Below are positions 1 to 64,000 of a stretch of DNA of 64,000 bases, piece by piece. Where the stretch lies: assembly GCF_035818615.1 (NCBI RefSeq), contig NZ_JAYKZY010000002.1:2482501-2546500 (forward strand), written 5' to 3'. Below the pieces are notes generated by a model that saw nothing but the letters and a program-made list of their open reading frames with translations, did no database searches and had not been told where the DNA came from. Made by a program: the position numbers and the translations under genes. Source of the stretch: Sphingobium sp. CR2-8 (GTDB lineage Bacteria; Pseudomonadota; Alphaproteobacteria; Sphingomonadales; Sphingomonadaceae). Numbering within the stretch: the stretch's first letter is position 1; each line of letters starts with the position of its first letter.

Positions 1-2
1 AA

Positions 3-395
3 GATCTTCGGCACTTGGGAGTCGGCATATCGATCGACGATTTCGGCACCGGATATTCCAACCTCCGGTATCTGGAGCGCTTTCCGCTCAGCGAGATCAA
101 GGTCGATCGCAGCTTCGTGCACGACGTGACCCATAGCGTCACCAAGCGCGTGATCGTGGAAAGCGTCGTCAAGCTGGGTGCCGCGCTCGATATTCGTGTC
201 GTGGCCGAAGGAATCGAAACAGAAGCGGAACGCGCGATCATGCGGGCATTGGGCTGCTCGGTCGGTCAGGGCTATCTATTCGCCGCACCGCTCGAAGATA
301 CGCAATTTCGCAGGCTGCTCGATCATGGTCTGTTGCTGCGCGAACCATGGGATGCTCGACGGCTGCTGACGATGCTGGACGGCGACGTACTCTGA
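3..395 (+). CDS. EAL-domain c-di-GMP phosphodiesterase, C-terminal fragment
   Basis: The reading frame is open from the left edge of the window, so only the last ~130 residues are present. It shows the C-terminal half of an EAL domain: the DDFGTGYSNL loop near residue 13, a KVDRSFV strand, the conserved glutamate in EGIETEAE, and the closing GQGYLFAAPL motif. Such domains hydrolyse cyclic di-GMP to pGpG. The EAL signature itself and any GGDEF or sensor domain lie upstream, outside the window, so activity cannot be judged. After the stop the sequence degenerates and no further intact gene follows for about 1.6 kb. The family call is firm; the role is unknown. Confidence 0.9.
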   Translation, partial: DLRHLGVGISIDDFGTGYSNLRYLERFPLSEIKVDRSFVHDVTHSVTKRVIVESVVKLGAALDIRVVAEGIETEAERAIMRALGCSVGQGYLFAAPLEDTQFRRLLDHGLLLREPWDARRLLTMLDGDVL

Positions 396-1299
396 TCGGC
401 CGGAATGGGATTAGCATAGCCTTTTGATCGATAGCGGCGGCCACGTGCGAGAGAAGAGAGGTGGATTGACAGCGTGATATGCGTTGCAGCAACACCGAAG
501 CTGAACGCTGCATAGCATTTGGAATCGTGCGCAGTGGACGTTTTGGCAGCTCGTGAAGCCGCGCCGAACCGGGGCGATCGACCGTCGGTTGTATCGCGAG
601 TCCGTTCTCACCGCCTATGAGCGCGCGCACACCGTCGGTCAGGCAGATGAATGTTAGGAATCTGCCGCGATGATGAGCGTGTGGCGCTGATTGACGTTAG
701 TCCATGAGGGTCTTCCGTGCCGTAGCAGCGTCTCAGGAATGACGGCAACTGGCGTGCATAGGCGACGTGACGTATTCGGTGCGGGATCATCGCTGTAAGG
801 CGGTGAACGGCTGGTATTAGGAAATGCCGCCGCTCGCCCGTGCGACAGGAACGACCTGGGTTGGTCGACTGCTACCGGAAGCGAAGCAACGAGAACGGCA
901 GCTATCCGCCGACCCCGCTCCAAAGCGACGTTCGTTTATCGGCCATTAGTAAAACCGACGAAAAGACAGAGTGGGATCGTCAGCCGGTGAGCAAGCCCGC
1001 CATCGATACATGGCAGCTGCCCTGTTTGATCCGTCTACCCAGCTACATTCATGGTCCGTTTCTTTGTCCCTGCCCTTGTGATATAAGTAATTGGGAAACC
1101 AATGAGATTCCCGATTCCAGCAAGAACGAACTGGGGCCTTTCTGGGGGCCTTATCGCTCATTTCATTTTCATTACATGTTTGAAAATTAAGACAGAGTTA
1201 TTGTGGATTGGATTCCGGCTCGGCTCCAAAATCCTGTCTGGCGACGTCTGCCGACAGTTGAAAAAATCCTGACTCCGGTTGTTTATGGGCATTCTCTGA
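396..1299. other. Gene-poor degenerate stretch
   Basis: No open frame here shows a recognisable domain, a good ribosome binding site or conserved composition. The stretch contains repeat copy 1 (861-1240) and leads into a recombinase remnant. It looks like the decayed edge of an island rather than a functional intergenic region. No tRNA gene or intact attachment site was recognised. Confidence 0.6.
861..1240 (+). repeat. Diverged direct repeat, copy 1
   Basis: Positions 1034-1240 match 39594-39790 without gaps at roughly 85 percent identity by eye. The upstream part 862-907 matches 39548-39593. Copy 1 carries about 125 extra bases (roughly 908-1033) that copy 2 lacks, starting and ending at similar short motifs (ccgcc / ccgtc). 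One frame at the start of each copy reads LVDCYRKR followed by a few conserved residues, so this may descend from a coding sequence that I do not recognise. Both copies have the same orientation and bracket the accessory locus. Confidence 0.75.
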
Positions 1300-1317
1300 T
1301 TGTCAGTGGACAAAGCT

Positions 1318-1689
1318 GACTGGACGATCCCGGTAACAAAGATGAAAATGCGCCAGCCTCATTCGGTGCCTCTGCCTCGGCAGGCTCTCGCGATACTGCA
1401 AGCCATGCGATTTTTATCCGGCTCCGGACGCTATGCGGTCCCTTCGATCCGCACCCGAGCAAGGCCGATCAGCGAAAACACCATCGCCGCGGCATTGCGG
1501 CGCATGGGCTATTCCAAAGTGCAAATGACGACCCACGGCTTCCGCACGTCCGCATCATCGCTGTCGAACGAATCCGGCAAATGGAATCCGGACGCCATCG
1601 AGCGCGCACTGGCACAGATGGTGGCGGTATGGCGCCGCCTTGACGGTCATGATCCCCTGCGCTTGGGTTGGCCTTCCGCCATTGGCTGA
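1318..1689 (+). pseudogene. Tyrosine recombinase (P4-type integrase) C-terminal remnant
   Basis: The frame reads DWTIPVTKMKMRQPHSVPL near its start, then an ENTIAAALRRMGY segment, the H-x-x-R motif in THGFRTSASSL, and NESGKWNPDAIERALAQ. These are hallmarks of the catalytic domain of P4-type (DUF4102-associated) phage integrases: the box I/II lysine region and the box II HxxR. The N-terminal arm- and core-binding domains are missing. Homology appears to stop near base 1623, before the catalytic tyrosine and the usual WxxYLD tail; the last ~20 codons are unrelated. It is therefore an inactive fragment. Its position just inside repeat copy 1 suggests a relic of the event that brought in, or rearranged, the neighbouring locus. 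Confidence 0.8.
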
Positions 1690-1984
1690 TGCAGAAAATC
1701 TGCTGGTGCTTTGCCGAGACGAAGTTCAGCGACATCGAAGATGCGATCGACCAGATAAAGGCGGATCTTGTTTTCTATCCTACCCCCATTCAACACCGGC
1801 AACACGACGATGGGCTGCGGCCTGCGCGCTGCAGGCGCGTCCGCCTTCAACAGTCAGCATCATAAGAGGTTGGTGCAAGGTCCAAGGTTTTTGCGGGTGT
1901 CGGCTATCTTCGCGCATCAACGACGCAGCGCCACTGCTGAGCAGGATTGACGAGATTAGCTACAAGGCGGACAGGTTTTCACGA
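1690..1984. other. Intergenic stretch without recognisable gene
   Basis: Short frames run on both strands, but none has a recognisable domain or start signal. It lies between the integrase remnant and the 3' end of the epimerase gene, and I see no convincing intrinsic terminator for that gene here. Confidence 0.5.
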
Positions 1985-2983
1985 TCATTTGACCTGAAAG
2001 CCCGACCAGAATGAGTCCGCCTTATCAATCCAGATCGTATTGAATCCGGTGGCGATGGCAGATCCCTCGATCGAGGGAATGATCGCCGCCTCGCCACCCA
2101 GTTGCACCGCCTGCTCGATCCGACCGATGAAGCGGCTGCCGATATAGCTTTCATGGATGAACCGATCGCCAACGCGCAACCGTCCTGATGCCGCCAGATG
2201 CGCCAGCCGCGCCGACGTGCCGGTACCGCAGGGGCTGCGATCGATCGCCTTGTCGCCGTAGAAGACGGCGTTGCGACCATCCGCGCCGTCCCCGCGCGGC
2301 TTGTCGGCCCATAATATATGACTGACCCCACGAATGGTGGGGTCGAGCGGATGGACCGGCTCATATTTCTCGCGGATGGCCGCACGGATATGATCGCTCA
2401 GATCGATGAGGCGCGCCGCACCCATATCGTCCAGGCCGGTATAAGCACCCTGCGGTTCGATGATCGCATAATAGTTACCGCCATAGGCGACGTCGACGCT
2501 CAGTGGGCCGATGCCGTCCACATGGACTTCGATCCCCCTCGCCGCGACATAGGCGGGGACGTTAGTGATGCGCACCGCCGTCACCTTCTGCCCCTCCGTC
2601 TCATAGGCGATGTCGATCACGCCAGCGGGCACTTCGACCTTCAGCCTGCCCGGCGTGGTCGGCTGGATCAGCCCATGTTCCAGGCCGAAGGTGATGATGC
2701 CGATGGTCCCATGGCCACACATGGGCAGGCAACCGCTGGTTTCGATGAAGAGGATACCGATGTCGGCATCAGCCAGGGTCGGCGGATAGAGGAAGCCGCC
2801 CGACATCATATCATGGCCGCGCGGCTCGAAACACAAACCGGTGCGGATCCAGTCGAATCGGTTCAGGAAATCCTGCCGCCGTTCCGACATGGATGCGCCC
2901 CGCAGCAGCGGCGCCCCGCCCGCGACGAGGCGGACGGGGTTTCCGGCCGTGTGGCCGTCGATGCAGAAGAAAGTGTGACGCAT
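1985..2983 (-). CDS. 4-hydroxyproline 2-epimerase (proline racemase family)
   Basis: A 332-residue proline racemase-family enzyme, predicted to interconvert trans-4-hydroxy-L-proline and cis-4-hydroxy-D-proline in the cytoplasm, the first step of bacterial hydroxyproline catabolism. Both catalytic cysteines are visible: Cys89 in PMCGHGT and Cys252 in DRSPCGTGTSA. The second cysteine argues against a trans-3-hydroxyproline dehydratase, which has threonine there. No signal peptide. The start ATG follows a GGAAGCGGGG box. It lies 12 bp behind the DapA-family gene on the same strand, so the two are almost certainly co-transcribed from the promoter with the 3941-3958 palindrome. D-proline racemisation is a possible side or alternative activity. 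Equivalent to HypE/LhpA in other bacteria. Confidence 0.85.
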   Translation of the reverse strand: MRHTFFCIDGHTAGNPVRLVAGGAPLLRGASMSERRQDFLNRFDWIRTGLCFEPRGHDMMSGGFLYPPTLADADIGILFIETSGCLPMCGHGTIGIITFGLEHGLIQPTTPGRLKVEVPAGVIDIAYETEGQKVTAVRITNVPAYVAARGIEVHVDGIGPLSVDVAYGGNYYAIIEPQGAYTGLDDMGAARLIDLSDHIRAAIREKYEPVHPLDPTIRGVSHILWADKPRGDGADGRNAVFYGDKAIDRSPCGTGTSARLAHLAASGRLRVGDRFIHESYIGSRFIGRIEQAVQLGGEAAIIPSIEGSAIATGFNTIWIDKADSFWSGFQVK

Positions 2984-2995
2984 CCCCGCTTCCTA

Positions 2996-3910
2996 TCAGG
3001 CCGCAGCGGCGACCGACAGGTCCGGACGGGTCGCGGCGGCCTTTTCGACCATCGCGATCACTTCGGCGCGGCGTTCGCCCTGCAACACATAGCGCGGCGG
3101 CAGCACGCGCTCGGAACCCCGACCCATCACTTCTTCGGCCAGCTTGATCGACTGGACCAGGTCATGTTCGGCATCCAGGTGCAGCAGCGGCATGAACCAG
3201 CGATAAATTTCCATCGCCTTGGCATGATCGCCCCGTTCGAAGGCGCGGACCAGTTCCACCGATTCCTTGGGGAAGGCGTTGGTCAGGCCTGACACCCAGC
3301 CCTGCGCGCCCAGATACAGGCCCTCCAGCGCGACGTCGTCCAGACCGGCGAACAGCGTGTAGCGATCGCCGAAAGCATTGCGGAAATCGGTGAAGCGGCG
3401 GGTATCGGGCGCCAATTCCTTGACCGCGACGATATTCTTCACATCGACCAGCGCCGTCAACACTTCAAGGTCGATCACGGTGCGATAGGCCGGCGGGTTG
3501 TTATAGAGCATGATCGGCAGGCCAGTCTGATCGGCGACGCCCTTGAAATGGGCAACCAGTTCATGCGCCTTGGGAACATAGACCATCGGCGGCAGCAGCA
3601 TCAGGCCATCGGCGCCGGCCTTTTCGGCGGCCTGCGCGTAGCGGACGGCGCGGCGCGTATCATATTCCGACACGCCGGTGATAACCGGCACGCGGCCGTC
3701 TACGACTTCGACGATCGCGGAAAGAACGCTGACCTTCTCGTCATAGTCCAGCGAGTTGTTTTCGCCCACCGTACCCAGCGCAATCACGCCGGTGACGCCG
3801 TCCTTGACCAGATCGTCGACCACGCGCTGCGTGTCGGCGAGGTCGATCGACAGATCTTCACGCAGTTGCGTGGTGACCGCCGGAAACACGCCTTTCCAAC
3901 CAATTGCCAT
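2996..3910 (-). CDS. DapA-family aldolase/deaminase, probable pyrroline-4-hydroxy-2-carboxylate deaminase
   Basis: A 304-residue DHDPS/N-acetylneuraminate lyase-family TIM barrel. The Schiff-base lysine is Lys164 in VAVKELAPD, the conserved tyrosine is Tyr136 in LYNNPPAY, and the GTVGENNSL loop lies near residue 46. In hydroxyproline degradation a member of this family (HypD/LhpC) deaminates and dehydrates pyrroline-4-hydroxy-2-carboxylate to 2-oxoglutarate semialdehyde. Placement directly before the epimerase makes that the best assignment, rather than lysine biosynthesis or 2-keto-3-deoxy sugar acid cleavage. The start is supported by an AGGAAG box. The upstream region carries the best copy of the shared palindromic operator, about 30 bp before the start. 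Activity cannot be separated from sister families by motif alone. Confidence 0.75.
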   Translation of the reverse strand: MAIGWKGVFPAVTTQLREDLSIDLADTQRVVDDLVKDGVTGVIALGTVGENNSLDYDEKVSVLSAIVEVVDGRVPVITGVSEYDTRRAVRYAQAAEKAGADGLMLLPPMVYVPKAHELVAHFKGVADQTGLPIMLYNNPPAYRTVIDLEVLTALVDVKNIVAVKELAPDTRRFTDFRNAFGDRYTLFAGLDDVALEGLYLGAQGWVSGLTNAFPKESVELVRAFERGDHAKAMEIYRWFMPLLHLDAEHDLVQSIKLAEEVMGRGSERVLPPRYVLQGERRAEVIAMVEKAAATRPDLSVAAAA

Positions 3911-3940
3911 ATTCGTTCTTCCTGCCTTTTTGCTGGTATA

Positions 3941-3958
3941 AATATCGTATACGATATT
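3941..3958. promoter_or_regulatory. Palindromic operator, perfect copy (site 1)
   Basis: AATATCGTATACGATATT is a perfect 18-bp inverted repeat 31 bp upstream of the deaminase-epimerase operon. Related sites occur before the TonB receptor (7279), the arabinofuranosidase operon (14175), a GntR regulator/S9 peptidase divergent region (15064), the D-amino-acid dehydrogenase (26168) and the second TonB receptor (36320). Shape and length suit an FCD-type GntR dimer. Confidence 0.8.
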
Positions 3959-3996
3959 ACGTTAGCCCGTGCAACGGACTTTTTGCACTGCGGCAA

Positions 3997-4383
3997 TCAT
4001 TTATGCTGCGCATCATCCGGGATCGGATCATCGACGTCGCCGCCGAAGGGCCGGAGATGGTCGATCACGCAATGTGGACCGGGTATCTGGCTCGGCGTGG
4101 CCATCGCCCGCACCTTGTCCCCCTCGCAATAGCCTGCACCGGTCGTTTCCACGATCGCGGTGGCGAAGGCATTGAGGCCGGGACAATGACCGCCCTTGAA
4201 TATAGCGATATAGGATTGGCGGCGATCGGGCTGCCCCCGGAAATAGAGCCGGCCGTCCTCGCGCACCACTGGCGCTGCAACCCGGCTTTGCAGGACGCAA
4301 TGCTTTTCCGTCGGCTTGGCCTGAACAGGCGCCGCCGCCGCCATCGTAAACATGACGGCAATCATCGCCGATCGAACCATCAT
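3997..4383 (-). CDS. Small secreted protein, DUF6491-like
   Basis: A predicted 128-residue exported protein. It begins MMVRSAMIAVMFTM and a hydrophobic stretch ends at AAAPVQA, a typical Sec signal peptide. The mature part has cysteines in KHCVLQSR, GGHCPGLN, AGYCEGD and GPHCVIDH, a spacing that resembles the DUF6491 family of small periplasmic proteins as I remember it. I chose the ATG at 4383 because a GGGAGAG box sits just before it; the frame runs further upstream without a start signal. It sits downstream of the TonB receptor, separated from it by a strong hairpin, and is convergent with nothing. Function unknown. Confidence 0.6.
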   Translation of the reverse strand: MMVRSAMIAVMFTMAAAAPVQAKPTEKHCVLQSRVAAPVVREDGRLYFRGQPDRRQSYIAIFKGGHCPGLNAFATAIVETTGAGYCEGDKVRAMATPSQIPGPHCVIDHLRPFGGDVDDPIPDDAQHK

Positions 4384-4448
4384 CTTTTCTCTCCCTTGCC
4401 TGGAGTAGCCGCACTGATAGACACCACAGCCTCTTTCATGTGCCAAGA

Positions 4449-4483
4449 AAAGAGGCCGCGGCATCCTGTGCCGCGGCCTCTTT
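4449..4483 (-). terminator. Strong intrinsic terminator after the TonB receptor
   Basis: A perfect 15-bp stem (AAAGAGGCCGCGGCA at 4449-4463 and its complement at 4469-4483) with a 5-base loop. On the minus strand it ends in CTCTTTTCTTGG, 30 bp past the receptor stop. The AAA/TTT flanks would also let it work on the plus strand. Confidence 0.85.
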
Positions 4484-4512
4484 GTTCATTGCGTCATCTG
4501 GTTCCGCATTGG

Positions 4513-7242
4513 TCAGAAGCGGAAGCGGATGCTGGCCTGCGCCGTCCGCGCCAGCGTGCGGACACCCAACGGCAGCAGATTCTGGTTGCCATGATAGCGG
4601 AACACGTCGCTGCCCAGCAGGTTGGTCGCCTCCAGCGACAGAGTCATGAACTTGACCGGGGTAAAGTTGACGGCCGCATCCAGCCGTTCCGTCGCGGCGT
4701 TGTAGGGCGAATAGGTCGCATCATGGTCAAGGCCGCTGTTAGGATCGAGCCACACGTTCAGGCGATAGGAGGAACGGTAATTATAGGCGACACGGGCGCT
4801 GAACTTGGGCGTGTCGTAGAACAGCTCCATGTTGGCGGTCCATTTCGACGTGTTCAGTGAATCGAACTCGCCGGGGAAATCCTCCTGATCATCATATTCA
4901 ACGCGCGCCTTGAATATGTGCGATCCATTCACCTTCACGCCGAAATTGCGCAATGCGCCCGGCAGGAAGTCGAAGAAGGTCTGGAATGTGCCTTCGATCC
5001 CGGTGAAGGTGCCGTCGCCCACATTGCGCAACTGTTCGATAAAACCGGATGACGCATTGGTGACGCCATAAAGCGCCAGTTGGGCGGCAGTCGCTGGCTC
5101 CCGGCTGGCGAAGAGCGAGCCAGTTGTTTTCTTGTGATAGCCAGCGATCGAAATCTGCCCGCCACGCCCGAAATAATATTCGGCGCTGATGTCGAATGCC
5201 TGGTCGCGCTGCGCTTTCAGATCAGGGTTGCCGGCAAAGATGATCGGCGGAGTGGCGCGCGTCTCGGCAAAGTAGAAGGGCCGTGACTCGAAGAAGCTGG
5301 GGCGCTGGACATTGGTGCTATAGGCCAGCCGCAATTGCATCTTTGGCGTGAAGTGGATGATCGCCGTCGCGCTGGGCAGCACATCATAATAATTGCCCCT
5401 GCCCGGCGACTCCTGGACGATGTCCTGGAAATCGTTTGTCACGTCGCCCGGACGGTAATTGAAACTGACCGAGTTGCCCCAGGTATTGGTGTAGCGCACA
5501 CCGGCCACACCATCGACCGGGATGTTCCCCAGCTTGAAGGCCCAGTTGAGCTGGGCATAAGCGGCGAAATTCTTTTCGTTGGAACTGAAGGTCTGGCCGC
5601 GATCGCTGTTCGGATAGACAGTGGAAAAGGTCGTAGCGTTGCCGGGGTCATACTGCTGGATGAAGCCGCGAATGTCGTCGATATTCGCCAGCAGCGTCGC
5701 GCCGGGAATACGATACCATTGCATGGTGGAGCCGCCAATGTCGGGGCCGATCAGCGAAGCGTCACCAAAACCGGGAAACAGGCTAAGCGGCGCCCGCGCG
5801 CCATTCAGGCGCGGGAAACCGTCACGATAGCCATAATAGCGGCTGGTCTTGCGCTGGTTATACCGGCCACCGACTTGCAGGCTGCGCAGGAAAGACTCTT
5901 CGCTCAGCTTCAGCGTCAGATCGGCCTGGGCGGCAAATTCCTTGTTCTTCGATCCGCCCTGGTTGTCCTGAAAACGATCGACGCCATAGCTCGACAGATT
6001 GTTGAGGTCGACGCCGTTGAACGTGATCGATGGCACGCCCTTGCTATACAGGTTCGATGCGAAATCGACCGTCGCGGAATTCAGGTTGTTCGGGCGCAAG
6101 ATGGTTTCGACGAAATAATTGCCTTCGTTCGACCAGTTATATTGCGCACTGACGTTCAACTGGGCGCGATCATTATGCCAATGCGCCTCCAGATTGCTGG
6201 TATAGAGGTTGGAACGGATATTGTTATACTGGGTATCGATGCCTGCCGGGATGCCGTTGGGGTTGGTGATGGTCAGAGACTTTACGGTTTTGCCGTCCGG
6301 CATCAGCACGACATCACTGTAGTTGGTCGCGAAGGGCAAATCCTGTGCATAGAGGCGCTCGACAGAGCGCTTCTCGCGCGATCCCAGATAGCCGCCTTCC
6401 AGCACGAAATCGAGATTATCGCTGGCCTTCCACTGCAACACCGCATTGATCGACGGGCGCTTCACGCTGCCCTGTTCAATGCCATATTGCGCGCGATAGG
6501 GGATGACGATGTTGGCATTGCCGACCGCCGTGGTGAAGGGCAATTCGCTATCGATAAAATTTTCGCGATAATTGGTCTTGGTCAGCGACGCATTCACCAG
6601 AAAGCCTATTTCGCCGATGCCGGTTTCGAAACGGTTCGCGACCAGCAAGCTGCCATAGGGGCTGACCTTTTCGGAAATATCGTCGTAGGAACCGCGAACG
6701 CTGCCCGCGATGGTCCAGCCTTTCTTCAGGTCGAACGGCCGACGCAGTTCGACATTGACCGTGCCCGCGATGCTGCCTTCGACCTGATCGGCCGAACGTG
6801 TCTTGTAGACATCGACGGATTTGAGCAGTTCGGCAGGAATATCAGCCAGATTGAGCGAACGTTCCTCGCCCAGATTGGTGTTGTTGCCGTTGACCGTGGT
6901 CTGCACGCCGGACAGACCACGGATCGTTACTTCCTGCCCCTGACCACGCGCGCGGTCGATCTGCACGCCGGTGACGCGTGCCAGTGCCTCGGGCACGTTA
7001 TTGTCCGGCAATTTACCCGCATCTTCCGCCACGACCGAGTCCACGATCTGTTTGCTATTCTTCTTTTTGGTCGATGCGGCCGCGACACTGCCGCGTACGC
7101 CGGTGACGATGATGTCCGATTTGGCGGCAGCCGCTTCGTCCGGGGATTGCTGCGCGTCCTGCGCCATGGCCGCGACCGAAAGCGACGCGAAAGTCAGCGC
7201 GGACAAGGCCGCCGACATGTTGAGAACCGTACGCGACTTCAT
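4513..7242 (-). CDS. TonB-dependent receptor (Xanthomonas/Caulobacter type)
   Basis: A 909-residue outer-membrane receptor. The start at 7242 gives MKSRTVLNMSAALSAL, a clear signal peptide ending near AMAQDA; the frame extends 17 codons upstream, but a GGGAAAGTGG box precedes this ATG. The plug domain has the VVAEDAGKLPDNNVPEALARV start, an RGLSG segment and RSADQVEGSIAGTVNVELRRPFD. The rest is a 22-strand barrel ending in the outer-membrane signature SIRFRF. Receptors of this type usually carry plant-derived oligosaccharides across the outer membrane using ExbBD-TonB energy. It sits between the hydroxyproline genes and the arabinofuranosidase operon and has its own copy of the palindromic operator (7279-7296), so a glycan or glycopeptide from the same substrate is the likely cargo. 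Confidence 0.93.
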   Translation of the reverse strand: MKSRTVLNMSAALSALTFASLSVAAMAQDAQQSPDEAAAAKSDIIVTGVRGSVAAASTKKKNSKQIVDSVVAEDAGKLPDNNVPEALARVTGVQIDRARGQGQEVTIRGLSGVQTTVNGNNTNLGEERSLNLADIPAELLKSVDVYKTRSADQVEGSIAGTVNVELRRPFDLKKGWTIAGSVRGSYDDISEKVSPYGSLLVANRFETGIGEIGFLVNASLTKTNYRENFIDSELPFTTAVGNANIVIPYRAQYGIEQGSVKRPSINAVLQWKASDNLDFVLEGGYLGSREKRSVERLYAQDLPFATNYSDVVLMPDGKTVKSLTITNPNGIPAGIDTQYNNIRSNLYTSNLEAHWHNDRAQLNVSAQYNWSNEGNYFVETILRPNNLNSATVDFASNLYSKGVPSITFNGVDLNNLSSYGVDRFQDNQGGSKNKEFAAQADLTLKLSEESFLRSLQVGGRYNQRKTSRYYGYRDGFPRLNGARAPLSLFPGFGDASLIGPDIGGSTMQWYRIPGATLLANIDDIRGFIQQYDPGNATTFSTVYPNSDRGQTFSSNEKNFAAYAQLNWAFKLGNIPVDGVAGVRYTNTWGNSVSFNYRPGDVTNDFQDIVQESPGRGNYYDVLPSATAIIHFTPKMQLRLAYSTNVQRPSFFESRPFYFAETRATPPIIFAGNPDLKAQRDQAFDISAEYYFGRGGQISIAGYHKKTTGSLFASREPATAAQLALYGVTNASSGFIEQLRNVGDGTFTGIEGTFQTFFDFLPGALRNFGVKVNGSHIFKARVEYDDQEDFPGEFDSLNTSKWTANMELFYDTPKFSARVAYNYRSSYRLNVWLDPNSGLDHDATYSPYNAATERLDAAVNFTPVKFMTLSLEATNLLGSDVFRYHGNQNLLPLGVRTLARTAQASIRFRF

Positions 7243-7278
7243 CCACTTTCCCCTTTTTCCCGGCGGATTGCCTGACTT

Positions 7279-7296
7279 TATATCGTATACCAACTA
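7279..7296. promoter_or_regulatory. Palindromic operator, one good half (site 2)
   Basis: The left half TATCGTATAC (7281-7290) is identical to site 1; the right half is degraded. It lies 37 bp before the TonB receptor start, where an overlapping promoter would be blocked by a bound repressor. Confidence 0.65.
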
Positions 7297-7383
7297 CATT
7301 ATTTTGTCGGAGTCAAGCGCATTGCAACTTTTCGGCAACAAAGCTGCAATGGCGGCAATGAGGCCAATCAAGTCATTGAAATA

Positions 7384-7416
7384 AAAGAAAAGGGACACGG
7401 ATATCCCGCGCCCCTT
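7384..7416 (-). terminator. Probable intrinsic terminator after the GH43 gene
   Basis: Minus-strand hairpin with arms AAGGGGCGCGG and its imperfect complement around 7390-7416, followed by CTTTTCTTTTATTT. It would end the four-gene arabinofuranosidase operon before the TonB promoter region. Confidence 0.55.
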
Positions 7417-7448
7417 CATCCTGTGGAACTGTCCAACTCGCTGTCGCG

Positions 7449-9005
7449 TCAGCCGCAACTTGGCGCCGGTTCCGTTCGATGGCGCACGGTCGGCCGCGCG
7501 GCCTTAGGTGCCAGAACCTCCCATTCCTGCACGGCGAGGGCCGCATGGCCCTTGTCGTCGCCCGAGGCATTCAGCACCGCGCGCAGGCAACGGGTGCGAA
7601 CAGGCGGAAAGCGGACGGTCTGAAACCCGCCCGGCTGCGTGCCATAGGTGCCGACACCGGGCACCGGCTTCCATCCCTGATGCCAATATTCCAGGTGCCA
7701 CGCCGCCGGCGGCGCGACGCCGACGCCCGATCCGGCTGGCTGGTCGTTCCAGAACCACAGGCGAGATCCGTCGATCGTCACATCCGTGTCCCAGCGATAT
7801 TCGATCCACTGGGTCGCAGGATTGTTCGGCGACCAGCTGCCCCACATGTCCGGTGGCAGCGGCGCGGCCTTGGTGATGCCGTCATTCAGCGCCTTGATCC
7901 AATATTGCACCGGCACCGGATCGTTGGACGCCGTTGCCGACGCCGCCCGCGCGATATTGCGGGTGGGCGCCAAAGGCGGTTGCGGACGCAGGGTCGGCAC
8001 CACCGTTCTGATACGCGCCGGCGTCACGCTGTCGTCCCATTCCAGTCGGTCGATCGCGACGCTGCGGCGGAAATGCCCGCCCCCTTTCGCATCGGCGGTA
8101 TGATAGGCCAGATACCATTGCCCCTTATACTCGACCGCGCCCGCATGGGATGTGGTCGAGGATACGGGCTTCAGCGCGACCCCGCGATAGGTCCATGGTC
8201 CCATCGGCGAGGATGCCGTGCCATAGGCGATGCAGGCATGATAGACCGCCTGCGTGCAGTCCGAGGTCGGCCCCGCCTTGTTCCCCGCATAGAGCATATA
8301 ATAGACGCCCCTGCGCTTCATGATCCAGGGCGCCTCGAAGAAGCCGGTCAGTCCTTCGATGGGATGCTCGCCCGACTTGGGCGTCACCATGTCGCGTTCC
8401 AGCTCCATGCCGCGCAATTGCCCGAACGTGCCCCAATAGAGATAGACCCGCCCATCATTGTCAATCAGGATGGTGGGGTCGATATTCTGGATGTCGTTCT
8501 TCACCGGCACCCGTTGCGAGATGATCGGCCCTGCCGGATGGGCGTCGCGCCATGGCCCGGTCGGGCGGTCCGCCACCGCCACGCCGATGGCGAAGCGATC
8601 CTTGGCGTCGCTGTCCTTCTCCAGCACCGGCGCGTAGAAATAGTAACGCTTGTCCGGTCCCTGCACGATCTGCCCGGCATAGGCGCGCGCCTCTTCTGCC
8701 CAGGCGAAGATATTTTCCGGCCGCGCCATGTTGGGATAATGGGTCCATTGGCCCGACTTGGGATCGTCGGTCCGCAGCAACTGCCATTCGCCCATGATGA
8801 AATCATTGACGTCGGGCGGCGCCTGGTCGCGGCCCGCCAATATCCATAGCGCCCCGTCCGCGACAAAGGGCGCTGGATCGGTCGAGTAATAGTCGCCATC
8901 GGCCAGGATCGGATTGCCCGGCACGCTAATCGCGCGCGGCTCCTCCGCAGCGGCGGGCGCGACCAAGGCGACCAGCGCGAGGCTCGCGAGCAGCCTATTC
9001 CTCAT
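7449..9005 (-). CDS. Secreted glycoside hydrolase family 43 enzyme with C-terminal accessory domain
   Basis: 518 residues. The signal peptide (MRNRLLASLALVALVAPAAA) is followed by a five-bladed propeller of clan GH-F. The inverting catalytic residues are recognisable: Asp43 in STDPAPF, Asp176 in NIDPTIL and the general acid Glu224 in FFEAPWI. After residue ~330 a beta-rich module (NIARAASATASN, later VRFPPVRTRCLRAVLN) looks like a discoidin/F5-8-type carbohydrate-binding domain. GH43 members are mostly alpha-L-arabinofuranosidases, beta-xylosidases or galactanases; substrate cannot be read from sequence. As the last gene of the operon with the GH127-type arabinofuranosidase, action on arabinosyl or galactan chains of cell-wall glycoproteins is likely. 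Its start overlaps the DUF885 gene by 11 bp. Confidence 0.88.
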   Translation of the reverse strand: MRNRLLASLALVALVAPAAAEEPRAISVPGNPILADGDYYSTDPAPFVADGALWILAGRDQAPPDVNDFIMGEWQLLRTDDPKSGQWTHYPNMARPENIFAWAEEARAYAGQIVQGPDKRYYFYAPVLEKDSDAKDRFAIGVAVADRPTGPWRDAHPAGPIISQRVPVKNDIQNIDPTILIDNDGRVYLYWGTFGQLRGMELERDMVTPKSGEHPIEGLTGFFEAPWIMKRRGVYYMLYAGNKAGPTSDCTQAVYHACIAYGTASSPMGPWTYRGVALKPVSSTTSHAGAVEYKGQWYLAYHTADAKGGGHFRRSVAIDRLEWDDSVTPARIRTVVPTLRPQPPLAPTRNIARAASATASNDPVPVQYWIKALNDGITKAAPLPPDMWGSWSPNNPATQWIEYRWDTDVTIDGSRLWFWNDQPAGSGVGVAPPAAWHLEYWHQGWKPVPGVGTYGTQPGGFQTVRFPPVRTRCLRAVLNASGDDKGHAALAVQEWEVLAPKAARPTVRHRTEPAPSCG

Positions 9006-10767
9006 CGGGATATGGCCCCTTGCCGCCGTCCGCGATCAACTGGTCGACGCGCTGGTCGATCACCGGCAACGGCACTGCGCCGATTTCCAGCACCGCATCG
9101 TGGAAGGCGCGGATGTTGAACTTCGGCCCCAGGGCCTTCTCGGCCTTCTTGCGCGCATCAACGAAGGCCAACTCACCCATATAGTAGGATAGAGCCTGCC
9201 CCGGCCAGGCGATGTACCGATCCACCTCCGTCTCGATCTCATGATCGGACAGAGCGGTGTTGTCATGCAGATAATCCTGCGCCTGCTTGCGGGTCCAGCT
9301 CATCGCATGGATGCCGGTGTCCACCACCAGCCGCGACGCGCGCCATGCCTGATAACTCAGCATGCCGAAGCGATCATAGGGCGTTTCATACATGCCCATA
9401 TCCTCGCCCAGCGCCTCGCAATAGAGCGCCCAACCCTCGCCATAGGCGGACAGATAGGTGTCGCGGCGATAGGCCGGTAGCGCCTTGTTCTCTGCCGCCA
9501 GCGGCATCTGCATCGCATGGCCCGGCGCGCTTTCGTGCAGGGTCAGCGCGACCTGCGAATAAAATGGGCGCGAGGGGAGGTCATAAGTATTGACCAGATA
9601 GATGCCCGGCCCGCCGCGCCCACCGGTATAGAAGGGCGCGATATCGTCCGGCACCGGCTTGATCGCGAAGCGCATCCGCGGCATCCGCCCGAAATATTGC
9701 GATGCCTTGCCATCGAACGTCTTGGCGATCCATGCGGCGCGGTTGAGCAATTCCTGGGGCGTCTTGGGATAGAAACGCGGGTCGGTGCGCAGGAAGGTGA
9801 GGAAGGCGGGCAGGTCGCCCTTGAAATCGACCTGCTTCATGACTTCGCCCATCTGGCTGCGGATACGCGCCATTTCGCTTAGGCCGATCTTGTGGATCTC
9901 GTCCGGACTCTTGTCGAGCGTCACGAACTCGCGGATCTTGGACTGATAATAGGCCTTGCCGTCGGGCAGCTTGTAGGCGGCCAGATCCTTGCGCGCACCG
10001 GGAATATACTCCTGCCGCAGGAAGGTCAGCAACGTCTGATGACCAGGAATGACGGCCTGCGTAATGGCGGCCTGCGCCTCGGTGCGAAGCTGCGCCTGCA
10101 CGTCGACGGGGATGGTCGGGGGCAGTGTCTTGAACGGCGCGTAGAAGGGGTTGTCCTCCACCCTCTTCGCCTTGGCCACCTGCTCGACGCCGATGTCGCG
10201 GCCCTGCAGCGTGATCTGCGACGGAGTGAAGCCACGCTTCAAGCCAGCGCGCATGTTCGCGATCTGCTGGTCATAATAGCGCGGAATGTCGCGCAGCATC
10301 GCGATATAGCGCCGCGCGGCCGCCTCATCGCGCAGCGGATCGCGCGCCCACCCGGCCAGATCGCCCCAGAAGCTGGTGTCGGCGTTCAGCGGCTTCTCAA
10401 ACTCGCGATAGCGCTGTTCGGCGAGCAGCGCGTCGATCTGCCCCTTGTAGACGGCGAAGTTCACCTGCTGCGCGGACGACAGTTGATCGACCCTGATCGC
10501 GGCCAGTTGCTTGTCCACCTGTTCCCAGCGCGCCAGCCGGGCGGCCTGCGCCTTGGGACCAACATCGGGCAGCATCAGCGCCTGATCCTTGGGACCATCC
10601 TCGCTGGGACCGAATTGCTTCTGCCGCCAGCCATATTCGGAGGTGGAGATCGCCTCGAACGCCTGATCGGCGGTTTGGGCCACAGGTTGCGCACCGCTGG
10701 ACGCCGCAGTCAGGGTGATGAAGGCCGCCCCGGCGAGCAGCCAGTTCCGGCCGCCAAAGATGGTCAC
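8995..10767 (-). CDS. Secreted DUF885-type metallopeptidase
   Basis: 590 residues with an N-terminal signal peptide (hydrophobic WLLAGAAFITLTAASSGA). The C-terminal half contains the family motif HESAPGHAM, an HExxPGH variant of the zinc-binding helix, followed by EGWALYCEALGEDMGMY, whose glutamate would be the third ligand. DUF885 proteins are common in sphingomonads and behave as periplasmic peptidases in the few cases studied. Position between a reductase for cyclic imino acids and a GH43 glycosidase suggests it trims peptides released from a proline/hydroxyproline-rich protein. It overlaps its upstream neighbour by 4 bp and its downstream one by 11 bp, so it is translationally coupled. 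Substrate unknown. Confidence 0.85.
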   Translation of the reverse strand: MTIFGGRNWLLAGAAFITLTAASSGAQPVAQTADQAFEAISTSEYGWRQKQFGPSEDGPKDQALMLPDVGPKAQAARLARWEQVDKQLAAIRVDQLSSAQQVNFAVYKGQIDALLAEQRYREFEKPLNADTSFWGDLAGWARDPLRDEAAARRYIAMLRDIPRYYDQQIANMRAGLKRGFTPSQITLQGRDIGVEQVAKAKRVEDNPFYAPFKTLPPTIPVDVQAQLRTEAQAAITQAVIPGHQTLLTFLRQEYIPGARKDLAAYKLPDGKAYYQSKIREFVTLDKSPDEIHKIGLSEMARIRSQMGEVMKQVDFKGDLPAFLTFLRTDPRFYPKTPQELLNRAAWIAKTFDGKASQYFGRMPRMRFAIKPVPDDIAPFYTGGRGGPGIYLVNTYDLPSRPFYSQVALTLHESAPGHAMQMPLAAENKALPAYRRDTYLSAYGEGWALYCEALGEDMGMYETPYDRFGMLSYQAWRASRLVVDTGIHAMSWTRKQAQDYLHDNTALSDHEIETEVDRYIAWPGQALSYYMGELAFVDARKKAEKALGPKFNIRAFHDAVLEIGAVPLPVIDQRVDQLIADGGKGPYPDEE

Positions 10768-11789
10768 GCCATGTCCCCTTCCAATAATGCCAAAATATCC
10801 CGGTGGAGTTGCGCCGGGATGCGCACGCCGTCCGCGTCAGATTGCGCCCGCGCGATATAGCGTCGCGCGCCGGGCAGTCGTGCGCCCTGCCCCGTGATCG
10901 TATCGAACATCGCTTCGGCCCGGCGCAGATGATCCTCGACACTGGCGCCCAGGAAACCGGCGGGATCGACCGCGATCACCAATTCGCCGCCGATCGGCGA
11001 TCCCATGCGTCCTTCATCGGCCGCCATCAATTCCGCGCTGGTCATGTCGCCGATCAGCGGCCCGGCGATCAGTTCGACCATCGCGGCCAGCGCCGATCCC
11101 TTATGCCCGCCAAATGTCCGCATCGCGCCGTCCAGCACCGCCTTGGGATCGATCGAGGGATGTCCCTCGGCATCATAGCCCCATTCGGGCGGGATGGTCT
11201 TGCCCGCGCGGCGGTGCAGTTCGATCTCACCGCGCGCGACGGCGCTGGTGGCAAAGTCGAATATGAAGGGATGCCCGCCCGGACGCGGCCAGCCGAAGGC
11301 GATGGGGTTGGTGCCAAACACGGGCTTCGTCCCACCCTCCGGCGCGACCCAGGCATGGCTGGGAGTGAACGCCAGCCCCACCAGCCCCGCATCGGTCAGC
11401 GCCTCGACCTCCGGCCAGAGCGCAGCGAAATGCACCACATTGTTGAGCGCCAAGGCGGCAATGCCATAGGCGCGCGCCTTCTCGATCAGCAGCGGCAGGC
11501 CGCGCTCGAACGGCAGTTGCGCGAAACCGCCCTTGCCATCAACCCGGACCAGCGCCGCAGCGGGTTCGCTCACCACCGGCACGGCGTCCGGCACGACCAC
11601 GCCCCGCGCGATCGAATTGACGGCCACCAGCAGGCGATAGAGTCCGTGCGAAGCGCAGCCATCGCGCTCGCCTGCCACCATCGTGCGGGCGACGGCGGCG
11701 GCGTGATCGGTCGCCAGACCGCGGCTCTTCAGCACCTGGCGGGCCAGCGCATCGGCTTCCGCAAGGCTCAACGCAACGCTATCGCTCAT
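10764..11789 (-). CDS. Ldh2-family oxidoreductase, probable delta1-pyrroline-2-carboxylate reductase (DpkA-like)
   Basis: 341 residues of the malate/L-lactate dehydrogenase 2 family, without a signal peptide, so cytosolic. Diagnostic stretches are RDGCASHGLYRLL near residue 53, GTNPIAFGWPRPG, DFATSAVARGEIELH and FGGHKGSALAAMVELIAGPLIGD. The last three resemble the Pseudomonas DpkA branch, which reduces delta1-piperideine-2-carboxylate and delta1-pyrroline-2-carboxylate with NADPH, better than malate or ureidoglycolate dehydrogenases. In this locus it could return the imine formed from D-proline, or from 3-hydroxyproline, to L-proline. The gene overlaps both neighbours by 4 bp (ATGA type), placing it firmly in the arabinofuranosidase operon although it is not a carbohydrate enzyme. 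Confidence 0.78.
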   Translation of the reverse strand: MSDSVALSLAEADALARQVLKSRGLATDHAAAVARTMVAGERDGCASHGLYRLLVAVNSIARGVVVPDAVPVVSEPAAALVRVDGKGGFAQLPFERGLPLLIEKARAYGIAALALNNVVHFAALWPEVEALTDAGLVGLAFTPSHAWVAPEGGTKPVFGTNPIAFGWPRPGGHPFIFDFATSAVARGEIELHRRAGKTIPPEWGYDAEGHPSIDPKAVLDGAMRTFGGHKGSALAAMVELIAGPLIGDMTSAELMAADEGRMGSPIGGELVIAVDPAGFLGASVEDHLRRAEAMFDTITGQGARLPGARRYIARAQSDADGVRIPAQLHRDILALLEGDMA

Positions 11790-14155
11790 GCAGTCGTCGC
11801 CGGCTTGGCCGTGAACAGCCGCACGCCGAACACCGGGCCGGCCGAACTGCGGTCATGCGGCACGAAGCGAACCTTGACGCTGGACTTGCCCTTGGTCAGC
11901 GCTTCGGGGATCGGATAATCGACGTCCATGAACTTGCCCGGCTTGTCATTGTCCAAACTCTGCGTGGCCAGCTTCACATTATCGATCATGATGTCGAAAC
12001 TGCGCTTGCGCTCTCCGCCCCAATAAGTCGCCTGCAACAGCAACGGGCCTGGCTTCACCTTCATGGCGAATTCGAAATAGCCGCCCGACCGTGCATCCCG
12101 GCCGTTGCGCCCGCGATAGGAAGCGGGATAGCTGAGTTCCGACGTCAGCGCATGATCTCGCTCTGGCTGCATCTCGCCCAGATGCATGATGTCGATCGAC
12201 CGGGCAGCCAGATCCTTCTGCCGCGCCTGTTCGGCGAGGAAGGCGGCTTCCTCGGTCTTCCACGCACCTTCGGAAAAACGCTTGAAATAGACCGCGCTGC
12301 GCCGATCATATTGGCTGTAGAACGGCACGAAGGAAAGGTTGGCCGGACGGATGATGTTCTGCGTCCGGTAACGCGGACGTTCCGATATGATCGGCGCAAA
12401 AGCGGTAAGCGGGTTTTCCCCCACCATGGCCGGCTCGACCCCGGTCCAGTCCATTTCGGACGGGCCAAGGTCAGCCGCCATCACCATCGGCCCGCGCACG
12501 ACCGCCACGACGTCCGGCGCACCGGGCGCGGATTCGAGGCGCAGGTCGAGCGGCAGCGAAAGCGATACCACATCGCCCTTCTTCCATCGGCGCGTGACGA
12601 CCGCATAGCCATTGGCGGGCTGCACCGACACCGGCGCGCCGTTGACGCTGAGGCCAAAGCGACCATTCGTCCAGCCCGGAATACGCAGGGCGAGAGCGAA
12701 CTGGCCCTGCTTCACGGCATCGATGGTCAGCTTGATGTCGGGCTTGAAGGGATATTCGGTGTCGAGCGTCAGGCCGACGCCCTTCGCCTTCCACTGAGCT
12801 TGCGAGGGAATGTAGAGATTGACGAACAACATGTCGTCACCCTCCCAATAGATGGAATCCCCATGTTTGGCATGGCTTTCCATGCCGGAACCGACGCAGC
12901 ACCAGAAGGCGTCCTCGTCCGGCTGCGAATAGCCGCGCGGCGCGCCACTCATCATCGGCGTCATATAGGTGAAGCCCGCATTGGCGGGATTTTGCGCCGA
13001 CATGACATGGTTGAGGTGCGCGCGCTCATAATAATCGAACAAGGCGCCGTCGGGCTGCCAGCCATACAGATGCCGCGTAAGCTTCAGCATATTATAGCTG
13101 TTGCAATGTTCGCAGGTGGACTCGGTCAGGTGGAGCGCGACCGTATCGGGTTCGAAGAAATATTCGCGATCTGCATTGCCGCCGATGACATAGCTATGAT
13201 GTTGCGTCACCCGGTCGAAAAAGAAGCGCGCGGCGCGGCCCGGATCGTCTTTGCCGGTCAGTTCATGGATGCGCGCCAGGCCGATCAGCTTGGGTACCTG
13301 CGTATTGGCGTGGAAATTGGCGAGCTTGTCTTCGCCAGCCACCAGCGGATCGAGGACCTTGCGGTCATAGATGCGCTCCGCCACCGCCAGCCAGCGCGCG
13401 TCGCCCGTTCGGGCGTAGAGTTCGGCATAGCTGTCGTTCAGACCACCATATTCGCAGCCCAGCAATTCCTGCATCTGCGCGTCGTTCAGCGCGGCGAACA
13501 CGGTTTCGAAATAGCCAGCCAGGCCAATCACGACCGTCAACGCCTTCGCATTGCCCCAGGCGCCATGGACGTCGAGCAGACCAGCGAAATATTTGTGGAC
13601 GGTGTAGAGCGGCGACCAGCTGCCATTGAGATCGAAACCGCCCGACTTGATCTGACCCTTCATCACTTCGGGGAAAATCTGTTCGCCATCGACGATCTGG
13701 CCGTCCTTGGTCTTGCGGCCCAGCGCGCCGATATAACCATCCTTGCGCTGCGCCTGGCACAGCGCCAGTTCGTCGACGATATAATCGGCCCGGCGGCGGC
13801 ATTCCGCATTGCCCGTCTGCTGCCAGCCCAGCACCAGCGCGGTGATATAGTGGCCGAGCGTATGACCGGCGATCGTGTCGGATTCCCAGCCGCCGTAAAT
13901 CGGCGCTTTAGGCTCCAGCCCCGCATATTTGCGGAAATTATGCAGGAAACGGTCGGGACTGAGCGACAGGAGATAGGCGATATTGACCTCAACCGCCGTC
14001 GCATAATCGGACGGCAGCAGGCGCACATCGGTCAGCGGCAGCGGCTTGGCCCGCAACGGAATACGGGGCGCGATCGCGGCCAGTCCCTTGAACGGGACGG
14101 CGCAGACGGCAAGGGCAGCAACCCCCGCCAGCCACTCGCGACGATTGGCTCTCAT
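11786..14155 (-). CDS. GH127/GH146-type (DUF1680) beta-L-arabinofuranosidase, exported
   Basis: 789 residues. The N-terminus MRANRREWLAGVAALAVCAV has a twin-arginine-like pattern. The family is set by an alpha/alpha barrel with the unusual zinc-thiolate site: Glu349 and Cys351 in CEHCNSYNMLKL, and Cys419-Cys420 in FWCCVGSGMESH, the four positions that bind zinc in HypBA1, where one cysteine is the nucleophile. HypBA1 removes beta-L-arabinofuranose from hydroxyproline-linked oligoarabinosides of extensin; GH146 members act on similar linkages in other plant polymers, and motif wording alone does not separate them. C-terminal beta domains follow residue ~540. It is the first gene of a four-gene operon, preceded by a palindromic operator. 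The neighbouring hydroxyproline genes favour a Hyp-arabinoside target. Confidence 0.9.
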   Translation of the reverse strand: MRANRREWLAGVAALAVCAVPFKGLAAIAPRIPLRAKPLPLTDVRLLPSDYATAVEVNIAYLLSLSPDRFLHNFRKYAGLEPKAPIYGGWESDTIAGHTLGHYITALVLGWQQTGNAECRRRADYIVDELALCQAQRKDGYIGALGRKTKDGQIVDGEQIFPEVMKGQIKSGGFDLNGSWSPLYTVHKYFAGLLDVHGAWGNAKALTVVIGLAGYFETVFAALNDAQMQELLGCEYGGLNDSYAELYARTGDARWLAVAERIYDRKVLDPLVAGEDKLANFHANTQVPKLIGLARIHELTGKDDPGRAARFFFDRVTQHHSYVIGGNADREYFFEPDTVALHLTESTCEHCNSYNMLKLTRHLYGWQPDGALFDYYERAHLNHVMSAQNPANAGFTYMTPMMSGAPRGYSQPDEDAFWCCVGSGMESHAKHGDSIYWEGDDMLFVNLYIPSQAQWKAKGVGLTLDTEYPFKPDIKLTIDAVKQGQFALALRIPGWTNGRFGLSVNGAPVSVQPANGYAVVTRRWKKGDVVSLSLPLDLRLESAPGAPDVVAVVRGPMVMAADLGPSEMDWTGVEPAMVGENPLTAFAPIISERPRYRTQNIIRPANLSFVPFYSQYDRRSAVYFKRFSEGAWKTEEAAFLAEQARQKDLAARSIDIMHLGEMQPERDHALTSELSYPASYRGRNGRDARSGGYFEFAMKVKPGPLLLQATYWGGERKRSFDIMIDNVKLATQSLDNDKPGKFMDVDYPIPEALTKGKSSVKVRFVPHDRSSAGPVFGVRLFTAKPATTA

Positions 14156-14174
14156 AGCAAAACACTCCTACCGA

Positions 14175-14192
14175 ATATCGTATACTATATGA
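14175..14192. promoter_or_regulatory. Palindromic operator (site 3)
   Basis: AATATCGTATACTATATG keeps the complete left half and core of site 1. It lies 20 bp before the start of the arabinofuranosidase operon and downstream of the GntR regulator gene. Confidence 0.72.
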
Positions 14193-14254
14193 TAGAGCGC
14201 GGGGTGGTGCTGTCAATCCCTATTGTCCAACCATGGGATGCCGATGACCGCTCC

Positions 14255-14995
14255 TTATCGGCGCAGGGCCACATGCATGTCGGCCAGCGCGAGTTCGATC
14301 AGAATGCGCATCGCCTTTTGCGCCTGGCGCGGATTTTGTGCGGCGATTTCGCGATACAGGGCGCGATGTTCCGGCATGGGATCACGCGGCGCGTCCTGCA
14401 CCCGCTGCTTGGCCGCCGTCGTCCAGGCGATGGCCGACATGATCGAACTGGACAGGGAGAAGAGCAGTTCGTTCTGCGCGGCCTCCATCAGCAGGCCATG
14501 GAAGCGCTGGTCAGCCGCCCGCCCCTTCTCCGTCGCCAGCGTGTAGCGCTCCATCGCGTCCAGCGCATTGGCCATGTCGATCAGTTGGCCATCGCTGCGC
14601 CGGGTCGCGGCCATCTCCGCCGCCTGCGGCTCCACCATCATGCGTAGTTCGAAGAGGTCGCGTAGAAATTGTTCGCTCGGCTCCGACTGGATCTGCCATG
14701 CGAGCACATCGGGATCGAGCATGCTCCACTGGCGCCGCTCATTGACTTTCGTGCCGGCCTTGGGGCGGCTGCTGACCAGCCCCTTGGCGGTCAATATGCG
14801 AAAGGCTTCGCGCAGGACGGATCGCGATACGCCCAATGTCTCGGCATGTTCGACCTCCGCTGCAAAGACATGGCCGACGGGCAGCGCACCACCGATGATA
14901 TGCGTCGCCAGCCGATGCGCCACCATATGATGCAGCCGGCCGGTGATGAGCGGCGCACCGATCGCGCCGTCCTGAACATTTCGCCGGTCGTCCAT
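14255..14995 (-). CDS. GntR/FadR-family (FCD) transcription regulator
   Basis: 246 residues. An N-terminal winged helix-turn-helix (about residues 20-85: LGVSRSVLREAFRILTAKGL, then SSRPKAGTKV) is followed by the linker WSMLDPDVLAW, typical of the DgoR-like sugar-acid branch, and a C-terminal all-helical FCD ligand-binding domain (LFELRMMVEPQAAEMAA, HGLLMEAAQNELL, EHRALYREIA). I prefer the ATG at 14995 over an in-frame GTG seven codons upstream. It stands between the arabinofuranosidase operon and the divergent peptidase operon, with a palindromic site on each side, and is the leading candidate for the local repressor released by an acid or imino-acid intermediate. Which of the two GntR proteins in the locus owns the palindrome is not decided. 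Confidence 0.92.
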   Translation of the reverse strand: MDDRRNVQDGAIGAPLITGRLHHMVAHRLATHIIGGALPVGHVFAAEVEHAETLGVSRSVLREAFRILTAKGLVSSRPKAGTKVNERRQWSMLDPDVLAWQIQSEPSEQFLRDLFELRMMVEPQAAEMAATRRSDGQLIDMANALDAMERYTLATEKGRAADQRFHGLLMEAAQNELLFSLSSSIMSAIAWTTAAKQRVQDAPRDPMPEHRALYREIAAQNPRQAQKAMRILIELALADMHVALRR

Positions 14996-15063
14996 GCCTG
15001 CATCCAATCCCGTCACTATGCACCAACGCTACACGCATAAATGGGCAAGGAAAAGACCGATCT

Positions 15064-15081
15064 TATATCGTATAATCTTAT
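15064..15081. promoter_or_regulatory. Palindromic operator in divergent promoter (site 4)
   Basis: The left half TATCGTATA is intact and the right half decayed. It lies 69 bp from the regulator start and 73 bp from the S9 peptidase start, so it could serve autoregulation and the peptidase operon together. Confidence 0.6.
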
Positions 15082-15153
15082 TGACGATGGGCTCCGTTAC
15101 GGTCATGACGGCGGCCTCTCTCCTGGAATGATAGGCAGCGCGCAGCCGTGCAC

Positions 15154-17517
15154 ATGGTCCGTTTCCCCATATCGAAAAGCATCAGTCTGCTGGCATTGGC
15201 CTGCACCATCGGGGCCTGCGCCACCGGCATGCCGACAACCGCGCTGGCGCGCTCGACCAATATTGCCGCCGCCCTGCCGGATATTGGCGCACGCTACGCC
15301 CTGTCGGACAAGTTTAACGGCCAGAATCTCACCGACCTCATCGACAATGCCGACGTGGCGCCACGCTTTGTGGGTGAAGGCAAGGGCCTGCTCTATCGCA
15401 CCGGCAACCGGCTGAACCAAAGCTATGCCTATATCGACCTTGCCACGCTGGCGAAGGCGCAGGTGGCGACGACCGGGCAACTTCTCGCTGCGTTGAGCGC
15501 CGCCACGGGCAAGCCGGTCGATGTCGACGCGGCCAAGATCGCCGATGTCGATTATGATCCCGCGACCAAGGCCCTGCGTTTCGCCGCGCTCGACGGTCGC
15601 TGGACTCTCGCCGCAAACGGCAAGGCGGAGCGCGTCGCCGAAGAGAAAAAGAACGATCTCTCCCTCCCCTCGCCCGACGGCCGTTTTCGCATCGTGGCGC
15701 GCAATTTCAATCTGATCGCGGTTGACGCTAAGAACGGCAAGGAAGTCGCGCTGACCACCGACGGCACACGCGAGCAACCCTATGGCCGCTCCATCCCGCA
15801 ACTGGCCGACATCCTGCGCGCCGGCACCGAAGAGCCGGACATGCCCGTGTCCGGCGCATGGTCGCCCGACGGCCGCTATCTGCTGAGCTGGCGGCTCGAC
15901 ACGCGCGACGTGAAGAAGCTGTCCATCACCCAGCAAAACCCGCCGGGCGAATTCTATCCGCGCAGCTTCTCCTATGTCTATCCGCTCGCCGGCGCGGAAA
16001 AGCTGCCGCAGGCGACCCGCTTCGTCATCGACATCGAACAGGCGATGAAGGCGGGCAAGGCGAAGATCGTGCCGCTCGCGATTCCCTCGGAATCCATCCT
16101 CTACCCCTCGCCGCCCGACATGGGCTGGGTGAACGGCAAGCCGCGCATCCTGTGGACCGAACGGGGCTACAAGCAGCAGGCCGTCTATCAGGCCGATCCC
16201 GACACCGGCGCCGCGCATATCGTCGCGCATGAGGCGGTCAAACCGCTCGTCACCGTCACTTCCAGCATGATCATGCCCGCGCCGGATCTGGGCGGAGAAC
16301 TCTCCATTTCCGAACGATCCGGCTGGGCGCAGCTCTATCTCGTCACCCCCGATGCGCCCGATGGCGGGAAACCGCTCACTCGGGGCGAATGGGAAGTCCT
16401 GTCGGTCGACCATGTCGCTGGGGACAAGGCATCGCTGATCGTTACCGGCGTGGGCCGCGAAAAGGCGCGCAATCCCTATTGGCGCGCGCTCTATCGCGTG
16501 TCGACAGCCGGCGGCGATCCGACCGAACTGACCCCCGAACCGCTCGATCATGACGCGACCCTGTCCGACGATGGCAAATGGATCGTCGATCAGATGTCCA
16601 GCCCGACCAGCCCCACCCGCGCCGTGCTGCGCGACGGGCAGACCGGCAAGATCGTCCTCGACCTCGCCACCGCCGACGACAGCCGCCTGCGCGCGGTCGG
16701 CTACACCGCGCCCGAACCCTTTCAGGGCATCGCGGCGGACGGCCATACCCCCATCTATGGCATGATCTTCCGCCCGGCCAATTTCGATGCGAAGCGCCGC
16801 TACCCCATCATCGACAATGTCTATACCGGCCCGACCACGACCGACGTGCCCGCCACCTGGAACGACGCGCATCGCGTGTCTGGCAATGCCGTGGCGCAGA
16901 TCGGCGCGATCGTGGTGATGATCGACGGCACCGGCACATCCCGCCGGGGACAAGCCTTCCGCCTGCCCGCTTATCAGAATCTGGGCGAGGTCGGCCTGGA
17001 CGATCATATCGCGCTCATCCGGCAGATGGCCGCCAAATATCCCTATATGGACGCCACCCGGGTCGGCGTGTTCGGTGGATCGGCCGGCGGTTATGACACA
17101 GCGCGCTTTGTGCTGCGTCGCCCGAATTTCTTCACGGTCGGCGTCGCCTCGTCCGGCAATCACGACCTGCGGCTCGACAAGACATGGTGGCCCGAAGTGT
17201 CGATGGGCAATCCCGACGAAGCCACATGGGAGCGCAACAGCAACATGTCGGTCGCGGGCAATCTGATGGGCAAGTTGCTGCTGATCCATGGCGATATAGA
17301 CGACAATGTGCCGGTGACGGAAAGCTTCCGGCTCGCCAAGGCGTTGATGGATGCCGGGCGCGACGTCGATCTGGTTATCCTGCCCAACACTACGCACCGG
17401 GTTTACCAGCCCTTCTTCTGGAAGAAGCTGCGCGACTATTTCACGCTCAACCTGCTGGGCGAAACACCGCCTGCCCTCGCGGCTCAGCAAGCCGCCCGCA
17501 CCGCCGCCGCGCAATGA
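15154..17517 (+). CDS. Secreted S9 prolyl oligopeptidase / DPP IV-type peptidase
   Basis: 787 residues from this ATG (a GTG two codons upstream is also possible; neither has a strong ribosome site). The signal region ends LALACTIGACATG, and IGAC could be a lipobox. Residues ~90-560 form a beta-propeller of the DPP IV N-terminal type, then an alpha/beta hydrolase with Ser643 in FGGSAGG, Asp716 in GDIDDNV and His748 in NTTHRVY as the triad. S9B/C enzymes cut after proline or alanine, often releasing dipeptides, which suits a proline/hydroxyproline-rich substrate. The stop overlaps the next start (ATGA), so it leads a coupled four-gene operon ending with an oligopeptide transporter. Confidence 0.93.
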   Translation: MVRFPISKSISLLALACTIGACATGMPTTALARSTNIAAALPDIGARYALSDKFNGQNLTDLIDNADVAPRFVGEGKGLLYRTGNRLNQSYAYIDLATLAKAQVATTGQLLAALSAATGKPVDVDAAKIADVDYDPATKALRFAALDGRWTLAANGKAERVAEEKKNDLSLPSPDGRFRIVARNFNLIAVDAKNGKEVALTTDGTREQPYGRSIPQLADILRAGTEEPDMPVSGAWSPDGRYLLSWRLDTRDVKKLSITQQNPPGEFYPRSFSYVYPLAGAEKLPQATRFVIDIEQAMKAGKAKIVPLAIPSESILYPSPPDMGWVNGKPRILWTERGYKQQAVYQADPDTGAAHIVAHEAVKPLVTVTSSMIMPAPDLGGELSISERSGWAQLYLVTPDAPDGGKPLTRGEWEVLSVDHVAGDKASLIVTGVGREKARNPYWRALYRVSTAGGDPTELTPEPLDHDATLSDDGKWIVDQMSSPTSPTRAVLRDGQTGKIVLDLATADDSRLRAVGYTAPEPFQGIAADGHTPIYGMIFRPANFDAKRRYPIIDNVYTGPTTTDVPATWNDAHRVSGNAVAQIGAIVVMIDGTGTSRRGQAFRLPAYQNLGEVGLDDHIALIRQMAAKYPYMDATRVGVFGGSAGGYDTARFVLRRPNFFTVGVASSGNHDLRLDKTWWPEVSMGNPDEATWERNSNMSVAGNLMGKLLLIHGDIDDNVPVTESFRLAKALMDAGRDVDLVILPNTTHRVYQPFFWKKLRDYFTLNLLGETPPALAAQQAARTAAAQ

Positions 17518-20270
17518 CGAGGATGACTATGACCCAGAAGCTTCCCCTGATCGCCCTGCTGTTGGCGTCGGTGCCCGCGATGATCCCGGCTCAGGCCGCC
17601 TTCGCCGAGGCACCGCCCGCCAAGAAGGTGTTTCCGCCGATCTCTAAGACGGCGTTCAAAACAACGACCTTCGACTTGGCGCTGCGCACCGATACGCAGA
17701 CGCTGGCGCACCTGTCGCCCACCGGCGACGCCACGTTCGATTTCGTCCCGGCGAGCCGTGAAGCGGAACGCGCAGCCGACGGCTATGTCCATATCGGCGA
17801 CATCCACATCCGCCTGAAGAGCGGCGATGGCGCATGGCAGGACTTTTCCTCCGCCCATGTCCGCAAACCGATCGTGAAGCTGGTCGCGCGCGGCGATATA
17901 CTGGCCGCCGCCGACATCACCGCATCGATGGGCGCGGGCATCCCGCTGCGTGTCGAACGCCAATGGGTCAATGACAATGGCGTCCTCGCCCTGCGCTTCA
18001 CCCTGATAAACAGCAGCAACGCCCCGGTCGAGATCGGCGCGCTCGGCATGCCGATGGTGTTCGACAATATCATCCTAGACCGCGATCTGGATCAGGCGCA
18101 TGCGCAGGCCAGCTTCGTCGATCCCTATATCGGTCGCGACGCCGGCTATCTTCAGGTGACGCGCCTCAACGGTCAGGGTCCGGCGCTGCTGGTCCTGCCC
18201 GAGAGGAACACGCCGCTGGAAGCCTATCGTCCGGTCCTCGAAGCCCGCGCCGCACCCAAGGACGATATCTTCACCGACCGCAGCCCGCGCACGCAGGTGT
18301 CCGAAGGCTTTTACGACTGGACCGTCGCCAGCAAGGGCTTCGTCGAAAAGGAATGGGCCAAGGCTGGGCCGCAATGGAATGAGGCCACCAGCATCACCCT
18401 GGCGCCGGGCCAGAGCCGCACCATCGGCCTGCGCTTCGTCACGTCACCCAGCATCCGCGCGATCGAGGACACGCTGGTCGCCAACAAACGCCCCGTCGCG
18501 GTCGGCATCCCCGGCTATGTCGTTCCCACCGACCAGTCGGCCAGCCTGTTCCTCAAATCCCCAAGCCCCGTCGCGAAGATCGAAAGCTTTCCCGTCGGCG
18601 CCCTCACCGCCACGCCGGTCGAAAGCAGCGGCGGCTCGGCACGCTATGATGTGAAGGCGTCGGGCTGGGGTCAGGCGCGCCTGACCGTCACCTATGCCGA
18701 CGGGCAGGCCCAGACCGTCAGCTATTATATCACCAAGCCGCTGGAGCAGGTGATGGCCGATATCGGCCATTTCACTACGACGAACCAATGGTTCGAGGGC
18801 AAGGACGACCCCTTCCACCGATCGCCCGCCATCCTCTCCTATGACCGGGAAGAGAATAAGATTCTGACGCAGGACGGCCGCGTCTGGGTGTCGGGGATGA
18901 GCGACGAGGGCGGCGCGGGCAGCTGGGTCGCCGCCGCGATCAAGCAGCTCGACAATCCCGATGGGCAAGAAGTCGCCAAGCTGGAGCGGTTGGTCAACGA
19001 AACGGTGATCGGCCATCTCCAGGTCGCGGAAGGCGCGCAGGCCGGCGCGGTCAAGAAGAGCCTCTTCTATTACGATCCGAAAGAGTTTCCGGACTATTAC
19101 GACCCCGCGATCAATTGGAAGAGCTGGACCGCCTGGTCGAAGAAGGATTCGGACGATCTCGGCCGTTCTTACAATTATCCCCATGTCGCGATCGGTCATT
19201 GGGTGCTCTATCGCCTCGCGCGCGACAGTCAGGGCCTGGTGAAGCAGCATGACTGGCGCTTCTATCTCGACTGGGCCTATCGCACCTCGGTCGCGATGAT
19301 GCGCGACGCGCCCTATTATGCCCAGTTCGGCCAGATGGAAGGCGACGTCTTCCTGGACATATTGAAAGATCTGAAGCGCGAAGGCCTGACCGCGCAGGCC
19401 ACCGAAATGGAAAAGCTGATGAAGGGCCGCGCCGATCACTGGCGCACGCTCAAATATCCCTTCGGCAGCGAAATGGCGTGGGATTCGACGGGGCAGCCCG
19501 AAGTCTATGCCTGGATGCGCTATTTCGGCTATCAACCGCAGGCCGATGTAACCAAGGAGGTGATCCTTGGCTATGATCCGACCATCCCAAGCTGGGGCTA
19601 TAATGGCAATGCCCGCCGCTATTGGGATTTCCTTTATGGCGGTAAGGTGTCGCGGATCGAGCGGCAGATTCATCATTATGGATCGGCGCTGAACGCCGTG
19701 CCCTTGTTCGACGCCTATCGCCAGAACCCGGACGACCTGCACCTGTTGCGCGTCGCCTATGGCGGCATGATGGGCGGCATCACCAATATCGACCAGCAGG
19801 GCTTCGGGTCTGCCGCCTTCCATAGCTGGCCCGACATGATGAAGTGGGACGCCATCAGTGGCGACTATGGCATGGGCTTTTACGGCCATGCGATCGCGTC
19901 CGCGACCTATGCGGTGAAGGACAAGGATCTGGGCTGGCTGGGCTTTGGCGGCAAGGTCACGAACAGCGGTGCGGCCATCCATATCGTGCCGCAGGATGGC
20001 GCGCGCCGCCGCCTGTTCATAGCGCCTGCGGGCCTGTGGATCACGCTGGAGGCAGGCCGCATCGCCAGCGCCGATTATGACGGCGCATCGGGTCAGGTCG
20101 TGCTGACGCTCGACCCCGCCGACGCCGCGACGGCCAAGGCGCGGCTGCTGTTCGAAACCACGACCAAGGACGGCAAGCCCTATGCGCTGGGCGGCGCAAC
20201 GGCGGACCGGGGCGGCTATGTCATCCCGCTCGCCAGCAGCGCTACCCGCGTTACGCTGACGCCGCGCTGA
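17514..20270 (+). CDS. Large exported DUF5695-like protein, possible glycoside hydrolase
   Basis: 918 residues. The start at 17514 overlaps the S9 stop by 4 bp; ATGs at 17523 and 17529 are also possible. The signal peptide (LPLIALLLASVPAMIPAQAAFAE) is followed by a beta-rich N-terminal half (FDLALRTDTQTLAHLSPTG, LRVERQWVNDNGVLALRFTL) and, after ~residue 410, a helical half rich in aromatic and acidic residues (WSKKDSDDLGRSYNYPHVAIG, LDWAYRTSVAMM, GYNGNARRYWDFLYGG) like an (alpha/alpha)6 barrel. I associate this pattern with DUF5695, whose substrate I do not know. The beta-sandwich plus helical barrel layout is common to glycosidases and uronate lyases. Context implies action on a cell-wall glycoprotein glycan. 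Catalytic residues cannot be assigned. Confidence 0.68.
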   Translation: MTRMTMTQKLPLIALLLASVPAMIPAQAAFAEAPPAKKVFPPISKTAFKTTTFDLALRTDTQTLAHLSPTGDATFDFVPASREAERAADGYVHIGDIHIRLKSGDGAWQDFSSAHVRKPIVKLVARGDILAAADITASMGAGIPLRVERQWVNDNGVLALRFTLINSSNAPVEIGALGMPMVFDNIILDRDLDQAHAQASFVDPYIGRDAGYLQVTRLNGQGPALLVLPERNTPLEAYRPVLEARAAPKDDIFTDRSPRTQVSEGFYDWTVASKGFVEKEWAKAGPQWNEATSITLAPGQSRTIGLRFVTSPSIRAIEDTLVANKRPVAVGIPGYVVPTDQSASLFLKSPSPVAKIESFPVGALTATPVESSGGSARYDVKASGWGQARLTVTYADGQAQTVSYYITKPLEQVMADIGHFTTTNQWFEGKDDPFHRSPAILSYDREENKILTQDGRVWVSGMSDEGGAGSWVAAAIKQLDNPDGQEVAKLERLVNETVIGHLQVAEGAQAGAVKKSLFYYDPKEFPDYYDPAINWKSWTAWSKKDSDDLGRSYNYPHVAIGHWVLYRLARDSQGLVKQHDWRFYLDWAYRTSVAMMRDAPYYAQFGQMEGDVFLDILKDLKREGLTAQATEMEKLMKGRADHWRTLKYPFGSEMAWDSTGQPEVYAWMRYFGYQPQADVTKEVILGYDPTIPSWGYNGNARRYWDFLYGGKVSRIERQIHHYGSALNAVPLFDAYRQNPDDLHLLRVAYGGMMGGITNIDQQGFGSAAFHSWPDMMKWDAISGDYGMGFYGHAIASATYAVKDKDLGWLGFGGKVTNSGAAIHIVPQDGARRRLFIAPAGLWITLEAGRIASADYDGASGQVVLTLDPADAATAKARLLFETTTKDGKPYALGGATADRGGYVIPLASSATRVTLTPR

Positions 20271-22222
20271 TGATGCTGCGCCGCGCCCTCCTCGCTTCGG
20301 CCCTAGGTCTGACGATGGGGAGCGCGGCGCTGACTGCCATGCCCCGGTCGGCTGTGGATCGCTGTCCTATTGCCGGCAAGACTGGTACATCCACGCACAT
20401 AGGTTGCTTGGCGGCACTTTCCGATAGGATCAGCCCGGCGCAACAAAATGCCAAGATTAGCGGGAAATATGCGAAGTTAAGCGCAGGCACTCCTATTTGC
20501 GCCGTCGGCAATTGGACAGTCGCCGCGACCGATCCGGGCGATGCTATCAACGGCGCCCTGCCGCTCCAGATGGAAAGCGCCCATATCGCCTTCCACTGGA
20601 AGCCCGGCACGGTCGATACCGCCGATGCCAAGGCGGCGGCTGCGCATCTGGAATATGTCTGGTCCTATTTCATCGATATGTTGGGCTTCCCCCAGCCCCA
20701 TTGCGGTGACGCTGCCAAGCTGAAGGTCAACGCCTATATCGGCGTCGATTATGGCCTGACCGGCGGCACGGATTCGCTCGGCCATATGGGCATGTGGATC
20801 GGACCGGGCGCGCTCAAGGATCGGTTCGGCCTCGCCCATGAACTGACCCACGCCTTGCAGGCCGCGACCGGTCGGCTGATGGACTCGCCTTACACCGGCT
20901 GGATGTTCGAAAGCCATGCCAACTGGATGACGACCCAGTTGCCCGAGTTTCGTGCCAACACCCATTGTTCGGTGCTGCTCAAACAATATCCGCACCTCTA
21001 TTATGGCTCGACCCGCTCGCGCTACTGCAACTGGCAATGGTTCGAGTATCTGAAGGACCGGCACGGCTATGACGCCGTCAACGCCCTTTGGCGCACCGCG
21101 CCGGGCAAGGACGATCCCGCGCGCCTGACCGCCGATCCCTTCACCGTGCTGAAAAGCAACATGGGCTGGACGCAGGATCAACTCAATGATGTGTTCGGCG
21201 ACTGGGCGCTGCACAACGCCAACTGGGACTATGCCAATGGCGATGCGTATCGCCGCAGCTATGGCGGCTACGGCCAGAGTAGCGGACCCGACATATTGGC
21301 CGCGACGGTGCTGGACCCGGTCGATGCCGAAAAGCGCCGCTACGCGGTGCCGGAGATGTGGGCGCCCCAACGCTGGGGCTATAATATCGTCAAACTGAAC
21401 CCCGACGCCGGGCAAAGCCGCGTCAGCGTTACCTTTCGCGGCATCGTGCAGCAGGCATCGGCCACCGCGAAACTGCCCGGCCTCGCCGACGAACCCGATA
21501 CCATCCCGCCGCCCGCCTCCGATTGGCGCTGGGGCGTGGTCGCGGTCGGCACAGACGGCAAGAGCCGTTACAGCCCGCTCCAACGCGGCGCGCGCGCTCA
21601 GACGGGCATCGCCATCCGCCCTGATGACAGGGGCCTCTACCTCGTCGTCATGGCAACCCCGTCCCAGATGCAGACAATCCGCTGGGACCAGCCCTATTAT
21701 TCCATCTACCGCTATCCCTGGATGGTCGAACTGGACGGCGCCCGGCCCGACGCCCCCGCCCCCATCCCCGGCGGCCATCGCCACCCCAATGGCGGCGGCT
21801 GGGTCGGTCCGGACGCGAAGGTCGCGTCCACCGCCTGGGTCGGGCCCTATGCCCGCGTTCTTTCCGGCACCGTCTCCGACCGGGCACGGGTAGAGGATCA
21901 TGCCGTCGTTACAGACCGGGCACAGCTACAGGACGATGCCGTCATCGCAGGCCTCACCCTATTGCGTGGCGACACGATCCTGCGCGGCCATGCCCGCGCG
22001 GCGACGTCCATGCTGGGCATCGGCGAATATGAGAAAGGGATCATTCTGTCGGGCACGGCCCAGACGATCGGCGACGTCGAACATCGCGGCGGTCAGTTCG
22101 ACAAGGGCGTCTCCTACGGCTTCGTGGATCAGGACGCGGCCAAAGACCCCAAACGCGGCGCGGACCTGACCGCGCCCGTCCCCGAAGTCACCGCCAAGCC
22201 CGACTATCGATGGATACCCTGA
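20270..22222 (+). CDS. Svx/AvrXca-type secreted zinc metallopeptidase with beta-helix tail
   Basis: 650 residues. A signal peptide (LLASALGLTMGSAALTA) precedes a DUF6055-like gluzincin domain with the zinc motif HELTH at 190-194 and a candidate third ligand Glu214 in MFESHANWM. The tail from ~residue 520 shows short repeats (WVGPDAKVASTAWVGPYARV, ARVEDHAVVTDRAQ) typical of a left-handed hexapeptide beta-helix. This layout resembles Svx and AvrXca, virulence-associated secreted proteins of Pectobacterium and Xanthomonas. The start codon overlaps the previous stop by one base (TGATG), as does its own stop with the transporter start. A protease for cell-wall glycoproteins fits both family and neighbours. 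Cysteines are numerous in the N-terminal part, so disulfides are likely. Confidence 0.8.
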   Translation: MMLRRALLASALGLTMGSAALTAMPRSAVDRCPIAGKTGTSTHIGCLAALSDRISPAQQNAKISGKYAKLSAGTPICAVGNWTVAATDPGDAINGALPLQMESAHIAFHWKPGTVDTADAKAAAAHLEYVWSYFIDMLGFPQPHCGDAAKLKVNAYIGVDYGLTGGTDSLGHMGMWIGPGALKDRFGLAHELTHALQAATGRLMDSPYTGWMFESHANWMTTQLPEFRANTHCSVLLKQYPHLYYGSTRSRYCNWQWFEYLKDRHGYDAVNALWRTAPGKDDPARLTADPFTVLKSNMGWTQDQLNDVFGDWALHNANWDYANGDAYRRSYGGYGQSSGPDILAATVLDPVDAEKRRYAVPEMWAPQRWGYNIVKLNPDAGQSRVSVTFRGIVQQASATAKLPGLADEPDTIPPPASDWRWGVVAVGTDGKSRYSPLQRGARAQTGIAIRPDDRGLYLVVMATPSQMQTIRWDQPYYSIYRYPWMVELDGARPDAPAPIPGGHRHPNGGGWVGPDAKVASTAWVGPYARVLSGTVSDRARVEDHAVVTDRAQLQDDAVIAGLTLLRGDTILRGHARAATSMLGIGEYEKGIILSGTAQTIGDVEHRGGQFDKGVSYGFVDQDAAKDPKRGADLTAPVPEVTAKPDYRWIP

Positions 22223-23721
22223 TGACCACGACCAGCGTGCCGGAAGCCGAAATGCTCTGGGGCCATCCCAAGGGTCTTTATGTCCTCTTCTTCACGGAAT
22301 TGTGGGAGCGTTTTTCATTCTACGGGATGCGCGCGCTGCTGATCTTTTACCTGACGCGCCATTTCCTCTATTCGGGCGAGCAATCCGGCCTGCTCTACGG
22401 CTCCTATCTGGCGCTGGTCTTCCTCTCGCCGATGATCGGCGGCTATCTGGCCGACCGCTGGCTGGGCCAGCGCAAGGCGGTGCTGTTCGGCGGACTGGTC
22501 ATCGCCAGCGGCCATATCACCCTTGGCCTGGAGGACGCGCTGGGCGCTGCGGCGCAATCGACCTTCTGGATCGGCCTGTCGCTGATCGTCGTGGGCACCG
22601 GTTTTCTCAAGGCCAATATTTCGGCGCTGGTGGGCAAGCTCTACACCGCCCATGATCCGCGCCGGGATAGCGCTTACACGCTCTTCTACATGGGCATCAA
22701 TCTGGGCGGCGCAATCGGCCCGGTCATTTGCGGCCTGCTGGGCGAAAGGCTGGGCTGGGGCTATGGCTTTGGCGCGGCGGCGGTCGGCATGATCGCGGGC
22801 GTCATCGTCTTCGCACGCGGCAAGCGCCACCTGCTGGGCGGCGGCGAAGCCCCCGATCCGACGGCACTGGCGCGGCGGGTGTTCGGCGTGAAGCGCGAAT
22901 GGCTGATCTATGGCCTCACTTTGCCGCTGACCCTGCTCAGTTGGGTATTGCTGGTATCGCCCCGGCTGACCGGCACGCTGCTGGCGGTGGGCGGATTGCT
23001 GATCGGGCTGCTGCTGGTCTGGATCGCGCTGGCGCGGCTGGCAGGGGAGGAACGCCGCAAGTTGCTGTATGCGCTGGCACTGATCGTGGTGCAGCCGGTT
23101 TTCTGGGGCCTCTACGAACAGAGCGGATCGTCGCTGAACCTGTTCATCGACAATCATGTGAACCGCATGATCCTAGGCTTTGCAGTCCCGGCCTCCGTCT
23201 TTCAGGCGCTCCCACCCTTTTTCGTCTGCCTGATCGCCCTGCCCTTCGCCGCGCTCTGGCTGCGCCTGGCCAAGGCGGACCGGATGCCGACGCCGCTCAG
23301 CAGCTTTGGCTTTGGCATCATCATGGTCGGTGGCGGCTTCGTGCTGATGGCAGCGGCGCAGTTGGTGCCGCCGGACCAGAAGGTGCCGCTGGCCTTCATC
23401 GCCCTGCTCTTCCTTTGCCATGCGATCGGCGAAATGTGCCTGTCCCCCGTTGGCCTGTCCGCCATGTCGCGCCTTGCCCCGCGCCATATGACGAGTTTCC
23501 TGATGGGCACCTGGTTCCTGGCGACGGCAGCGGGCAATTTCAGTGCGGGCGTGATCGCATCGGTGATCGGGGCGATGGGTGGTGGCGGCGCGACCGGCGG
23601 CGACCGGACGATCATCCTGGACGCCTATCTGCGCATCGGCCTGGTCGCCGCCGCGATTGGCGCGCTCGTGCTGGTGGTGAATATCGGGGCGCAGCGGATA
23701 CTGCGCCCCGCAACCCGGTAA
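22222..23721 (+). CDS. POT/PTR2 family proton-coupled oligopeptide transporter
   Basis: 499 residues with about 12-14 membrane helices. The N-terminus carries the family signature: GLYVLFFTELWERFSFYGMR with the ExxER proton-coupling motif, then GGYLADRWLGQRKA and the FYMGINLGGAIGP helix 5 motif. It would import di- and tripeptides across the inner membrane with protons. I start at the ATG overlapping the previous stop (TGATG); an in-frame ATG four codons upstream is possible. As the last gene of a peptidase operon it is the natural route for Pro/Hyp-containing short peptides to the cytosolic M24 peptidase, whose convergent gene begins at the very next base after this stop. Confidence 0.93.
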   Translation: MTTTSVPEAEMLWGHPKGLYVLFFTELWERFSFYGMRALLIFYLTRHFLYSGEQSGLLYGSYLALVFLSPMIGGYLADRWLGQRKAVLFGGLVIASGHITLGLEDALGAAAQSTFWIGLSLIVVGTGFLKANISALVGKLYTAHDPRRDSAYTLFYMGINLGGAIGPVICGLLGERLGWGYGFGAAAVGMIAGVIVFARGKRHLLGGGEAPDPTALARRVFGVKREWLIYGLTLPLTLLSWVLLVSPRLTGTLLAVGGLLIGLLLVWIALARLAGEERRKLLYALALIVVQPVFWGLYEQSGSSLNLFIDNHVNRMILGFAVPASVFQALPPFFVCLIALPFAALWLRLAKADRMPTPLSSFGFGIIMVGGGFVLMAAAQLVPPDQKVPLAFIALLFLCHAIGEMCLSPVGLSAMSRLAPRHMTSFLMGTWFLATAAGNFSAGVIASVIGAMGGGGATGGDRTIILDAYLRIGLVAAAIGALVLVVNIGAQRILRPATR

Positions 23722-24912
23722 TCAGGCGGCGAAAGGCCGATCGATCGCGATCTGCGGCTGGGTGAACCATTGCGCACCGGTTTCGGTGACGTAGAAATGA
23801 TCCTCCAGCCTTATGCCGAAACGCTGGGGCACGACGATCATGGGTTCGTTGGAAAAGCACATGCCTGGCGCTAGCGGGGTCTTGTCGCCGCGCACCAGAT
23901 AGGCGGGTTCGTGGATCGACAGGCCAATGCCATGGCCGGTGCGGTGCGGCAGGCCGGGCAGCCGATAGTCGGGACCAAGCCCCGCCTTCTCCAACACCGC
24001 CCGCGCCGCCGCATCCACGCTCTCGCACGGCGCGCCGGGGACGACCGCGTCGAAGGCGGCCTGCTGCGCTTCCTTCTCGATCGCCCATATGTCGCGCGCA
24101 TGGGCATCCACCGGCCCGAAGGCATAGGTGCGGGTGATGTCGGAATGATAGCCCTGGATCGTGCAGCCCGTGTCGATCAGCACCAATTGGCCCTCCACCA
24201 GCGCGCGGTCGCCGGGCAGCCCATGGGGGTAGGCGGTCGCTTCCCCGAACTGGACGATGCAAAAGCTGGAGCCGCTGGCACCCAGCCGACGATGCGCCTC
24301 GTCGATGAAGCGCGTCACTTCGCTGGCGCGGATGCCGGGATGCAGGATGCGGGCGGCGGCGGCATGGACGCTCAGCGTCATCGACTTGGCCTGTTGCATC
24401 AGCGCCAGTTCGGCAGCGGACTTGACCATGCGGCAGCCGCTGATGACCGGCGTGGCGTCAACCAGAAGCGCCGATGTCGCGGCGCGCAGCCGCTCGGCGA
24501 AATGGAAGGGCAGTTCGGGGTCGACTGCCATGGTCCGAACGCCCGCTTCCGCCAAGGCATCGGCCACCAGCGCGACCGGGTCTTCATCCTCCTGCCACGA
24601 CCGGATATCGGCGGCGATGGCCAGGTCGGCCTCCAGCGTGCCGATCTCGAAATGCGGGCAGATGACGATCGGCGTGCGACCGGGCACCAGCAGCATCGCC
24701 ACCAGCCGTTCGGTCTGCCCCCACGGCACAGCGGAGAAATAGCGCAGCGAGGCACCGGCATTCACAAGCAGCGCCTGCGCGCCCAGGCCGTCGGTCAACG
24801 CCTGCGCATTGGCGATACGGGCCAGTCGTTCGGTCGCCGCGATGGGGGCCGCGACATCGGTCCAGGGGTGCAGCCGGTCCAGTTCGATCGCTGCGGTCGA
24901 TCCACCAATCAT
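23722..24912 (-). CDS. M24-family peptidase (Xaa-Pro aminopeptidase/dipeptidase type)
   Basis: 396 residues, no signal peptide, so cytosolic. An N-terminal creatinase-like domain (~1-150) precedes a pita-bread catalytic domain with the five metal ligands in order: the aspartate pair in LIDTGC and GYHSDITRTY, the histidine in RTGHGIGL, and glutamates in FSNEPMIV and RLEDHFYV. Enzymes of this layout split bonds before proline; some prolidases accept hydroxyproline. It is encoded 9 bp behind the D-amino-acid dehydrogenase and driven by the same promoter with operator site 5. That links dipeptide hydrolysis to hydroxyproline oxidation. It abuts the POT transporter tail to tail with no spacer. Creatinase activity is possible from the fold but not from context. 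Confidence 0.88.
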   Translation of the reverse strand: MIGGSTAAIELDRLHPWTDVAAPIAATERLARIANAQALTDGLGAQALLVNAGASLRYFSAVPWGQTERLVAMLLVPGRTPIVICPHFEIGTLEADLAIAADIRSWQEDEDPVALVADALAEAGVRTMAVDPELPFHFAERLRAATSALLVDATPVISGCRMVKSAAELALMQQAKSMTLSVHAAAARILHPGIRASEVTRFIDEAHRRLGASGSSFCIVQFGEATAYPHGLPGDRALVEGQLVLIDTGCTIQGYHSDITRTYAFGPVDAHARDIWAIEKEAQQAAFDAVVPGAPCESVDAAARAVLEKAGLGPDYRLPGLPHRTGHGIGLSIHEPAYLVRGDKTPLAPGMCFSNEPMIVVPQRFGIRLEDHFYVTETGAQWFTQPQIAIDRPFAA

Positions 24913-24921
24913 GATCCGTCC

Positions 24922-26142
24922 TTATGCAAAACGCGCGATGTCGAACAACGAATTGGACGGTTGTGGAGCCCTTTCCGTTACCATGTCCGTCACCAGCCGC
25001 GCCGTAATGGGTGCGAGTGTAAGCCCCAGATGCTGGTGCCCAAAAGCGTAAAAAAGATTGTCCGCCTTGTCCGCGCGGCCGATGGCGGGAAGATAGTCGG
25101 GCAAGGTCGGGCGGCAGCCCATCCAGCGGGTGAAGGGGGCACGGATCGGCAAGCCCAGTTCGGCGACATGCCGTTCCAGCCGTTCCCATTTTCGCGGGTC
25201 GGCCGGGGCGTCGATCCGCCCCAGTTCCACGAAACTGGCTGCCTGCACGCAGTCCCGATAGCGGGTGACGATCATCGACCGTTCCTCGAACACGATCGGC
25301 GGCAGATCGGCGGGCCAGTCGGCGGCATCGGCGCGGATATGATAGCCGCGTTCCGCGATCATGGGCACCTTGTAGCCCAGCCCCTCCATCAGCGCGCGCG
25401 AGCGGACACCCGCACAGAGGATGACGCGGTCGGCCTCTACGCCGGTCACCTCGACCCCATGGCCGGTGCGGCACAGGGTGGCGCTGCGTCCGACGATTTC
25501 GCCGCCCGCAGTAACGAAGGCGGCGCGCAGGGCTTGGCGCAGGGCGGCGAGATCGGCGATCTGCCCGCTACCGGTAAATCGGATGGCGCCCGTCAGGGGT
25601 TGCGTGGTCAGCGCCGACAGGATCGTGATTTCCGTTTCGTATGCGTCATGAACATGGGCAGTGCCGGTATCGGCCGCCGTCCAGGCAGCGCGGCCTGTTT
25701 CGGCGGCCTGCGCACCCTGCCACACAAGATAATGTCCGTCTTGTTGCAAAAGCGTCGGTTCACCGATCCGATCGACCAGCGCTTCCCAGGTCGGCATGGC
25801 CTGTGCCAGCAGTCCGCGCAGCGCCTCACGCCCCGCGTGGAACCGCGCGGGACGCGCCGCCGCCATCAGCCGCAGGCCGAAGGGAAGCCAGGCTCCGATC
25901 GCTGACGGCGGACAGTCGAGCGCGCCGCCCCGTTGGAACAGCCGACGCGGCACACTGCGCAATTGCGCCAGCGACGCCAGCGGTTCGACCTGCTCGACCG
26001 CGATATGACCGGCATTGCCCCAGGAAGCGGCCTGCCCGGCGGCATCGTCATCGACCAGTATCACGGCCTGCCCTGCATCCAGCAGAGCAATGCCGGTAGA
26101 AAGGCCCACCACGCCGCCGCCGATGATCGCTATGCGCCCCAC
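24922..26142 (-). CDS. FAD-dependent D-amino-acid dehydrogenase, probable D-hydroxyproline dehydrogenase
   Basis: 406 residues of the DadA/DAO superfamily. The N-terminus VGRIAIIGGGVVGLS contains the GxGxxG dinucleotide motif, ending with an acidic residue in ILVDDD. The substrate domain has GYHIRADA and TRWMGCRPTLPDYLPAIG, and the C-terminal FAD contact is FYAFGHQHLGLTLAP. I take the GTG at 26142 as start because homology begins there and operator site 5 lies just upstream, inside the longer open frame. In the hydroxyproline pathway a membrane-linked flavoenzyme (HypO/LhpBEF equivalent) oxidises cis-4-hydroxy-D-proline to pyrroline-4-hydroxy-2-carboxylate, the substrate of the DapA-family deaminase encoded 21 kb away. 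D-proline would be an alternative substrate. Confidence 0.82.
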   Translation of the reverse strand: MGRIAIIGGGVVGLSTGIALLDAGQAVILVDDDAAGQAASWGNAGHIAVEQVEPLASLAQLRSVPRRLFQRGGALDCPPSAIGAWLPFGLRLMAAARPARFHAGREALRGLLAQAMPTWEALVDRIGEPTLLQQDGHYLVWQGAQAAETGRAAWTAADTGTAHVHDAYETEITILSALTTQPLTGAIRFTGSGQIADLAALRQALRAAFVTAGGEIVGRSATLCRTGHGVEVTGVEADRVILCAGVRSRALMEGLGYKVPMIAERGYHIRADAADWPADLPPIVFEERSMIVTRYRDCVQAASFVELGRIDAPADPRKWERLERHVAELGLPIRAPFTRWMGCRPTLPDYLPAIGRADKADNLFYAFGHQHLGLTLAPITARLVTDMVTERAPQPSNSLFDIARFA

Positions 26143-26167
26143 AAAAACCCCATTGCATCGCCTCGTT

Positions 26168-26185
26168 AATATCGTATACGGTATA
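26168..26185. promoter_or_regulatory. Palindromic operator (site 5)
   Basis: AATATCGTATACGGTATA differs from the perfect site only in the last five positions. It lies 26 bp before the chosen GTG of the D-amino-acid dehydrogenase. A weaker match at 26342-26359 (core TATAC) precedes the divergent GntR gene. Confidence 0.75.
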
Positions 26186-26409
26186 TCACCTGAGCAGATA
26201 GCGTATAAGGGCCTGTCCGACAATGTATGATTTCGTCATTTCCATCGCCAGTCAGCGGTCCCACCGCCGCCGCGCGCGGGCATGACAGCAATGTTGGACG
26301 AGCCTACAACAAAAACGCTTTTGCAGTGCAATAGGCCATTATCTACCATATACGGTTCAATCGTGACGCCTCCATCCCGCGTCGCAGCGCCTTATATGGA
26401 GACTGACAG

Positions 26410-27066
26410 GTGACCATCGTCGTCCGCACTCTTTCCGAACGTATTTTCGAAGTTATCCGCGAGCGAATCGTGGAGGGAAAGCTGCCCGACCGCGAACCGG
26501 TCCGGCAGGATGCGCTGGCGGCCGAACTGGGGGTCAGCAAAATCCCCCTGCGCGAGGCGCTGGCGCGGCTGGAGCATGAGGGGCTGCTCACCAGCCAGGC
26601 CAATCGCGGCTGGTTCGTCCGACCGATGTCGGCCGACCAAGCCGAGGAAATCTACCTGCTGCGCCTGGCGACCGAGCCGGTCGCCGCCGCTTTTTCCTGC
26701 ACTCGCACCAACGAGGCCGACCGGCAGGCCGCGCTCGACGCCTTCAAGTTGCTCGATGCGGCCGCTAATGACGATCTGAACGCCGTCGCCGTGCGCAATC
26801 GGGAATTCCATGTTGCGCTGGTGCGTCCGGGCGGGCGACTGTTGACGACGCAACTCGTCGAAAGGCTCGAGGTTCTGGCGGAACGTTATGTGCTGGCGCA
26901 TCTGGCGCCGGCCGGCCGTGGCGACCGCGCCCATCTGGAGCATCAGGCGCTGCTCGACGCCTGGCTCGCCGGCAATGCCGACGAAGTGCAGGCGCTGCTG
27001 ACCAGCCATATTTCCAGCACACTGGACGACCTGCGCGCGCAACTCGCCGCCAGTCACACGCAATGA
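26410..27066 (+). CDS. GntR-family (FCD) transcription regulator, second copy
   Basis: 218 residues. The GTG start is preceded by GGAG at a 9-bp spacing. A winged HTH occupies about 1-70 (ERIFEVIRERIVEGKLP, LGVSKIPLREALARLEHEGLL, NRGWFVRPM), then an FCD domain (AEEIYLLRLATEPVAA, NREFHVALVRPGG, EHQALLDAWLAGNADEVQALL). It lacks the LDPDVLAW linker of the regulator at 14255, so the two belong to different FCD branches and may sense different ligands, for instance an imino acid against a sugar acid. It is divergent from the dehydrogenase-peptidase operon and is followed 19 bp later by the permease gene, so control of hydroxyproline uptake and oxidation is its likely task. Confidence 0.92.
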   Translation: MTIVVRTLSERIFEVIRERIVEGKLPDREPVRQDALAAELGVSKIPLREALARLEHEGLLTSQANRGWFVRPMSADQAEEIYLLRLATEPVAAAFSCTRTNEADRQAALDAFKLLDAAANDDLNAVAVRNREFHVALVRPGGRLLTTQLVERLEVLAERYVLAHLAPAGRGDRAHLEHQALLDAWLAGNADEVQALLTSHISSTLDDLRAQLAASHTQ

Positions 27067-27085
27067 TCGTATAAAAGGGGACTTC

Positions 27086-28501
27086 ATGCTCGGACCACGC
27101 AAATCCATCGAGTCACTCGCAAGGCGCGAGTCCGGGCATAGTCTGGCCAAGACGTTAAGCTGGCCGCACCTCATTGCACTGGGCGTAGGCGCGATCGTGG
27201 GCACTGGCATCTATACGCTGACCGGCGTGGGTGCCGAGCGCGCCGGTCCCGCCGTCATCCTGGCCTTCGCCATTGCCGGCGCGGTCTGCGCCTGCGCGGC
27301 ACTGGCCTATGCCGAAATGGCGACCCTGATCCCGGCGGCGGGCAGCGCCTACACATTCAGCTATGCCGCCATGGGCGAAACCGTCGCTTGGGTCGTGGGA
27401 TGGAGCCTGATTCTGGAATATTCGCTCGCCTGCTCGACCGTCGCGGTCGGCTGGTCGGGTTATCTGGTCGGCTGGCTGACATCGGCGGGCATCCATCTGC
27501 CCGCGATGCTGCTGGTCGGGCCGCATGGCGGCGGCCTCATCAACCTGCCCGCCGTGATGGTGGCGCTGGCCGTGATGGGGATGCTGATCGCGGGTACACG
27601 CGAAAGCGCGACGCTCAACATCATCCTGGTCATCATCAAGCTGGTTGCGCTGTCTATCTTCGTAGCGATCGCGATGCCCGCCTTTCAGTCGACCAACCTT
27701 GATCCGTTCATGCCCTATGGCTTTACCAGCACCGAAATCGGCGGCGAGAAGCGCGGCGTGATGGCGGCGGCGGCGATCGTCTTCTTCGCCTTTTACGGCT
27801 TCGACGCGGTCGCCACATCGGCGGAAGAAGCGAAGAACCCGGGCCGTGACCTGACCATCGGCATCATCGGGTCGATGCTCGTCTGCACTGTCATCTATAT
27901 GGGCGTAGCCATTGCCGCTATCGGTGCAGTGCCCTTTCAACAACTCGCCAATTCACCCGAACCGCTGGCGCTGGTGCTGCGCCAGCTGGGCCAGCCGGTC
28001 GCCGCACATCTGATCGCGCTGGCCGCCGTCATCGCATTGCCCTCCGTCATATTGGTGATGATGTATGGCCAGAGCCGCGTCTTCTTCGTCATGGCGCGCG
28101 ACGGCCTGCTGCCGCGCAGTCTGGCCAAGGTCAGCCCGCGTACCGGCGCACCGACCCGCATCACGCTGATCACCGGCGTGTCGATCGCGCTGGTCGCGGG
28201 CATATTCCGCCTGGACGAGATTGCCGAGTTGGCCAATGCTGGGACGCTGATCGCCTTCATGGCGGTGGGCGCCTGCCTGATGATCCTGCGCCGTCGCTCA
28301 CCGGAACTGCCGCGCCTGTTCCGCTGTCCGCAACCCTATATAGTGGGCACGCTGACGATCCTGGGCTGCGCCTATCTGCTGTTCAGCCTGCCGGAATCCA
28401 CGCTGATCCGCTTTGGCGCGTGGAATGTGATCGGACTGCTGTTCTACATATTCTACAGCCGCAGCCGCAGCACCGCCCGGCAAGAGGCTGCCGACGCCTG
28501 A
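27086..28501 (+). CDS. APC superfamily amino-acid permease (cationic-type/YfnA-like)
   Basis: 471 residues with about 12 predicted membrane helices. The first helix reads LIALGVGAIVGTGIYTLTG, the unwound GxGxxxGxGIF-like substrate segment of APC transporters; later helices include FFAFYGFDAVATSAEEAKNPGRD and the QSRVFFVMARDGLLPR loop, both typical of the CAT branch. An AAAAGGGG box precedes the ATG. It follows the GntR gene directly and precedes the galactosidases. Given the neighbours, hydroxyproline or proline is the best guess for its substrate, though CAT-type proteins usually carry basic or branched amino acids, so this is inference only. Confidence 0.9.
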   Translation: MLGPRKSIESLARRESGHSLAKTLSWPHLIALGVGAIVGTGIYTLTGVGAERAGPAVILAFAIAGAVCACAALAYAEMATLIPAAGSAYTFSYAAMGETVAWVVGWSLILEYSLACSTVAVGWSGYLVGWLTSAGIHLPAMLLVGPHGGGLINLPAVMVALAVMGMLIAGTRESATLNIILVIIKLVALSIFVAIAMPAFQSTNLDPFMPYGFTSTEIGGEKRGVMAAAAIVFFAFYGFDAVATSAEEAKNPGRDLTIGIIGSMLVCTVIYMGVAIAAIGAVPFQQLANSPEPLALVLRQLGQPVAAHLIALAAVIALPSVILVMMYGQSRVFFVMARDGLLPRSLAKVSPRTGAPTRITLITGVSIALVAGIFRLDEIAELANAGTLIAFMAVGACLMILRRRSPELPRLFRCPQPYIVGTLTILGCAYLLFSLPESTLIRFGAWNVIGLLFYIFYSRSRSTARQEAADA

Positions 28502-28552
28502 CGGCGGCGCAGCCTTCCCTCTTCGTTTCAACTTGATCCCAAGGAGATCGCG

Positions 28553-33191
<4,639 letters not shown>

Positions 33192-33213
33192 CGATCAACG
33201 GTGACGCGCACGG

Positions 33214-33251
33214 AAAGACCCGCCTGCGCAGTCATGCAGGCGGGTCTTTTT
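33214..33251 (+). terminator. Intrinsic terminator after the beta-galactosidase gene
   Basis: A perfect 14-bp stem, AAAGACCCGCCTGC (33214-33227) with its complement (33236-33249), an 8-base loop and a run of five T. It lies 22 bp beyond the GH2 stop. Confidence 0.88.
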
Positions 33252-33303
33252 GCGTCTAAAGTGGCCGGGTTTTACCCCCGGCCAGCCTGTATTGGTTTTA
33301 CCC

Positions 33304-33343
33304 GATTTCCAAGTCATCAGATGATTCCATCTGATGAGAAATC
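33304..33343. other. Hairpin without T-tract near the second TonB receptor 3' end
   Basis: A 10-bp perfect stem (33314-33323 with 33328-33337, loop ATTC), extended after a small asymmetric bulge by GATTTC/GAAATC. It begins a few bases beyond the receptor stop but has no T-run on either strand, so it may stabilise the mRNA end rather than terminate transcription. Confidence 0.6.
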
Positions 33344-33346
33344 GCT

Positions 33347-36259
33347 TTAGAAATTCACCGTCGCGCCGATGAAGATGTTGCGACCCAGCGCGTCATAGAC
33401 GCCTGGATAGGTGTTGCCGTTGCCGAAGGACGACAGGATGCCGGCCGCGATCGCTGGCGGATCCTTGTCGAACATATTGTTCATGCCAGCGCGCAACGTC
33501 AGCTGCTTGCCGATCGACTGGGTGAGCGACAGGTCGAAATAATTATAGTCGTTGATCTTGCGGTTGATGACGCTGGGCGTACCGTTGAGCGCGGCATTGT
33601 CCGACAGGCTGGACAATGTCGTGCCGCCGATGTGACGCCAGGACAGCGAGAGGACGGTATCGCTGGGCGCCATCCAGGTGAAACGGGCCACATGGCGCCA
33701 TTCGGGTGATGGTTGACCACAGGTATAGCCGAACAGGCCCTTGCAGTCATAGCTTCCCTGGCCCGGCAACGGTTGCGATACCTGCTTGGCCAGCCAGGTG
33801 CCGACTGCATTGATGTTGAATTGGCCCAGCTTGCCGATGCCGAACGTATAGTCGGCGGTCACGTCGATGCCGGACGTCTTGAGATATCCGGTGTTGAGCG
33901 TCGTCGATACGATATAGCCGTTCTGACCGAAGATAGCGCCCGACCGTGGATCACGATTGAACAGGCCGCAATAATAGGGATCGCCGGTCTGGGCGCACTG
34001 GCTGATGATCAACGAGGCGTCGAGCGCACCGATATAGTCCTGCACCTTGATCTTGTAATAATCGACAGACAGCGAGAAGTTGCGCAGCGAGCGCGGCGTC
34101 AGCACGAAACCCGCGGTGATCGTATCGGCCGTTTCCGGCTTCAGTCCACGATTGCCGCCGCCCAGTGCAGAACAGGTGTCCGCCGGGCATTCCACGATAT
34201 TGCCATATTGCGCGGCGGTAACGCCGGTGAGCGCGCAGGTCGCTTCGGACGCGACAGGGTCCGGACCGGAACAAGGGTCTTGCCCGGCGACATTGCCGAC
34301 CGACTGCGACGCGAAGAGTTCACCGATATTGGGCGCACGGATTGCATGGTTGTAGCTGGCACGCAGGCGAAGGTCGTCGACCGGTTGCCAGCTAAGTTCG
34401 CCCTTGTATGTCCAGACATTGAAATTGGACTTGAAACCGGTCGACTTCTGCTGATTCTTGTATGACGAATAACGCAAACCACCATTGATTGTCAGCGACC
34501 GGACGAAGGGCATGTCCGAAATCAGCGGAATTTCGATTTCGCCATAGCCTTCGGTCACGCTGATGACGCCATCCGCATTGGTGGCGCCGCCCTGCTGCGC
34601 GATCTCGTCGGCGAAATAGTTCAGCGTCTCGCGGCGATGTTCCGCACCCAGCGCAATGCCCACGCCCCGGCTGGCCCAGGGACTGGTGATGCCCATCTGG
34701 CCCAGATCGCCGCTCAGCGTGCCGGAAAAGACCCGCTGCGAATTGCGGGACGAGGTGTTGCTGGGGGTGAAGAGATAGTTGCCCTGTTCTGCGGTGACGC
34801 CGCCAGCCGCGAAGACATTGACCGGGATACAATTGGGGTCGGTGCCGTCGATGACCGAACGACAGGTGGGAACGCCGTTGACGGGCACGACGTCGAGCGC
34901 GCGTTGCGCCTTTACCGCATCGACATTGTTGAGATAGCGTTCCTTGAAGCGAACCAGCGAATAGAGATAGTTCACATCATAGCTAAAGCCACTGCCCAGA
35001 TCGCCGCGCACGCCGGCGGTATAGCGATAGTCGTTATATCTAAGGTCATCACGGCGTGGGGCGAGGGTCATGCGGTAGCCGACCAGCGCATCGGCGGTCT
35101 GGCTGGTGCCCGCCTTGGCCCCGCACAGGGTGTTGAGCTGGCTGGCGCTGGCCAGCGGATTGTTGCACGAAATAGCGAAGGGCGAGCCCAGGAAGATCGC
35201 CGAGGGCGCGACCTGCGAGAAGGTATGATCACGCATGAACATAAAACTGCCATAGACTTCGGCCGCCTTGCTCAGTTCGAACTTGGCGAAAGCGCCTGCG
35301 GTGATGCGTTCGTCCGACCGCTGGAAATAATTGTCCGGCGCGTAATTATAGGCATAGCTGTTGTCGTAGGGTACGAAGGTCTGGCTGCCATCCTTGTTGT
35401 TGGTTAGCGTCTGGCCCTGCGCAGCGCCCTCCAGCGGGACGAATGTGCCAAAGGGCGTATTGCTCGACCCGCCGCAGAACAGGGCTGTGCCGGCATCGTC
35501 AGCCTGTTGCAGCGCGCAGGAAGATACGTCGCGGTTCGACTGACGCACCGGATCATGATGGCGATAGCCGGCATAAGCGGTGATGTTGCCGCGACCATCG
35601 GCGAAATTCTTGCCCGCAGACACGGTGATGTCCTGCTTGCCGCCGTCCATGACCGAACCGTTGGCCTTGCGATAGCCCTTGTCGTCGAGCAGGCTGCGTA
35701 CCGCGCCATTGTTGTTGTCATGCTGATAGAAGCCGGTCTGGGCGTCGATCCGGATGCCGTCCAGATCATCCTTCAGCACGAAATTGACGACGCCCGACAG
35801 CGCGTCCGAACCGTAGACCGCCGACGCGCCGCCAGTCAGCACATCGACACGCTCGACCAGGCTGCTGGGCACGAAATTGAGGTTGATCGCCTGCTGGGGC
35901 AGCATGCGCTGGCCATTGACCAGCACAAGCACGCGGTTGTCCCCCAGATTGCGTAGATTGACCTTGGAGGTACCGTCCGAACCATTCGAGACATTCTCGT
36001 TCGCATCGGCGGTGAATTGCGGCAGGCGGTTCAATACGCCTTCCACCGTGGTTGCCCCCTGGTAGCGAAATTCTTCCGCGCCCACGACGGTCTGAGGACT
36101 GTTGCTCTGCAGATCGGGGCGCTTGATGCGCGTACCGGTCACGACGATGTCCGATGCACCGGACGCTGCGGGTTCCTGCGCGATCTGCGCCAGGGCAATC
36201 CCAGGCAGAACGGCGGTCGCCGCCGCAGCACAACATAGTCTTACACGGTAATTCCGCAT
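33347..36259 (-). CDS. TonB-dependent receptor, second copy of different subtype
   Basis: 970 residues. A signal peptide (CAAAATAVLPGIALA) is followed by an N-terminal segment DIVVTGTRIKRPDLQSNSP and a plug with VEGVLNRLPQFTADANENVSNGSDG, NLRNLGDNRVLVLVNGQRM and SAVYGSDALSGVVNFVLKDD. The barrel ends with RNIFIGATVNF. This iron-siderophore-like subtype is often found beside secreted peptidases, so it may import glycopeptides while the receptor at 4513 imports oligosaccharides. The division is inferred from plug sequence and neighbours only. It has its own promoter with palindromic operator site 6, placing it in the same regulon. It is convergent with the galactosidase operon. Confidence 0.92.
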   Translation of the reverse strand: MRNYRVRLCCAAAATAVLPGIALAQIAQEPAASGASDIVVTGTRIKRPDLQSNSPQTVVGAEEFRYQGATTVEGVLNRLPQFTADANENVSNGSDGTSKVNLRNLGDNRVLVLVNGQRMLPQQAINLNFVPSSLVERVDVLTGGASAVYGSDALSGVVNFVLKDDLDGIRIDAQTGFYQHDNNNGAVRSLLDDKGYRKANGSVMDGGKQDITVSAGKNFADGRGNITAYAGYRHHDPVRQSNRDVSSCALQQADDAGTALFCGGSSNTPFGTFVPLEGAAQGQTLTNNKDGSQTFVPYDNSYAYNYAPDNYFQRSDERITAGAFAKFELSKAAEVYGSFMFMRDHTFSQVAPSAIFLGSPFAISCNNPLASASQLNTLCGAKAGTSQTADALVGYRMTLAPRRDDLRYNDYRYTAGVRGDLGSGFSYDVNYLYSLVRFKERYLNNVDAVKAQRALDVVPVNGVPTCRSVIDGTDPNCIPVNVFAAGGVTAEQGNYLFTPSNTSSRNSQRVFSGTLSGDLGQMGITSPWASRGVGIALGAEHRRETLNYFADEIAQQGGATNADGVISVTEGYGEIEIPLISDMPFVRSLTINGGLRYSSYKNQQKSTGFKSNFNVWTYKGELSWQPVDDLRLRASYNHAIRAPNIGELFASQSVGNVAGQDPCSGPDPVASEATCALTGVTAAQYGNIVECPADTCSALGGGNRGLKPETADTITAGFVLTPRSLRNFSLSVDYYKIKVQDYIGALDASLIISQCAQTGDPYYCGLFNRDPRSGAIFGQNGYIVSTTLNTGYLKTSGIDVTADYTFGIGKLGQFNINAVGTWLAKQVSQPLPGQGSYDCKGLFGYTCGQPSPEWRHVARFTWMAPSDTVLSLSWRHIGGTTLSSLSDNAALNGTPSVINRKINDYNYFDLSLTQSIGKQLTLRAGMNNMFDKDPPAIAAGILSSFGNGNTYPGVYDALGRNIFIGATVNF

Positions 36260-36319
36260 TGATTGTCTCCCTGGCGTTTTTTGCAGGAAAGACGCTGCGG
36301 CAAATTCGCCGGAAAGTCA

Positions 36320-36337
36320 AATATGGTATACGAAATA
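36320..36337. promoter_or_regulatory. Palindromic operator (site 6)
   Basis: AATATGGTATACGAAATA keeps the GTATAC core and the AT-rich arms of the shared palindrome. It lies 61 bp before the second TonB receptor start and on the far side faces the MBL-fold gene. Confidence 0.62.
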
Positions 36338-36665
36338 TATTATGCAAGACGACCATTGCGATAGATATACGGCGCTACGCCACCTGCGCGAAACGGCAGT
36401 TGTCGGAGGCGGCCTCGTCGTTCCATCTGTTACGCTTCGACAGAAGATCACTGTAAAGGCAAGAACGCCTTCTGCTCGCGCACGAGCCGTTCGGTTGCGG
36501 ACCCTGAGGCATAAGCTCGGCGAGAAGGGACAAGAACACTGTGACTCTGGGCTGGCAAAAGCGCGTGGGCGATCCTTCCGGCCGCGACCTGAAACCTATT
36601 TGGCGGCACACCGGGTTGCCAGGCGCGCGCACAGCAGACATGTGTCGTTCCAACAGGAGATACGC

Positions 36666-37583
36666 ATGACATCCAAATCGCTTGTTGCCGGCATGGCGCT
36701 TGCTGCCATGATCGCAGGCGCGGCCCCGGCATTTGCCAAGAGCAAGGACGCCCTCGCCATTTCCGTTTATAATCCGGGAGAGAAAGGCGTCTTCGCCGTT
36801 TCCTCGGAGATCGTCTCCGGCCCGCATGAGGTGATGCTGGTCGACGCCCAGTTCTCCGCTACGGACGCCAGGGCGCTGGTCGCGCAGATCAAGGCGACCG
36901 GCAAGACCTTGAAGACGGTCTATATCAGCCACAGCGATCCCGACTATTATTTCGGGCTCGAGACGATCCACGCCGCCTTCCCCGACGCGAAGATTGTCGC
37001 CACGCCGCAAACGGTGGCCGCAATACGGGCAAGCAAGGATGGCAAGCTTGCCTTTTGGGGACCGATCCTCAAGGACAATGCGCCCACATCCGTCATCGTC
37101 CCGGAGCCTCTCACGGGGAATATGCTGACCGTAGACGGCAAGGCGCTGAATATCGTCGGGCTCGACGGCCCGACCCCAGACCGCACATTTCTTTGGGTGC
37201 CGTCGAACAGAGCGGTGATCGGCGGCATTCCCGTTGTCGCCAACGAGCATGTCTGGATCGCGGATACCCAAACGTCGCAATCCCGTGCGGACTGGAAAAA
37301 GACGCTCGACGCGATCACCGCGCTCAAGCCCCTGATGGTGGTTCCAGGCCATTATTCGGTCAATCGCGATGGCAGCCAGCCCTTCACGCTGGCGGCGGTG
37401 AAATTCACCCGGGACTATCTCGACGCCTTCGAGGTGGAGGCTGCCAAAGCGACCGATTCAGGCGCACTGATCGCTGCGATGAAGCGGCGCTATCCCGGCC
37501 TCGCCGGCGAGGATTCCCTGACGACCAGCGCCAAGGTGATCAAGGGCGAGATGAAATGGCCGACGGAAGACCCTGCCAACTGA
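36666..37583 (+). CDS. Secreted metallo-beta-lactamase-fold protein with altered metal motif
   Basis: 305 residues. The ATG at 36666 follows an AACAGGAG box and starts a clear signal peptide (ALAAMIAGAAPAFAK); the frame is open for 108 more codons upstream but without features. The body is an MBL fold. Where classical members have HxHxDH it reads YISHSDPDYYFGLE, so the second histidine and the final histidine are replaced. Further candidate ligands are in VVPGHYSVNRDGS. This HSDPD variant recurs in a periplasmic MBL subfamily of unknown substrate. It is divergent from the TonB receptor and lies at the edge of the regulon; whether it belongs to the glycoprotein system is unclear. Confidence 0.8.
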   Translation: MTSKSLVAGMALAAMIAGAAPAFAKSKDALAISVYNPGEKGVFAVSSEIVSGPHEVMLVDAQFSATDARALVAQIKATGKTLKTVYISHSDPDYYFGLETIHAAFPDAKIVATPQTVAAIRASKDGKLAFWGPILKDNAPTSVIVPEPLTGNMLTVDGKALNIVGLDGPTPDRTFLWVPSNRAVIGGIPVVANEHVWIADTQTSQSRADWKKTLDAITALKPLMVVPGHYSVNRDGSQPFTLAAVKFTRDYLDAFEVEAAKATDSGALIAAMKRRYPGLAGEDSLTTSAKVIKGEMKWPTEDPAN

Positions 37584-37979
37584 TTTGCCATTGGAGGGTC
37601 CAAGGCAGCCAGAAACCACGTTGAATTTGCGAGGATCCTTGGCCGATGGCCGACTGGCCGTTCACTCCTGCCGAGAGCCATGACGGAAAACCCCTCGACT
37701 GGCATTGTCGGACACTTCCTCGATCCGACAGTGATTTTTGGACATGCCAAGGGATCACAGGGGCGCGCAATTCCGTGCACGCCGGATTTTCGGCGGAATT
37801 GCGCTGCGACTGCCTGAGATTCATGTGATTGCCGACACCCGAAACTTGCCCATTTCCCCATGAGGTCGGGGGTCCGAAACTCAATCAAGAACAGCTTCGG
37901 GAATAGGACGTTCACTGCTCGCGTTCCGCCGAATTGCGGGACCGATTTCCCCATTACGTCCCGAAAGAGCGAATGTCCC
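37584..37979. other. Intergenic region between MBL-fold and GGDEF genes
   Basis: 396 bp between convergent genes. No frame with recognisable features, no strong terminator and no repeat was seen. Confidence 0.5.
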
Positions 37980-39239
37980 TCAGCCCGCGGGATAAAGCAT
38001 GCCGGTGCAAGCCACGTTGGCGGCGATACCACCGTCATGCGAGCGCCCAACAAGCAGTGTATGATCAACGACACGATTGCGACCGCCATGTTTAGCGGCA
38101 TAAAGCGCCATATCGGCTTGGGTGATCAGCGCCTCCCAAGTCGCGCCTTGCCGTGCAGCCCGACTATGCCCCAGACTGGCTGTGCAGCGGAGCTCTGTAC
38201 CATCGCTCAGGAATACAGACATGGTCTCGATCGAAACTCGGATTCGTTCTGCGATCTCCGCCTCGATGGCTTCGGGGCCGGGCGCCAGCAAGATCATGAA
38301 CTCCTCACCGCCCACCCGGGCGACGAGGTCGGTCGAACGCACCGTTTCGGCGATCCGGGTTGCCACCGCGACAAGCACCGCATCGCCTGCGAGATGTCCC
38401 CACCGATCGTTCAATCGCTTGAAATTGTCGATGTCGAGCAGGATGAGTGCCAGATCAGCGCTCTCTTGTGCCAGGGATTCGATCCGCTTTGCACCGGCCT
38501 CCCACATAACGCGACGATTGGACAAGCCAGTAAGCGCATCGCGTGTCGCCTGCCAGACCAGTCGCTCGTCCAACTGCCGCGCGATCATCCACAGGAGGCA
38601 GACGGCGATCATCCATGTCAAAAGCAGCCGTGCCACCAGTCCCACGACTGTGCTGATTTCGAATGCCAATGTGCTTTCAGCACCCGCCAATACTGCCAAA
38701 CTGCGCAGCCCCATAATGCCTGCCCAGGCGAAATGAAGGACGGCCGCCAACCTAGCTGGCGGACGATGTGGCAGGTCAGCATGGCGCCAGAGCGCCACAC
38801 CGGTGGCGATAGTCAGCAAGCCTCGAAGAGCGCAGCCGAACAGCAACATCACGCCGAAGTCGGGTTTCGGCAGCGACAGTGCGTAAGCAACCTCCACCAG
38901 CGCCAGTAGCACGGCGAACCCAATCGGCCAGTTGTCCCTACTCGGACGGTTGAGGAACAAGTTGGTTGCAACCAACGCGACCGCCATGCCAACGTCGATC
39001 GTGAGATTGGCGATCAACTGAATCCGCGGCACCATGATGTTGAACGCGCTCAGCATGAGTGCAACGAAGCCACTCGTCATCAGTATGTTGGCCAAACTCC
39101 AGAGCAAAAGACTGGCCGGTCGCTTCACATAATCTGTAGCTCGCCAAAAGCCCAGGAACAGACACGCCGAAACGAGTGACGTGAACGCGTTGACGAACAG
39201 CATCGTCGTCAGGTCAATTTGACTACCGAATTCCCGCAT
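37980..39239 (-). CDS. Membrane-bound diguanylate cyclase
   Basis: 419 residues. The first ~230 form six or seven membrane helices (FVNAFTSLVSACLFLGFW, VGMAVALVATNLFL, LLLTWMIAVCLLWMI). A GGDEF domain follows, with DALTGLSNRR, DNFKRLNDRWGH and the active site RVGGEEFMILL. An RxxD product-inhibition site (RSTD) sits exactly five residues before GGEEF. It should make cyclic di-GMP from GTP at the inner membrane with feedback control. The sensor signal is unknown. Together with the EAL fragment at the left edge, c-di-GMP genes lie near both ends of the repeat-bracketed segment. No operon partner. Confidence 0.93.
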   Translation of the reverse strand: MREFGSQIDLTTMLFVNAFTSLVSACLFLGFWRATDYVKRPASLLLWSLANILMTSGFVALMLSAFNIMVPRIQLIANLTIDVGMAVALVATNLFLNRPSRDNWPIGFAVLLALVEVAYALSLPKPDFGVMLLFGCALRGLLTIATGVALWRHADLPHRPPARLAAVLHFAWAGIMGLRSLAVLAGAESTLAFEISTVVGLVARLLLTWMIAVCLLWMIARQLDERLVWQATRDALTGLSNRRVMWEAGAKRIESLAQESADLALILLDIDNFKRLNDRWGHLAGDAVLVAVATRIAETVRSTDLVARVGGEEFMILLAPGPEAIEAEIAERIRVSIETMSVFLSDGTELRCTASLGHSRAARQGATWEALITQADMALYAAKHGGRNRVVDHTLLVGRSHDGGIAANVACTGMLYPAG

Positions 39240-39849
39240 GGCTGCATCTTATCAGTAAATACTTAGAAACCCTTACCTTCTCGGAAAGTAAGCGCATCGG
39301 CGCGATCTTTGGACTCCCCTCTTCCCGTCATCAAAGCCATTTACCGTACGATCTAGGATGTTTATTCAGAGACGCCGGAGTTTGTCCGCGCGGATCGCCT
39401 AACGGTATAAAAAAAAGCATCCAAATCGGAACAGCGGCGGCAGGCGGCAACAATCGGGCGAAAGCCGCCGCCTGCCATATGATAGCCGCTATGTCGGGAG
39501 CTGACGCAATCGGTCGTTCACGCGTTGGGGACGGAATGGCATGAACTGGTCGACTGCTACCGGAAGCGACGCACCGCGAACGGAGGCTATCCGCCTACCC
39601 AGCTCCATTCATGGTCCGTTCCCTCGCGCCTGCCCTTGTGATATAGGCAATTGAGAAAGCAGCGAGATTCCTGATTTCAGCAAGAACGAACCGGCGCCTT
39701 TCTGGAAGCCTTATCGCTCATCTCATTTCCATTACATATCTGAAAACCAAAACAGAACTATTGTGAGTTGGATTCCGGCTCGGCCATATATTCCGGCTGA
39801 TAAACCTTCCTTCTCGACTTGCCGCATGTCGCCCGTCTAAGAGAACGGC
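39240..39849. other. Long intergenic region carrying repeat copy 2 and a hairpin
   Basis: 610 bp without a credible gene. It contains a GC-rich hairpin (arms GGCAGGCGGC at 39439-39448 and its complement at 39467-39476) and repeat copy 2 (39548-39790), which ends about 60 bp before the GST start. Confidence 0.6.
39548..39790 (+). repeat. Diverged direct repeat, copy 2
   Basis: Matches 862-907 and 1034-1240 in the same orientation, lacking about 125 bases present in copy 1. Shared landmarks include CTGCCCTTGTGATATA, CAGCAAGAACGAAC and GGATTCCGGCTCGGC, the last being where similarity ends. Confidence 0.75.
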
Positions 39850-40539
39850 ATGATGAAGCTGTTCATTGGCAACAAAGCCTATTCGAGCTGGTCGCTGCGC
39901 GGGTGGCTGGCGTGCAAATTGTCCACCCTTCCGTTCGAGGAAGTGGTCGTGCCCCTCTATGACGAAGCGTGGGAGAAGCGGCGCGAGGGCGACGAGTTCG
40001 CGCCGTCGTCCGGCAAGGTGCCGATCCTGTGGGACGGCGACGATGTCGTCGTGTGGGACAGCCTCGCCATCGTCGAATATCTCAACGAGAAAAGCCGCGC
40101 GGAAGGAGTTGGGGACGACCTGTTCTGGCCGACCGATCCCGCCGCGCGCGCGATGGCCCGGTCCATGGCCGCCGAAATGCACAGCAGCTTCGCTGCGCTC
40201 CGCCGCGAGCACAGCATGAACATCCGGCAAATCTATCCCGCCGTGCCGCCGTCCGACGCGGTGGCACAGGATATCGCGCGCATCATGCAGCTTTGGGCGC
40301 AGGCCCGCGCCCGCCACGGTGGCGATGGCGATTTCCTGTTCGGGACCTTCGGCGCCGCAGACGTGATGTTCGCGCCCGTCGTCACCCGCCTCATCACCTA
40401 CCAGCTGCCGGTCGCCCGTTTCGCCGAAGCCTATATGCGCGCGATCATCGCCCATCCCTGGATGCAGGAATGGATCGGCGGCGCGCAGGCAGAGGACTGG
40501 GTCATCGACCGGTTCGAAATCCCTCCGCAGACGGCGTAA
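39850..40539 (+). CDS. Glutathione S-transferase family protein
   Basis: 229 residues. The N-terminal thioredoxin-like domain reads KLFIGNKAYSSWSLRGWLACK, with the serine in YSSWSLR at the usual glutathione-activating position and VPILWDGDDVVVWDSLAIVEYL as the cis-proline and glutathione gamma-glutamyl contact (DS). The C-terminal helical domain holds the conserved FGAADVMFAPVVTR N-capping stretch. This branch (GNKxYSSWS) is widespread in proteobacteria, usually without a known substrate. The second codon is also ATG. It is followed 4 bp later by the frameshifted anchored protein. Confidence 0.92.
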   Translation: MMKLFIGNKAYSSWSLRGWLACKLSTLPFEEVVVPLYDEAWEKRREGDEFAPSSGKVPILWDGDDVVVWDSLAIVEYLNEKSRAEGVGDDLFWPTDPAARAMARSMAAEMHSSFAALRREHSMNIRQIYPAVPPSDAVAQDIARIMQLWAQARARHGGDGDFLFGTFGAADVMFAPVVTRLITYQLPVARFAEAYMRAIIAHPWMQEWIGGAQAEDWVIDRFEIPPQTA

Positions 40540-40543
40540 CGCC

Positions 40544-41196
40544 ATGAGCGATACGCCCGAAACGCCGCAAGCCGAAACGCCCAAGGAAGCGCGCGCCGCC
40601 GAAGCCGCGGCGATCCGTCGCCGCTGGATCACGCTGGGGGAAATGCTCGCGGTGCTGGCGGTCGGCATTTCCGCCCTCACCCTCTATCTCAACTGGGCGG
40701 ACAAGCAGGACGAACGCGCCGACAAGGCGGCGCAAAGCCGCAAGGCGTCCAGCCGCGCTGCGATATTGGTGCTGAACGCGGATAGCGTGAAGGACGACCG
40801 GATCGCCTTGAAGCCCACCGATCCGGACCAAGTCGTGCAGAGCCAGACCATCCTCTTCCCCGCGCGCTCGGCATCGCGCCGGTGGAGACGACGGGCGATC
40901 CCCGGATCGAGGCGGACTGGTTCGAAAGCGCGCTCAAAAAGGCGCGCGCCAAGGCGAAACTGCCTGATGACAGCGTCGGCGACGAGCGCTTGCCGGTCGC
41001 CATCACCACCCGCTTCGTCGTCGGTGGCGATGCGCATGAAAATGTCGCGCTCTACGACATCGGCTATGGCGTCAAAGGCGGCTGGATCGCGGGGCATAGC
41101 GTGGCGCTGCGGGGCCTCTCGCGGGTCGCAACGCTCAAGGCCGATGGCGCGCAGGCCGGCATCGACGCCCGCTGGGCGCGACTGAGCCAGAAATAG
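40544..41196 (+). pseudogene. Small membrane-anchored protein, frameshifted
   Basis: The first frame (from 40544) encodes a hydrophilic N-terminus, one membrane helix (LGEMLAVLAVGISALTLYLNW) and a KQDERADKAAQ linker, reaching VVQSQTILFP near base 40860. Beyond this the protein-like sequence continues in a different frame as ALGIAPVETTGDPRIEADWF and runs to a stop at 41196. Codon use and composition on both sides look coding, and loss of one base in the CCCCGCGCGC stretch around 40860-40868 explains the break. Rejoined length is about 217 residues. Function unknown. Either a recent inactivation or a sequencing error in a GC run. Confidence 0.75.
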
Positions 41197-41287
41197 CCGC
41201 ACGTCTGCCCCAAGCCCATCTTCGTCGCCTGAAAGCGCAAAGCACCTTGTCTTGTCGGTCGCAACCGTCTGGAAGAGCAAGCGCGCA

Positions 41288-42154
41288 ATGGCCGCCCGGG
41301 GGAACAGAACAGCCGTGACGGGATCGATCGACCTTTTCCATGCGACGGCCGGGCTGCTGGTCGGCGTCCTCGTCGGGCTGACCGGCGTGGGCGGCGGATC
41401 GTTGATGACGCCGCTGCTGGTGCTCTTCTTCGGCGTTAGCGCCAAGACGGCGGTGGGCACCGATCTGCTGTTCGCCGCGATTACCAAGATCGCCGGGTCC
41501 GCGGTCCATGGCAAGCGCGAGACGATCGAATGGCCGATCGTGCGCCGCATGGCGCTGGGCAGCGTGCCTGCCGCCATCCTCACCCTCATCCTTCTGCGTC
41601 AGGTCGGCAGCGTCGGCCAATCGAGCGAAAAGATCATCCTGACGGCGCTGGCCGCTCTGCTGGCGCTCACATCGGTCGCGATCCTTTGCCGCAAATGGCT
41701 GTTCCGCCACCGCGGCGACCTCACCACACAGCGCCCCGCCGGCATCACCTTTGCTGCCACGACAATTCTCGGCGCGCTGATCGGTGGCGCGGTGTCGCTG
41801 TCATCGGTGGGCGCGGGCGCGATCGGCGTCACCGTGTTGTTGATCCTCTACCCCCGGCTGCAAATGGCGCGCATCGTCGGGTCCGACATCGCCCATGCGG
41901 TACCGCTGGCGCTGATCGCGGGGACGGGCCATTGGCTGATGGGCGACGTCAACGGCGTGCTGCTCACCAATCTCCTCATCGGCTCCATCCCAGGCGTGGT
42001 CCTGGGCAGCTACCTTTCGTCCCATGCCCCCGACAGGATCTTGCAACCGCTTCTCGCCGCCGTGCTGGCGCTGTCCGCCTGGCAGCTGTTCGTCAAGGCA
42101 CGCGCGCCCGAGCCGACGCATGTCGCAGCCCCCGCTCTGGTCCAGCCGCACTAA
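41288..42154 (+). CDS. TauE/SafE (TSUP) family membrane permease
   Basis: 288 residues from the ATG at 41288; a GTG at 41315 with a GGGGGAA box before it is a good alternative start, and the frame extends to a TTG at 41252. About eight membrane helices. The family repeat motif occurs twice: LVGLTGVGGGSLMTPLLVLFFG with TAVGTDLLFAAITK in the first half, and GGAVSLSSVGAGAIGV with RIVGSDIAHAVPLAL in the second. TSUP proteins export sulfite, sulfoacetate or related small anions. No sulfur genes are nearby, so the substrate is open. Confidence 0.88.
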   Translation: MAARGNRTAVTGSIDLFHATAGLLVGVLVGLTGVGGGSLMTPLLVLFFGVSAKTAVGTDLLFAAITKIAGSAVHGKRETIEWPIVRRMALGSVPAAILTLILLRQVGSVGQSSEKIILTALAALLALTSVAILCRKWLFRHRGDLTTQRPAGITFAATTILGALIGGAVSLSSVGAGAIGVTVLLILYPRLQMARIVGSDIAHAVPLALIAGTGHWLMGDVNGVLLTNLLIGSIPGVVLGSYLSSHAPDRILQPLLAAVLALSAWQLFVKARAPEPTHVAAPALVQPH

Positions 42155-42162
42155 AGCCCAAC

Positions 42163-42194
42163 CCCGTCATCCCGGCGAAGGCTGGGATCTCAGG
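42163..42194 (+). repeat. Dispersed extragenic element (CCCGTCATCCCGGCGAAG type)
   Basis: A short element containing the imperfect palindrome TCCCGGCGAAGGCTGGGA. I recognise it as a frequent intergenic repeat in alphaproteobacterial genomes. Only this copy is in the window. Confidence 0.6.
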
Positions 42195-42245
42195 CAATGA
42201 CGCGCCAGACCTCCAAAGACCCCAGCCGGACCAGAAGGCCGGACC

Positions 42246-42282
42246 AAAGAAAAAGCCCGGCCACTCCATCGGAGCGCCGGGC
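42246..42282 (-). terminator. Intrinsic terminator after ndk
   Basis: Minus-strand hairpin with arms GCCCGGC (42276-42282 and 42255-42261) plus an inner CTCC/GGAG pairing, followed by TTTTTCTTT. It starts 28 bp past the ndk stop. Confidence 0.82.
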
Positions 42283-42309
42283 CATTTCTATCGGATCGGA
42301 TCGCAGGCT

Positions 42310-42732
42310 TTAGCCGACGATTTCTTCCGGCTTGAAGAAATAGGCGATCTCGATCGCGGCATTTTCCTCGCTGTCCGAACCATGGACCGAATTGGCTTCG
42401 ATCGATTCGGCCAGTTCCTTGCGGATCGTGCCGGCGTCGGCATTGGCGGGGTTGGTGGCGCCCATGATGTCGCGGTTACGCTGCACGGCGTTTTCGCCTT
42501 CCAGGACCTGGACGACGACCGGGCCGGAAATCATGAAGGCGACGAGGTCGGCGAAGAAGGGACGATCCTTGTGGACGCCATAAAAGCCTTCGGCCTGCTC
42601 GCGGCTCATGCGGATGCGCTTGGACGCGACGATGCGCAGCCCTGCTTCCTCCAGCATCTTGGCGACCGCACCGGTCAGGTTGCGACGGGTCGCGTCGGGC
42701 TTGATGATCGAAAAGGTGCGCGTGACGGCCAT
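42310..42732 (-). CDS. ndk: Nucleoside diphosphate kinase
   Basis: 140 residues, the usual length. It balances NTP pools by moving the gamma-phosphate from ATP to other nucleoside diphosphates in the cytosol. The N-terminal [14 protein letters not shown] strand and the active-site histidine in [12 protein letters not shown] are both present, with [14 protein letters not shown] as the substrate loop. Monocistronic, ending at a clear terminator; the upstream holC gene is 83 bp away and probably separately transcribed. Confidence 0.98.
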
Positions 42733-42815
42733 GGCCCTCGGTACTCCAGATTGTTGGGAATAAAGTTGCGCGGCCTTTAGACGCGGCCGCGCCAGGCCGC
42801 AAGGGGCTTAAGGAC

Positions 42816-43253
42816 TTAGGCCATCTGCACCCATTTGCGCCCGTCCTGCCGGAAGTAACGGGCCGCTATGCCGTCCTGCTTGGCCAATGTCCGCCAACTC
42901 CCCCGCGCCGCCTCGATCGTGTCATCGTCGAAAAAGTGGAAAACCCGCTCGAATTCCAGCGCCGCGTCGCGCCAGACGCCGTCCGCCAGCGCGATGTGGC
43001 GCGCGCCGTTCACGGCCTCGCACGTGTCGCTCAGCAGGATCGGCTGCACCGCCTCTCCCCCTTCGCCCGCCCGCCCATGCGCCAGGAAGCTTTCGGGCGG
43101 TCCGGCCCACAGGCCTGCCGAAATCCGCTCCAGCCGGTCAGGCTCCGTCGCGACCACCAGCAGCCGCGCGCCCATCCCCAATATGCGGGCCGCGATCGCG
43201 GGCAGCACCTGGTCCACGGGATCGCGGCTGAGCTGGTAGAAATCGACCTGCAT
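42816..43253 (-). CDS. holC: DNA polymerase III chi subunit
   Basis: 145 residues. The N-terminus MQVDFYQLSRDPVDQVLP and the later VFHFFDDDTIEAARGSWRTL are typical of alphaproteobacterial HolC, which joins the clamp loader to single-stranded-DNA-binding protein at the replication fork. It follows pepA by 41 bp on the same strand, the common pepA-holC arrangement, so the two are likely co-transcribed. Confidence 0.93.
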   Translation of the reverse strand: MQVDFYQLSRDPVDQVLPAIAARILGMGARLLVVATEPDRLERISAGLWAGPPESFLAHGRAGEGGEAVQPILLSDTCEAVNGARHIALADGVWRDAALEFERVFHFFDDDTIEAARGSWRTLAKQDGIAARYFRQDGRKWVQMA

Positions 43254-43294
43254 GATCCTCTTTCACACCCGTTCGGGCGAACGGAAACGCGATG

Positions 43295-44740
43295 TTACTG
43301 CTCGAACTTGTCCGCGACCAGCCGGTCGATCAGGCGCACGCCATAACCGGTCGCGCCCTTGTCCCATGTGCCGCCGGGCTTGTCCGCCCAGACCATCCCC
43401 GCAATGTCGAGATGCGCCCACTTCACGCCATCCTCGACGAAGCGCTTGATGAACTGCGCGGCGGTGATCGACCCGGCAAAGCGCCCGCCGATATTCTTCA
43501 TGTCCGCGATCGGGCTGTCGATCAGCTTGTCGTAGGCGGTGGACAGCGGGAAGCGCCACAGCGGATCGCCGCTCGCCTTGCCCGCCGCGATCAGATCGTC
43601 GGCCAGACCATCGTCATTGGCGAAGATACCTGCATATTGATCGCCCAGCGACACGATGATCGCGCCGGTCAGGGTGGCCAAGTCGATAACCACTTCGGGC
43701 TTGTAGGTGCGCTGCGCCCAGGTCAGCGCGTCGCACAGCACCAGCCGCCCTTCCGCGTCGGTGTTCAGCACCTCGATCGTCTGACCCGACATGGACGTCA
43801 CGATGTCGCCGGGGCGCTGCGCATTGCCGTCGGGCATATTCTCGACCAGGCCGCAGATGCCGACGACATGCGCCTTCGCCTTGCGTCCGGCCAGCGCCTT
43901 CATCGCGCCCGCGACCGCGCCCGCGCCGCCCATGTCCCACTTCATGTCCTCCATGCCGGCGGCCGGCTTGATGGAGATGCCGCCGGTGTCGAACGTCACG
44001 CCCTTGCCCACGAACACGACCGGCTTTTCAGCAGTGCCTCCCGTGCCGTCCCACTCCATCGCCAGCAGCCGCGCTTCGCGCACCGAACCCTGCGCCACGC
44101 CCAGCAGCGATCCCATGCCCAGCGCTTCCATCGCCGCCTTGTCAAGCACGGTGATCTTGATGCCGAGGTCGCTAAGATGCTGGCAGCGCTCCACGAAGCT
44201 TTCGGGATAGAGGATGTTCGCCGGTTCCGACACCAGTTCGCGGGTGAAGGCGACGCCTTCCGCAACGGCGGCCTGCCGCGCCCACGCCGCCTCCGCACCG
44301 GTCGCGACCAGCGTGACGGTCTTGAGCGTGGGCTTCGCCTTTTCGGACTGGCGCGTGCGATAGGTGTCGATCCGCCAGCCGCGCAGATGCACGCCGAAGG
44401 CGAACTGCGCTGCCTGCTCGCCGCTGACATCGCCGACGAACTCGACCGCCGCATGGCTCGCGCCGCTGGTGCTGAGCTTGGCGGTCAGCGCAGCCCCTGC
44501 CTTTTCATAATCCAGTTCCACCCCCGCGCCCACGCCCAGCAGCAGCACGCGCAACGTCTTGCCGCCTTCGTCCACGAAGCTTTCGAAAGCCGCGCCCGTT
44601 TCCCCGGTAAAGCGCGAAGCCGCCGCGCCCGCCACCAAGGTCGCGCCGGACGACAGGGGAAGCGTGTCGATCGCGCCCTTGGGCACGACAAGGACCAGCG
44701 TGTCGGCATCGGGGCGGGTCGGGCTGAACTGGATATCCAT
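43295..44740 (-). CDS. pepA: Leucyl aminopeptidase (M17)
   Basis: 481 residues from the ATG at 44740; the frame stays open 83 codons further upstream, but that part shows no homology. The M17 C-terminal catalytic domain is complete: GKGVTFDTGGISIKP, DMGGAGAVAGAMKAL, the signature NTDAEGRLVLCDAL and DLATLTGAI. The two-metal site would be formed by the lysine and acidic residues of these motifs. It releases N-terminal residues from peptides in the cytosol. Divergent from lptD, with 176 bp between the starts. Confidence 0.97.
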   Translation of the reverse strand: MDIQFSPTRPDADTLVLVVPKGAIDTLPLSSGATLVAGAAASRFTGETGAAFESFVDEGGKTLRVLLLGVGAGVELDYEKAGAALTAKLSTSGASHAAVEFVGDVSGEQAAQFAFGVHLRGWRIDTYRTRQSEKAKPTLKTVTLVATGAEAAWARQAAVAEGVAFTRELVSEPANILYPESFVERCQHLSDLGIKITVLDKAAMEALGMGSLLGVAQGSVREARLLAMEWDGTGGTAEKPVVFVGKGVTFDTGGISIKPAAGMEDMKWDMGGAGAVAGAMKALAGRKAKAHVVGICGLVENMPDGNAQRPGDIVTSMSGQTIEVLNTDAEGRLVLCDALTWAQRTYKPEVVIDLATLTGAIIVSLGDQYAGIFANDDGLADDLIAAGKASGDPLWRFPLSTAYDKLIDSPIADMKNIGGRFAGSITAAQFIKRFVEDGVKWAHLDIAGMVWADKPGGTWDKGATGYGVRLIDRLVADKFEQ

Positions 44741-44916
44741 GGGGGTGCTTGATCCTCTTGTCTCGACGGGCGGGCCTGCCGCGCTCTTGTGTGCCAGATA
44801 GTGCGGCTTTTCCCGTCTGGCAAAGCCGTTCGACCGATTTCCGGTCAAAGATGCGCGACGGGCGATTGCGGAGGGGCAATCAGTGCGATAGGCGGGACGG
44901 CAAGACGCGCCCGTTG

Positions 44917-47202
44917 ATGAGGCACCATCGCTTGCACACTGCCCTGTTCCCCTTTTCCCTTCGTACCGCATTGCTGGCCGGGGCAACACTGCCCGGCCTG
45001 CTATGCGGGCTGACGCTGTCGCCTGCCGCGCTGGCGCAGCAGCTCAACGAACCGGCCACGCCTATCAGCGCGCCCGACACCCCGACACCCGCCAATGACG
45101 ACCAGATCGGGTTCGCCGCCGACGCGCTGGAATATGACAGCAACAGCGAAACCGTCACCGCCAACGGCAATGTCCAGCTGTTGCGTGACGGCAACCGGCT
45201 GCGCGCCGACAAGGTCGTGTGGGACCGCAACAGCGGGAAGGTGGAGGCGCAGGGCAATGTCTCCATCGTCGATCCCGATGGCAACATCGCCTATGGCGAC
45301 CGGTTCGACGTCACCGACACGTTGAAGGACGGGGCGGTCGACAATATCCTGCTGGTGCTCCAGTCGGGCGGCCGCCTCGCCTCGGTAAAGGGCACGCGGG
45401 TCAATGGCATCTACACGCTCAACCGCGCCACCTATACCGGCTGTTCGGTGGAAGACAGCGATGGCTGCCCCAAGGAACCGACGTGGCGGATCAATGCGGT
45501 CAAGGTGATCTACGATCCGACCCGCCAGCGCGTCACCTACACCAACGCCAATATCGAACTGTTCGGCCTGCCGCTCATTCCCCTGCCCGGCCTGTCCCAT
45601 CCGGTGGGCGACGGCGGCAGCAGCGGCCTGCTGGTGCCCAACCTGCGCTACGACCGCAACAACGGGTTCGAAGCGGCGCTGCCCTATTATTTCAAGCTTG
45701 CGCCCAATCGCGACGTCACGATCACGCCGCACATCTACACCGGCGTCCTGCCGATGCTGGAGGCCAATTACCGCCATCTGTACGACCGGGGCGCCTATCA
45801 GATCACCGGCTTCGCCACCTATGGCCGTCGTGTCGGCATCGGCAGCGATGCGGCCATACCCGACGCCGAAAAGGATATTCGCGGCTATATCGACGCCAGC
45901 GGCAAGATGCAGCTGTCGCCCGAGTGGAGCCTGGACGGGTCGATCCGGGCCACCACCGACCGCACCTTCCTGCGCCGCTACGACATCAGCCGCGAAGATC
46001 GGCTGCGCTCCACGCTCGGCGCGCAGCGGATCGGGGAGAACAGCTATTTCTCGATTCGCGGCTGGGCGGTCCAGACCCTGCGCCAGGGCGATTCGCAGGG
46101 GCAGACCCCGATCGCGCTGCCCGTCCTCGATTATCGGTTGCGGCTGAAAGACCCGCTGCTGGGTGGCGTGCTCCAGTTGCAGGCCAATACGCTCGCCATC
46201 ACGCGCACCCATGGACAGGACACCCAGCGCGCCTTTGCCGGGGCCGAATGGAATCTGCGCAAGCTGACCGGCCTTGGCCAGGAAGTGACCTTCACCGGCT
46301 ATCTGCGCGGCGACGTCTACCATAGCAGCGACAACGGCCTGACCTCCGTGGTCAGCTATGCGGGCGATCCGGGCTGGAAGACGCGCGGCATCGCCGCCGC
46401 CGCCATCGACATGCGCTGGCCGTTCGTGGGCGAAGCCTTTGGCGGGGTCCAGCGCATCGCGCCCCGCGTGCAGATCGTCGCGTCGCCCAAGATCGCCAAC
46501 CTGTCGCTGCCCAATGAAGACGCCCGCGCCGTCGATCTCGAAGACAGCAACCTCTTCGCGCTCAACCGCTTTGCGGGCTATGACCGGTTCGAGGACAGCT
46601 CGCGCATCACCTATGGCATCGAATATGGCCTGGATCTGCCCGACTTCTCGCTCCAGAGCATCGTGGGCCAGAGCTATCGCCTGGACAGCCGCGAAAGCAT
46701 CCTGCCCGATGGCACCGGCCTGTCCGACCGGACGTCCGACGTCGTCGGGCGCACGACGGTCCGCTACAAGGGTTTCGTGGCGCTCACTCACCGCTTCCGG
46801 CTGGACAAGGATAATCTGTCCGTCCGCCGGAACGAGATGGACGCGACCATCGGCAGCAAGAAAACCTATGTCATGGCGGGCTATTTGCGGCTCAACCGCA
46901 ACGCCAGTTCGGGGCTGGAGGATTTGCAGGACCGGGAAGAAATCCGCCTGGGCGCCCGCGCCCAGTTCGCACGTTTCTGGTCCGTGTTCGGATCGACCGT
47001 CATCGATCTGACCGACGCGAAGGAAGATCCGGGCAGCGACGCCGACGGGTTCGAGCCTGTCCGCCACCGTCTGGGCTTCGCTTATGACGATGATTGCCTG
47101 ACGCTCGGCGTCACCTGGGTGCGCACCTATCAGACCAATGGCGACGCGCGAAAGGGCAATGGCTTCCAGCTTCGGCTAGCTTTCCGCAATATTGGCATAT
47201 AA
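44917..47202 (+). CDS. lptD: LPS-assembly outer-membrane protein LptD
   Basis: 761 residues. The start at 44917 gives MRHHRLHTALFPFSLRTALL and a signal peptide ending SPAALAQQ. A periplasmic beta-jellyroll (OstA/LptA-like, ~60-200: GFAADALEYDSNSETVTANGNVQLL) precedes a large barrel domain ending GFQLRLAFRNIGI. With LptE it inserts lipopolysaccharide or, in sphingomonads, probably glycosphingolipid-associated or LPS-like molecules into the outer leaflet. Cysteines at CSVEDSDGCPKE and DDDCLTLG could form the domain-linking disulfides. The order lptD-surA-pdxA-ksgA is conserved in proteobacteria; surA starts 86 bp downstream. Confidence 0.95.
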   Translation: MRHHRLHTALFPFSLRTALLAGATLPGLLCGLTLSPAALAQQLNEPATPISAPDTPTPANDDQIGFAADALEYDSNSETVTANGNVQLLRDGNRLRADKVVWDRNSGKVEAQGNVSIVDPDGNIAYGDRFDVTDTLKDGAVDNILLVLQSGGRLASVKGTRVNGIYTLNRATYTGCSVEDSDGCPKEPTWRINAVKVIYDPTRQRVTYTNANIELFGLPLIPLPGLSHPVGDGGSSGLLVPNLRYDRNNGFEAALPYYFKLAPNRDVTITPHIYTGVLPMLEANYRHLYDRGAYQITGFATYGRRVGIGSDAAIPDAEKDIRGYIDASGKMQLSPEWSLDGSIRATTDRTFLRRYDISREDRLRSTLGAQRIGENSYFSIRGWAVQTLRQGDSQGQTPIALPVLDYRLRLKDPLLGGVLQLQANTLAITRTHGQDTQRAFAGAEWNLRKLTGLGQEVTFTGYLRGDVYHSSDNGLTSVVSYAGDPGWKTRGIAAAAIDMRWPFVGEAFGGVQRIAPRVQIVASPKIANLSLPNEDARAVDLEDSNLFALNRFAGYDRFEDSSRITYGIEYGLDLPDFSLQSIVGQSYRLDSRESILPDGTGLSDRTSDVVGRTTVRYKGFVALTHRFRLDKDNLSVRRNEMDATIGSKKTYVMAGYLRLNRNASSGLEDLQDREEIRLGARAQFARFWSVFGSTVIDLTDAKEDPGSDADGFEPVRHRLGFAYDDDCLTLGVTWVRTYQTNGDARKGNGFQLRLAFRNIGI

Positions 47203-47288
47203 GGAACAGGCTCCCGCATCCCCGTCAGGACCGGTTAAGGCGGACCAGTGCATATCGCGTGGGTCCGTATTGGAGATTATTGCCGACG

Positions 47289-48674
47289 ATGCTGCCTGTC
47301 GTTTCCTCGCCCAACAGCCTGTTCCATGGCGTCCGCTCGGGCCTTCGCACCCTGCTTCTCTCATCCGTGCTGATCGGCGCGGCTGTTCAGCCGGTCGTCG
47401 CCCAGACGGTCGACGATGACGCCGGTGTATCCAGCCAGCAGTTGAACCTGCCCAAGGACGTCACCGTCTTCGGCAAGAGCGACCCCAATGTCCGCAAGGC
47501 GACGGCGATCGTCAACAACCGGATCATCACCGGCACCGACATCGACCAGCGCCTGGCCCTCATCATCACCGCCAATGGCGGCAAGGTGGAGGAAGCGGAA
47601 AAGGAACGGTTGCGCGTGCAGGTATTGCGCAACCTGATCGACGAAACGCTCCAGATTCAGGAAGCCGCCGCCAACGACATCAAGGTCGATCCGGCCGAAA
47701 TCCAGCAAAGCTATGAGCGCGTCGCCGCCAATTTCCGCCAGTCGCCCGCCCAGTTCGACGCCTATCTGCGCGAAAAGGGCAGCTCGGCCGCCAGCATCAA
47801 GCGCCAGATCGAGGGCGAACTGGCCTGGAGCCGCCTGCAACGCCGCAACATCCAGCCTTTCGTCAACGTATCCGAAGACGAAGTGAAATCGGTGGTCGAT
47901 CGCCTGAACGCGGCCAAGGGCAGCGAAGAATATCGGATCGGCGAAATCTATCTGTCGGCGACCCCGGAAAATCACGACCAGATTGTCGCCAACGCCCGCA
48001 ACATCATCCAGCAGATCCAGCAGGGCGGCAGCTTCCAGGCCTATGCCCGGCAGTTTTCCGAAGCGTCCACCGCCGCAGTCGGCGGCGACCTGGGCTGGGT
48101 GCGCCCGGCGCAGCTGCCGCCCGAACTGGCCCAGGCCGCGACCGAAATGCAGGTAGGCCAGATCGCCGGCCCGATCGACGTCGCAGGCGGCCTGTCGCTC
48201 GTCTACGTCATGGACAAGCGCAAGGTGCTGACCGCCGATCCGCGCAATTCGCTGCTCAGCCTGAAACAGCTGTCCGTCCTGTTCCCCAAGGGCACGACGA
48301 AGGAACAGGCCAGCGCCAAGGCCGCCAGCTTCGCCGCCGCGATCAAGGAGATCAAGGGCTGCGGCCAGGCCAATGAGGTCGGCAGCAAGATCGGCGCGGA
48401 CGTGGTCGACAACGACAATGTCAAGGTGCGCGACCTGCCGCCGCAGTTGCAGGAGATTCTGATGAACCTCCAGGTCGGCGAAGCCACGCCACCCTTCGGC
48501 TCGATCAACGATGGCGTCCGCGTCCTGGTGGTCTGCGGTCGTGACGATCCGGCCTCGGCGAACGCGCCCAATGCCGAACAGATCATGGCGCAGCTGGAAG
48601 AGGAACGGGTCAACAAGCGCGCGCGCATCTATCTGCGCGATCTTCGTCGTGATGCGGTCATCGAATATAACTGA
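47289..48674 (+). CDS. surA: Periplasmic peptidyl-prolyl isomerase/chaperone SurA
   Basis: 461 residues from the ATG at 47289, whose N-terminus (LLLSSVLIGAAVQPVVAQ) is a signal peptide. A SurA N-terminal chaperone domain (~65-190: VRKATAIVNNRIITGTDIDQRL) is followed by a parvulin PPIase domain (~200-310: GEIYLSATPENHDQI, GGDLGWVRPAQLPPEL) and a second, weaker one. It escorts outer-membrane proteins such as LptD through the periplasm. The next gene, pdxA, starts inside its last codons. Confidence 0.96.
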   Translation: MLPVVSSPNSLFHGVRSGLRTLLLSSVLIGAAVQPVVAQTVDDDAGVSSQQLNLPKDVTVFGKSDPNVRKATAIVNNRIITGTDIDQRLALIITANGGKVEEAEKERLRVQVLRNLIDETLQIQEAAANDIKVDPAEIQQSYERVAANFRQSPAQFDAYLREKGSSAASIKRQIEGELAWSRLQRRNIQPFVNVSEDEVKSVVDRLNAAKGSEEYRIGEIYLSATPENHDQIVANARNIIQQIQQGGSFQAYARQFSEASTAAVGGDLGWVRPAQLPPELAQAATEMQVGQIAGPIDVAGGLSLVYVMDKRKVLTADPRNSLLSLKQLSVLFPKGTTKEQASAKAASFAAAIKEIKGCGQANEVGSKIGADVVDNDNVKVRDLPPQLQEILMNLQVGEATPPFGSINDGVRVLVVCGRDDPASANAPNAEQIMAQLEEERVNKRARIYLRDLRRDAVIEYN

Positions 48675-49674
48675 CGCCGCGCCTCTTGCGCCCTTCGCGG
48701 TGTCACTCGGCGATCCCGCCGGGATCGGGCCGGAGATCGTCGCGAAAAGCTGGGTGATGCGCGAAGCGCGCGGCCTGCCGCCCTTCTTCGCGGTCGGCGA
48801 CGCCGCGTCGCTGCGCGCGGTGTGGCTGGGGCCGATCGCCATGATCGGCGCGCCGGAGGAAGCTGCGGCCGCCTTTGGCAAGGCGCTCCCTTGTCTCCAG
48901 GTCGCGCAGGCGGGGGAGATCGTGCCCGGCAGCCCCAGCATCGATGGCGCACGCACCGCCTTCCAGGCGCTCGAAGTCTCGGTCGGCCTGGCACGCCAAG
49001 GATCGGCGGCAGGCATCGTGACCGCGCCGGTGGGCAAGGAACAGCTCTACGGCGTTGGCTTCACCCATCCCGGCCAGACCGAGTTCGTCGCGGAACGCTG
49101 CGGCGTATCGCCGCACAACGCCGTCATGATGCTCGCCGGGCCATCGCTCAAGGTCGTGCCGATCACCATACACATCCCGCTGGCGGACGTGCCGTCGGCG
49201 TTGACGATCGACCTGATCCGCGCCCGCGCCCTGACCACGGCCAAGGGGCTGCAACGCAATTTCGGCATCGCTCGCCCGCGCATCGCGGTGGCGGGCCTCA
49301 ACCCCCATGCCGGCGAAAATGGCGCGCTGGGCCGCGAAGAGATCGACGTCATCCGCCCGGCGATAGAGGCATTGCGGGCGGAGGGGCTGGACATCGTCGG
49401 CCCGCTCGCCGCCGACGGCATGTTCCACACCCGCGCGCGCGAAACCTATGACGTCGCGCTGTGCATGTATCACGACCAGGCGCTGATCCCGATCAAGACG
49501 CTGTCCTTCGACGAAGGCGTCAACATCACGCTCGGCCTGCCGATCGTGCGCACCTCGCCCGATCATGGCACCGCCTTCGGCATCGCGGGCACCGACAGCG
49601 CCAATCCCGGCGCGATGATGGCCGCGCTCAAAATGGCGGCCGAAGCCGCCCGCGCCCGCCTCGCCCATGGCTGA
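48652..49674 (+). CDS. pdxA: 4-hydroxythreonine-4-phosphate dehydrogenase
   Basis: 340 residues. It oxidises 4-phosphohydroxy-L-threonine in pyridoxal phosphate synthesis. Family motifs: [13 protein letters not shown] at the N-terminus, [35 protein letters not shown] with a metal histidine, and [13 protein letters not shown] plus [15 protein letters not shown] take the ATG at 48652, which overlaps surA by 23 bp; the frame further upstream is only the shadow of surA. The end overlaps ksgA by 8 bp. Confidence 0.97.
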
Positions 49675-50503
49675 CATGCGTCCGTCATTGCCGCCGCTCA
49701 GGGACGTGATCGCGCGCCACGGCCTGGCTGCGAGCAAGGCGCTGGGCCAGAATTTCCTGCTCGACGAGCAGTTGCTCGACCGGATCGCCGCCATTCCCGG
49801 CCCGCTCGCCGACGCCCCCGCGTTCGAGGTCGGCCCCGGTCCCGGCGGCCTCACGCGCGCAATCCTGCGCGCTGGGGCGAAGCTGGTCGCGGTCGAACGC
49901 GACCGCCGCTGCCTGCCCGCGCTGGCCGAACTGGAGGAAGCCTTCCCCGGCCAGCTCCGCGTCATTTCCGGCGACGCGATGGCGGTCGACGCCCGCGTGG
50001 AATCGGGCGACGCCACGCATATCATCGCCAACCTCCCCTATAATGTCGGCACGCCCCTGCTCGTCGGCTGGCTGTCGGCATCCTGGGAGCCGCTCCCCTG
50101 GTGGTCCAGCCTGACACTGATGTTCCAGATGGAAGTCGCCGAACGTATCGTGGCCAAGGTCGGGTCGGATCATTATGGCCGCCTCGCCATCCTGTCCCAA
50201 TGGCGCAGCGATGCGAAGATCGCGATGAAGGTCCACCGCAGCGCCTTCACCCCGCCGCCCAAGGTGATGTCGGCCGTCGTCCACATCACACCCAAGCCCG
50301 CGCCCGATGGCGTGCAGCTCAAATATCTCGAACGCCTCACCGCCGCCGCCTTCGGCCAGCGCCGCAAGATGCTGCGCCAGAGCCTCAAGGGGCTGCCCGG
50401 CGCGCTGGAAGCGCTGGAAAGCCTCGGCATCGACCCGCAACGCCGCGCCGAAACCGTCAGCGTGGAGGAATTTGTCGACGTCGCCCGGATATTGAGCCGT
50501 TAA
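49667..50503 (+). CDS. ksgA: 16S rRNA dimethyladenosine transferase
   Basis: 278 residues. It dimethylates the two adjacent adenosines of helix 45 in 16S rRNA during small-subunit assembly. SAM-binding motif [13 protein letters not shown] (~54), acidic motif VAVERDRR, and the catalytic [14 protein letters not shown] (NLPY, ~120) are present, as are [11 protein letters not shown] near the start and [12 protein letters not shown] in the C-terminal RNA-binding domain. It overlaps pdxA by 8 bp, so it is translationally coupled. Confidence 0.98.
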
Positions 50504-50550
50504 AGACCGCTCCGGGCCGCGTTGTCTAAACCTATCCGTCTGGAAACCCC

Positions 50551-51102
50551 ATGTCCCGCCTGATCCTGTTCAACAAACCCTATGACATGCTGTCGCAATT
50601 CACCGATCGCGGCACCGACACCGCGCGCGCGACCTTGTCGGACTGTATCGCGGTGCCCGGCGTCTATCCCGCCGGGCGGCTCGATCGCGATAGCGAAGGG
50701 CTGCTGCTGCTGACCGACGACGGACGGCTCCAGTCGCGCATCGCCGATCCCAAATATAAGACCGCCAAAACCTATCTGGCGCAGGTGGAAGGCGACGTCA
50801 CCGACGAAGCGCTGGCGACGCTCCGCCGGGGCGTGGACCTGAAAGATGGCCTCACCCGCCCCGCCGACGTCGAACGGATCGAAGACCCCGACCTGTGGCC
50901 GCGCAATCCCCCGATCCGCGTCCGCAAGTCCATCCCCGACAGCTGGATCAGCCTGACCATCCGCGAAGGCCGCAACCGCCAGGTCCGCCGCATGACCGCC
51001 GCCGTCGGCCACCCCACATTGCGGCTGGTCCGCTGGCGAATCGGCGACTGGACCCTCGAAGGCCTGCAACCGGGCCAGTGGCGCGAGGTCGAGGTCGGCT
51101 AG
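50551..51102 (+). CDS. rluE: 23S rRNA pseudouridine synthase, RluE-like (RsuA family)
   Basis: 183 residues, without the N-terminal S4 domain that RsuA and RluB have, which is the RluE layout. The catalytic aspartate is in [18 protein letters not shown] and the C-terminal motif is [12 protein letters not shown]. The E. coli counterpart modifies U2457 of 23S rRNA near the peptidyl-transferase centre. It follows ksgA by 47 bp, so a shared transcript of rRNA-modifying enzymes is likely. Confidence 0.9.
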
Positions 51103-51108
51103 GAATAT

Positions 51109-51264
51109 TCATTTCCGTTCGCCCTGAGCTTGTCGAAGGGCTTCCCTTCTTGGCACCCGCTTCCCCTTGGTCCGGCTGGTCAGGTGAAACTGCCGACACC
51201 GATCACAACGATAGGGGCGCAGCGGCACGTCGGCGCGCAACGCGACCACCAGCGCAGCATCCAA
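51109..51264 (-). CDS. Small zinc-finger-like protein, short and previously easy to miss
   Basis: In this frame the minus strand encodes LDAALVVALRADVPLRPYRC followed by DRCRQFHLTSRTKGKR, a CxxC...H pattern that I associate with a small conserved sphingomonad protein. The frame is open from just after the stop of the RoxA-like gene (51316-51318), and residues upstream of the TTG at 51264 (RLSICARKTRFGS) also look conserved. The true start therefore lies further up, but no normal start codon is available there: a rare start, coupling to the preceding stop, or a small deletion are all possible. The last ~11 codons (LRQAQGER) come from a dispersed repeat. DNA- or RNA-binding is a guess. Confidence 0.5.
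   Translation of the reverse strand: MDAALVVALRADVPLRPYRCDRCRQFHLTSRTKGKRVPRREALRQAQGERK
51117..51141 (+). repeat. Dispersed extragenic element (CCTGAGCTTGTCGAAGGG type)
   Basis: GTTCGCCCTGAGCTTGTCGA plus AGGGC, an imperfect hairpin that I recognise as an abundant intergenic element in sphingomonads and some other proteobacteria. Here it forms the 3' end of the small zinc-finger frame. Confidence 0.7.
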
Positions 51265-51315
51265 CGACCCGAACCGCGTCTTCCGCGCGCATATGCTGAG
51301 CCGCGTGCGGATCGC

Positions 51316-52467
51316 TCAATCCTCCGGTAGGAAACTGACGCTGCCCTCATTATAGAGCATCACGACCAGCGCCATCGCCGCGTCCGACGCGGTCAGCGCA
51401 GGATCGACCAGTATCTCGTCCACCGCGCATATCTGCTCAGCGAGCGCCGCGACGTCCCCATCGCACGCATGCGCCTGCCCATCCACGAACAGCGTGAGCG
51501 CGCCCTCCCCCTGCCGCACGAAGGCGAAGCGGCTCGCCGGGTTGCGGCACAGCGCGACACCCTCTTCCACCAATTCCCGTACATGGTCGGCGACGATTGG
51601 CTCGTCCGGGCGGAAATCCAGCTCGGGATATTTGCGCTCGCTGCTATGTTCGCCGAACCAGTGCGCGAAGGCCGCCCGGTCGTCCAGCGCCTGCGCCACC
51701 ATCGCCTGCAATCGCGCCAAGGCCGCCGCGCCGATTTCACCGGGATTATCCTGCGTGGTCAGATCGGGATCGGCATAGCGGTCGTCATCCTCCATGCCTG
51801 CAACGACATGCGCGCAAAATTGCTCGACCAGTTCGCTGCGCGACGGCGCGCGAAAGCCGACCGAATAGGTCATGCAATCGTCGCCCAGCGCCATGCCATC
51901 ATGCGCAAATCCCGGCGGCACATAGAGTATGTCGCCCGGCTCCAGCACCCATTCTTCCTCCGGCACAAACGCCGCCAGCAGGCGCAGGTCATCGTGCAGC
52001 AACAGGGGCGTATCCGCGTCGCACCGCCCGCCCACCTGCCAGCGGCGACGGCCCAGCCCCTGGATCAGGAACACGTCATATTGGTCGTAATGCGCCCCAA
52101 CGCCGCCGCCATCGGTGGCGTAGCTGACCATCACATCGTCGATCCGCCAATTGGGAATGAAGCGAAACGGCGCGATCAGCGCTGCGACATCGGGCACATG
52201 GGTGTCCACCGCCTGCACCAACAGGGTCCAGGGATTGCCGTCCATCCGGCTGAAACGTTCTTCTGGCAGCGGACCATGCTCCACCGTCCAGCTCATATCG
52301 GGGCGCCGGATCAGTCGCAATTCGACGCCCTCCTCGCAGGCCAGACCCGCCAGTTCGTCCGGCTCGACCGGATTGATCCACGCGCTCCACGGATTGCGGA
52401 TCAGCAGCGGCTTCTTCTGCCAATAGTCGCGCAGGAACAGGTCGATGTCGAAATGGGTGAAATGCAT
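51316..52467 (-). CDS. JmjC-type cupin oxygenase, RoxA/YcfD-like ribosomal protein hydroxylase
   Basis: 383 residues. An N-terminal JmjC cupin (~1-210) contains FLRDYWQKKPLLIRN at the start, the HxD iron motif in GAHYDQYDVFLIQG and the second histidine in VPPGFAHDGMALG. A helical dimerisation region and a C-terminal winged-helix-like part (~290-383) follow. The family hydroxylates an arginine of ribosomal protein L16 using iron, oxygen and 2-oxoglutarate. Length and layout match YcfD. It ends directly at the small zinc-finger frame. Confidence 0.9.
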   Translation of the reverse strand: MHFTHFDIDLFLRDYWQKKPLLIRNPWSAWINPVEPDELAGLACEEGVELRLIRRPDMSWTVEHGPLPEERFSRMDGNPWTLLVQAVDTHVPDVAALIAPFRFIPNWRIDDVMVSYATDGGGVGAHYDQYDVFLIQGLGRRRWQVGGRCDADTPLLLHDDLRLLAAFVPEEEWVLEPGDILYVPPGFAHDGMALGDDCMTYSVGFRAPSRSELVEQFCAHVVAGMEDDDRYADPDLTTQDNPGEIGAAALARLQAMVAQALDDRAAFAHWFGEHSSERKYPELDFRPDEPIVADHVRELVEEGVALCRNPASRFAFVRQGEGALTLFVDGQAHACDGDVAALAEQICAVDEILVDPALTASDAAMALVVMLYNEGSVSFLPED

Positions 52468-52555
52468 GCGATGCCCATATTAGCGGGCGCGCCTCATGCG
52501 CCCGCCCGACCGGCCTTGCCGCGCGCTGCCCGTGAAGTCAAAGGATGCGCGCCCA

Positions 52556-53074
52556 TCAGGGCGTCTGCGTCTTGCCTTCCTTGGGCGCGGGCACGGCGGC
52601 CTTGTCCGTCATGGCAACCGCAGGCGGCCCTTTCTGGATAGCGGCGGACAGCTTGCCCACCGGGGCGCAATCGCCCTTGCAGAGCGCCTGCGCCTGCGCC
52701 AGCACCTCTTTCGCGCGCGCCACCGCGCCCTTTTCGACCATCGCCTCGCCCTGTCCCGCCAAGGCGACGACATCGGTCGGGTCCAGCAGCAGCGCTTCCT
52801 TATACAGGCGGATCGCCTTGCCCTGCAGGCCCTGCGCCCGCGCGACTTCGGCCAGTTCGATGAATGCCGCGCGGTTGCGCGGATCGATAGCCAGCGCGCT
52901 TTCCAACGCATCGTTCGCGCCGCTCAGGTTCCCGGCCTTGCGCGCCGCTTCACCCGCCTTCTGCCATTCCATCGACTGCGGGTTGATCTGGCTATCTGGC
53001 TTCTGGCTCAGTCCCATGCTCGACACGGTGGTCAGGACAAGCGCAAGCGCGATCGAGGCGGGGGTAAAACGCAT
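52556..53074 (-). CDS. Secreted tetratricopeptide-repeat protein
   Basis: 172 residues from the ATG at 53074, which has a GGAGATA box; the longer frame upstream lacks features. A signal peptide ([16 protein letters not shown]) precedes three TPR units ([60 protein letters not shown]). A proline-rich tail ends the protein. Such small TPR proteins act as periplasmic interaction scaffolds; the partner is unknown. 77 bp downstream of rsmB on the same strand. Confidence 0.85.
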
Positions 53075-53151
53075 AACTATCTCCAGCCATGTTTCAGGCG
53101 CTGATTCCGAACAAGTGTCGCGATTTTCCCAGCGCTTGTCCATGGTCTGTT

Positions 53152-54327
53152 TCACGTCCCCCGGCGCAGCCGCGCAAAGAAGAAACCGTCGCTGCCATCA
53201 TGACCCGGCGTCAGCAACAGGCCCGGCCCATGCGCGCGGCCCACAGACAGGTCGATCGGCTCCACATTCCAACCGCCATGCCGCGCCAAAAACGCCTCCA
53301 CCTGCCCCCGCCCTTCCCGTTCGGTCAGCGCGCAAGTAGCATAGACCAGCGCCCCGCCCGGCGCCAGCAGCGGCGCGGCGAAATCCAATATGCGCGCCTG
53401 CTCCGCGACCAGCCGGTCGAGCCGCGCCTGCGTCAGCCGCCAGCGCGCCTCCGGATTGCGCCGCCATGTACCCGTCCCCGAACAGGGCGCATCGACCAGC
53501 ACGACGTCCACTTTTCCCGTCAGGCTCTCCAGCCCGCGCGCCTCATGGCTCTGGTCCAGCAACAGCGTCTCGATGAAGGTCGCGCCCGCCCGCGCCGCGC
53601 GCGGTTCCAGCCGCGCCAGCCGCGACCGGATCGTGTCGGCCGCAACCAGCGTGCCCTGCCCACCCATCGCCGCCGCCAGCGCCAGGGTCTTGCCCCCCGC
53701 GCCTGCGCACAGGTCGACCACCGTCATGCCCGTTGCTGCGCCGCAGGCCGCCGCAATCCACTGGCTGCCCGCGTCCTGCACCTCGATCAGCCCGTCCTTC
53801 CACGCCGCCTGCTGCTCGACCGGGAAACCTTCGGGCAGGCGCAGGCCGTCGGGCAGGCCCGCGATCGGCACGGCATCGGGCAGCGAAGGCGCGACATCGG
53901 CCATCGTCGCCTTCAATCGGTTGACGCGCACATCCACTGGCGCGCGGCCCAGCAGCACGTCCTGCTCCACCGGCGCAGCCAGCAACGGTTGCAGCCAGCC
54001 GGGCACAGCGCCAGCCGCCGTGCCCGTCTCGCCCGGTTCGATCGGCAGCGGCGCATGGGTCGATCCGTCGAACAGCGCGGCAACCTGGGGCCGCTCCAGC
54101 GCCACGCCGATCATCGCCGCACGTCCCGTCTCCGGCCGCTCGCCCGCCCGGCGGATCGCGTCATAGACATGGTCGCGCACCGCCCGCCTGTCCCGCGACC
54201 CGGCATAGCGCCGCTCCTTGAAATAGCGCGCGATCAGCGTATCGGCCGCCGGCCCGCCATCGCGCGCCGACGCGATGATGGCGTCCAGCAGATCGATCGC
54301 AGCCTGGATTCTGGCGGATGGGGTCAT
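53152..54327 (-). CDS. rsmB: 16S rRNA m5C967 methyltransferase (RsmB)
   Basis: 391 residues from the ATG at 54327. An N-terminal NusB-like RNA-binding domain (~1-130: [20 protein letters not shown]) is followed by the SAM-dependent domain with [17 protein letters not shown], the [20 protein letters not shown] motif IV cysteine, and [14 protein letters not shown] carrying the second, catalytic cysteine. It methylates C967 of 16S rRNA. Its ribosome-binding sequence GAGGAT lies inside the inverted-repeat element that separates it from guaB. Confidence 0.94.
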
Positions 54328-54329
54328 AT

Positions 54330-54480
54330 CCTCCCCCGCAGGGGGAGGGGGACCATGACGCGAAGCGGCATGGTGGAGGGGGCGGGCAGCGAGCACAAGC
54401 CTGCAAGAGGCAGCGTCCCGTGGCGAACCCCCTCCACCACTGGCTTCGCCAGCGGTCCCCCTCCCCGTACCGGGGAGGAT
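54330..54480. repeat. Imperfect inverted-repeat extragenic element between guaB and rsmB
   Basis: Left arm 54330-54382 and right arm 54428-54479 are inverted copies: both contain TCCTCCCC.. next to GGGGAG, a GGGGGACC/GGTCCCCC core, and TGGTGGAGGGGG/CCCCCTCCACCA. About 45 bases separate the arms. The element occupies the complete gap between guaB and rsmB. Similar GC-rich palindromic units are common between genes in sphingomonads. Confidence 0.75.
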
Positions 54481-56043
<1,563 letters not shown>

Positions 56044-56234
56044 TTATTGCGGCGCGGTGGAAGAGGCGCGGACCGGGTCGCCCCGATGACCAAAGCCGAC
56101 GATGGCACGGCAACACATGCCGGGCCGGTAGCCATCGGAGTGACGCGCATCCACCTGGAAGCTATCCAAAACCCGCTGTCTACGTCTGCGCTTCAAACCA
56201 GCGTCCTTGCGGTCAGACGCAGCCCCCCCACCAA

Positions 56235-57122
56235 TCAGAACGCCCGATCGCGTACGCGCACCTTGGCGGCTTCGGCCACCCGCCTGGCGACGACTTGGTC
56301 GTCCGGTCGGCAATAGAGGGTGTTCAGTCCCTCGGTATTGAAACCCTTGGCGCGCGTCAGTCGACGCGTCACCGCATCATAATGGTGCGGGGCGAAACCA
56401 GCCTCGACCAATATCGCGTCCACCTCGGCATCCGGATGGCCATAGCGTTCGCCCGATCCGTTCAGTTCCACTACGATCGCCCGCAGGTCCGGCGTCGCCA
56501 GGCATGTGCTTCCGCCCCGCAGCACCTCGACTTCGAAACCCTCGACATCCAGCTTTATCATGCTCGCGCTCCGGCCCGCCAATATGTCGTCCAGCGTCCG
56601 CACCGGAACCGCGATGCCACCGCTGTCGACCACATGGTTCAGGCCGCCGCGATCGGCGGTGAAATGCAGCGTGCCCGCCTTGTCCGCCAAGCCGATATTG
56701 AGCAGTTCCGCTTGTGCGCCGATCCCGTTCAGCCGCAGGTTCCGTTGCAGCTTGGCATAGGTCTGGGGCACCGGTTCGACCGCGATCACCCGTGCACCCC
56801 CTACGGCACCCGCCAGCACCGAATAGGCGCCCACATTCGCGCCGATGTCGACGAAAAGGTCGTCGGCCCGCAGGAAATGGACCAGGAACATCATTTCGGG
56901 AAAATCCCACATCTGCCCGGTGTAGGAGAGGGTCGCATAATTTTCGGCGTTGGACAGGATGATCTCCGTCCCCTCGGCCATGGGCATCACATAGTCGACG
57001 TCGATCAGCCGCCGCCCGATATTCCATTTCAGGTAGCGCGCCACCGTCTGCCATGGCTTCCCCTGATTAAGCGGGTGCCCCGTCATTTCGCGCAGGGACT
57101 TCAGGCGGTAGGACAAGGACAT
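56235..57122 (-). CDS. FkbM-family SAM-dependent methyltransferase
   Basis: 295 residues from the ATG at 57122, which has a GGAG box; an ATG 14 codons upstream is also in frame. The Rossmann core shows DLFVDIGANVGAYSVLAG (motif I), VIAVEPVPQTYAKLQRNL and the FkbM hallmark SMIKLDVEGFEVEVLRGG. Family members methylate hydroxyls of glycans or lipids. It stands alone between guaB and ftsH, so the acceptor is unknown. No signal peptide or membrane helix. Confidence 0.9.
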   Translation of the reverse strand: MSLSYRLKSLREMTGHPLNQGKPWQTVARYLKWNIGRRLIDVDYVMPMAEGTEIILSNAENYATLSYTGQMWDFPEMMFLVHFLRADDLFVDIGANVGAYSVLAGAVGGARVIAVEPVPQTYAKLQRNLRLNGIGAQAELLNIGLADKAGTLHFTADRGGLNHVVDSGGIAVPVRTLDDILAGRSASMIKLDVEGFEVEVLRGGSTCLATPDLRAIVVELNGSGERYGHPDAEVDAILVEAGFAPHHYDAVTRRLTRAKGFNTEGLNTLYCRPDDQVVARRVAEAAKVRVRDRAF

Positions 57123-57354
57123 GCAGGAACTCCGAAGGCCATGGCGGTTTCTCTGCGCGGTCATGCCGCAAAAAAGAGGTGGCGCTTGCCGTGGCTTTAG
57201 CCCGGCCAGATGAAAATAATGCTAACCCGACCGGCCCGGCGCCATAGCAACATCGTGGGAAGCCGAAGACTTTATGCTGATATGCCGCGTCATTACGAGC
57301 ACAGCGACACAAAGCCGATGTGAACAGCCAGCCTATTGCTCCAGAACAGCATAT

Positions 57355-57388
57355 GAAAAGGGGCGCAGCCATCGGCCACGCCCCTTCT
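57355..57388 (-). terminator. Intrinsic terminator after ftsH
   Basis: Minus-strand hairpin with arms AAGGGGCG (57379-57386) and CGCCCCTT (57358-57365) followed by TTCATATG; about 20 bp beyond the ftsH stop. Confidence 0.75.
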
Positions 57389-57408
57389 CTCTAGCCTTGT
57401 CGCAACCT

Positions 57409-59364
57409 TCAAGCCCCGGCAGGCGATGCCTCGCCGAACGGTCCCTTGCGCTTGCGGGTGCGCGGGATGGAGGAGCCTGCCGCCGGGATCACCGATGGCT
57501 TGATCGTCGTCCCGTCGTCGCGGGTGATCTCGCCCTTTTCCAGCAGCGCCTTGATCTCGTCGCCACTCAGCGTCTCATATTCCAGCATCGCGTTGGCGAG
57601 CAGATGGAGTTGGTCCTCGTGACCCTTGAGAAGTTCCTGCGCGCGGGCATAGCCCTGCTCCACCAGCCCGCGGATTTCCGCGTCGATCAGCTTGGCCGTC
57701 TCGTCGGACATATGGACGCGCTGGCTCTGCGAATAGCCCAGGAACGTCTCGCCCTGCTGCTCTTCATATTGCAGCGGCCCCAGCTTGTCCGACATGCCCC
57801 ATTGGGTGACCATGTCGCGCGCCAGCTTGGTGGCGTATTGAATGTCGCCCGACGCGCCGCTCGACACCTTATCGTAGCCGAAGATGATCTCCTCGGCCAC
57901 GCGCCCGCCCATGGCGACCGCCATGTTCGCGTGCATCTTGTCGCGATGATAGCTGTAGCTGTCGCGTTCCGGCAGGCGCATCACCATGCCCAGCGCGCGA
58001 CCGCGCGGGATGATCGTCGCCTTGTGGATCGGGTCGGACGCGGGTTCGTGGACCGACACGATCGCATGGCCCGCCTCATGATAGGCGGTCATCTTCTTCT
58101 CATCGTCGGTCATGACCATGGAGCGGCGTTCCGCGCCCATCATCACCTTGTCCTTGGCCAATTCGAACTCGTCCATCGCCACCAGCCGCTTGCCGCGCCG
58201 CGCCGCCGTCAAAGCAGCTTCGTTGACGAGGTTAGCAAGGTCCGCGCCGGAAAAGCCGGGCGTGCCGCGCGCGATGGTACGCGGATTGACGTCGGGCGCC
58301 AGCGGCACCTTCTTCATATGCACGGCCAGGATTTTCTCGCGCCCCTCGATATCGGGACGGGGCACCACAACCTGACGGTCGAAACGGCCCGGACGCAGCA
58401 GCGCGGGGTCCAGCACGTCGGGACGGTTGGTCGCCGCGACGATGATGATGCCCTCATTCGCCTCGAAGCCGTCCATCTCGACCAACAGCTGGTTCAGCGT
58501 CTGCTCGCGCTCGTCATTGCCATTGCCCAGGCCCGCACCACGATGGCGACCGACCGCGTCGATTTCGTCGATGAACACGATGCACGGCGCATTCTTCTTC
58601 GCCTGCTCAAACATGTCGCGCACGCGGCTCGCGCCCACGCCCACGAACATTTCGACGAAGTCCGAACCCGAAATGGTGAAGAACGGCACACCCGCCTCCC
58701 CCGCGATCGCGCGGGCCAGCAGCGTCTTGCCGGTGCCGGGGCTGCCGACCAGCAGCGCACCCTTGGGGATCTTGCCGCCCAGACGCGCGAACTTGGTCGG
58801 GTCTTTCAGGAACTCGACGATTTCCTGCAATTCCTCGCGCGCTTCATCGATGCCCGCAACGTCATCAAACGTCACCTTGCCATGTTTTTCGGTGAGCAGC
58901 TTGGCCTTGGACTTGCCGAAACCCATCGCGCCGCCCGCGCCGCCGCCCTTTTGCATCTGGCGCAGCACGAAGAAGGCGATGCCCAGGATCAGCAGGAACG
59001 GCAGCGACTGGTAGATCAATATCTGCCAGAAGCTCGGCTGGTCCTGCGCCTGACCCGAATATTTGACATTATAGTCGTCCAGCAAGCCGGTAAGGCCCGG
59101 ATCGCTGACCGGAATGGTGGTGAACTTCTGCCCGCTCGACAAGGTGCCGCTGATCTTGTCCGGCGCGATCGCGACGTCCTTGACCTGGCCTTCCTGCACC
59201 TTGGACCGGAATTCCGAATAGGCGATGCCCGACCCGGCGCTGGACGCGGACCGGCTGTCGAACATCGACACGAACAGCAGCAGGGCGACGATCACGCCCG
59301 CCCAAATCATCGCGCTCTTGATCCAGGGGTTGCCCTGCGGGTCTTTTTCGTCGTTCATCATCAC
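57409..59364 (-). CDS. ftsH: ATP-dependent zinc metalloprotease FtsH
   Basis: 651 residues. Two membrane helices flank a periplasmic domain (first helix [19 protein letters not shown]; second at [21 protein letters not shown]). The AAA domain has Walker [15 protein letters not shown], Walker [13 protein letters not shown] and the second region of homology [20 protein letters not shown]. The protease domain has HEAGH at residues 429-433. It degrades membrane and regulatory proteins as a hexamer, and is usually essential. It follows a small membrane protein and tilS on the same strand. Confidence 0.98.
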
Positions 59365-59457
59365 TCACTTTCACCGGACAAGATAGGGCGCGCCCGCAAA
59401 AGCGCAAGCGGACCGCGCATATGCGCCGCCCGCAATTTCGCGCCCTCTTCCCGACGA

Positions 59458-59649
59458 TCAGCGGCCGGTGAGCAACGTCATCGCGACATAGGCCAATGCC
59501 AGCGCCAAACCGCCCGACAGACCGCACAACAGATAGCCGATATAGAGGAGGACAGGTGGATGCGGCCGGGCCAGCTTCCGGTTACGCTGCGCCGCCGAAA
59601 GGATCACGCTGGCCAACAGACCATAGGTTAGTGCCGCAAACTCCACCAT
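59458..59649 (-). CDS. Small two-helix membrane protein
   Basis: 63 residues with two hydrophobic segments (AALTYGLLASVILSAA and YIGYLLCGLSGGLALALAYVAM) joined by a basic loop (QRNRKLARPHPP). No family recognised. It lies between tilS and ftsH in the same orientation with modest gaps, so it is probably on the same transcript; FtsH modulators are often small membrane proteins, but nothing in the sequence shows that role here. Confidence 0.6.
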   Translation of the reverse strand: MVEFAALTYGLLASVILSAAQRNRKLARPHPPVLLYIGYLLCGLSGGLALALAYVAMTLLTGR

Positions 59650-59697
59650 CGTCTTGGATTCCCCGCTAGAAAGTCCACAGGATAGCCCGGACGATCT

Positions 59698-60738
59698 TTA
59701 AAAGCCGCCCATTGCAATGCAACAAATCGGCGAGCCGTTCATCACGCGCGGCAACCCGTGGAACCTTTCCGTAACGACCTTTTCTACCGGCGCGGCGGTG
59801 CGCGTCGAAGCGTCCAATGCGCGCCGCCCTGCAGCAGCCAGTCCCCCAAACTCGCCTTCCCCCGCCATCGCCGCCGCGATCGCCCGGTCCAGCCCATCGC
59901 CGCGCGGCGGCGCACCCCCCGCCTGGGTCAGCATATGCAGCACCAGCCGCCGCAGATATTCCCTCGGCAGGTCGGTCCGCTCCAGCCGCCATCCCGCATC
60001 GTCCGCCCGCACATGCGCCGCCGCCAGCGCATCCACGCTCCAGCCGATCGCCGCCTCGGCCTCCGCCAATGCTGCCGCGCTGCGCGCCGCCGCCTCCGGG
60101 TCCAGCCACGATGCGTCCGCCAAGGCGACCCGCAACGCCGCCCGGTCGAACCGCGGATCGGCATTGGACGGATCATGGACATGCGGCAGCGCTTCCGCAT
60201 CGACCAGCGCCTGCAACGCCGCCTTGCGCACGCCCAATAGCGGCCGGATGACCCGGCCGGACCGCACCCGCACCCCCGCCAGCCCAGCGACGCCCGACCC
60301 GCGATTGAGCCGCATCAATAGCGTTTCCAGCTGGTCGTCGGCATGATGAGCCGTCATGATCCAGTCGATGCCCCCGCCCTGACTTTGACTCGCGCGCCAC
60401 GCCTCGATCACGCGGTAGCGCATCGCCCGCGCCCAGGCCTGCACATTGCCCGCGACCGGTGCATCGGGCGTCATGATTGCGTGCGGAATATCCTGCGCAG
60501 CGCACCAGCGCGCGACCATCGCCGCCTCGTCCGCCGACGCAACGCGCAACTGGTGATCCACCGTCACCGCCGCCACCCGCCCGGGAAAAGCCTGCGCCGC
60601 CAGAAAAAGCAGCGCCATGCTGTCCGGCCCGCCCGACACCGCCACGCCGAAACGCGCGGCGGGCGCGTCGCCGATCAGCGCCCGCGTCGCCGCGATCAGC
60701 TGCGCGCCGAGCGTCGCGCCGTCGCTGGTCAGCTGCAC
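59698..60738 (-). CDS. tilS: tRNA(Ile)-lysidine synthetase
   Basis: 346 residues, on the short side for the family. The PP-loop ATPase motif is VAVSGGPDSMALL (~33), followed by TVDHQLR and AHHADDQLETLLMRLNRGSG. It attaches lysine to C34 of the CAU-anticodon isoleucine tRNA so that AUA is read correctly, an essential activity. The C-terminal substrate-binding domain appears reduced, as in other alphaproteobacteria. The start overlaps cpoB by 10 bp. Confidence 0.95.
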   Translation of the reverse strand: MQLTSDGATLGAQLIAATRALIGDAPAARFGVAVSGGPDSMALLFLAAQAFPGRVAAVTVDHQLRVASADEAAMVARWCAAQDIPHAIMTPDAPVAGNVQAWARAMRYRVIEAWRASQSQGGGIDWIMTAHHADDQLETLLMRLNRGSGVAGLAGVRVRSGRVIRPLLGVRKAALQALVDAEALPHVHDPSNADPRFDRAALRVALADASWLDPEAAARSAAALAEAEAAIGWSVDALAAAHVRADDAGWRLERTDLPREYLRRLVLHMLTQAGGAPPRGDGLDRAIAAAMAGEGEFGGLAAAGRRALDASTRTAAPVEKVVTERFHGLPRVMNGSPICCIAMGGF

Positions 60739-61703
60739 TTCGCCTTCGCGCGGCCCGCCGTCATCAGCCCGCGCAGACTGTTCGACAGGCTCTCGCCATA
60801 GACCTGTTCCAGTTCCTGATAGACCTTGCAGGCGTCGGCCGGCTTCTTGAGCTGAATCAACGCCTCGCCCAGATAGGCCAGGCTATCCGCCGCCCGATCG
60901 CCGCGCGGGCGCTTCTGGTAATTTTCATAGAAGGCGACCGAGGCCAGCGCGGGCTTGCCATCGTCCAGATAGGCCCGGCCCAGCAGATTCTGCGCCTTGC
61001 TGGCGATCGGGCTGGTGCCATATTTGTCGACCGTCGCCTTCAACTGCCCCTGCGCTTCGGGATAGAATTTCGCGTCCCACAGCCGGAAGCCATAACTATA
61101 GGCGTCGTCCGCCGCATCGCCGGTATCGGGCCGCTCGATCGCCGCGACGGCGGTCTTGCGCGCCTCGCTGGCGACCGGCGCGGGCGCGGGCTTGGCGCCG
61201 GTGGTCGCGGCAGGCTTGGTCGGGGATGACGGCTGGGCCTGACCACCGACCGGCGCAGGCTCGAACGACCCCGTCCCTACCCCCGGCCCGGCCGGGCGCG
61301 GCGTGGGCGCGGCGGCGGGCGCAGGCGCGGCCATCCGCGCGTCATTCTCCGCCTTATATTTGTTGAACGCTTCTTCCAGCTGGCGCAGCTTGTAATTGTT
61401 TTCCTCGACCTGGCCGGTGATCGACGCCAGCTGCGATTCCAGCGCGCCGACGCGCGATGTCAGGTCGGCGATCGGGGTGGATGCGGGCGATCCCGGTGCG
61501 ACCGTCGGCGTGTTGGGGCGCTTGATCTCCGCCTCGATCGGGGTGCCTGCCGGAAACACCTTGCGCTGCACCGCGCGCATTTCCTTTTCCAGCCGGTCCA
61601 CCCGCACCTCGACCGGCGCGCTTTGCGCAGCCGCCGGGACAGCCATGACGGGCGCGGCGATCGCCATCAGGACGGCCGATGTCGCAAAGAGGGCGTTACG
61701 CAT
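60729..61703 (-). CDS. cpoB: Tol-Pal system protein CpoB (YbgF)
   Basis: 324 residues. A signal peptide (ALFATSAVLMAIAAPVMAVPAAA) is followed by an N-terminal coiled coil (VRVDRLEKEMRAVQRKV and SRVGALESQLASITGQVEEN), a long Pro/Ala linker (~130-190) and C-terminal TPRs (DAYSYGFRLWDAKFYPEAQG, AFYENYQKRPRGDRAADSLA). It coordinates peptidoglycan synthesis with outer-membrane constriction at division. tolQRAB and pal are not adjacent in this window on this side. Confidence 0.93.
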   Translation of the reverse strand: MRNALFATSAVLMAIAAPVMAVPAAAQSAPVEVRVDRLEKEMRAVQRKVFPAGTPIEAEIKRPNTPTVAPGSPASTPIADLTSRVGALESQLASITGQVEENNYKLRQLEEAFNKYKAENDARMAAPAPAAAPTPRPAGPGVGTGSFEPAPVGGQAQPSSPTKPAATTGAKPAPAPVASEARKTAVAAIERPDTGDAADDAYSYGFRLWDAKFYPEAQGQLKATVDKYGTSPIASKAQNLLGRAYLDDGKPALASVAFYENYQKRPRGDRAADSLAYLGEALIQLKKPADACKVYQELEQVYGESLSNSLRGLMTAGRAKAKCS

Positions 61704-61793
61704 GATGATCCCCGACTAGAATTTCTGGCCTTAACCATAAGGCGTTATTTCGCGCCGTAAAGCGCGGCGTTGGCGACCGGCCGCCGCCCCCGT

Positions 61794-62738
61794 TCAGGGC
61801 TGCGTGCCGGTGGCGTCGCTGCCCGGCGCAGGCGCGGGCGCCGCGCGGGGCGCCATGCCACCAGCGGCGCCACCGATCGCTGTGGCCTGGCCCGCATCGG
61901 GCCGCGCGGGCGCAGCGGCAGGGCGCGCGCCAGCCGCAGGCGCGGCGACATCGCGCGCCAGCAGCGCGGCGGCGCTGACCGGCACGTCGGCGATCGTGCG
62001 GTCGGGCGATCCCAGCGGCGCGACCGCCTTGCCGCCCACGGTGACGCTCAGCGCCTGGGGGCGACCGGTCAGGATCATCGGTCCCTTGGCAGTGGTAGGC
62101 AGGGTGAAGCTCTCGCCCTTCTTCATCAAGCCGTCCTTCAACCGCTCGCCCGCCTCGTCATAGATGCGCAGCCACACATCGTCGACGGCGGTGAACACCA
62201 CCGGCTGCGCGGCGGGCGCAACGGGCGCGGGCGTACCGGCGGGGCGCGCGGCGTCGCCGCCTGCCTTGCCCTGCGCCTGATCCTGCGCGATCTGCTCGGC
62301 CGTCGGCGGCGTCAGCAACTGCGTGCGCCAGATCGTGAAGCCCGCGATCAGCACCACGACGATCAGCGCGGCGGTCCAGGCCAGCGCGCGTGAAGGCACA
62401 CGCGCCGGATCGACCGGCTCGAACGCTTCGTAGCGCGCGCCCATGTCGCTATTATGCACGCCATGGCGGACCTGCGCGGCGATCTCCACCTCGTCCAGGT
62501 CGACCGCGCGGGCATAGGCGCGCGCAAAGCCCACCGCATAGGGAATGCCGGGCAGCGCGGCATAATCGTCCCGCTCCACCGCATCCAACTGACGCACGGC
62601 GATGCGCGTGCGCGTCGCCACATCCTGAATTGAAAGGCCCTGCGCCTCCCGCGCGGCGCGCAACTTCGCACCGGGGGTTGAAGGCTGCGCTTCCGACGCT
62701 TCGATGGCGTCGGCTGGGGTTTCTGCTTCGTCTGCCAT
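61794..62738 (-). CDS. RodZ-like protein: HTH, one membrane helix, DUF4115
   Basis: 314 residues. A cytosolic helix-turn-helix domain (~20-90: GAKLRAAREAQGLSIQDVA, LPGIPYAVGFARAYARAVDL) is followed by a membrane helix (ALAWTAALIVVVLIAGFTIW, ~117-137) and a periplasmic DUF4115 domain (VVFTAVDDVWLRIYDEAGER to PDRTIADVPVSAAALLA) with an Ala/Pro-rich tail. This is the RodZ architecture that links MreB to the elongation machinery. Located between ptsP and cpoB. A role in cell shape is likely but not proven. Confidence 0.88.
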   Translation of the reverse strand: MADEAETPADAIEASEAQPSTPGAKLRAAREAQGLSIQDVATRTRIAVRQLDAVERDDYAALPGIPYAVGFARAYARAVDLDEVEIAAQVRHGVHNSDMGARYEAFEPVDPARVPSRALAWTAALIVVVLIAGFTIWRTQLLTPPTAEQIAQDQAQGKAGGDAARPAGTPAPVAPAAQPVVFTAVDDVWLRIYDEAGERLKDGLMKKGESFTLPTTAKGPMILTGRPQALSVTVGGKAVAPLGSPDRTIADVPVSAAALLARDVAAPAAGARPAAAPARPDAGQATAIGGAAGGMAPRAAPAPAPGSDATGTQP

Positions 62739-62812
62739 GCTGCTCCGCGACCTTTATGGGTCGGCCTTGTCTCATTGCGGGACGTGCGTTGTCAACGCCG
62801 CGTCCGCCCGTT

Positions 62813-64000
62813 TCAACCCAGTTCGATATTCCGTTCCACCGCCCATGCGGTCAAGCGCGAGCGAATGTCGATCATTCCGCCATCCAGCATCTCGCGCATC
62901 ACCGCCCGCAATTCCTCCGCATCGATCGCGCGGATCATCGCCTTGACCGGGCCGACCGACGCCGGTGTGATCGACAATCGCCGGACGCCCAGGCCGATGA
63001 GCGCCATCGCCTCCAGCGTGCGCCCACCCATTTCGCCGCACACGCCGACCGGCACGTGATAGTCGTGGCAGGTCCGCACCACCCGATCCAGGAAGCGCAA
63101 TATGGCGATGCTCAGCCAGTCGTAGCGCTCGGCCAACTTGGGATGGGCGCGATCGGCGGCGAACAGGAATTGGGTCAGGTCGTTGGTGCCGATCGACAGG
63201 AAATCGAGCTTGGGCAGCAACAGGTCCAGCACCTCGGCCAGCGCGGGCACTTCCAGCATCGCGCCATATTTGACCGCGATCGGCAGCTTCTTCTTCTGCG
63301 ACACCAGCCATTCGCGCTGATGCTCGACCAGCGCGCGCGCCTGTTCATATTCCCACGGTTCCGACACCATCGGGAACATCACATAGAGCATCTTGCCCGC
63401 CGCCGCCTCCAGCAGCGCGCGCGCCTGCGCCTTCATCAGCGCGTCGCGATCCAGCGCCAGCCGCAGCGCGCGCCAGCCCATCGCCGGATTATCCTCATGC
63501 TCGTCATCGTCGCGCTGCATATAGGGCAACGCCTTGTCCCCACCGATGTCGACCGTGCGGAAGATGACGGGGCGGTCCCCCGCCGCATCCAGCACATCCT
63601 TGTAAAGCCGCTGCTGCTTCTCGCGCTGCGGCAGCGTCGCCGACACCAGGAACTGGAATTCGGTGCGGAACAGCCCGATGCCGTCCGCGCCGACCAGGTC
63701 CAGCGCCTGCGCATCCTCGCGCAGCCCGGCGTTCACCATCAGCTCCACCCGCTGCCCGTCCGCCGTGACCGACGGCAGGTCGCGCATCGCGACGAACTCC
63801 GCGCGGCGCTTCTGCGTCACGTGCAGCTTCGTCTCGAACGCCTCTTCCATGTCGGCGGTCGGGCGAATCAGCACAGAATTGGCGCCCACATCCATCAGCA
63901 CCAGGTCGCCTTCGTTCACCAGATGGCGGATATCGCGCACCCGGCCCAGCACCGGCACGCCCATGGCGCGCGCGACGATGGTGACATGGGCGGTCAGCGA
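62813..64000 (-). CDS. ptsP: PTS-Ntr phosphoenolpyruvate-protein phosphotransferase PtsP, C-terminal part
   Basis: The frame runs off the right edge, so ~396 residues of the C-terminus are present. The first visible residues, SLTAHVTIVARAMGVPVLG, are the mobile domain; this stretch lies just after the phosphorylated histidine region. Then comes the PEP-binding barrel with GIGLFRTEFQFL, FRTVDIGGDKALPYM, AMGWRALRL, MFPMVSEPWE and SIGTNDLTQFLFA. The catalytic cysteine is in VPVGVCGEMGG. Together with the NPr and EIIA proteins it forms the nitrogen-related regulatory phosphorelay. The N-terminal GAF domain expected of PtsP is outside the window, so EI of a sugar PTS is not strictly excluded. Confidence 0.92.
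   Translation of the reverse strand, partial: SLTAHVTIVARAMGVPVLGRVRDIRHLVNEGDLVLMDVGANSVLIRPTADMEEAFETKLHVTQKRRAEFVAMRDLPSVTADGQRVELMVNAGLREDAQALDLVGADGIGLFRTEFQFLVSATLPQREKQQRLYKDVLDAAGDRPVIFRTVDIGGDKALPYMQRDDDEHEDNPAMGWRALRLALDRDALMKAQARALLEAAAGKMLYVMFPMVSEPWEYEQARALVEHQREWLVSQKKKLPIAVKYGAMLEVPALAEVLDLLLPKLDFLSIGTNDLTQFLFAADRAHPKLAERYDWLSIAILRFLDRVVRTCHDYHVPVGVCGEMGGRTLEAMALIGLGVRRLSITPASVGPVKAMIRAIDAEELRAVMREMLDGGMIDIRSRLTAWAVERNIELG

Follow-up and report, generated by a model that had tools for sequence, protein, structure and literature searches.

A candidate locus for the utilization of plant hydroxyproline-rich glycoproteins in Sphingobium sp. CR2-8

Gene content of the locus

Family-model scans of the proteins encoded in the window (the whole 64,000 nt stretch of Sphingobium sp. 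CR2-8 DNA analysed here) showed that 19 genes in 1985–36259 fit the families listed in Table 1, and the gene families named in an earlier note on this DNA were all present near the positions it had assigned to them. Export was read by eye from the N-termini, so that 'exported' denotes predicted export throughout. The DUF5695 gene starts at ∼17514 rather than 17184 and, as read by eye, that for the FAD enzyme near 26141 rather than 26223, whilst the true start of TonB receptor 1 is probably near 7245 (also by eye).

Table 1. Genes and putative operator sites of the locus (positions within the window)
Feature	Position	Strand	Basis
4-Hydroxyproline 2-epimerase (HypE/HypRE type)	1985..2983	-	NF010578, two Cys
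DHDPS family, probable Pyr4H2C deaminase (HypD/LhpC type)	2996..3910	-	PF00701
Putative operator ATATCGTATACGATAT, 32–47 bp upstream of the DapA–epimerase operon	3942..3957		Exact palindrome match, PWM 30.5
TonB-dependent receptor 1	4513..7293	-	TIGR01782, 513.8 bits
Putative operator, upstream of TonB receptor 1	7280..7295		PWM 20.2
Exported GH43, HypAA-like alpha-arabinofuranosidase	7449..9005	-	PF04616
Exported DUF885 protein, probable peptidase	8995..10767	-	PF05960, 509 bits
Ldh_2, probable delta1-pyrroline-2-carboxylate reductase (HypS/DpkA type)	10764..11789	-	PDB 1wtj
Exported GH146, beta-L-arabinofuranosidase type (XeHypBA1-like)	11786..14155	-	5opj match, tree
Putative operator, 20–35 bp upstream of the GH146–Ldh2–DUF885–GH43 operon	14175..14190		One mismatch, PWM 28.5
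GntR/FCD regulator 1 (GntR1)	14255..15016	-	PF00392 + PF07729
Weak putative operator, GntR1/S9 intergenic	15065..15080		PWM 10.6
Exported S9 (DPP IV-like) peptidase	15148..17517	+	PF00930 + PF00326
Exported DUF5695 protein, PL27-like predicted fold	17514..20270	+	Structure prediction
Exported Svx/AvrXca-family metallopeptidase	20270..22222	+	NF040510
POT-family di/tripeptide transporter	22210..23721	+	TIGR00924, 356.9 bits (cut-off 130.2)
Cytosolic M24 Xaa-Pro-type peptidase	23722..24912	-	PF00557 + PF01321
FAD dehydrogenase, probable D-hydroxyproline dehydrogenase (HypO type)	24922..26141	-	PF01266
Putative operator, 28–43 bp upstream of the FAD enzyme–M24 operon	26169..26184		One mismatch, PWM 28.8
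GntR/FCD regulator 2 (GntR2), proposed HypR type	26410..27066	+	PF00392 + PF07729
Amino-acid permease (APC)	27086..28501	+	PF13520
Exported GH27, alpha-galactosidase type	28553..30061	+	PF16499, 228.5 bits
Exported GH2, beta-galactosidase type	30081..33191	+	PF02836 and others
TonB-dependent receptor 2	33347..36259	-	PF00593 + PF07715
Putative operator, 62–77 bp upstream of TonB receptor 2	36321..36336		Two mismatches, PWM 24.7

The families of the three enzymes previously listed for hydroxyproline (Hyp) catabolism were confirmed, and a probable pyrroline-2-carboxylate reductase gene that had been overlooked was added to them. The epimerase, already described as having two cysteines, exceeds the cut-off of NF010578 (538.6 bits, cut-off 376) and carries both catalytic residues (Cys 89 and 252, in the motifs MCGHGT, with its CGHGT core, and SPCGTGT), which places it in the 4-hydroxyproline 2-epimerase family; it is 61.5 % identical to the S. 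meliloti pSymB copy and is the sole Pro_racemase-family match in a search of this entire genome. The adjacent DHDPS-family protein is 44 % identical to the one in the B. multivorans Hyp cluster and 30 % to its counterpart in the S. meliloti hyp region, and its gene adjoins that of the epimerase in 20 of the 22 epimerase-anchored stretches with data (L152–L157, L159–L173), none being detected in one such stretch (G052, L158). As the models used do not separate Pyr4H2C deaminase from L-KDA dehydratase, it is by family and context that we regard it as a probable Pyr4H2C deaminase. In two sphingomonad loci (L031 and L092) the DapA, GntR and APC genes are kept and no epimerase is found within the available stretch.

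The FAD enzyme (PF01266, 158.5 bits) is of the D-amino-acid-dehydrogenase type, shares 34 % identity with the S. meliloti hyp-region copy and is probably a D-hydroxyproline dehydrogenase. For the Ldh_2 protein the best PDB match is 1wtj, a delta1-piperideine-2-carboxylate reductase (2e-71; next 3e-37), and identities reach 54 % to the S. meliloti hyp-region copy and 61–62 % to Ldh_2 proteins encoded close to GH146 in three Xanthomonas loci; its family and nearest characterized relative are thus those of the DpkA/HypS reductases, making it a probable delta1-pyrroline-2-carboxylate reductase. A role for it in a trans-3-hydroxyproline route was considered and rejected, and a D-proline branch is preferred, because the only Pro_racemase match in the genome is the 4-hydroxyproline epimerase.

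The enzyme that had been described as GH127/146-type is a GH146 rather than a GH127 protein. Its best PDB match is 5opj (BT0349; 1e-142, 480 bits), compared with 4e-12 and 48 bits for the GH127 enzyme HypBA1 (3wkw), and E349, C351, C419 and C420 align with the metal/nucleophile positions (E-x-C and CC); it therefore lies nearer BT0349/Bll3HypBA1, a placement shared by the tree described below, and is not a HypBA1 in the strict sense. The GH146 family includes arabinan enzymes as well. The GH43 protein shares 64–69 % identity with the GH43 enzymes of eight Xanthomonadales loci, including 64–67 % with those beside HypBA2 in three Xanthomonas loci, and its C-terminal part resembles that of HypBA2 in a profile match. 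Its nearest solved relative is 3qed, which we take to be an arabinan-specific enzyme. GH121 was represented in this genome by only two short partial matches and in none of 199 genomes of the family at 1e-60, in a search that recovered it from 3/3 Xanthomonas genomes used as positive control. No GH121 enzyme (HypBA2) was thus found that would complete the three-enzyme HypBA1/HypBA2/HypAA system here, a gap that concerns the opening of Ara3-Hyp.

The DUF5695 family previously noted as an exported glycosidase is indeed present; the predicted structure, however, is that of a PL27-type (arabinogalactan-protein lyase) fold, with a profile match to PL27 of 5e-8, a likeness at the level of the predicted fold. 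At 14 % identity it differs from the PL27 L-Rha-alpha-1,4-GlcA lyase BACCELL_00875. Of the window proteins covered by the scans, none was assigned to a beta-1,3-galactanase or glucuronidase family. Amongst the peptidases, the Svx protein belongs to NF040510 (771.5 bits, cut-off 625) and has its HExxH motif as HELTH at 190, whilst the S9 peptidase has a GGSAGG motif at 643. A member of the Svx family was reported in 2026 to cleave extensins (PMC13164431). Svx itself occurs in just 1 of the 199 family genomes and hence stands outside the conserved core; the M24 gene adjoins that of the FAD enzyme in many relatives.

Linkage of GH146 to hydroxyproline genes

A search for co-occurrence, which the earlier note had proposed, was run in 199 genomes of the same family (Sphingomonadaceae), with cuts of E ≤ 1e-80 for the epimerase and >900 bits for close GH146 proteins, the latter set after the scores were known. 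The epimerase was found in 24 genomes and a close GH146 in 15, every one of which (15/15) was among those 24 (Fisher p ∼1e-16, uncorrected for relatedness). In 13 of the 15 the two genes lie 2.1–10.7 kb apart, and for 11 weaker GH146/GH127 matches none was within 20 kb of an epimerase gene on one contig. A GH146 tree places all 40 Hyp-linked rows together in a 61-row clade (support 99), whose sister clade (92) consists of Xanthomonadaceae proteins, some of them encoded beside HypBA2. Among GTDB loci with full flanks, Hyp linkage is seen in 34/41 inside the clade vs 0/16 outside; for these counts loci were placed in or out of the clade manually, following the tree, and rows are not independent, the same species being present in both genome sets (e.g. 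L040 and G123).

A shared putative operator

Putative operators resembling TATCGTATACGATA stand 20–77 bp upstream of the Hyp genes and the glycosidase operon, and are also found at both TonB receptors. This motif arose from counts of exact palindromes, of which the GTATAC type was followed, the others sitting at single genes. At one mismatch or fewer, TATCGTATACGATA has three sites in the 4.5 Mb genome, all within the locus, and the five top matches in the window to a position weight matrix (PWM) trained on DapA promoters of relatives fall at five promoters; in the shuffled controls for the PWM, base pairs were permuted in steps of two, which is not a true dinucleotide shuffle. With upstream regions in other organisms set from alignment starts rather than annotated ones, promoter scores of at least 9 were obtained for the orthologues of GH146 (55/57), TonB receptor 1 (10/10), TonB receptor 2 (12/12) and S9 (9/10). 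The operator is likewise found at the FAD-dehydrogenase promoter in 40 of 43 loci of relatives and upstream of DapA in 52 of 54, of which the latter is the training set, and so not independent, and overlaps the former, one divergent site being common to both genes in several relatives. It is rare before the operon-internal genes GH43 (0/19), epimerase (1/49) and M24 (1/42), and also before APC (1/35), Svx (0/7) and GH2 at its own promoter (0/3). Among the sites listed with at most one mismatch, 11 of 12 are in Hyp/GH146 stretches, and the operator precedes GH146 even where a 22 kb locus has no Hyp genes (L030 and L045).

The site near GntR2–APC–GH27–GH2 scores 9.7 bits, less than the 10.6 bits of the S9 site; as both are weak, control of the S9–DUF5695–Svx–POT and GntR2–APC–GH27–GH2 operons is unsure. 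A two-mismatch operator lies ∼160 bp upstream of a GH2 homologue in G175, in the gap that separates GH2 from a divergent S9-like gene, and may be there by chance, since that genome has 12 such sites. Counts of two-mismatch sites fail to separate genomes without the epimerase (0–5 sites; 11 genomes) from those with it (0–12; 21 genomes). No site was found at two epimerase loci (G003 and G159) in a scan that covered the epimerase-anchored stretches other than the short contigs of G097 (3.3 kb) and G182 (3.4 kb). Applied to the S. meliloti stretch, the PWM gave matches of 16.4 and 14.2 bits, and for that of B. multivorans at most 10.6 bits. GntR2 accompanies the Hyp core even where GH146 is absent. 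At the level of gene content and operator distribution the locus has what defines a HypR regulon, namely a Hyp core, a GntR regulator and a shared putative operator.

Comparison with known systems

Eight Xanthomonadales loci, among 14 loci examined, carry both a GH43 (64–69 %) and a GH146 (48–50 %), HypBA2 being confirmed in three of these (L060–L062), and GH27 copies (55–58 %) adjoin GH146 in 5/14; some of the related loci also have Svx, a TonB receptor or an Ldh_2 reductase nearby. By sequence, the GH43/GH146 pair thus resembles the characterized extensin-arabinoside system, XeHypAA–XeHypBA2–XeHypBA1 of X. euvesicatoria (PMC6085000), a likeness judged via related loci and not its own sequences. 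The Xanthomonas loci have GH121, unlike the Sphingobium locus; no Hyp epimerase, DapA or FAD genes were found in their available flanks, and no operator-like match was among the top matches at the GH146 promoter in five Xanthomonas-type loci scanned. According to the same paper, the X. euvesicatoria operon is controlled by HrpX. Stepwise removal of arabinosides from Hyp is alike in Bifidobacterium longum (HypBA1/HypBA2/HypAA), where the system is GH127/GH121 based and hydroxyproline catabolism goes unmentioned in the available portions of the sources (PMC10850190, PMC6085000).

With the HypR regulons of Proteobacteria, as far as the available text describes them (PMC5343134), the locus has in common the GntR regulator, Hyp core, TonB receptor, prolidases and peptide permease, and those regulons likewise unite upstream polymer breakdown with catabolism. 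In the Alteromonadales they include secreted collagenases, the polymer being collagen, and the section on them in that paper does not mention glycoside hydrolases. The pSymB hyp genes of S. meliloti comprise matches to the epimerase (61.5 %), Ldh_2 (54 %), FAD enzyme (34 %) and DHDPS protein (30 %) within 31 kb, a stretch with no match to the glycosidases, peptidases or TonB receptors of this locus. The name hyp for this region follows PMC5343134, its record being unannotated. The Svx proteins of Pectobacterium and Dickeya (PMC13164431, PMC10815107, PMC9266454) belong to the same NF040510 family, with HExxH and export, and PMC9266454 had already drawn attention to Svx-like proteins in Sphingobium. 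What differs here is the setting, an apparent nutrient locus in which the Svx gene is flanked by those for a PL27-like protein and a peptide transporter.

Proposed function and alternative explanations

From what was observed (gene families, linkage, operator distribution and one predicted fold) we infer activities, a substrate, an effector and the operator-binding GntR protein, and we consider it likely that the locus is a utilization regulon for plant hydroxyproline-rich glycoproteins (HRGPs; extensin and/or AGP), centred on Hyp catabolism. The exported GH43 and GH146 would take off alpha- and beta-arabinofuranosides, and GH27 and GH2 galactose, whilst the PL27-like DUF5695 protein may act on another part of the glycan; Svx, S9 and DUF885 would cleave the peptide chain, the two TonB receptors and POT transporter would import fragments, and the M24 peptidase could free Hyp or proline. 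Epimerase, FAD dehydrogenase and deaminase would then convert Hyp to alpha-ketoglutarate semialdehyde, with the reductase serving a side branch from D-proline to L-proline. The regulator would be a GntR/FCD repressor, for which GntR2 (HypR type) is the likeliest candidate; responding to hydroxyproline, it would bind the TATCGTATACGATA-like operators at the DapA–epimerase, FAD enzyme–M24, GH146 and both TonB receptor promoters, such that Hyp, the breakdown product of the protein, turns on deglycosylation. The earlier interpretation, a single locus for deglycosylation, proteolysis and Hyp catabolism, is thus partly supported: linkage, Xanthomonas homologues, the Svx family and the operator argue for it, the last, shared by the glycosidase operon, Hyp genes and both TonB receptors, being its chief independent support, whilst the failure to find GH121, a last pathway enzyme encoded elsewhere and the position of Svx outside the conserved core are gaps in it.

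An arabinan, pectin or general arabinoside locus, in which pectic side chains are what GH43, GH146, GH27 and GH2 act on, with an unrelated Hyp cluster as neighbour, seems improbable. The match of GH43 to 3qed, and the description of BT0349 as acting on arabinan-derived oligosaccharides, would fit such a locus; against it, one operator type precedes the two halves of the locus here as it does in relatives, Hyp linkage is confined to a single GH146 clade, and GH43 is close to the enzymes beside HypBA2 in Xanthomonas. Somewhat unlikely, and a sub-case of the HRGP reading, is that gum-like AGP rather than extensin is the main substrate, with DUF5695 and GH2 opening AGP glycans and Hyp coming from AGP cores: extensin is indicated by the Svx family and by the likeness of GH43 to HypAA, and the scans of window proteins reported none of the galactanase or glucuronidase families mentioned above.

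The DHDPS protein and L-2-keto-3-deoxyarabonate dehydratase belong to one superfamily, which counts in favour of the former being that dehydratase and serving arabinose catabolism to alpha-ketoglutarate semialdehyde, as does its 75 % relative in Rhizobium, which adjoins a fucosidase and an oligopeptide-type ABC transporter in a stretch without other Hyp genes. We hold this to be quite unlikely given that the gene usually partners those of the epimerase and FAD enzyme, whether GH146 is present or absent, and given its likeness to the B. multivorans Hyp-cluster gene. Finally, a cluster for collagen or proline-rich peptides in general has a precedent in described HypR regulons that contain collagenases along with prolidases and a peptide permease (PMC5343134). 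It is nonetheless highly improbable here, as no collagenase was found among the window proteins scanned and the GH146 operon has the common operator. GH146, GH43 and GH27 are not known to have a role on collagen glycans.

Under the HRGP reading the locus would extend the known HypR-type regulons. The earlier note knew of no bacterial locus that joins all of these functions, and none came to light in a search confined to parts of open full texts. More tentatively, at a little short of an even chance, a single HypR-type regulator and operator that sense 4-hydroxyproline and not sugar may command arabinosidases, peptidases, TonB receptors and the Hyp pathway in many sphingomonads, with DUF5695 an uncharacterized PL27-like family for HRGP glycans. 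Extensins and AGPs rank among the major glycoproteins of the plant wall; bacterial use of their glycan and protein parts together is little described. If correct, the regulon would account for a nutrient niche occupied by plant-associated sphingomonads, make hydroxyproline a directly testable inducer, offer DUF5695, Svx-type and GH146 proteins as candidate enzymes for research on extensin, and widen the reach of HypR regulons from collagen to plant glycoproteins.

Location of the final pathway enzyme

No alpha-ketoglutarate-semialdehyde dehydrogenase was recognized in the locus by family scans of window proteins. Homologues were sought with 12 of the 18 aldehyde-dehydrogenase matches in this genome and a Sulfitobacter Hyp-cluster enzyme; none of the 12 matched the window, and a last-step dehydrogenase inside the locus was rejected. 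The final dehydrogenase of the pathway is encoded outside it. Elsewhere in this genome a 54 % homologue of the Sulfitobacter enzyme lies at C2:852461-854059, within a sugar-acid cluster in whose stretch a PWM scan found no operator of at least 12 bits. In Sphingobium sp. Leaf26 (L014) an 81 % homologue of one query stands between GntR1 and GH146, and homologues of the Sulfitobacter enzyme (53–54 %) are present in the Hyp stretches of four relatives (L157, L163, L164 and L166). Sphingomonas quercus (L080) has an aldehyde dehydrogenase gene 0.2 kb after GH146 on the same strand, its product being 55 % identical to the Sulfitobacter enzyme; identical values were obtained for G182 (in L175), probably a member of that species.

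Organization of the locus

Gene families of the locus, which lies within a 4.5 Mb genome (the window being C2:2482501–2546500, on contig 2), were assigned with Pfam and NCBIfam, and strand, overlaps and gaps divide it into eight apparent units.

Features of the locus and genome, with operator matrix scores at the promoters concerned (window positions unless a contig, C, is named)
Feature	Position	Strand	Gene ends	Matrix score
Whole locus	1985–36259			
Unit DapA-epimerase		−		30.5 (DapA, training gene)
Unit TonB receptor 1		−		20.2
Unit GH146-Ldh2-DUF885-GH43		−	overlap	28.5 (GH146)
Unit GntR1		−		
Unit S9-DUF5695-Svx-POT		+	overlap	
Unit FAD enzyme-M24		−		28.8 (FAD enzyme)
Unit GntR2-APC-GH27-GH2		+		
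Unit TonB receptor 2		−		24.7
GH43 gene	7449–9005			
Operator sites, at most one mismatch	3943; 14176; 26170			
Sites added at two mismatches	36322; C1:201453; C2:1736091			
Recombinase-like fragment	1300–1689			
Candidate aldehyde dehydrogenase	C2:852461–854059			

A shared operator at hydroxyproline and glycosidase genes

When the upstream regions of orthologues were compared for common palindromes, GTATAC-centred ones emerged at both DapA (the DHDPS-family gene) and GH146. With at most one mismatch, the pattern TATCGTATACGATA has three sites in the genome, all in the window; two mismatches add one site there and two outside, and the reversed pattern occurs three times in the genome. Up to three mismatches give six matches in the window vs 0.68 expected. 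When the 64 kb window was scored with a matrix built from 31 distinct DapA sites, the top five matches were the five promoters scored in the table; the sixth (14.4) lies inside GH146 and the next belongs to S9/GntR1 (10.6).

The earlier note had proposed one locus leading from removal of HRGP (extensin/AGP) glycans to hydroxyproline (Hyp) catabolism. This idea survives further tests, the shared operator being the main new evidence, and in corrected form, as a plant-HRGP utilisation regulon built around Hyp catabolism, we consider it likely. Our confidence is slightly lowered because two-mismatch counts in 32 further genomes do not separate those with the epimerase (0–12 sites) from those without (0–5), and because the operator near the GH2 homologue of G175 may be a chance occurrence.

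Orthologue promoters were counted as positive at ≥ 9 bits, a score reached by 0–7 % of shuffled regions. The operator was found for GH146 (55/57), the FAD enzyme (40/43), TonB receptors 1 (10/10) and 2 (12/12), S9 (9/10) and GntR1 (8/10), as well as for DapA (52/54), which as the matrix training set is not independent. DUF885 (7/48) and GntR2 (7/36) were positive less often, and MBL (1/1) has its site in common with TonB receptor 2. Most starts of the epimerase (1/49), M24 (1/42), the permease APC (1/35) and Ldh2 (2/43) had no operator, and none reached 9 bits for GH43 (0/19), DUF5695 (0/10), Svx (0/7), POT (0/6), GH27 (0/6) or GH2 (0/3).

Among the matches listed for these 32 further genomes, 12 have at most one mismatch, and 10 of them fall inside the epimerase/GH146 stretch of their own genome. 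Of the other two, one in genome G182 (C12:3645) is 43 bp upstream of the reductase gene, with the FAD enzyme and M24 in the same stretch, and one belongs to G009, a genome without an epimerase match. Epimerase loci lacking GH146 had a site in six of the eight scanned (the ninth, G097, was left out). In the stretches examined, GntR2 is missing both from the site-less epimerase loci of G003 and G159 and from four loci with sites (L152, L153, L162 and L169); because of the latter, we can only infer the identity of the regulator. Two loci without Hyp genes in 22 kb, L045 and L030, have GH146 operators of 18.0 and 24.7 bits, which suggests control of GH146 in trans; L045 additionally carries Svx, DUF5695 and GH43. 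A palindromic AATCGTATACGATT site in G175 (C31:311944, in L212), whose neighbourhood contains none of the proteins of the window, is possibly a further regulon member or a chance match.

Linkage in relatives

Across 199 genomes of the family, the epimerase (E-value 1e-80) was detected in 24 and a close GH146 (> 900 bits) in 15, all among the 24; nine have the epimerase without a close GH146. The two genes are 2.1–10.7 kb apart in 13 of the 15 and on separate contigs in G182 and G083. For the 11 weaker GH146/GH127 matches, no epimerase was located on the same contig at a distance of up to 20 kb; of the genomes concerned, three lack the epimerase and three more have both on different contigs. 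Among GTDB loci whose flanks extend a full 10 kb, the epimerase, DapA or FAD enzyme (at least 50 % identity) is present in 34/41 of the Hyp-linked clade vs 0/16 others. Gene order varies among relatives, with much content kept. The stretches examined of L092 and L031 contain DUF5695, GH146, the reductase, DUF885, DapA, GntR and APC, the epimerase being absent. Three sphingomonads have a second, distant DUF5695 (∼25 % identity) within the Hyp/GH146 locus (L037:16770–19505, L038:16772–19552 and L039:15181–17964).

Enzyme identities and known systems

The GH127-type enzyme of the earlier note is present, but its family is GH146 (480 bits to BT0349 vs 48 bits to HypBA1). It retains all four metal/nucleophile positions, and its closest match among named genomes is in Sphingobium limneticum (97 %). 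The Ldh_2 product has Δ1-piperideine-2-carboxylate reductase as its nearest solved structure and shares 54 % identity with a protein encoded in the hyp region of S. meliloti; by a title cited in PMC4113996, the Pseudomonas member of that reductase family acts in D-lysine and D-proline catabolism on piperideine/pyrroline-2-carboxylate. GH121 gave two short partial matches in the window's genome and was otherwise not found there, nor in the 199 family genomes at an E-value of 1e-60; the model did detect it in 3/3 Xanthomonas genomes, and in 0/2 further sphingomonad genomes. C-terminal residues 386–506 of GH43 match the HypBA2 C-terminal region (31.9 bits), hinting at a shared accessory domain.

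The kind of system is already known, from polymer-reaching HypR regulons, described for collagen in section 11 of PMC5343134, and from the HRGP arabinosidases of Xanthomonas and Bifidobacterium; in the literature searched we found no description of a version joining plant-glycoprotein deglycosylation to Hyp catabolism. Of 14 loci examined, eight from Xanthomonadales (L055, L058–L062, L064 and L066) have GH43 and GH146 64–69 % and 48–50 % identical to the window's, with GH27 (55–58 %) in five, Ldh_2 (61–62 %) in three and Svx (50 %) in one. HypBA2 was confirmed in L062, and in L060 and L061 at ∼1100 bits, under the model cut-off of 3200. From gene content and order, we infer that these loci are counterparts of XCV2724–2729. 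PMC6085000 reports stepwise Ara4-Hyp degradation by X. euvesicatoria GH43, GH121 and GH146 (there named GH127), and pathogenicity unchanged on deletion of their genes. According to PMC13164431, extensins are cleaved by Svx of Pectobacterium atrosepticum, and some other proteins are not.

End of the pathway and flanking regions

No α-ketoglutarate-semialdehyde dehydrogenase was recognized in the locus. The candidate on contig 2 (L217) is 54 % identical to a Sulfitobacter Hyp-cluster enzyme, which in turn shares 74 % identity with a protein from the hyp region of S. meliloti, and neighbours genes for an IlvD/EDD-type dehydratase, 2-keto-3-deoxygalactonokinase and a GntR protein. It is probably an α-ketoglutarate-semialdehyde dehydrogenase, set in a sugar-acid cluster; Hyp catabolism would use it, and the arabinose and hydroxyproline routes might both end there. 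In Sphingomonas quercus a homologous aldehyde dehydrogenase directly follows GH146. In Sphingobium sp. Leaf26 an aldehyde dehydrogenase is inserted between GntR1 and GH146 (L014:7471–8841); it shares 81 % identity with an enzyme that the window's genome encodes elsewhere.

Right of the locus, several long ORFs among those scanned had no Pfam match, and the recognized proteins are ordinary (GGDEF, LptD, SurA-like, PdxA, RrnaAD, JmjC_2, PP-loop, RodZ-like and others). Beside the left end is a fragment that by eye looks like the C-terminal part of a tyrosine recombinase (HGFRTSASSLSNE), and the annotation of the related Sphingomonas parapaucimobilis locus, L092, likewise places an integrase nearby.
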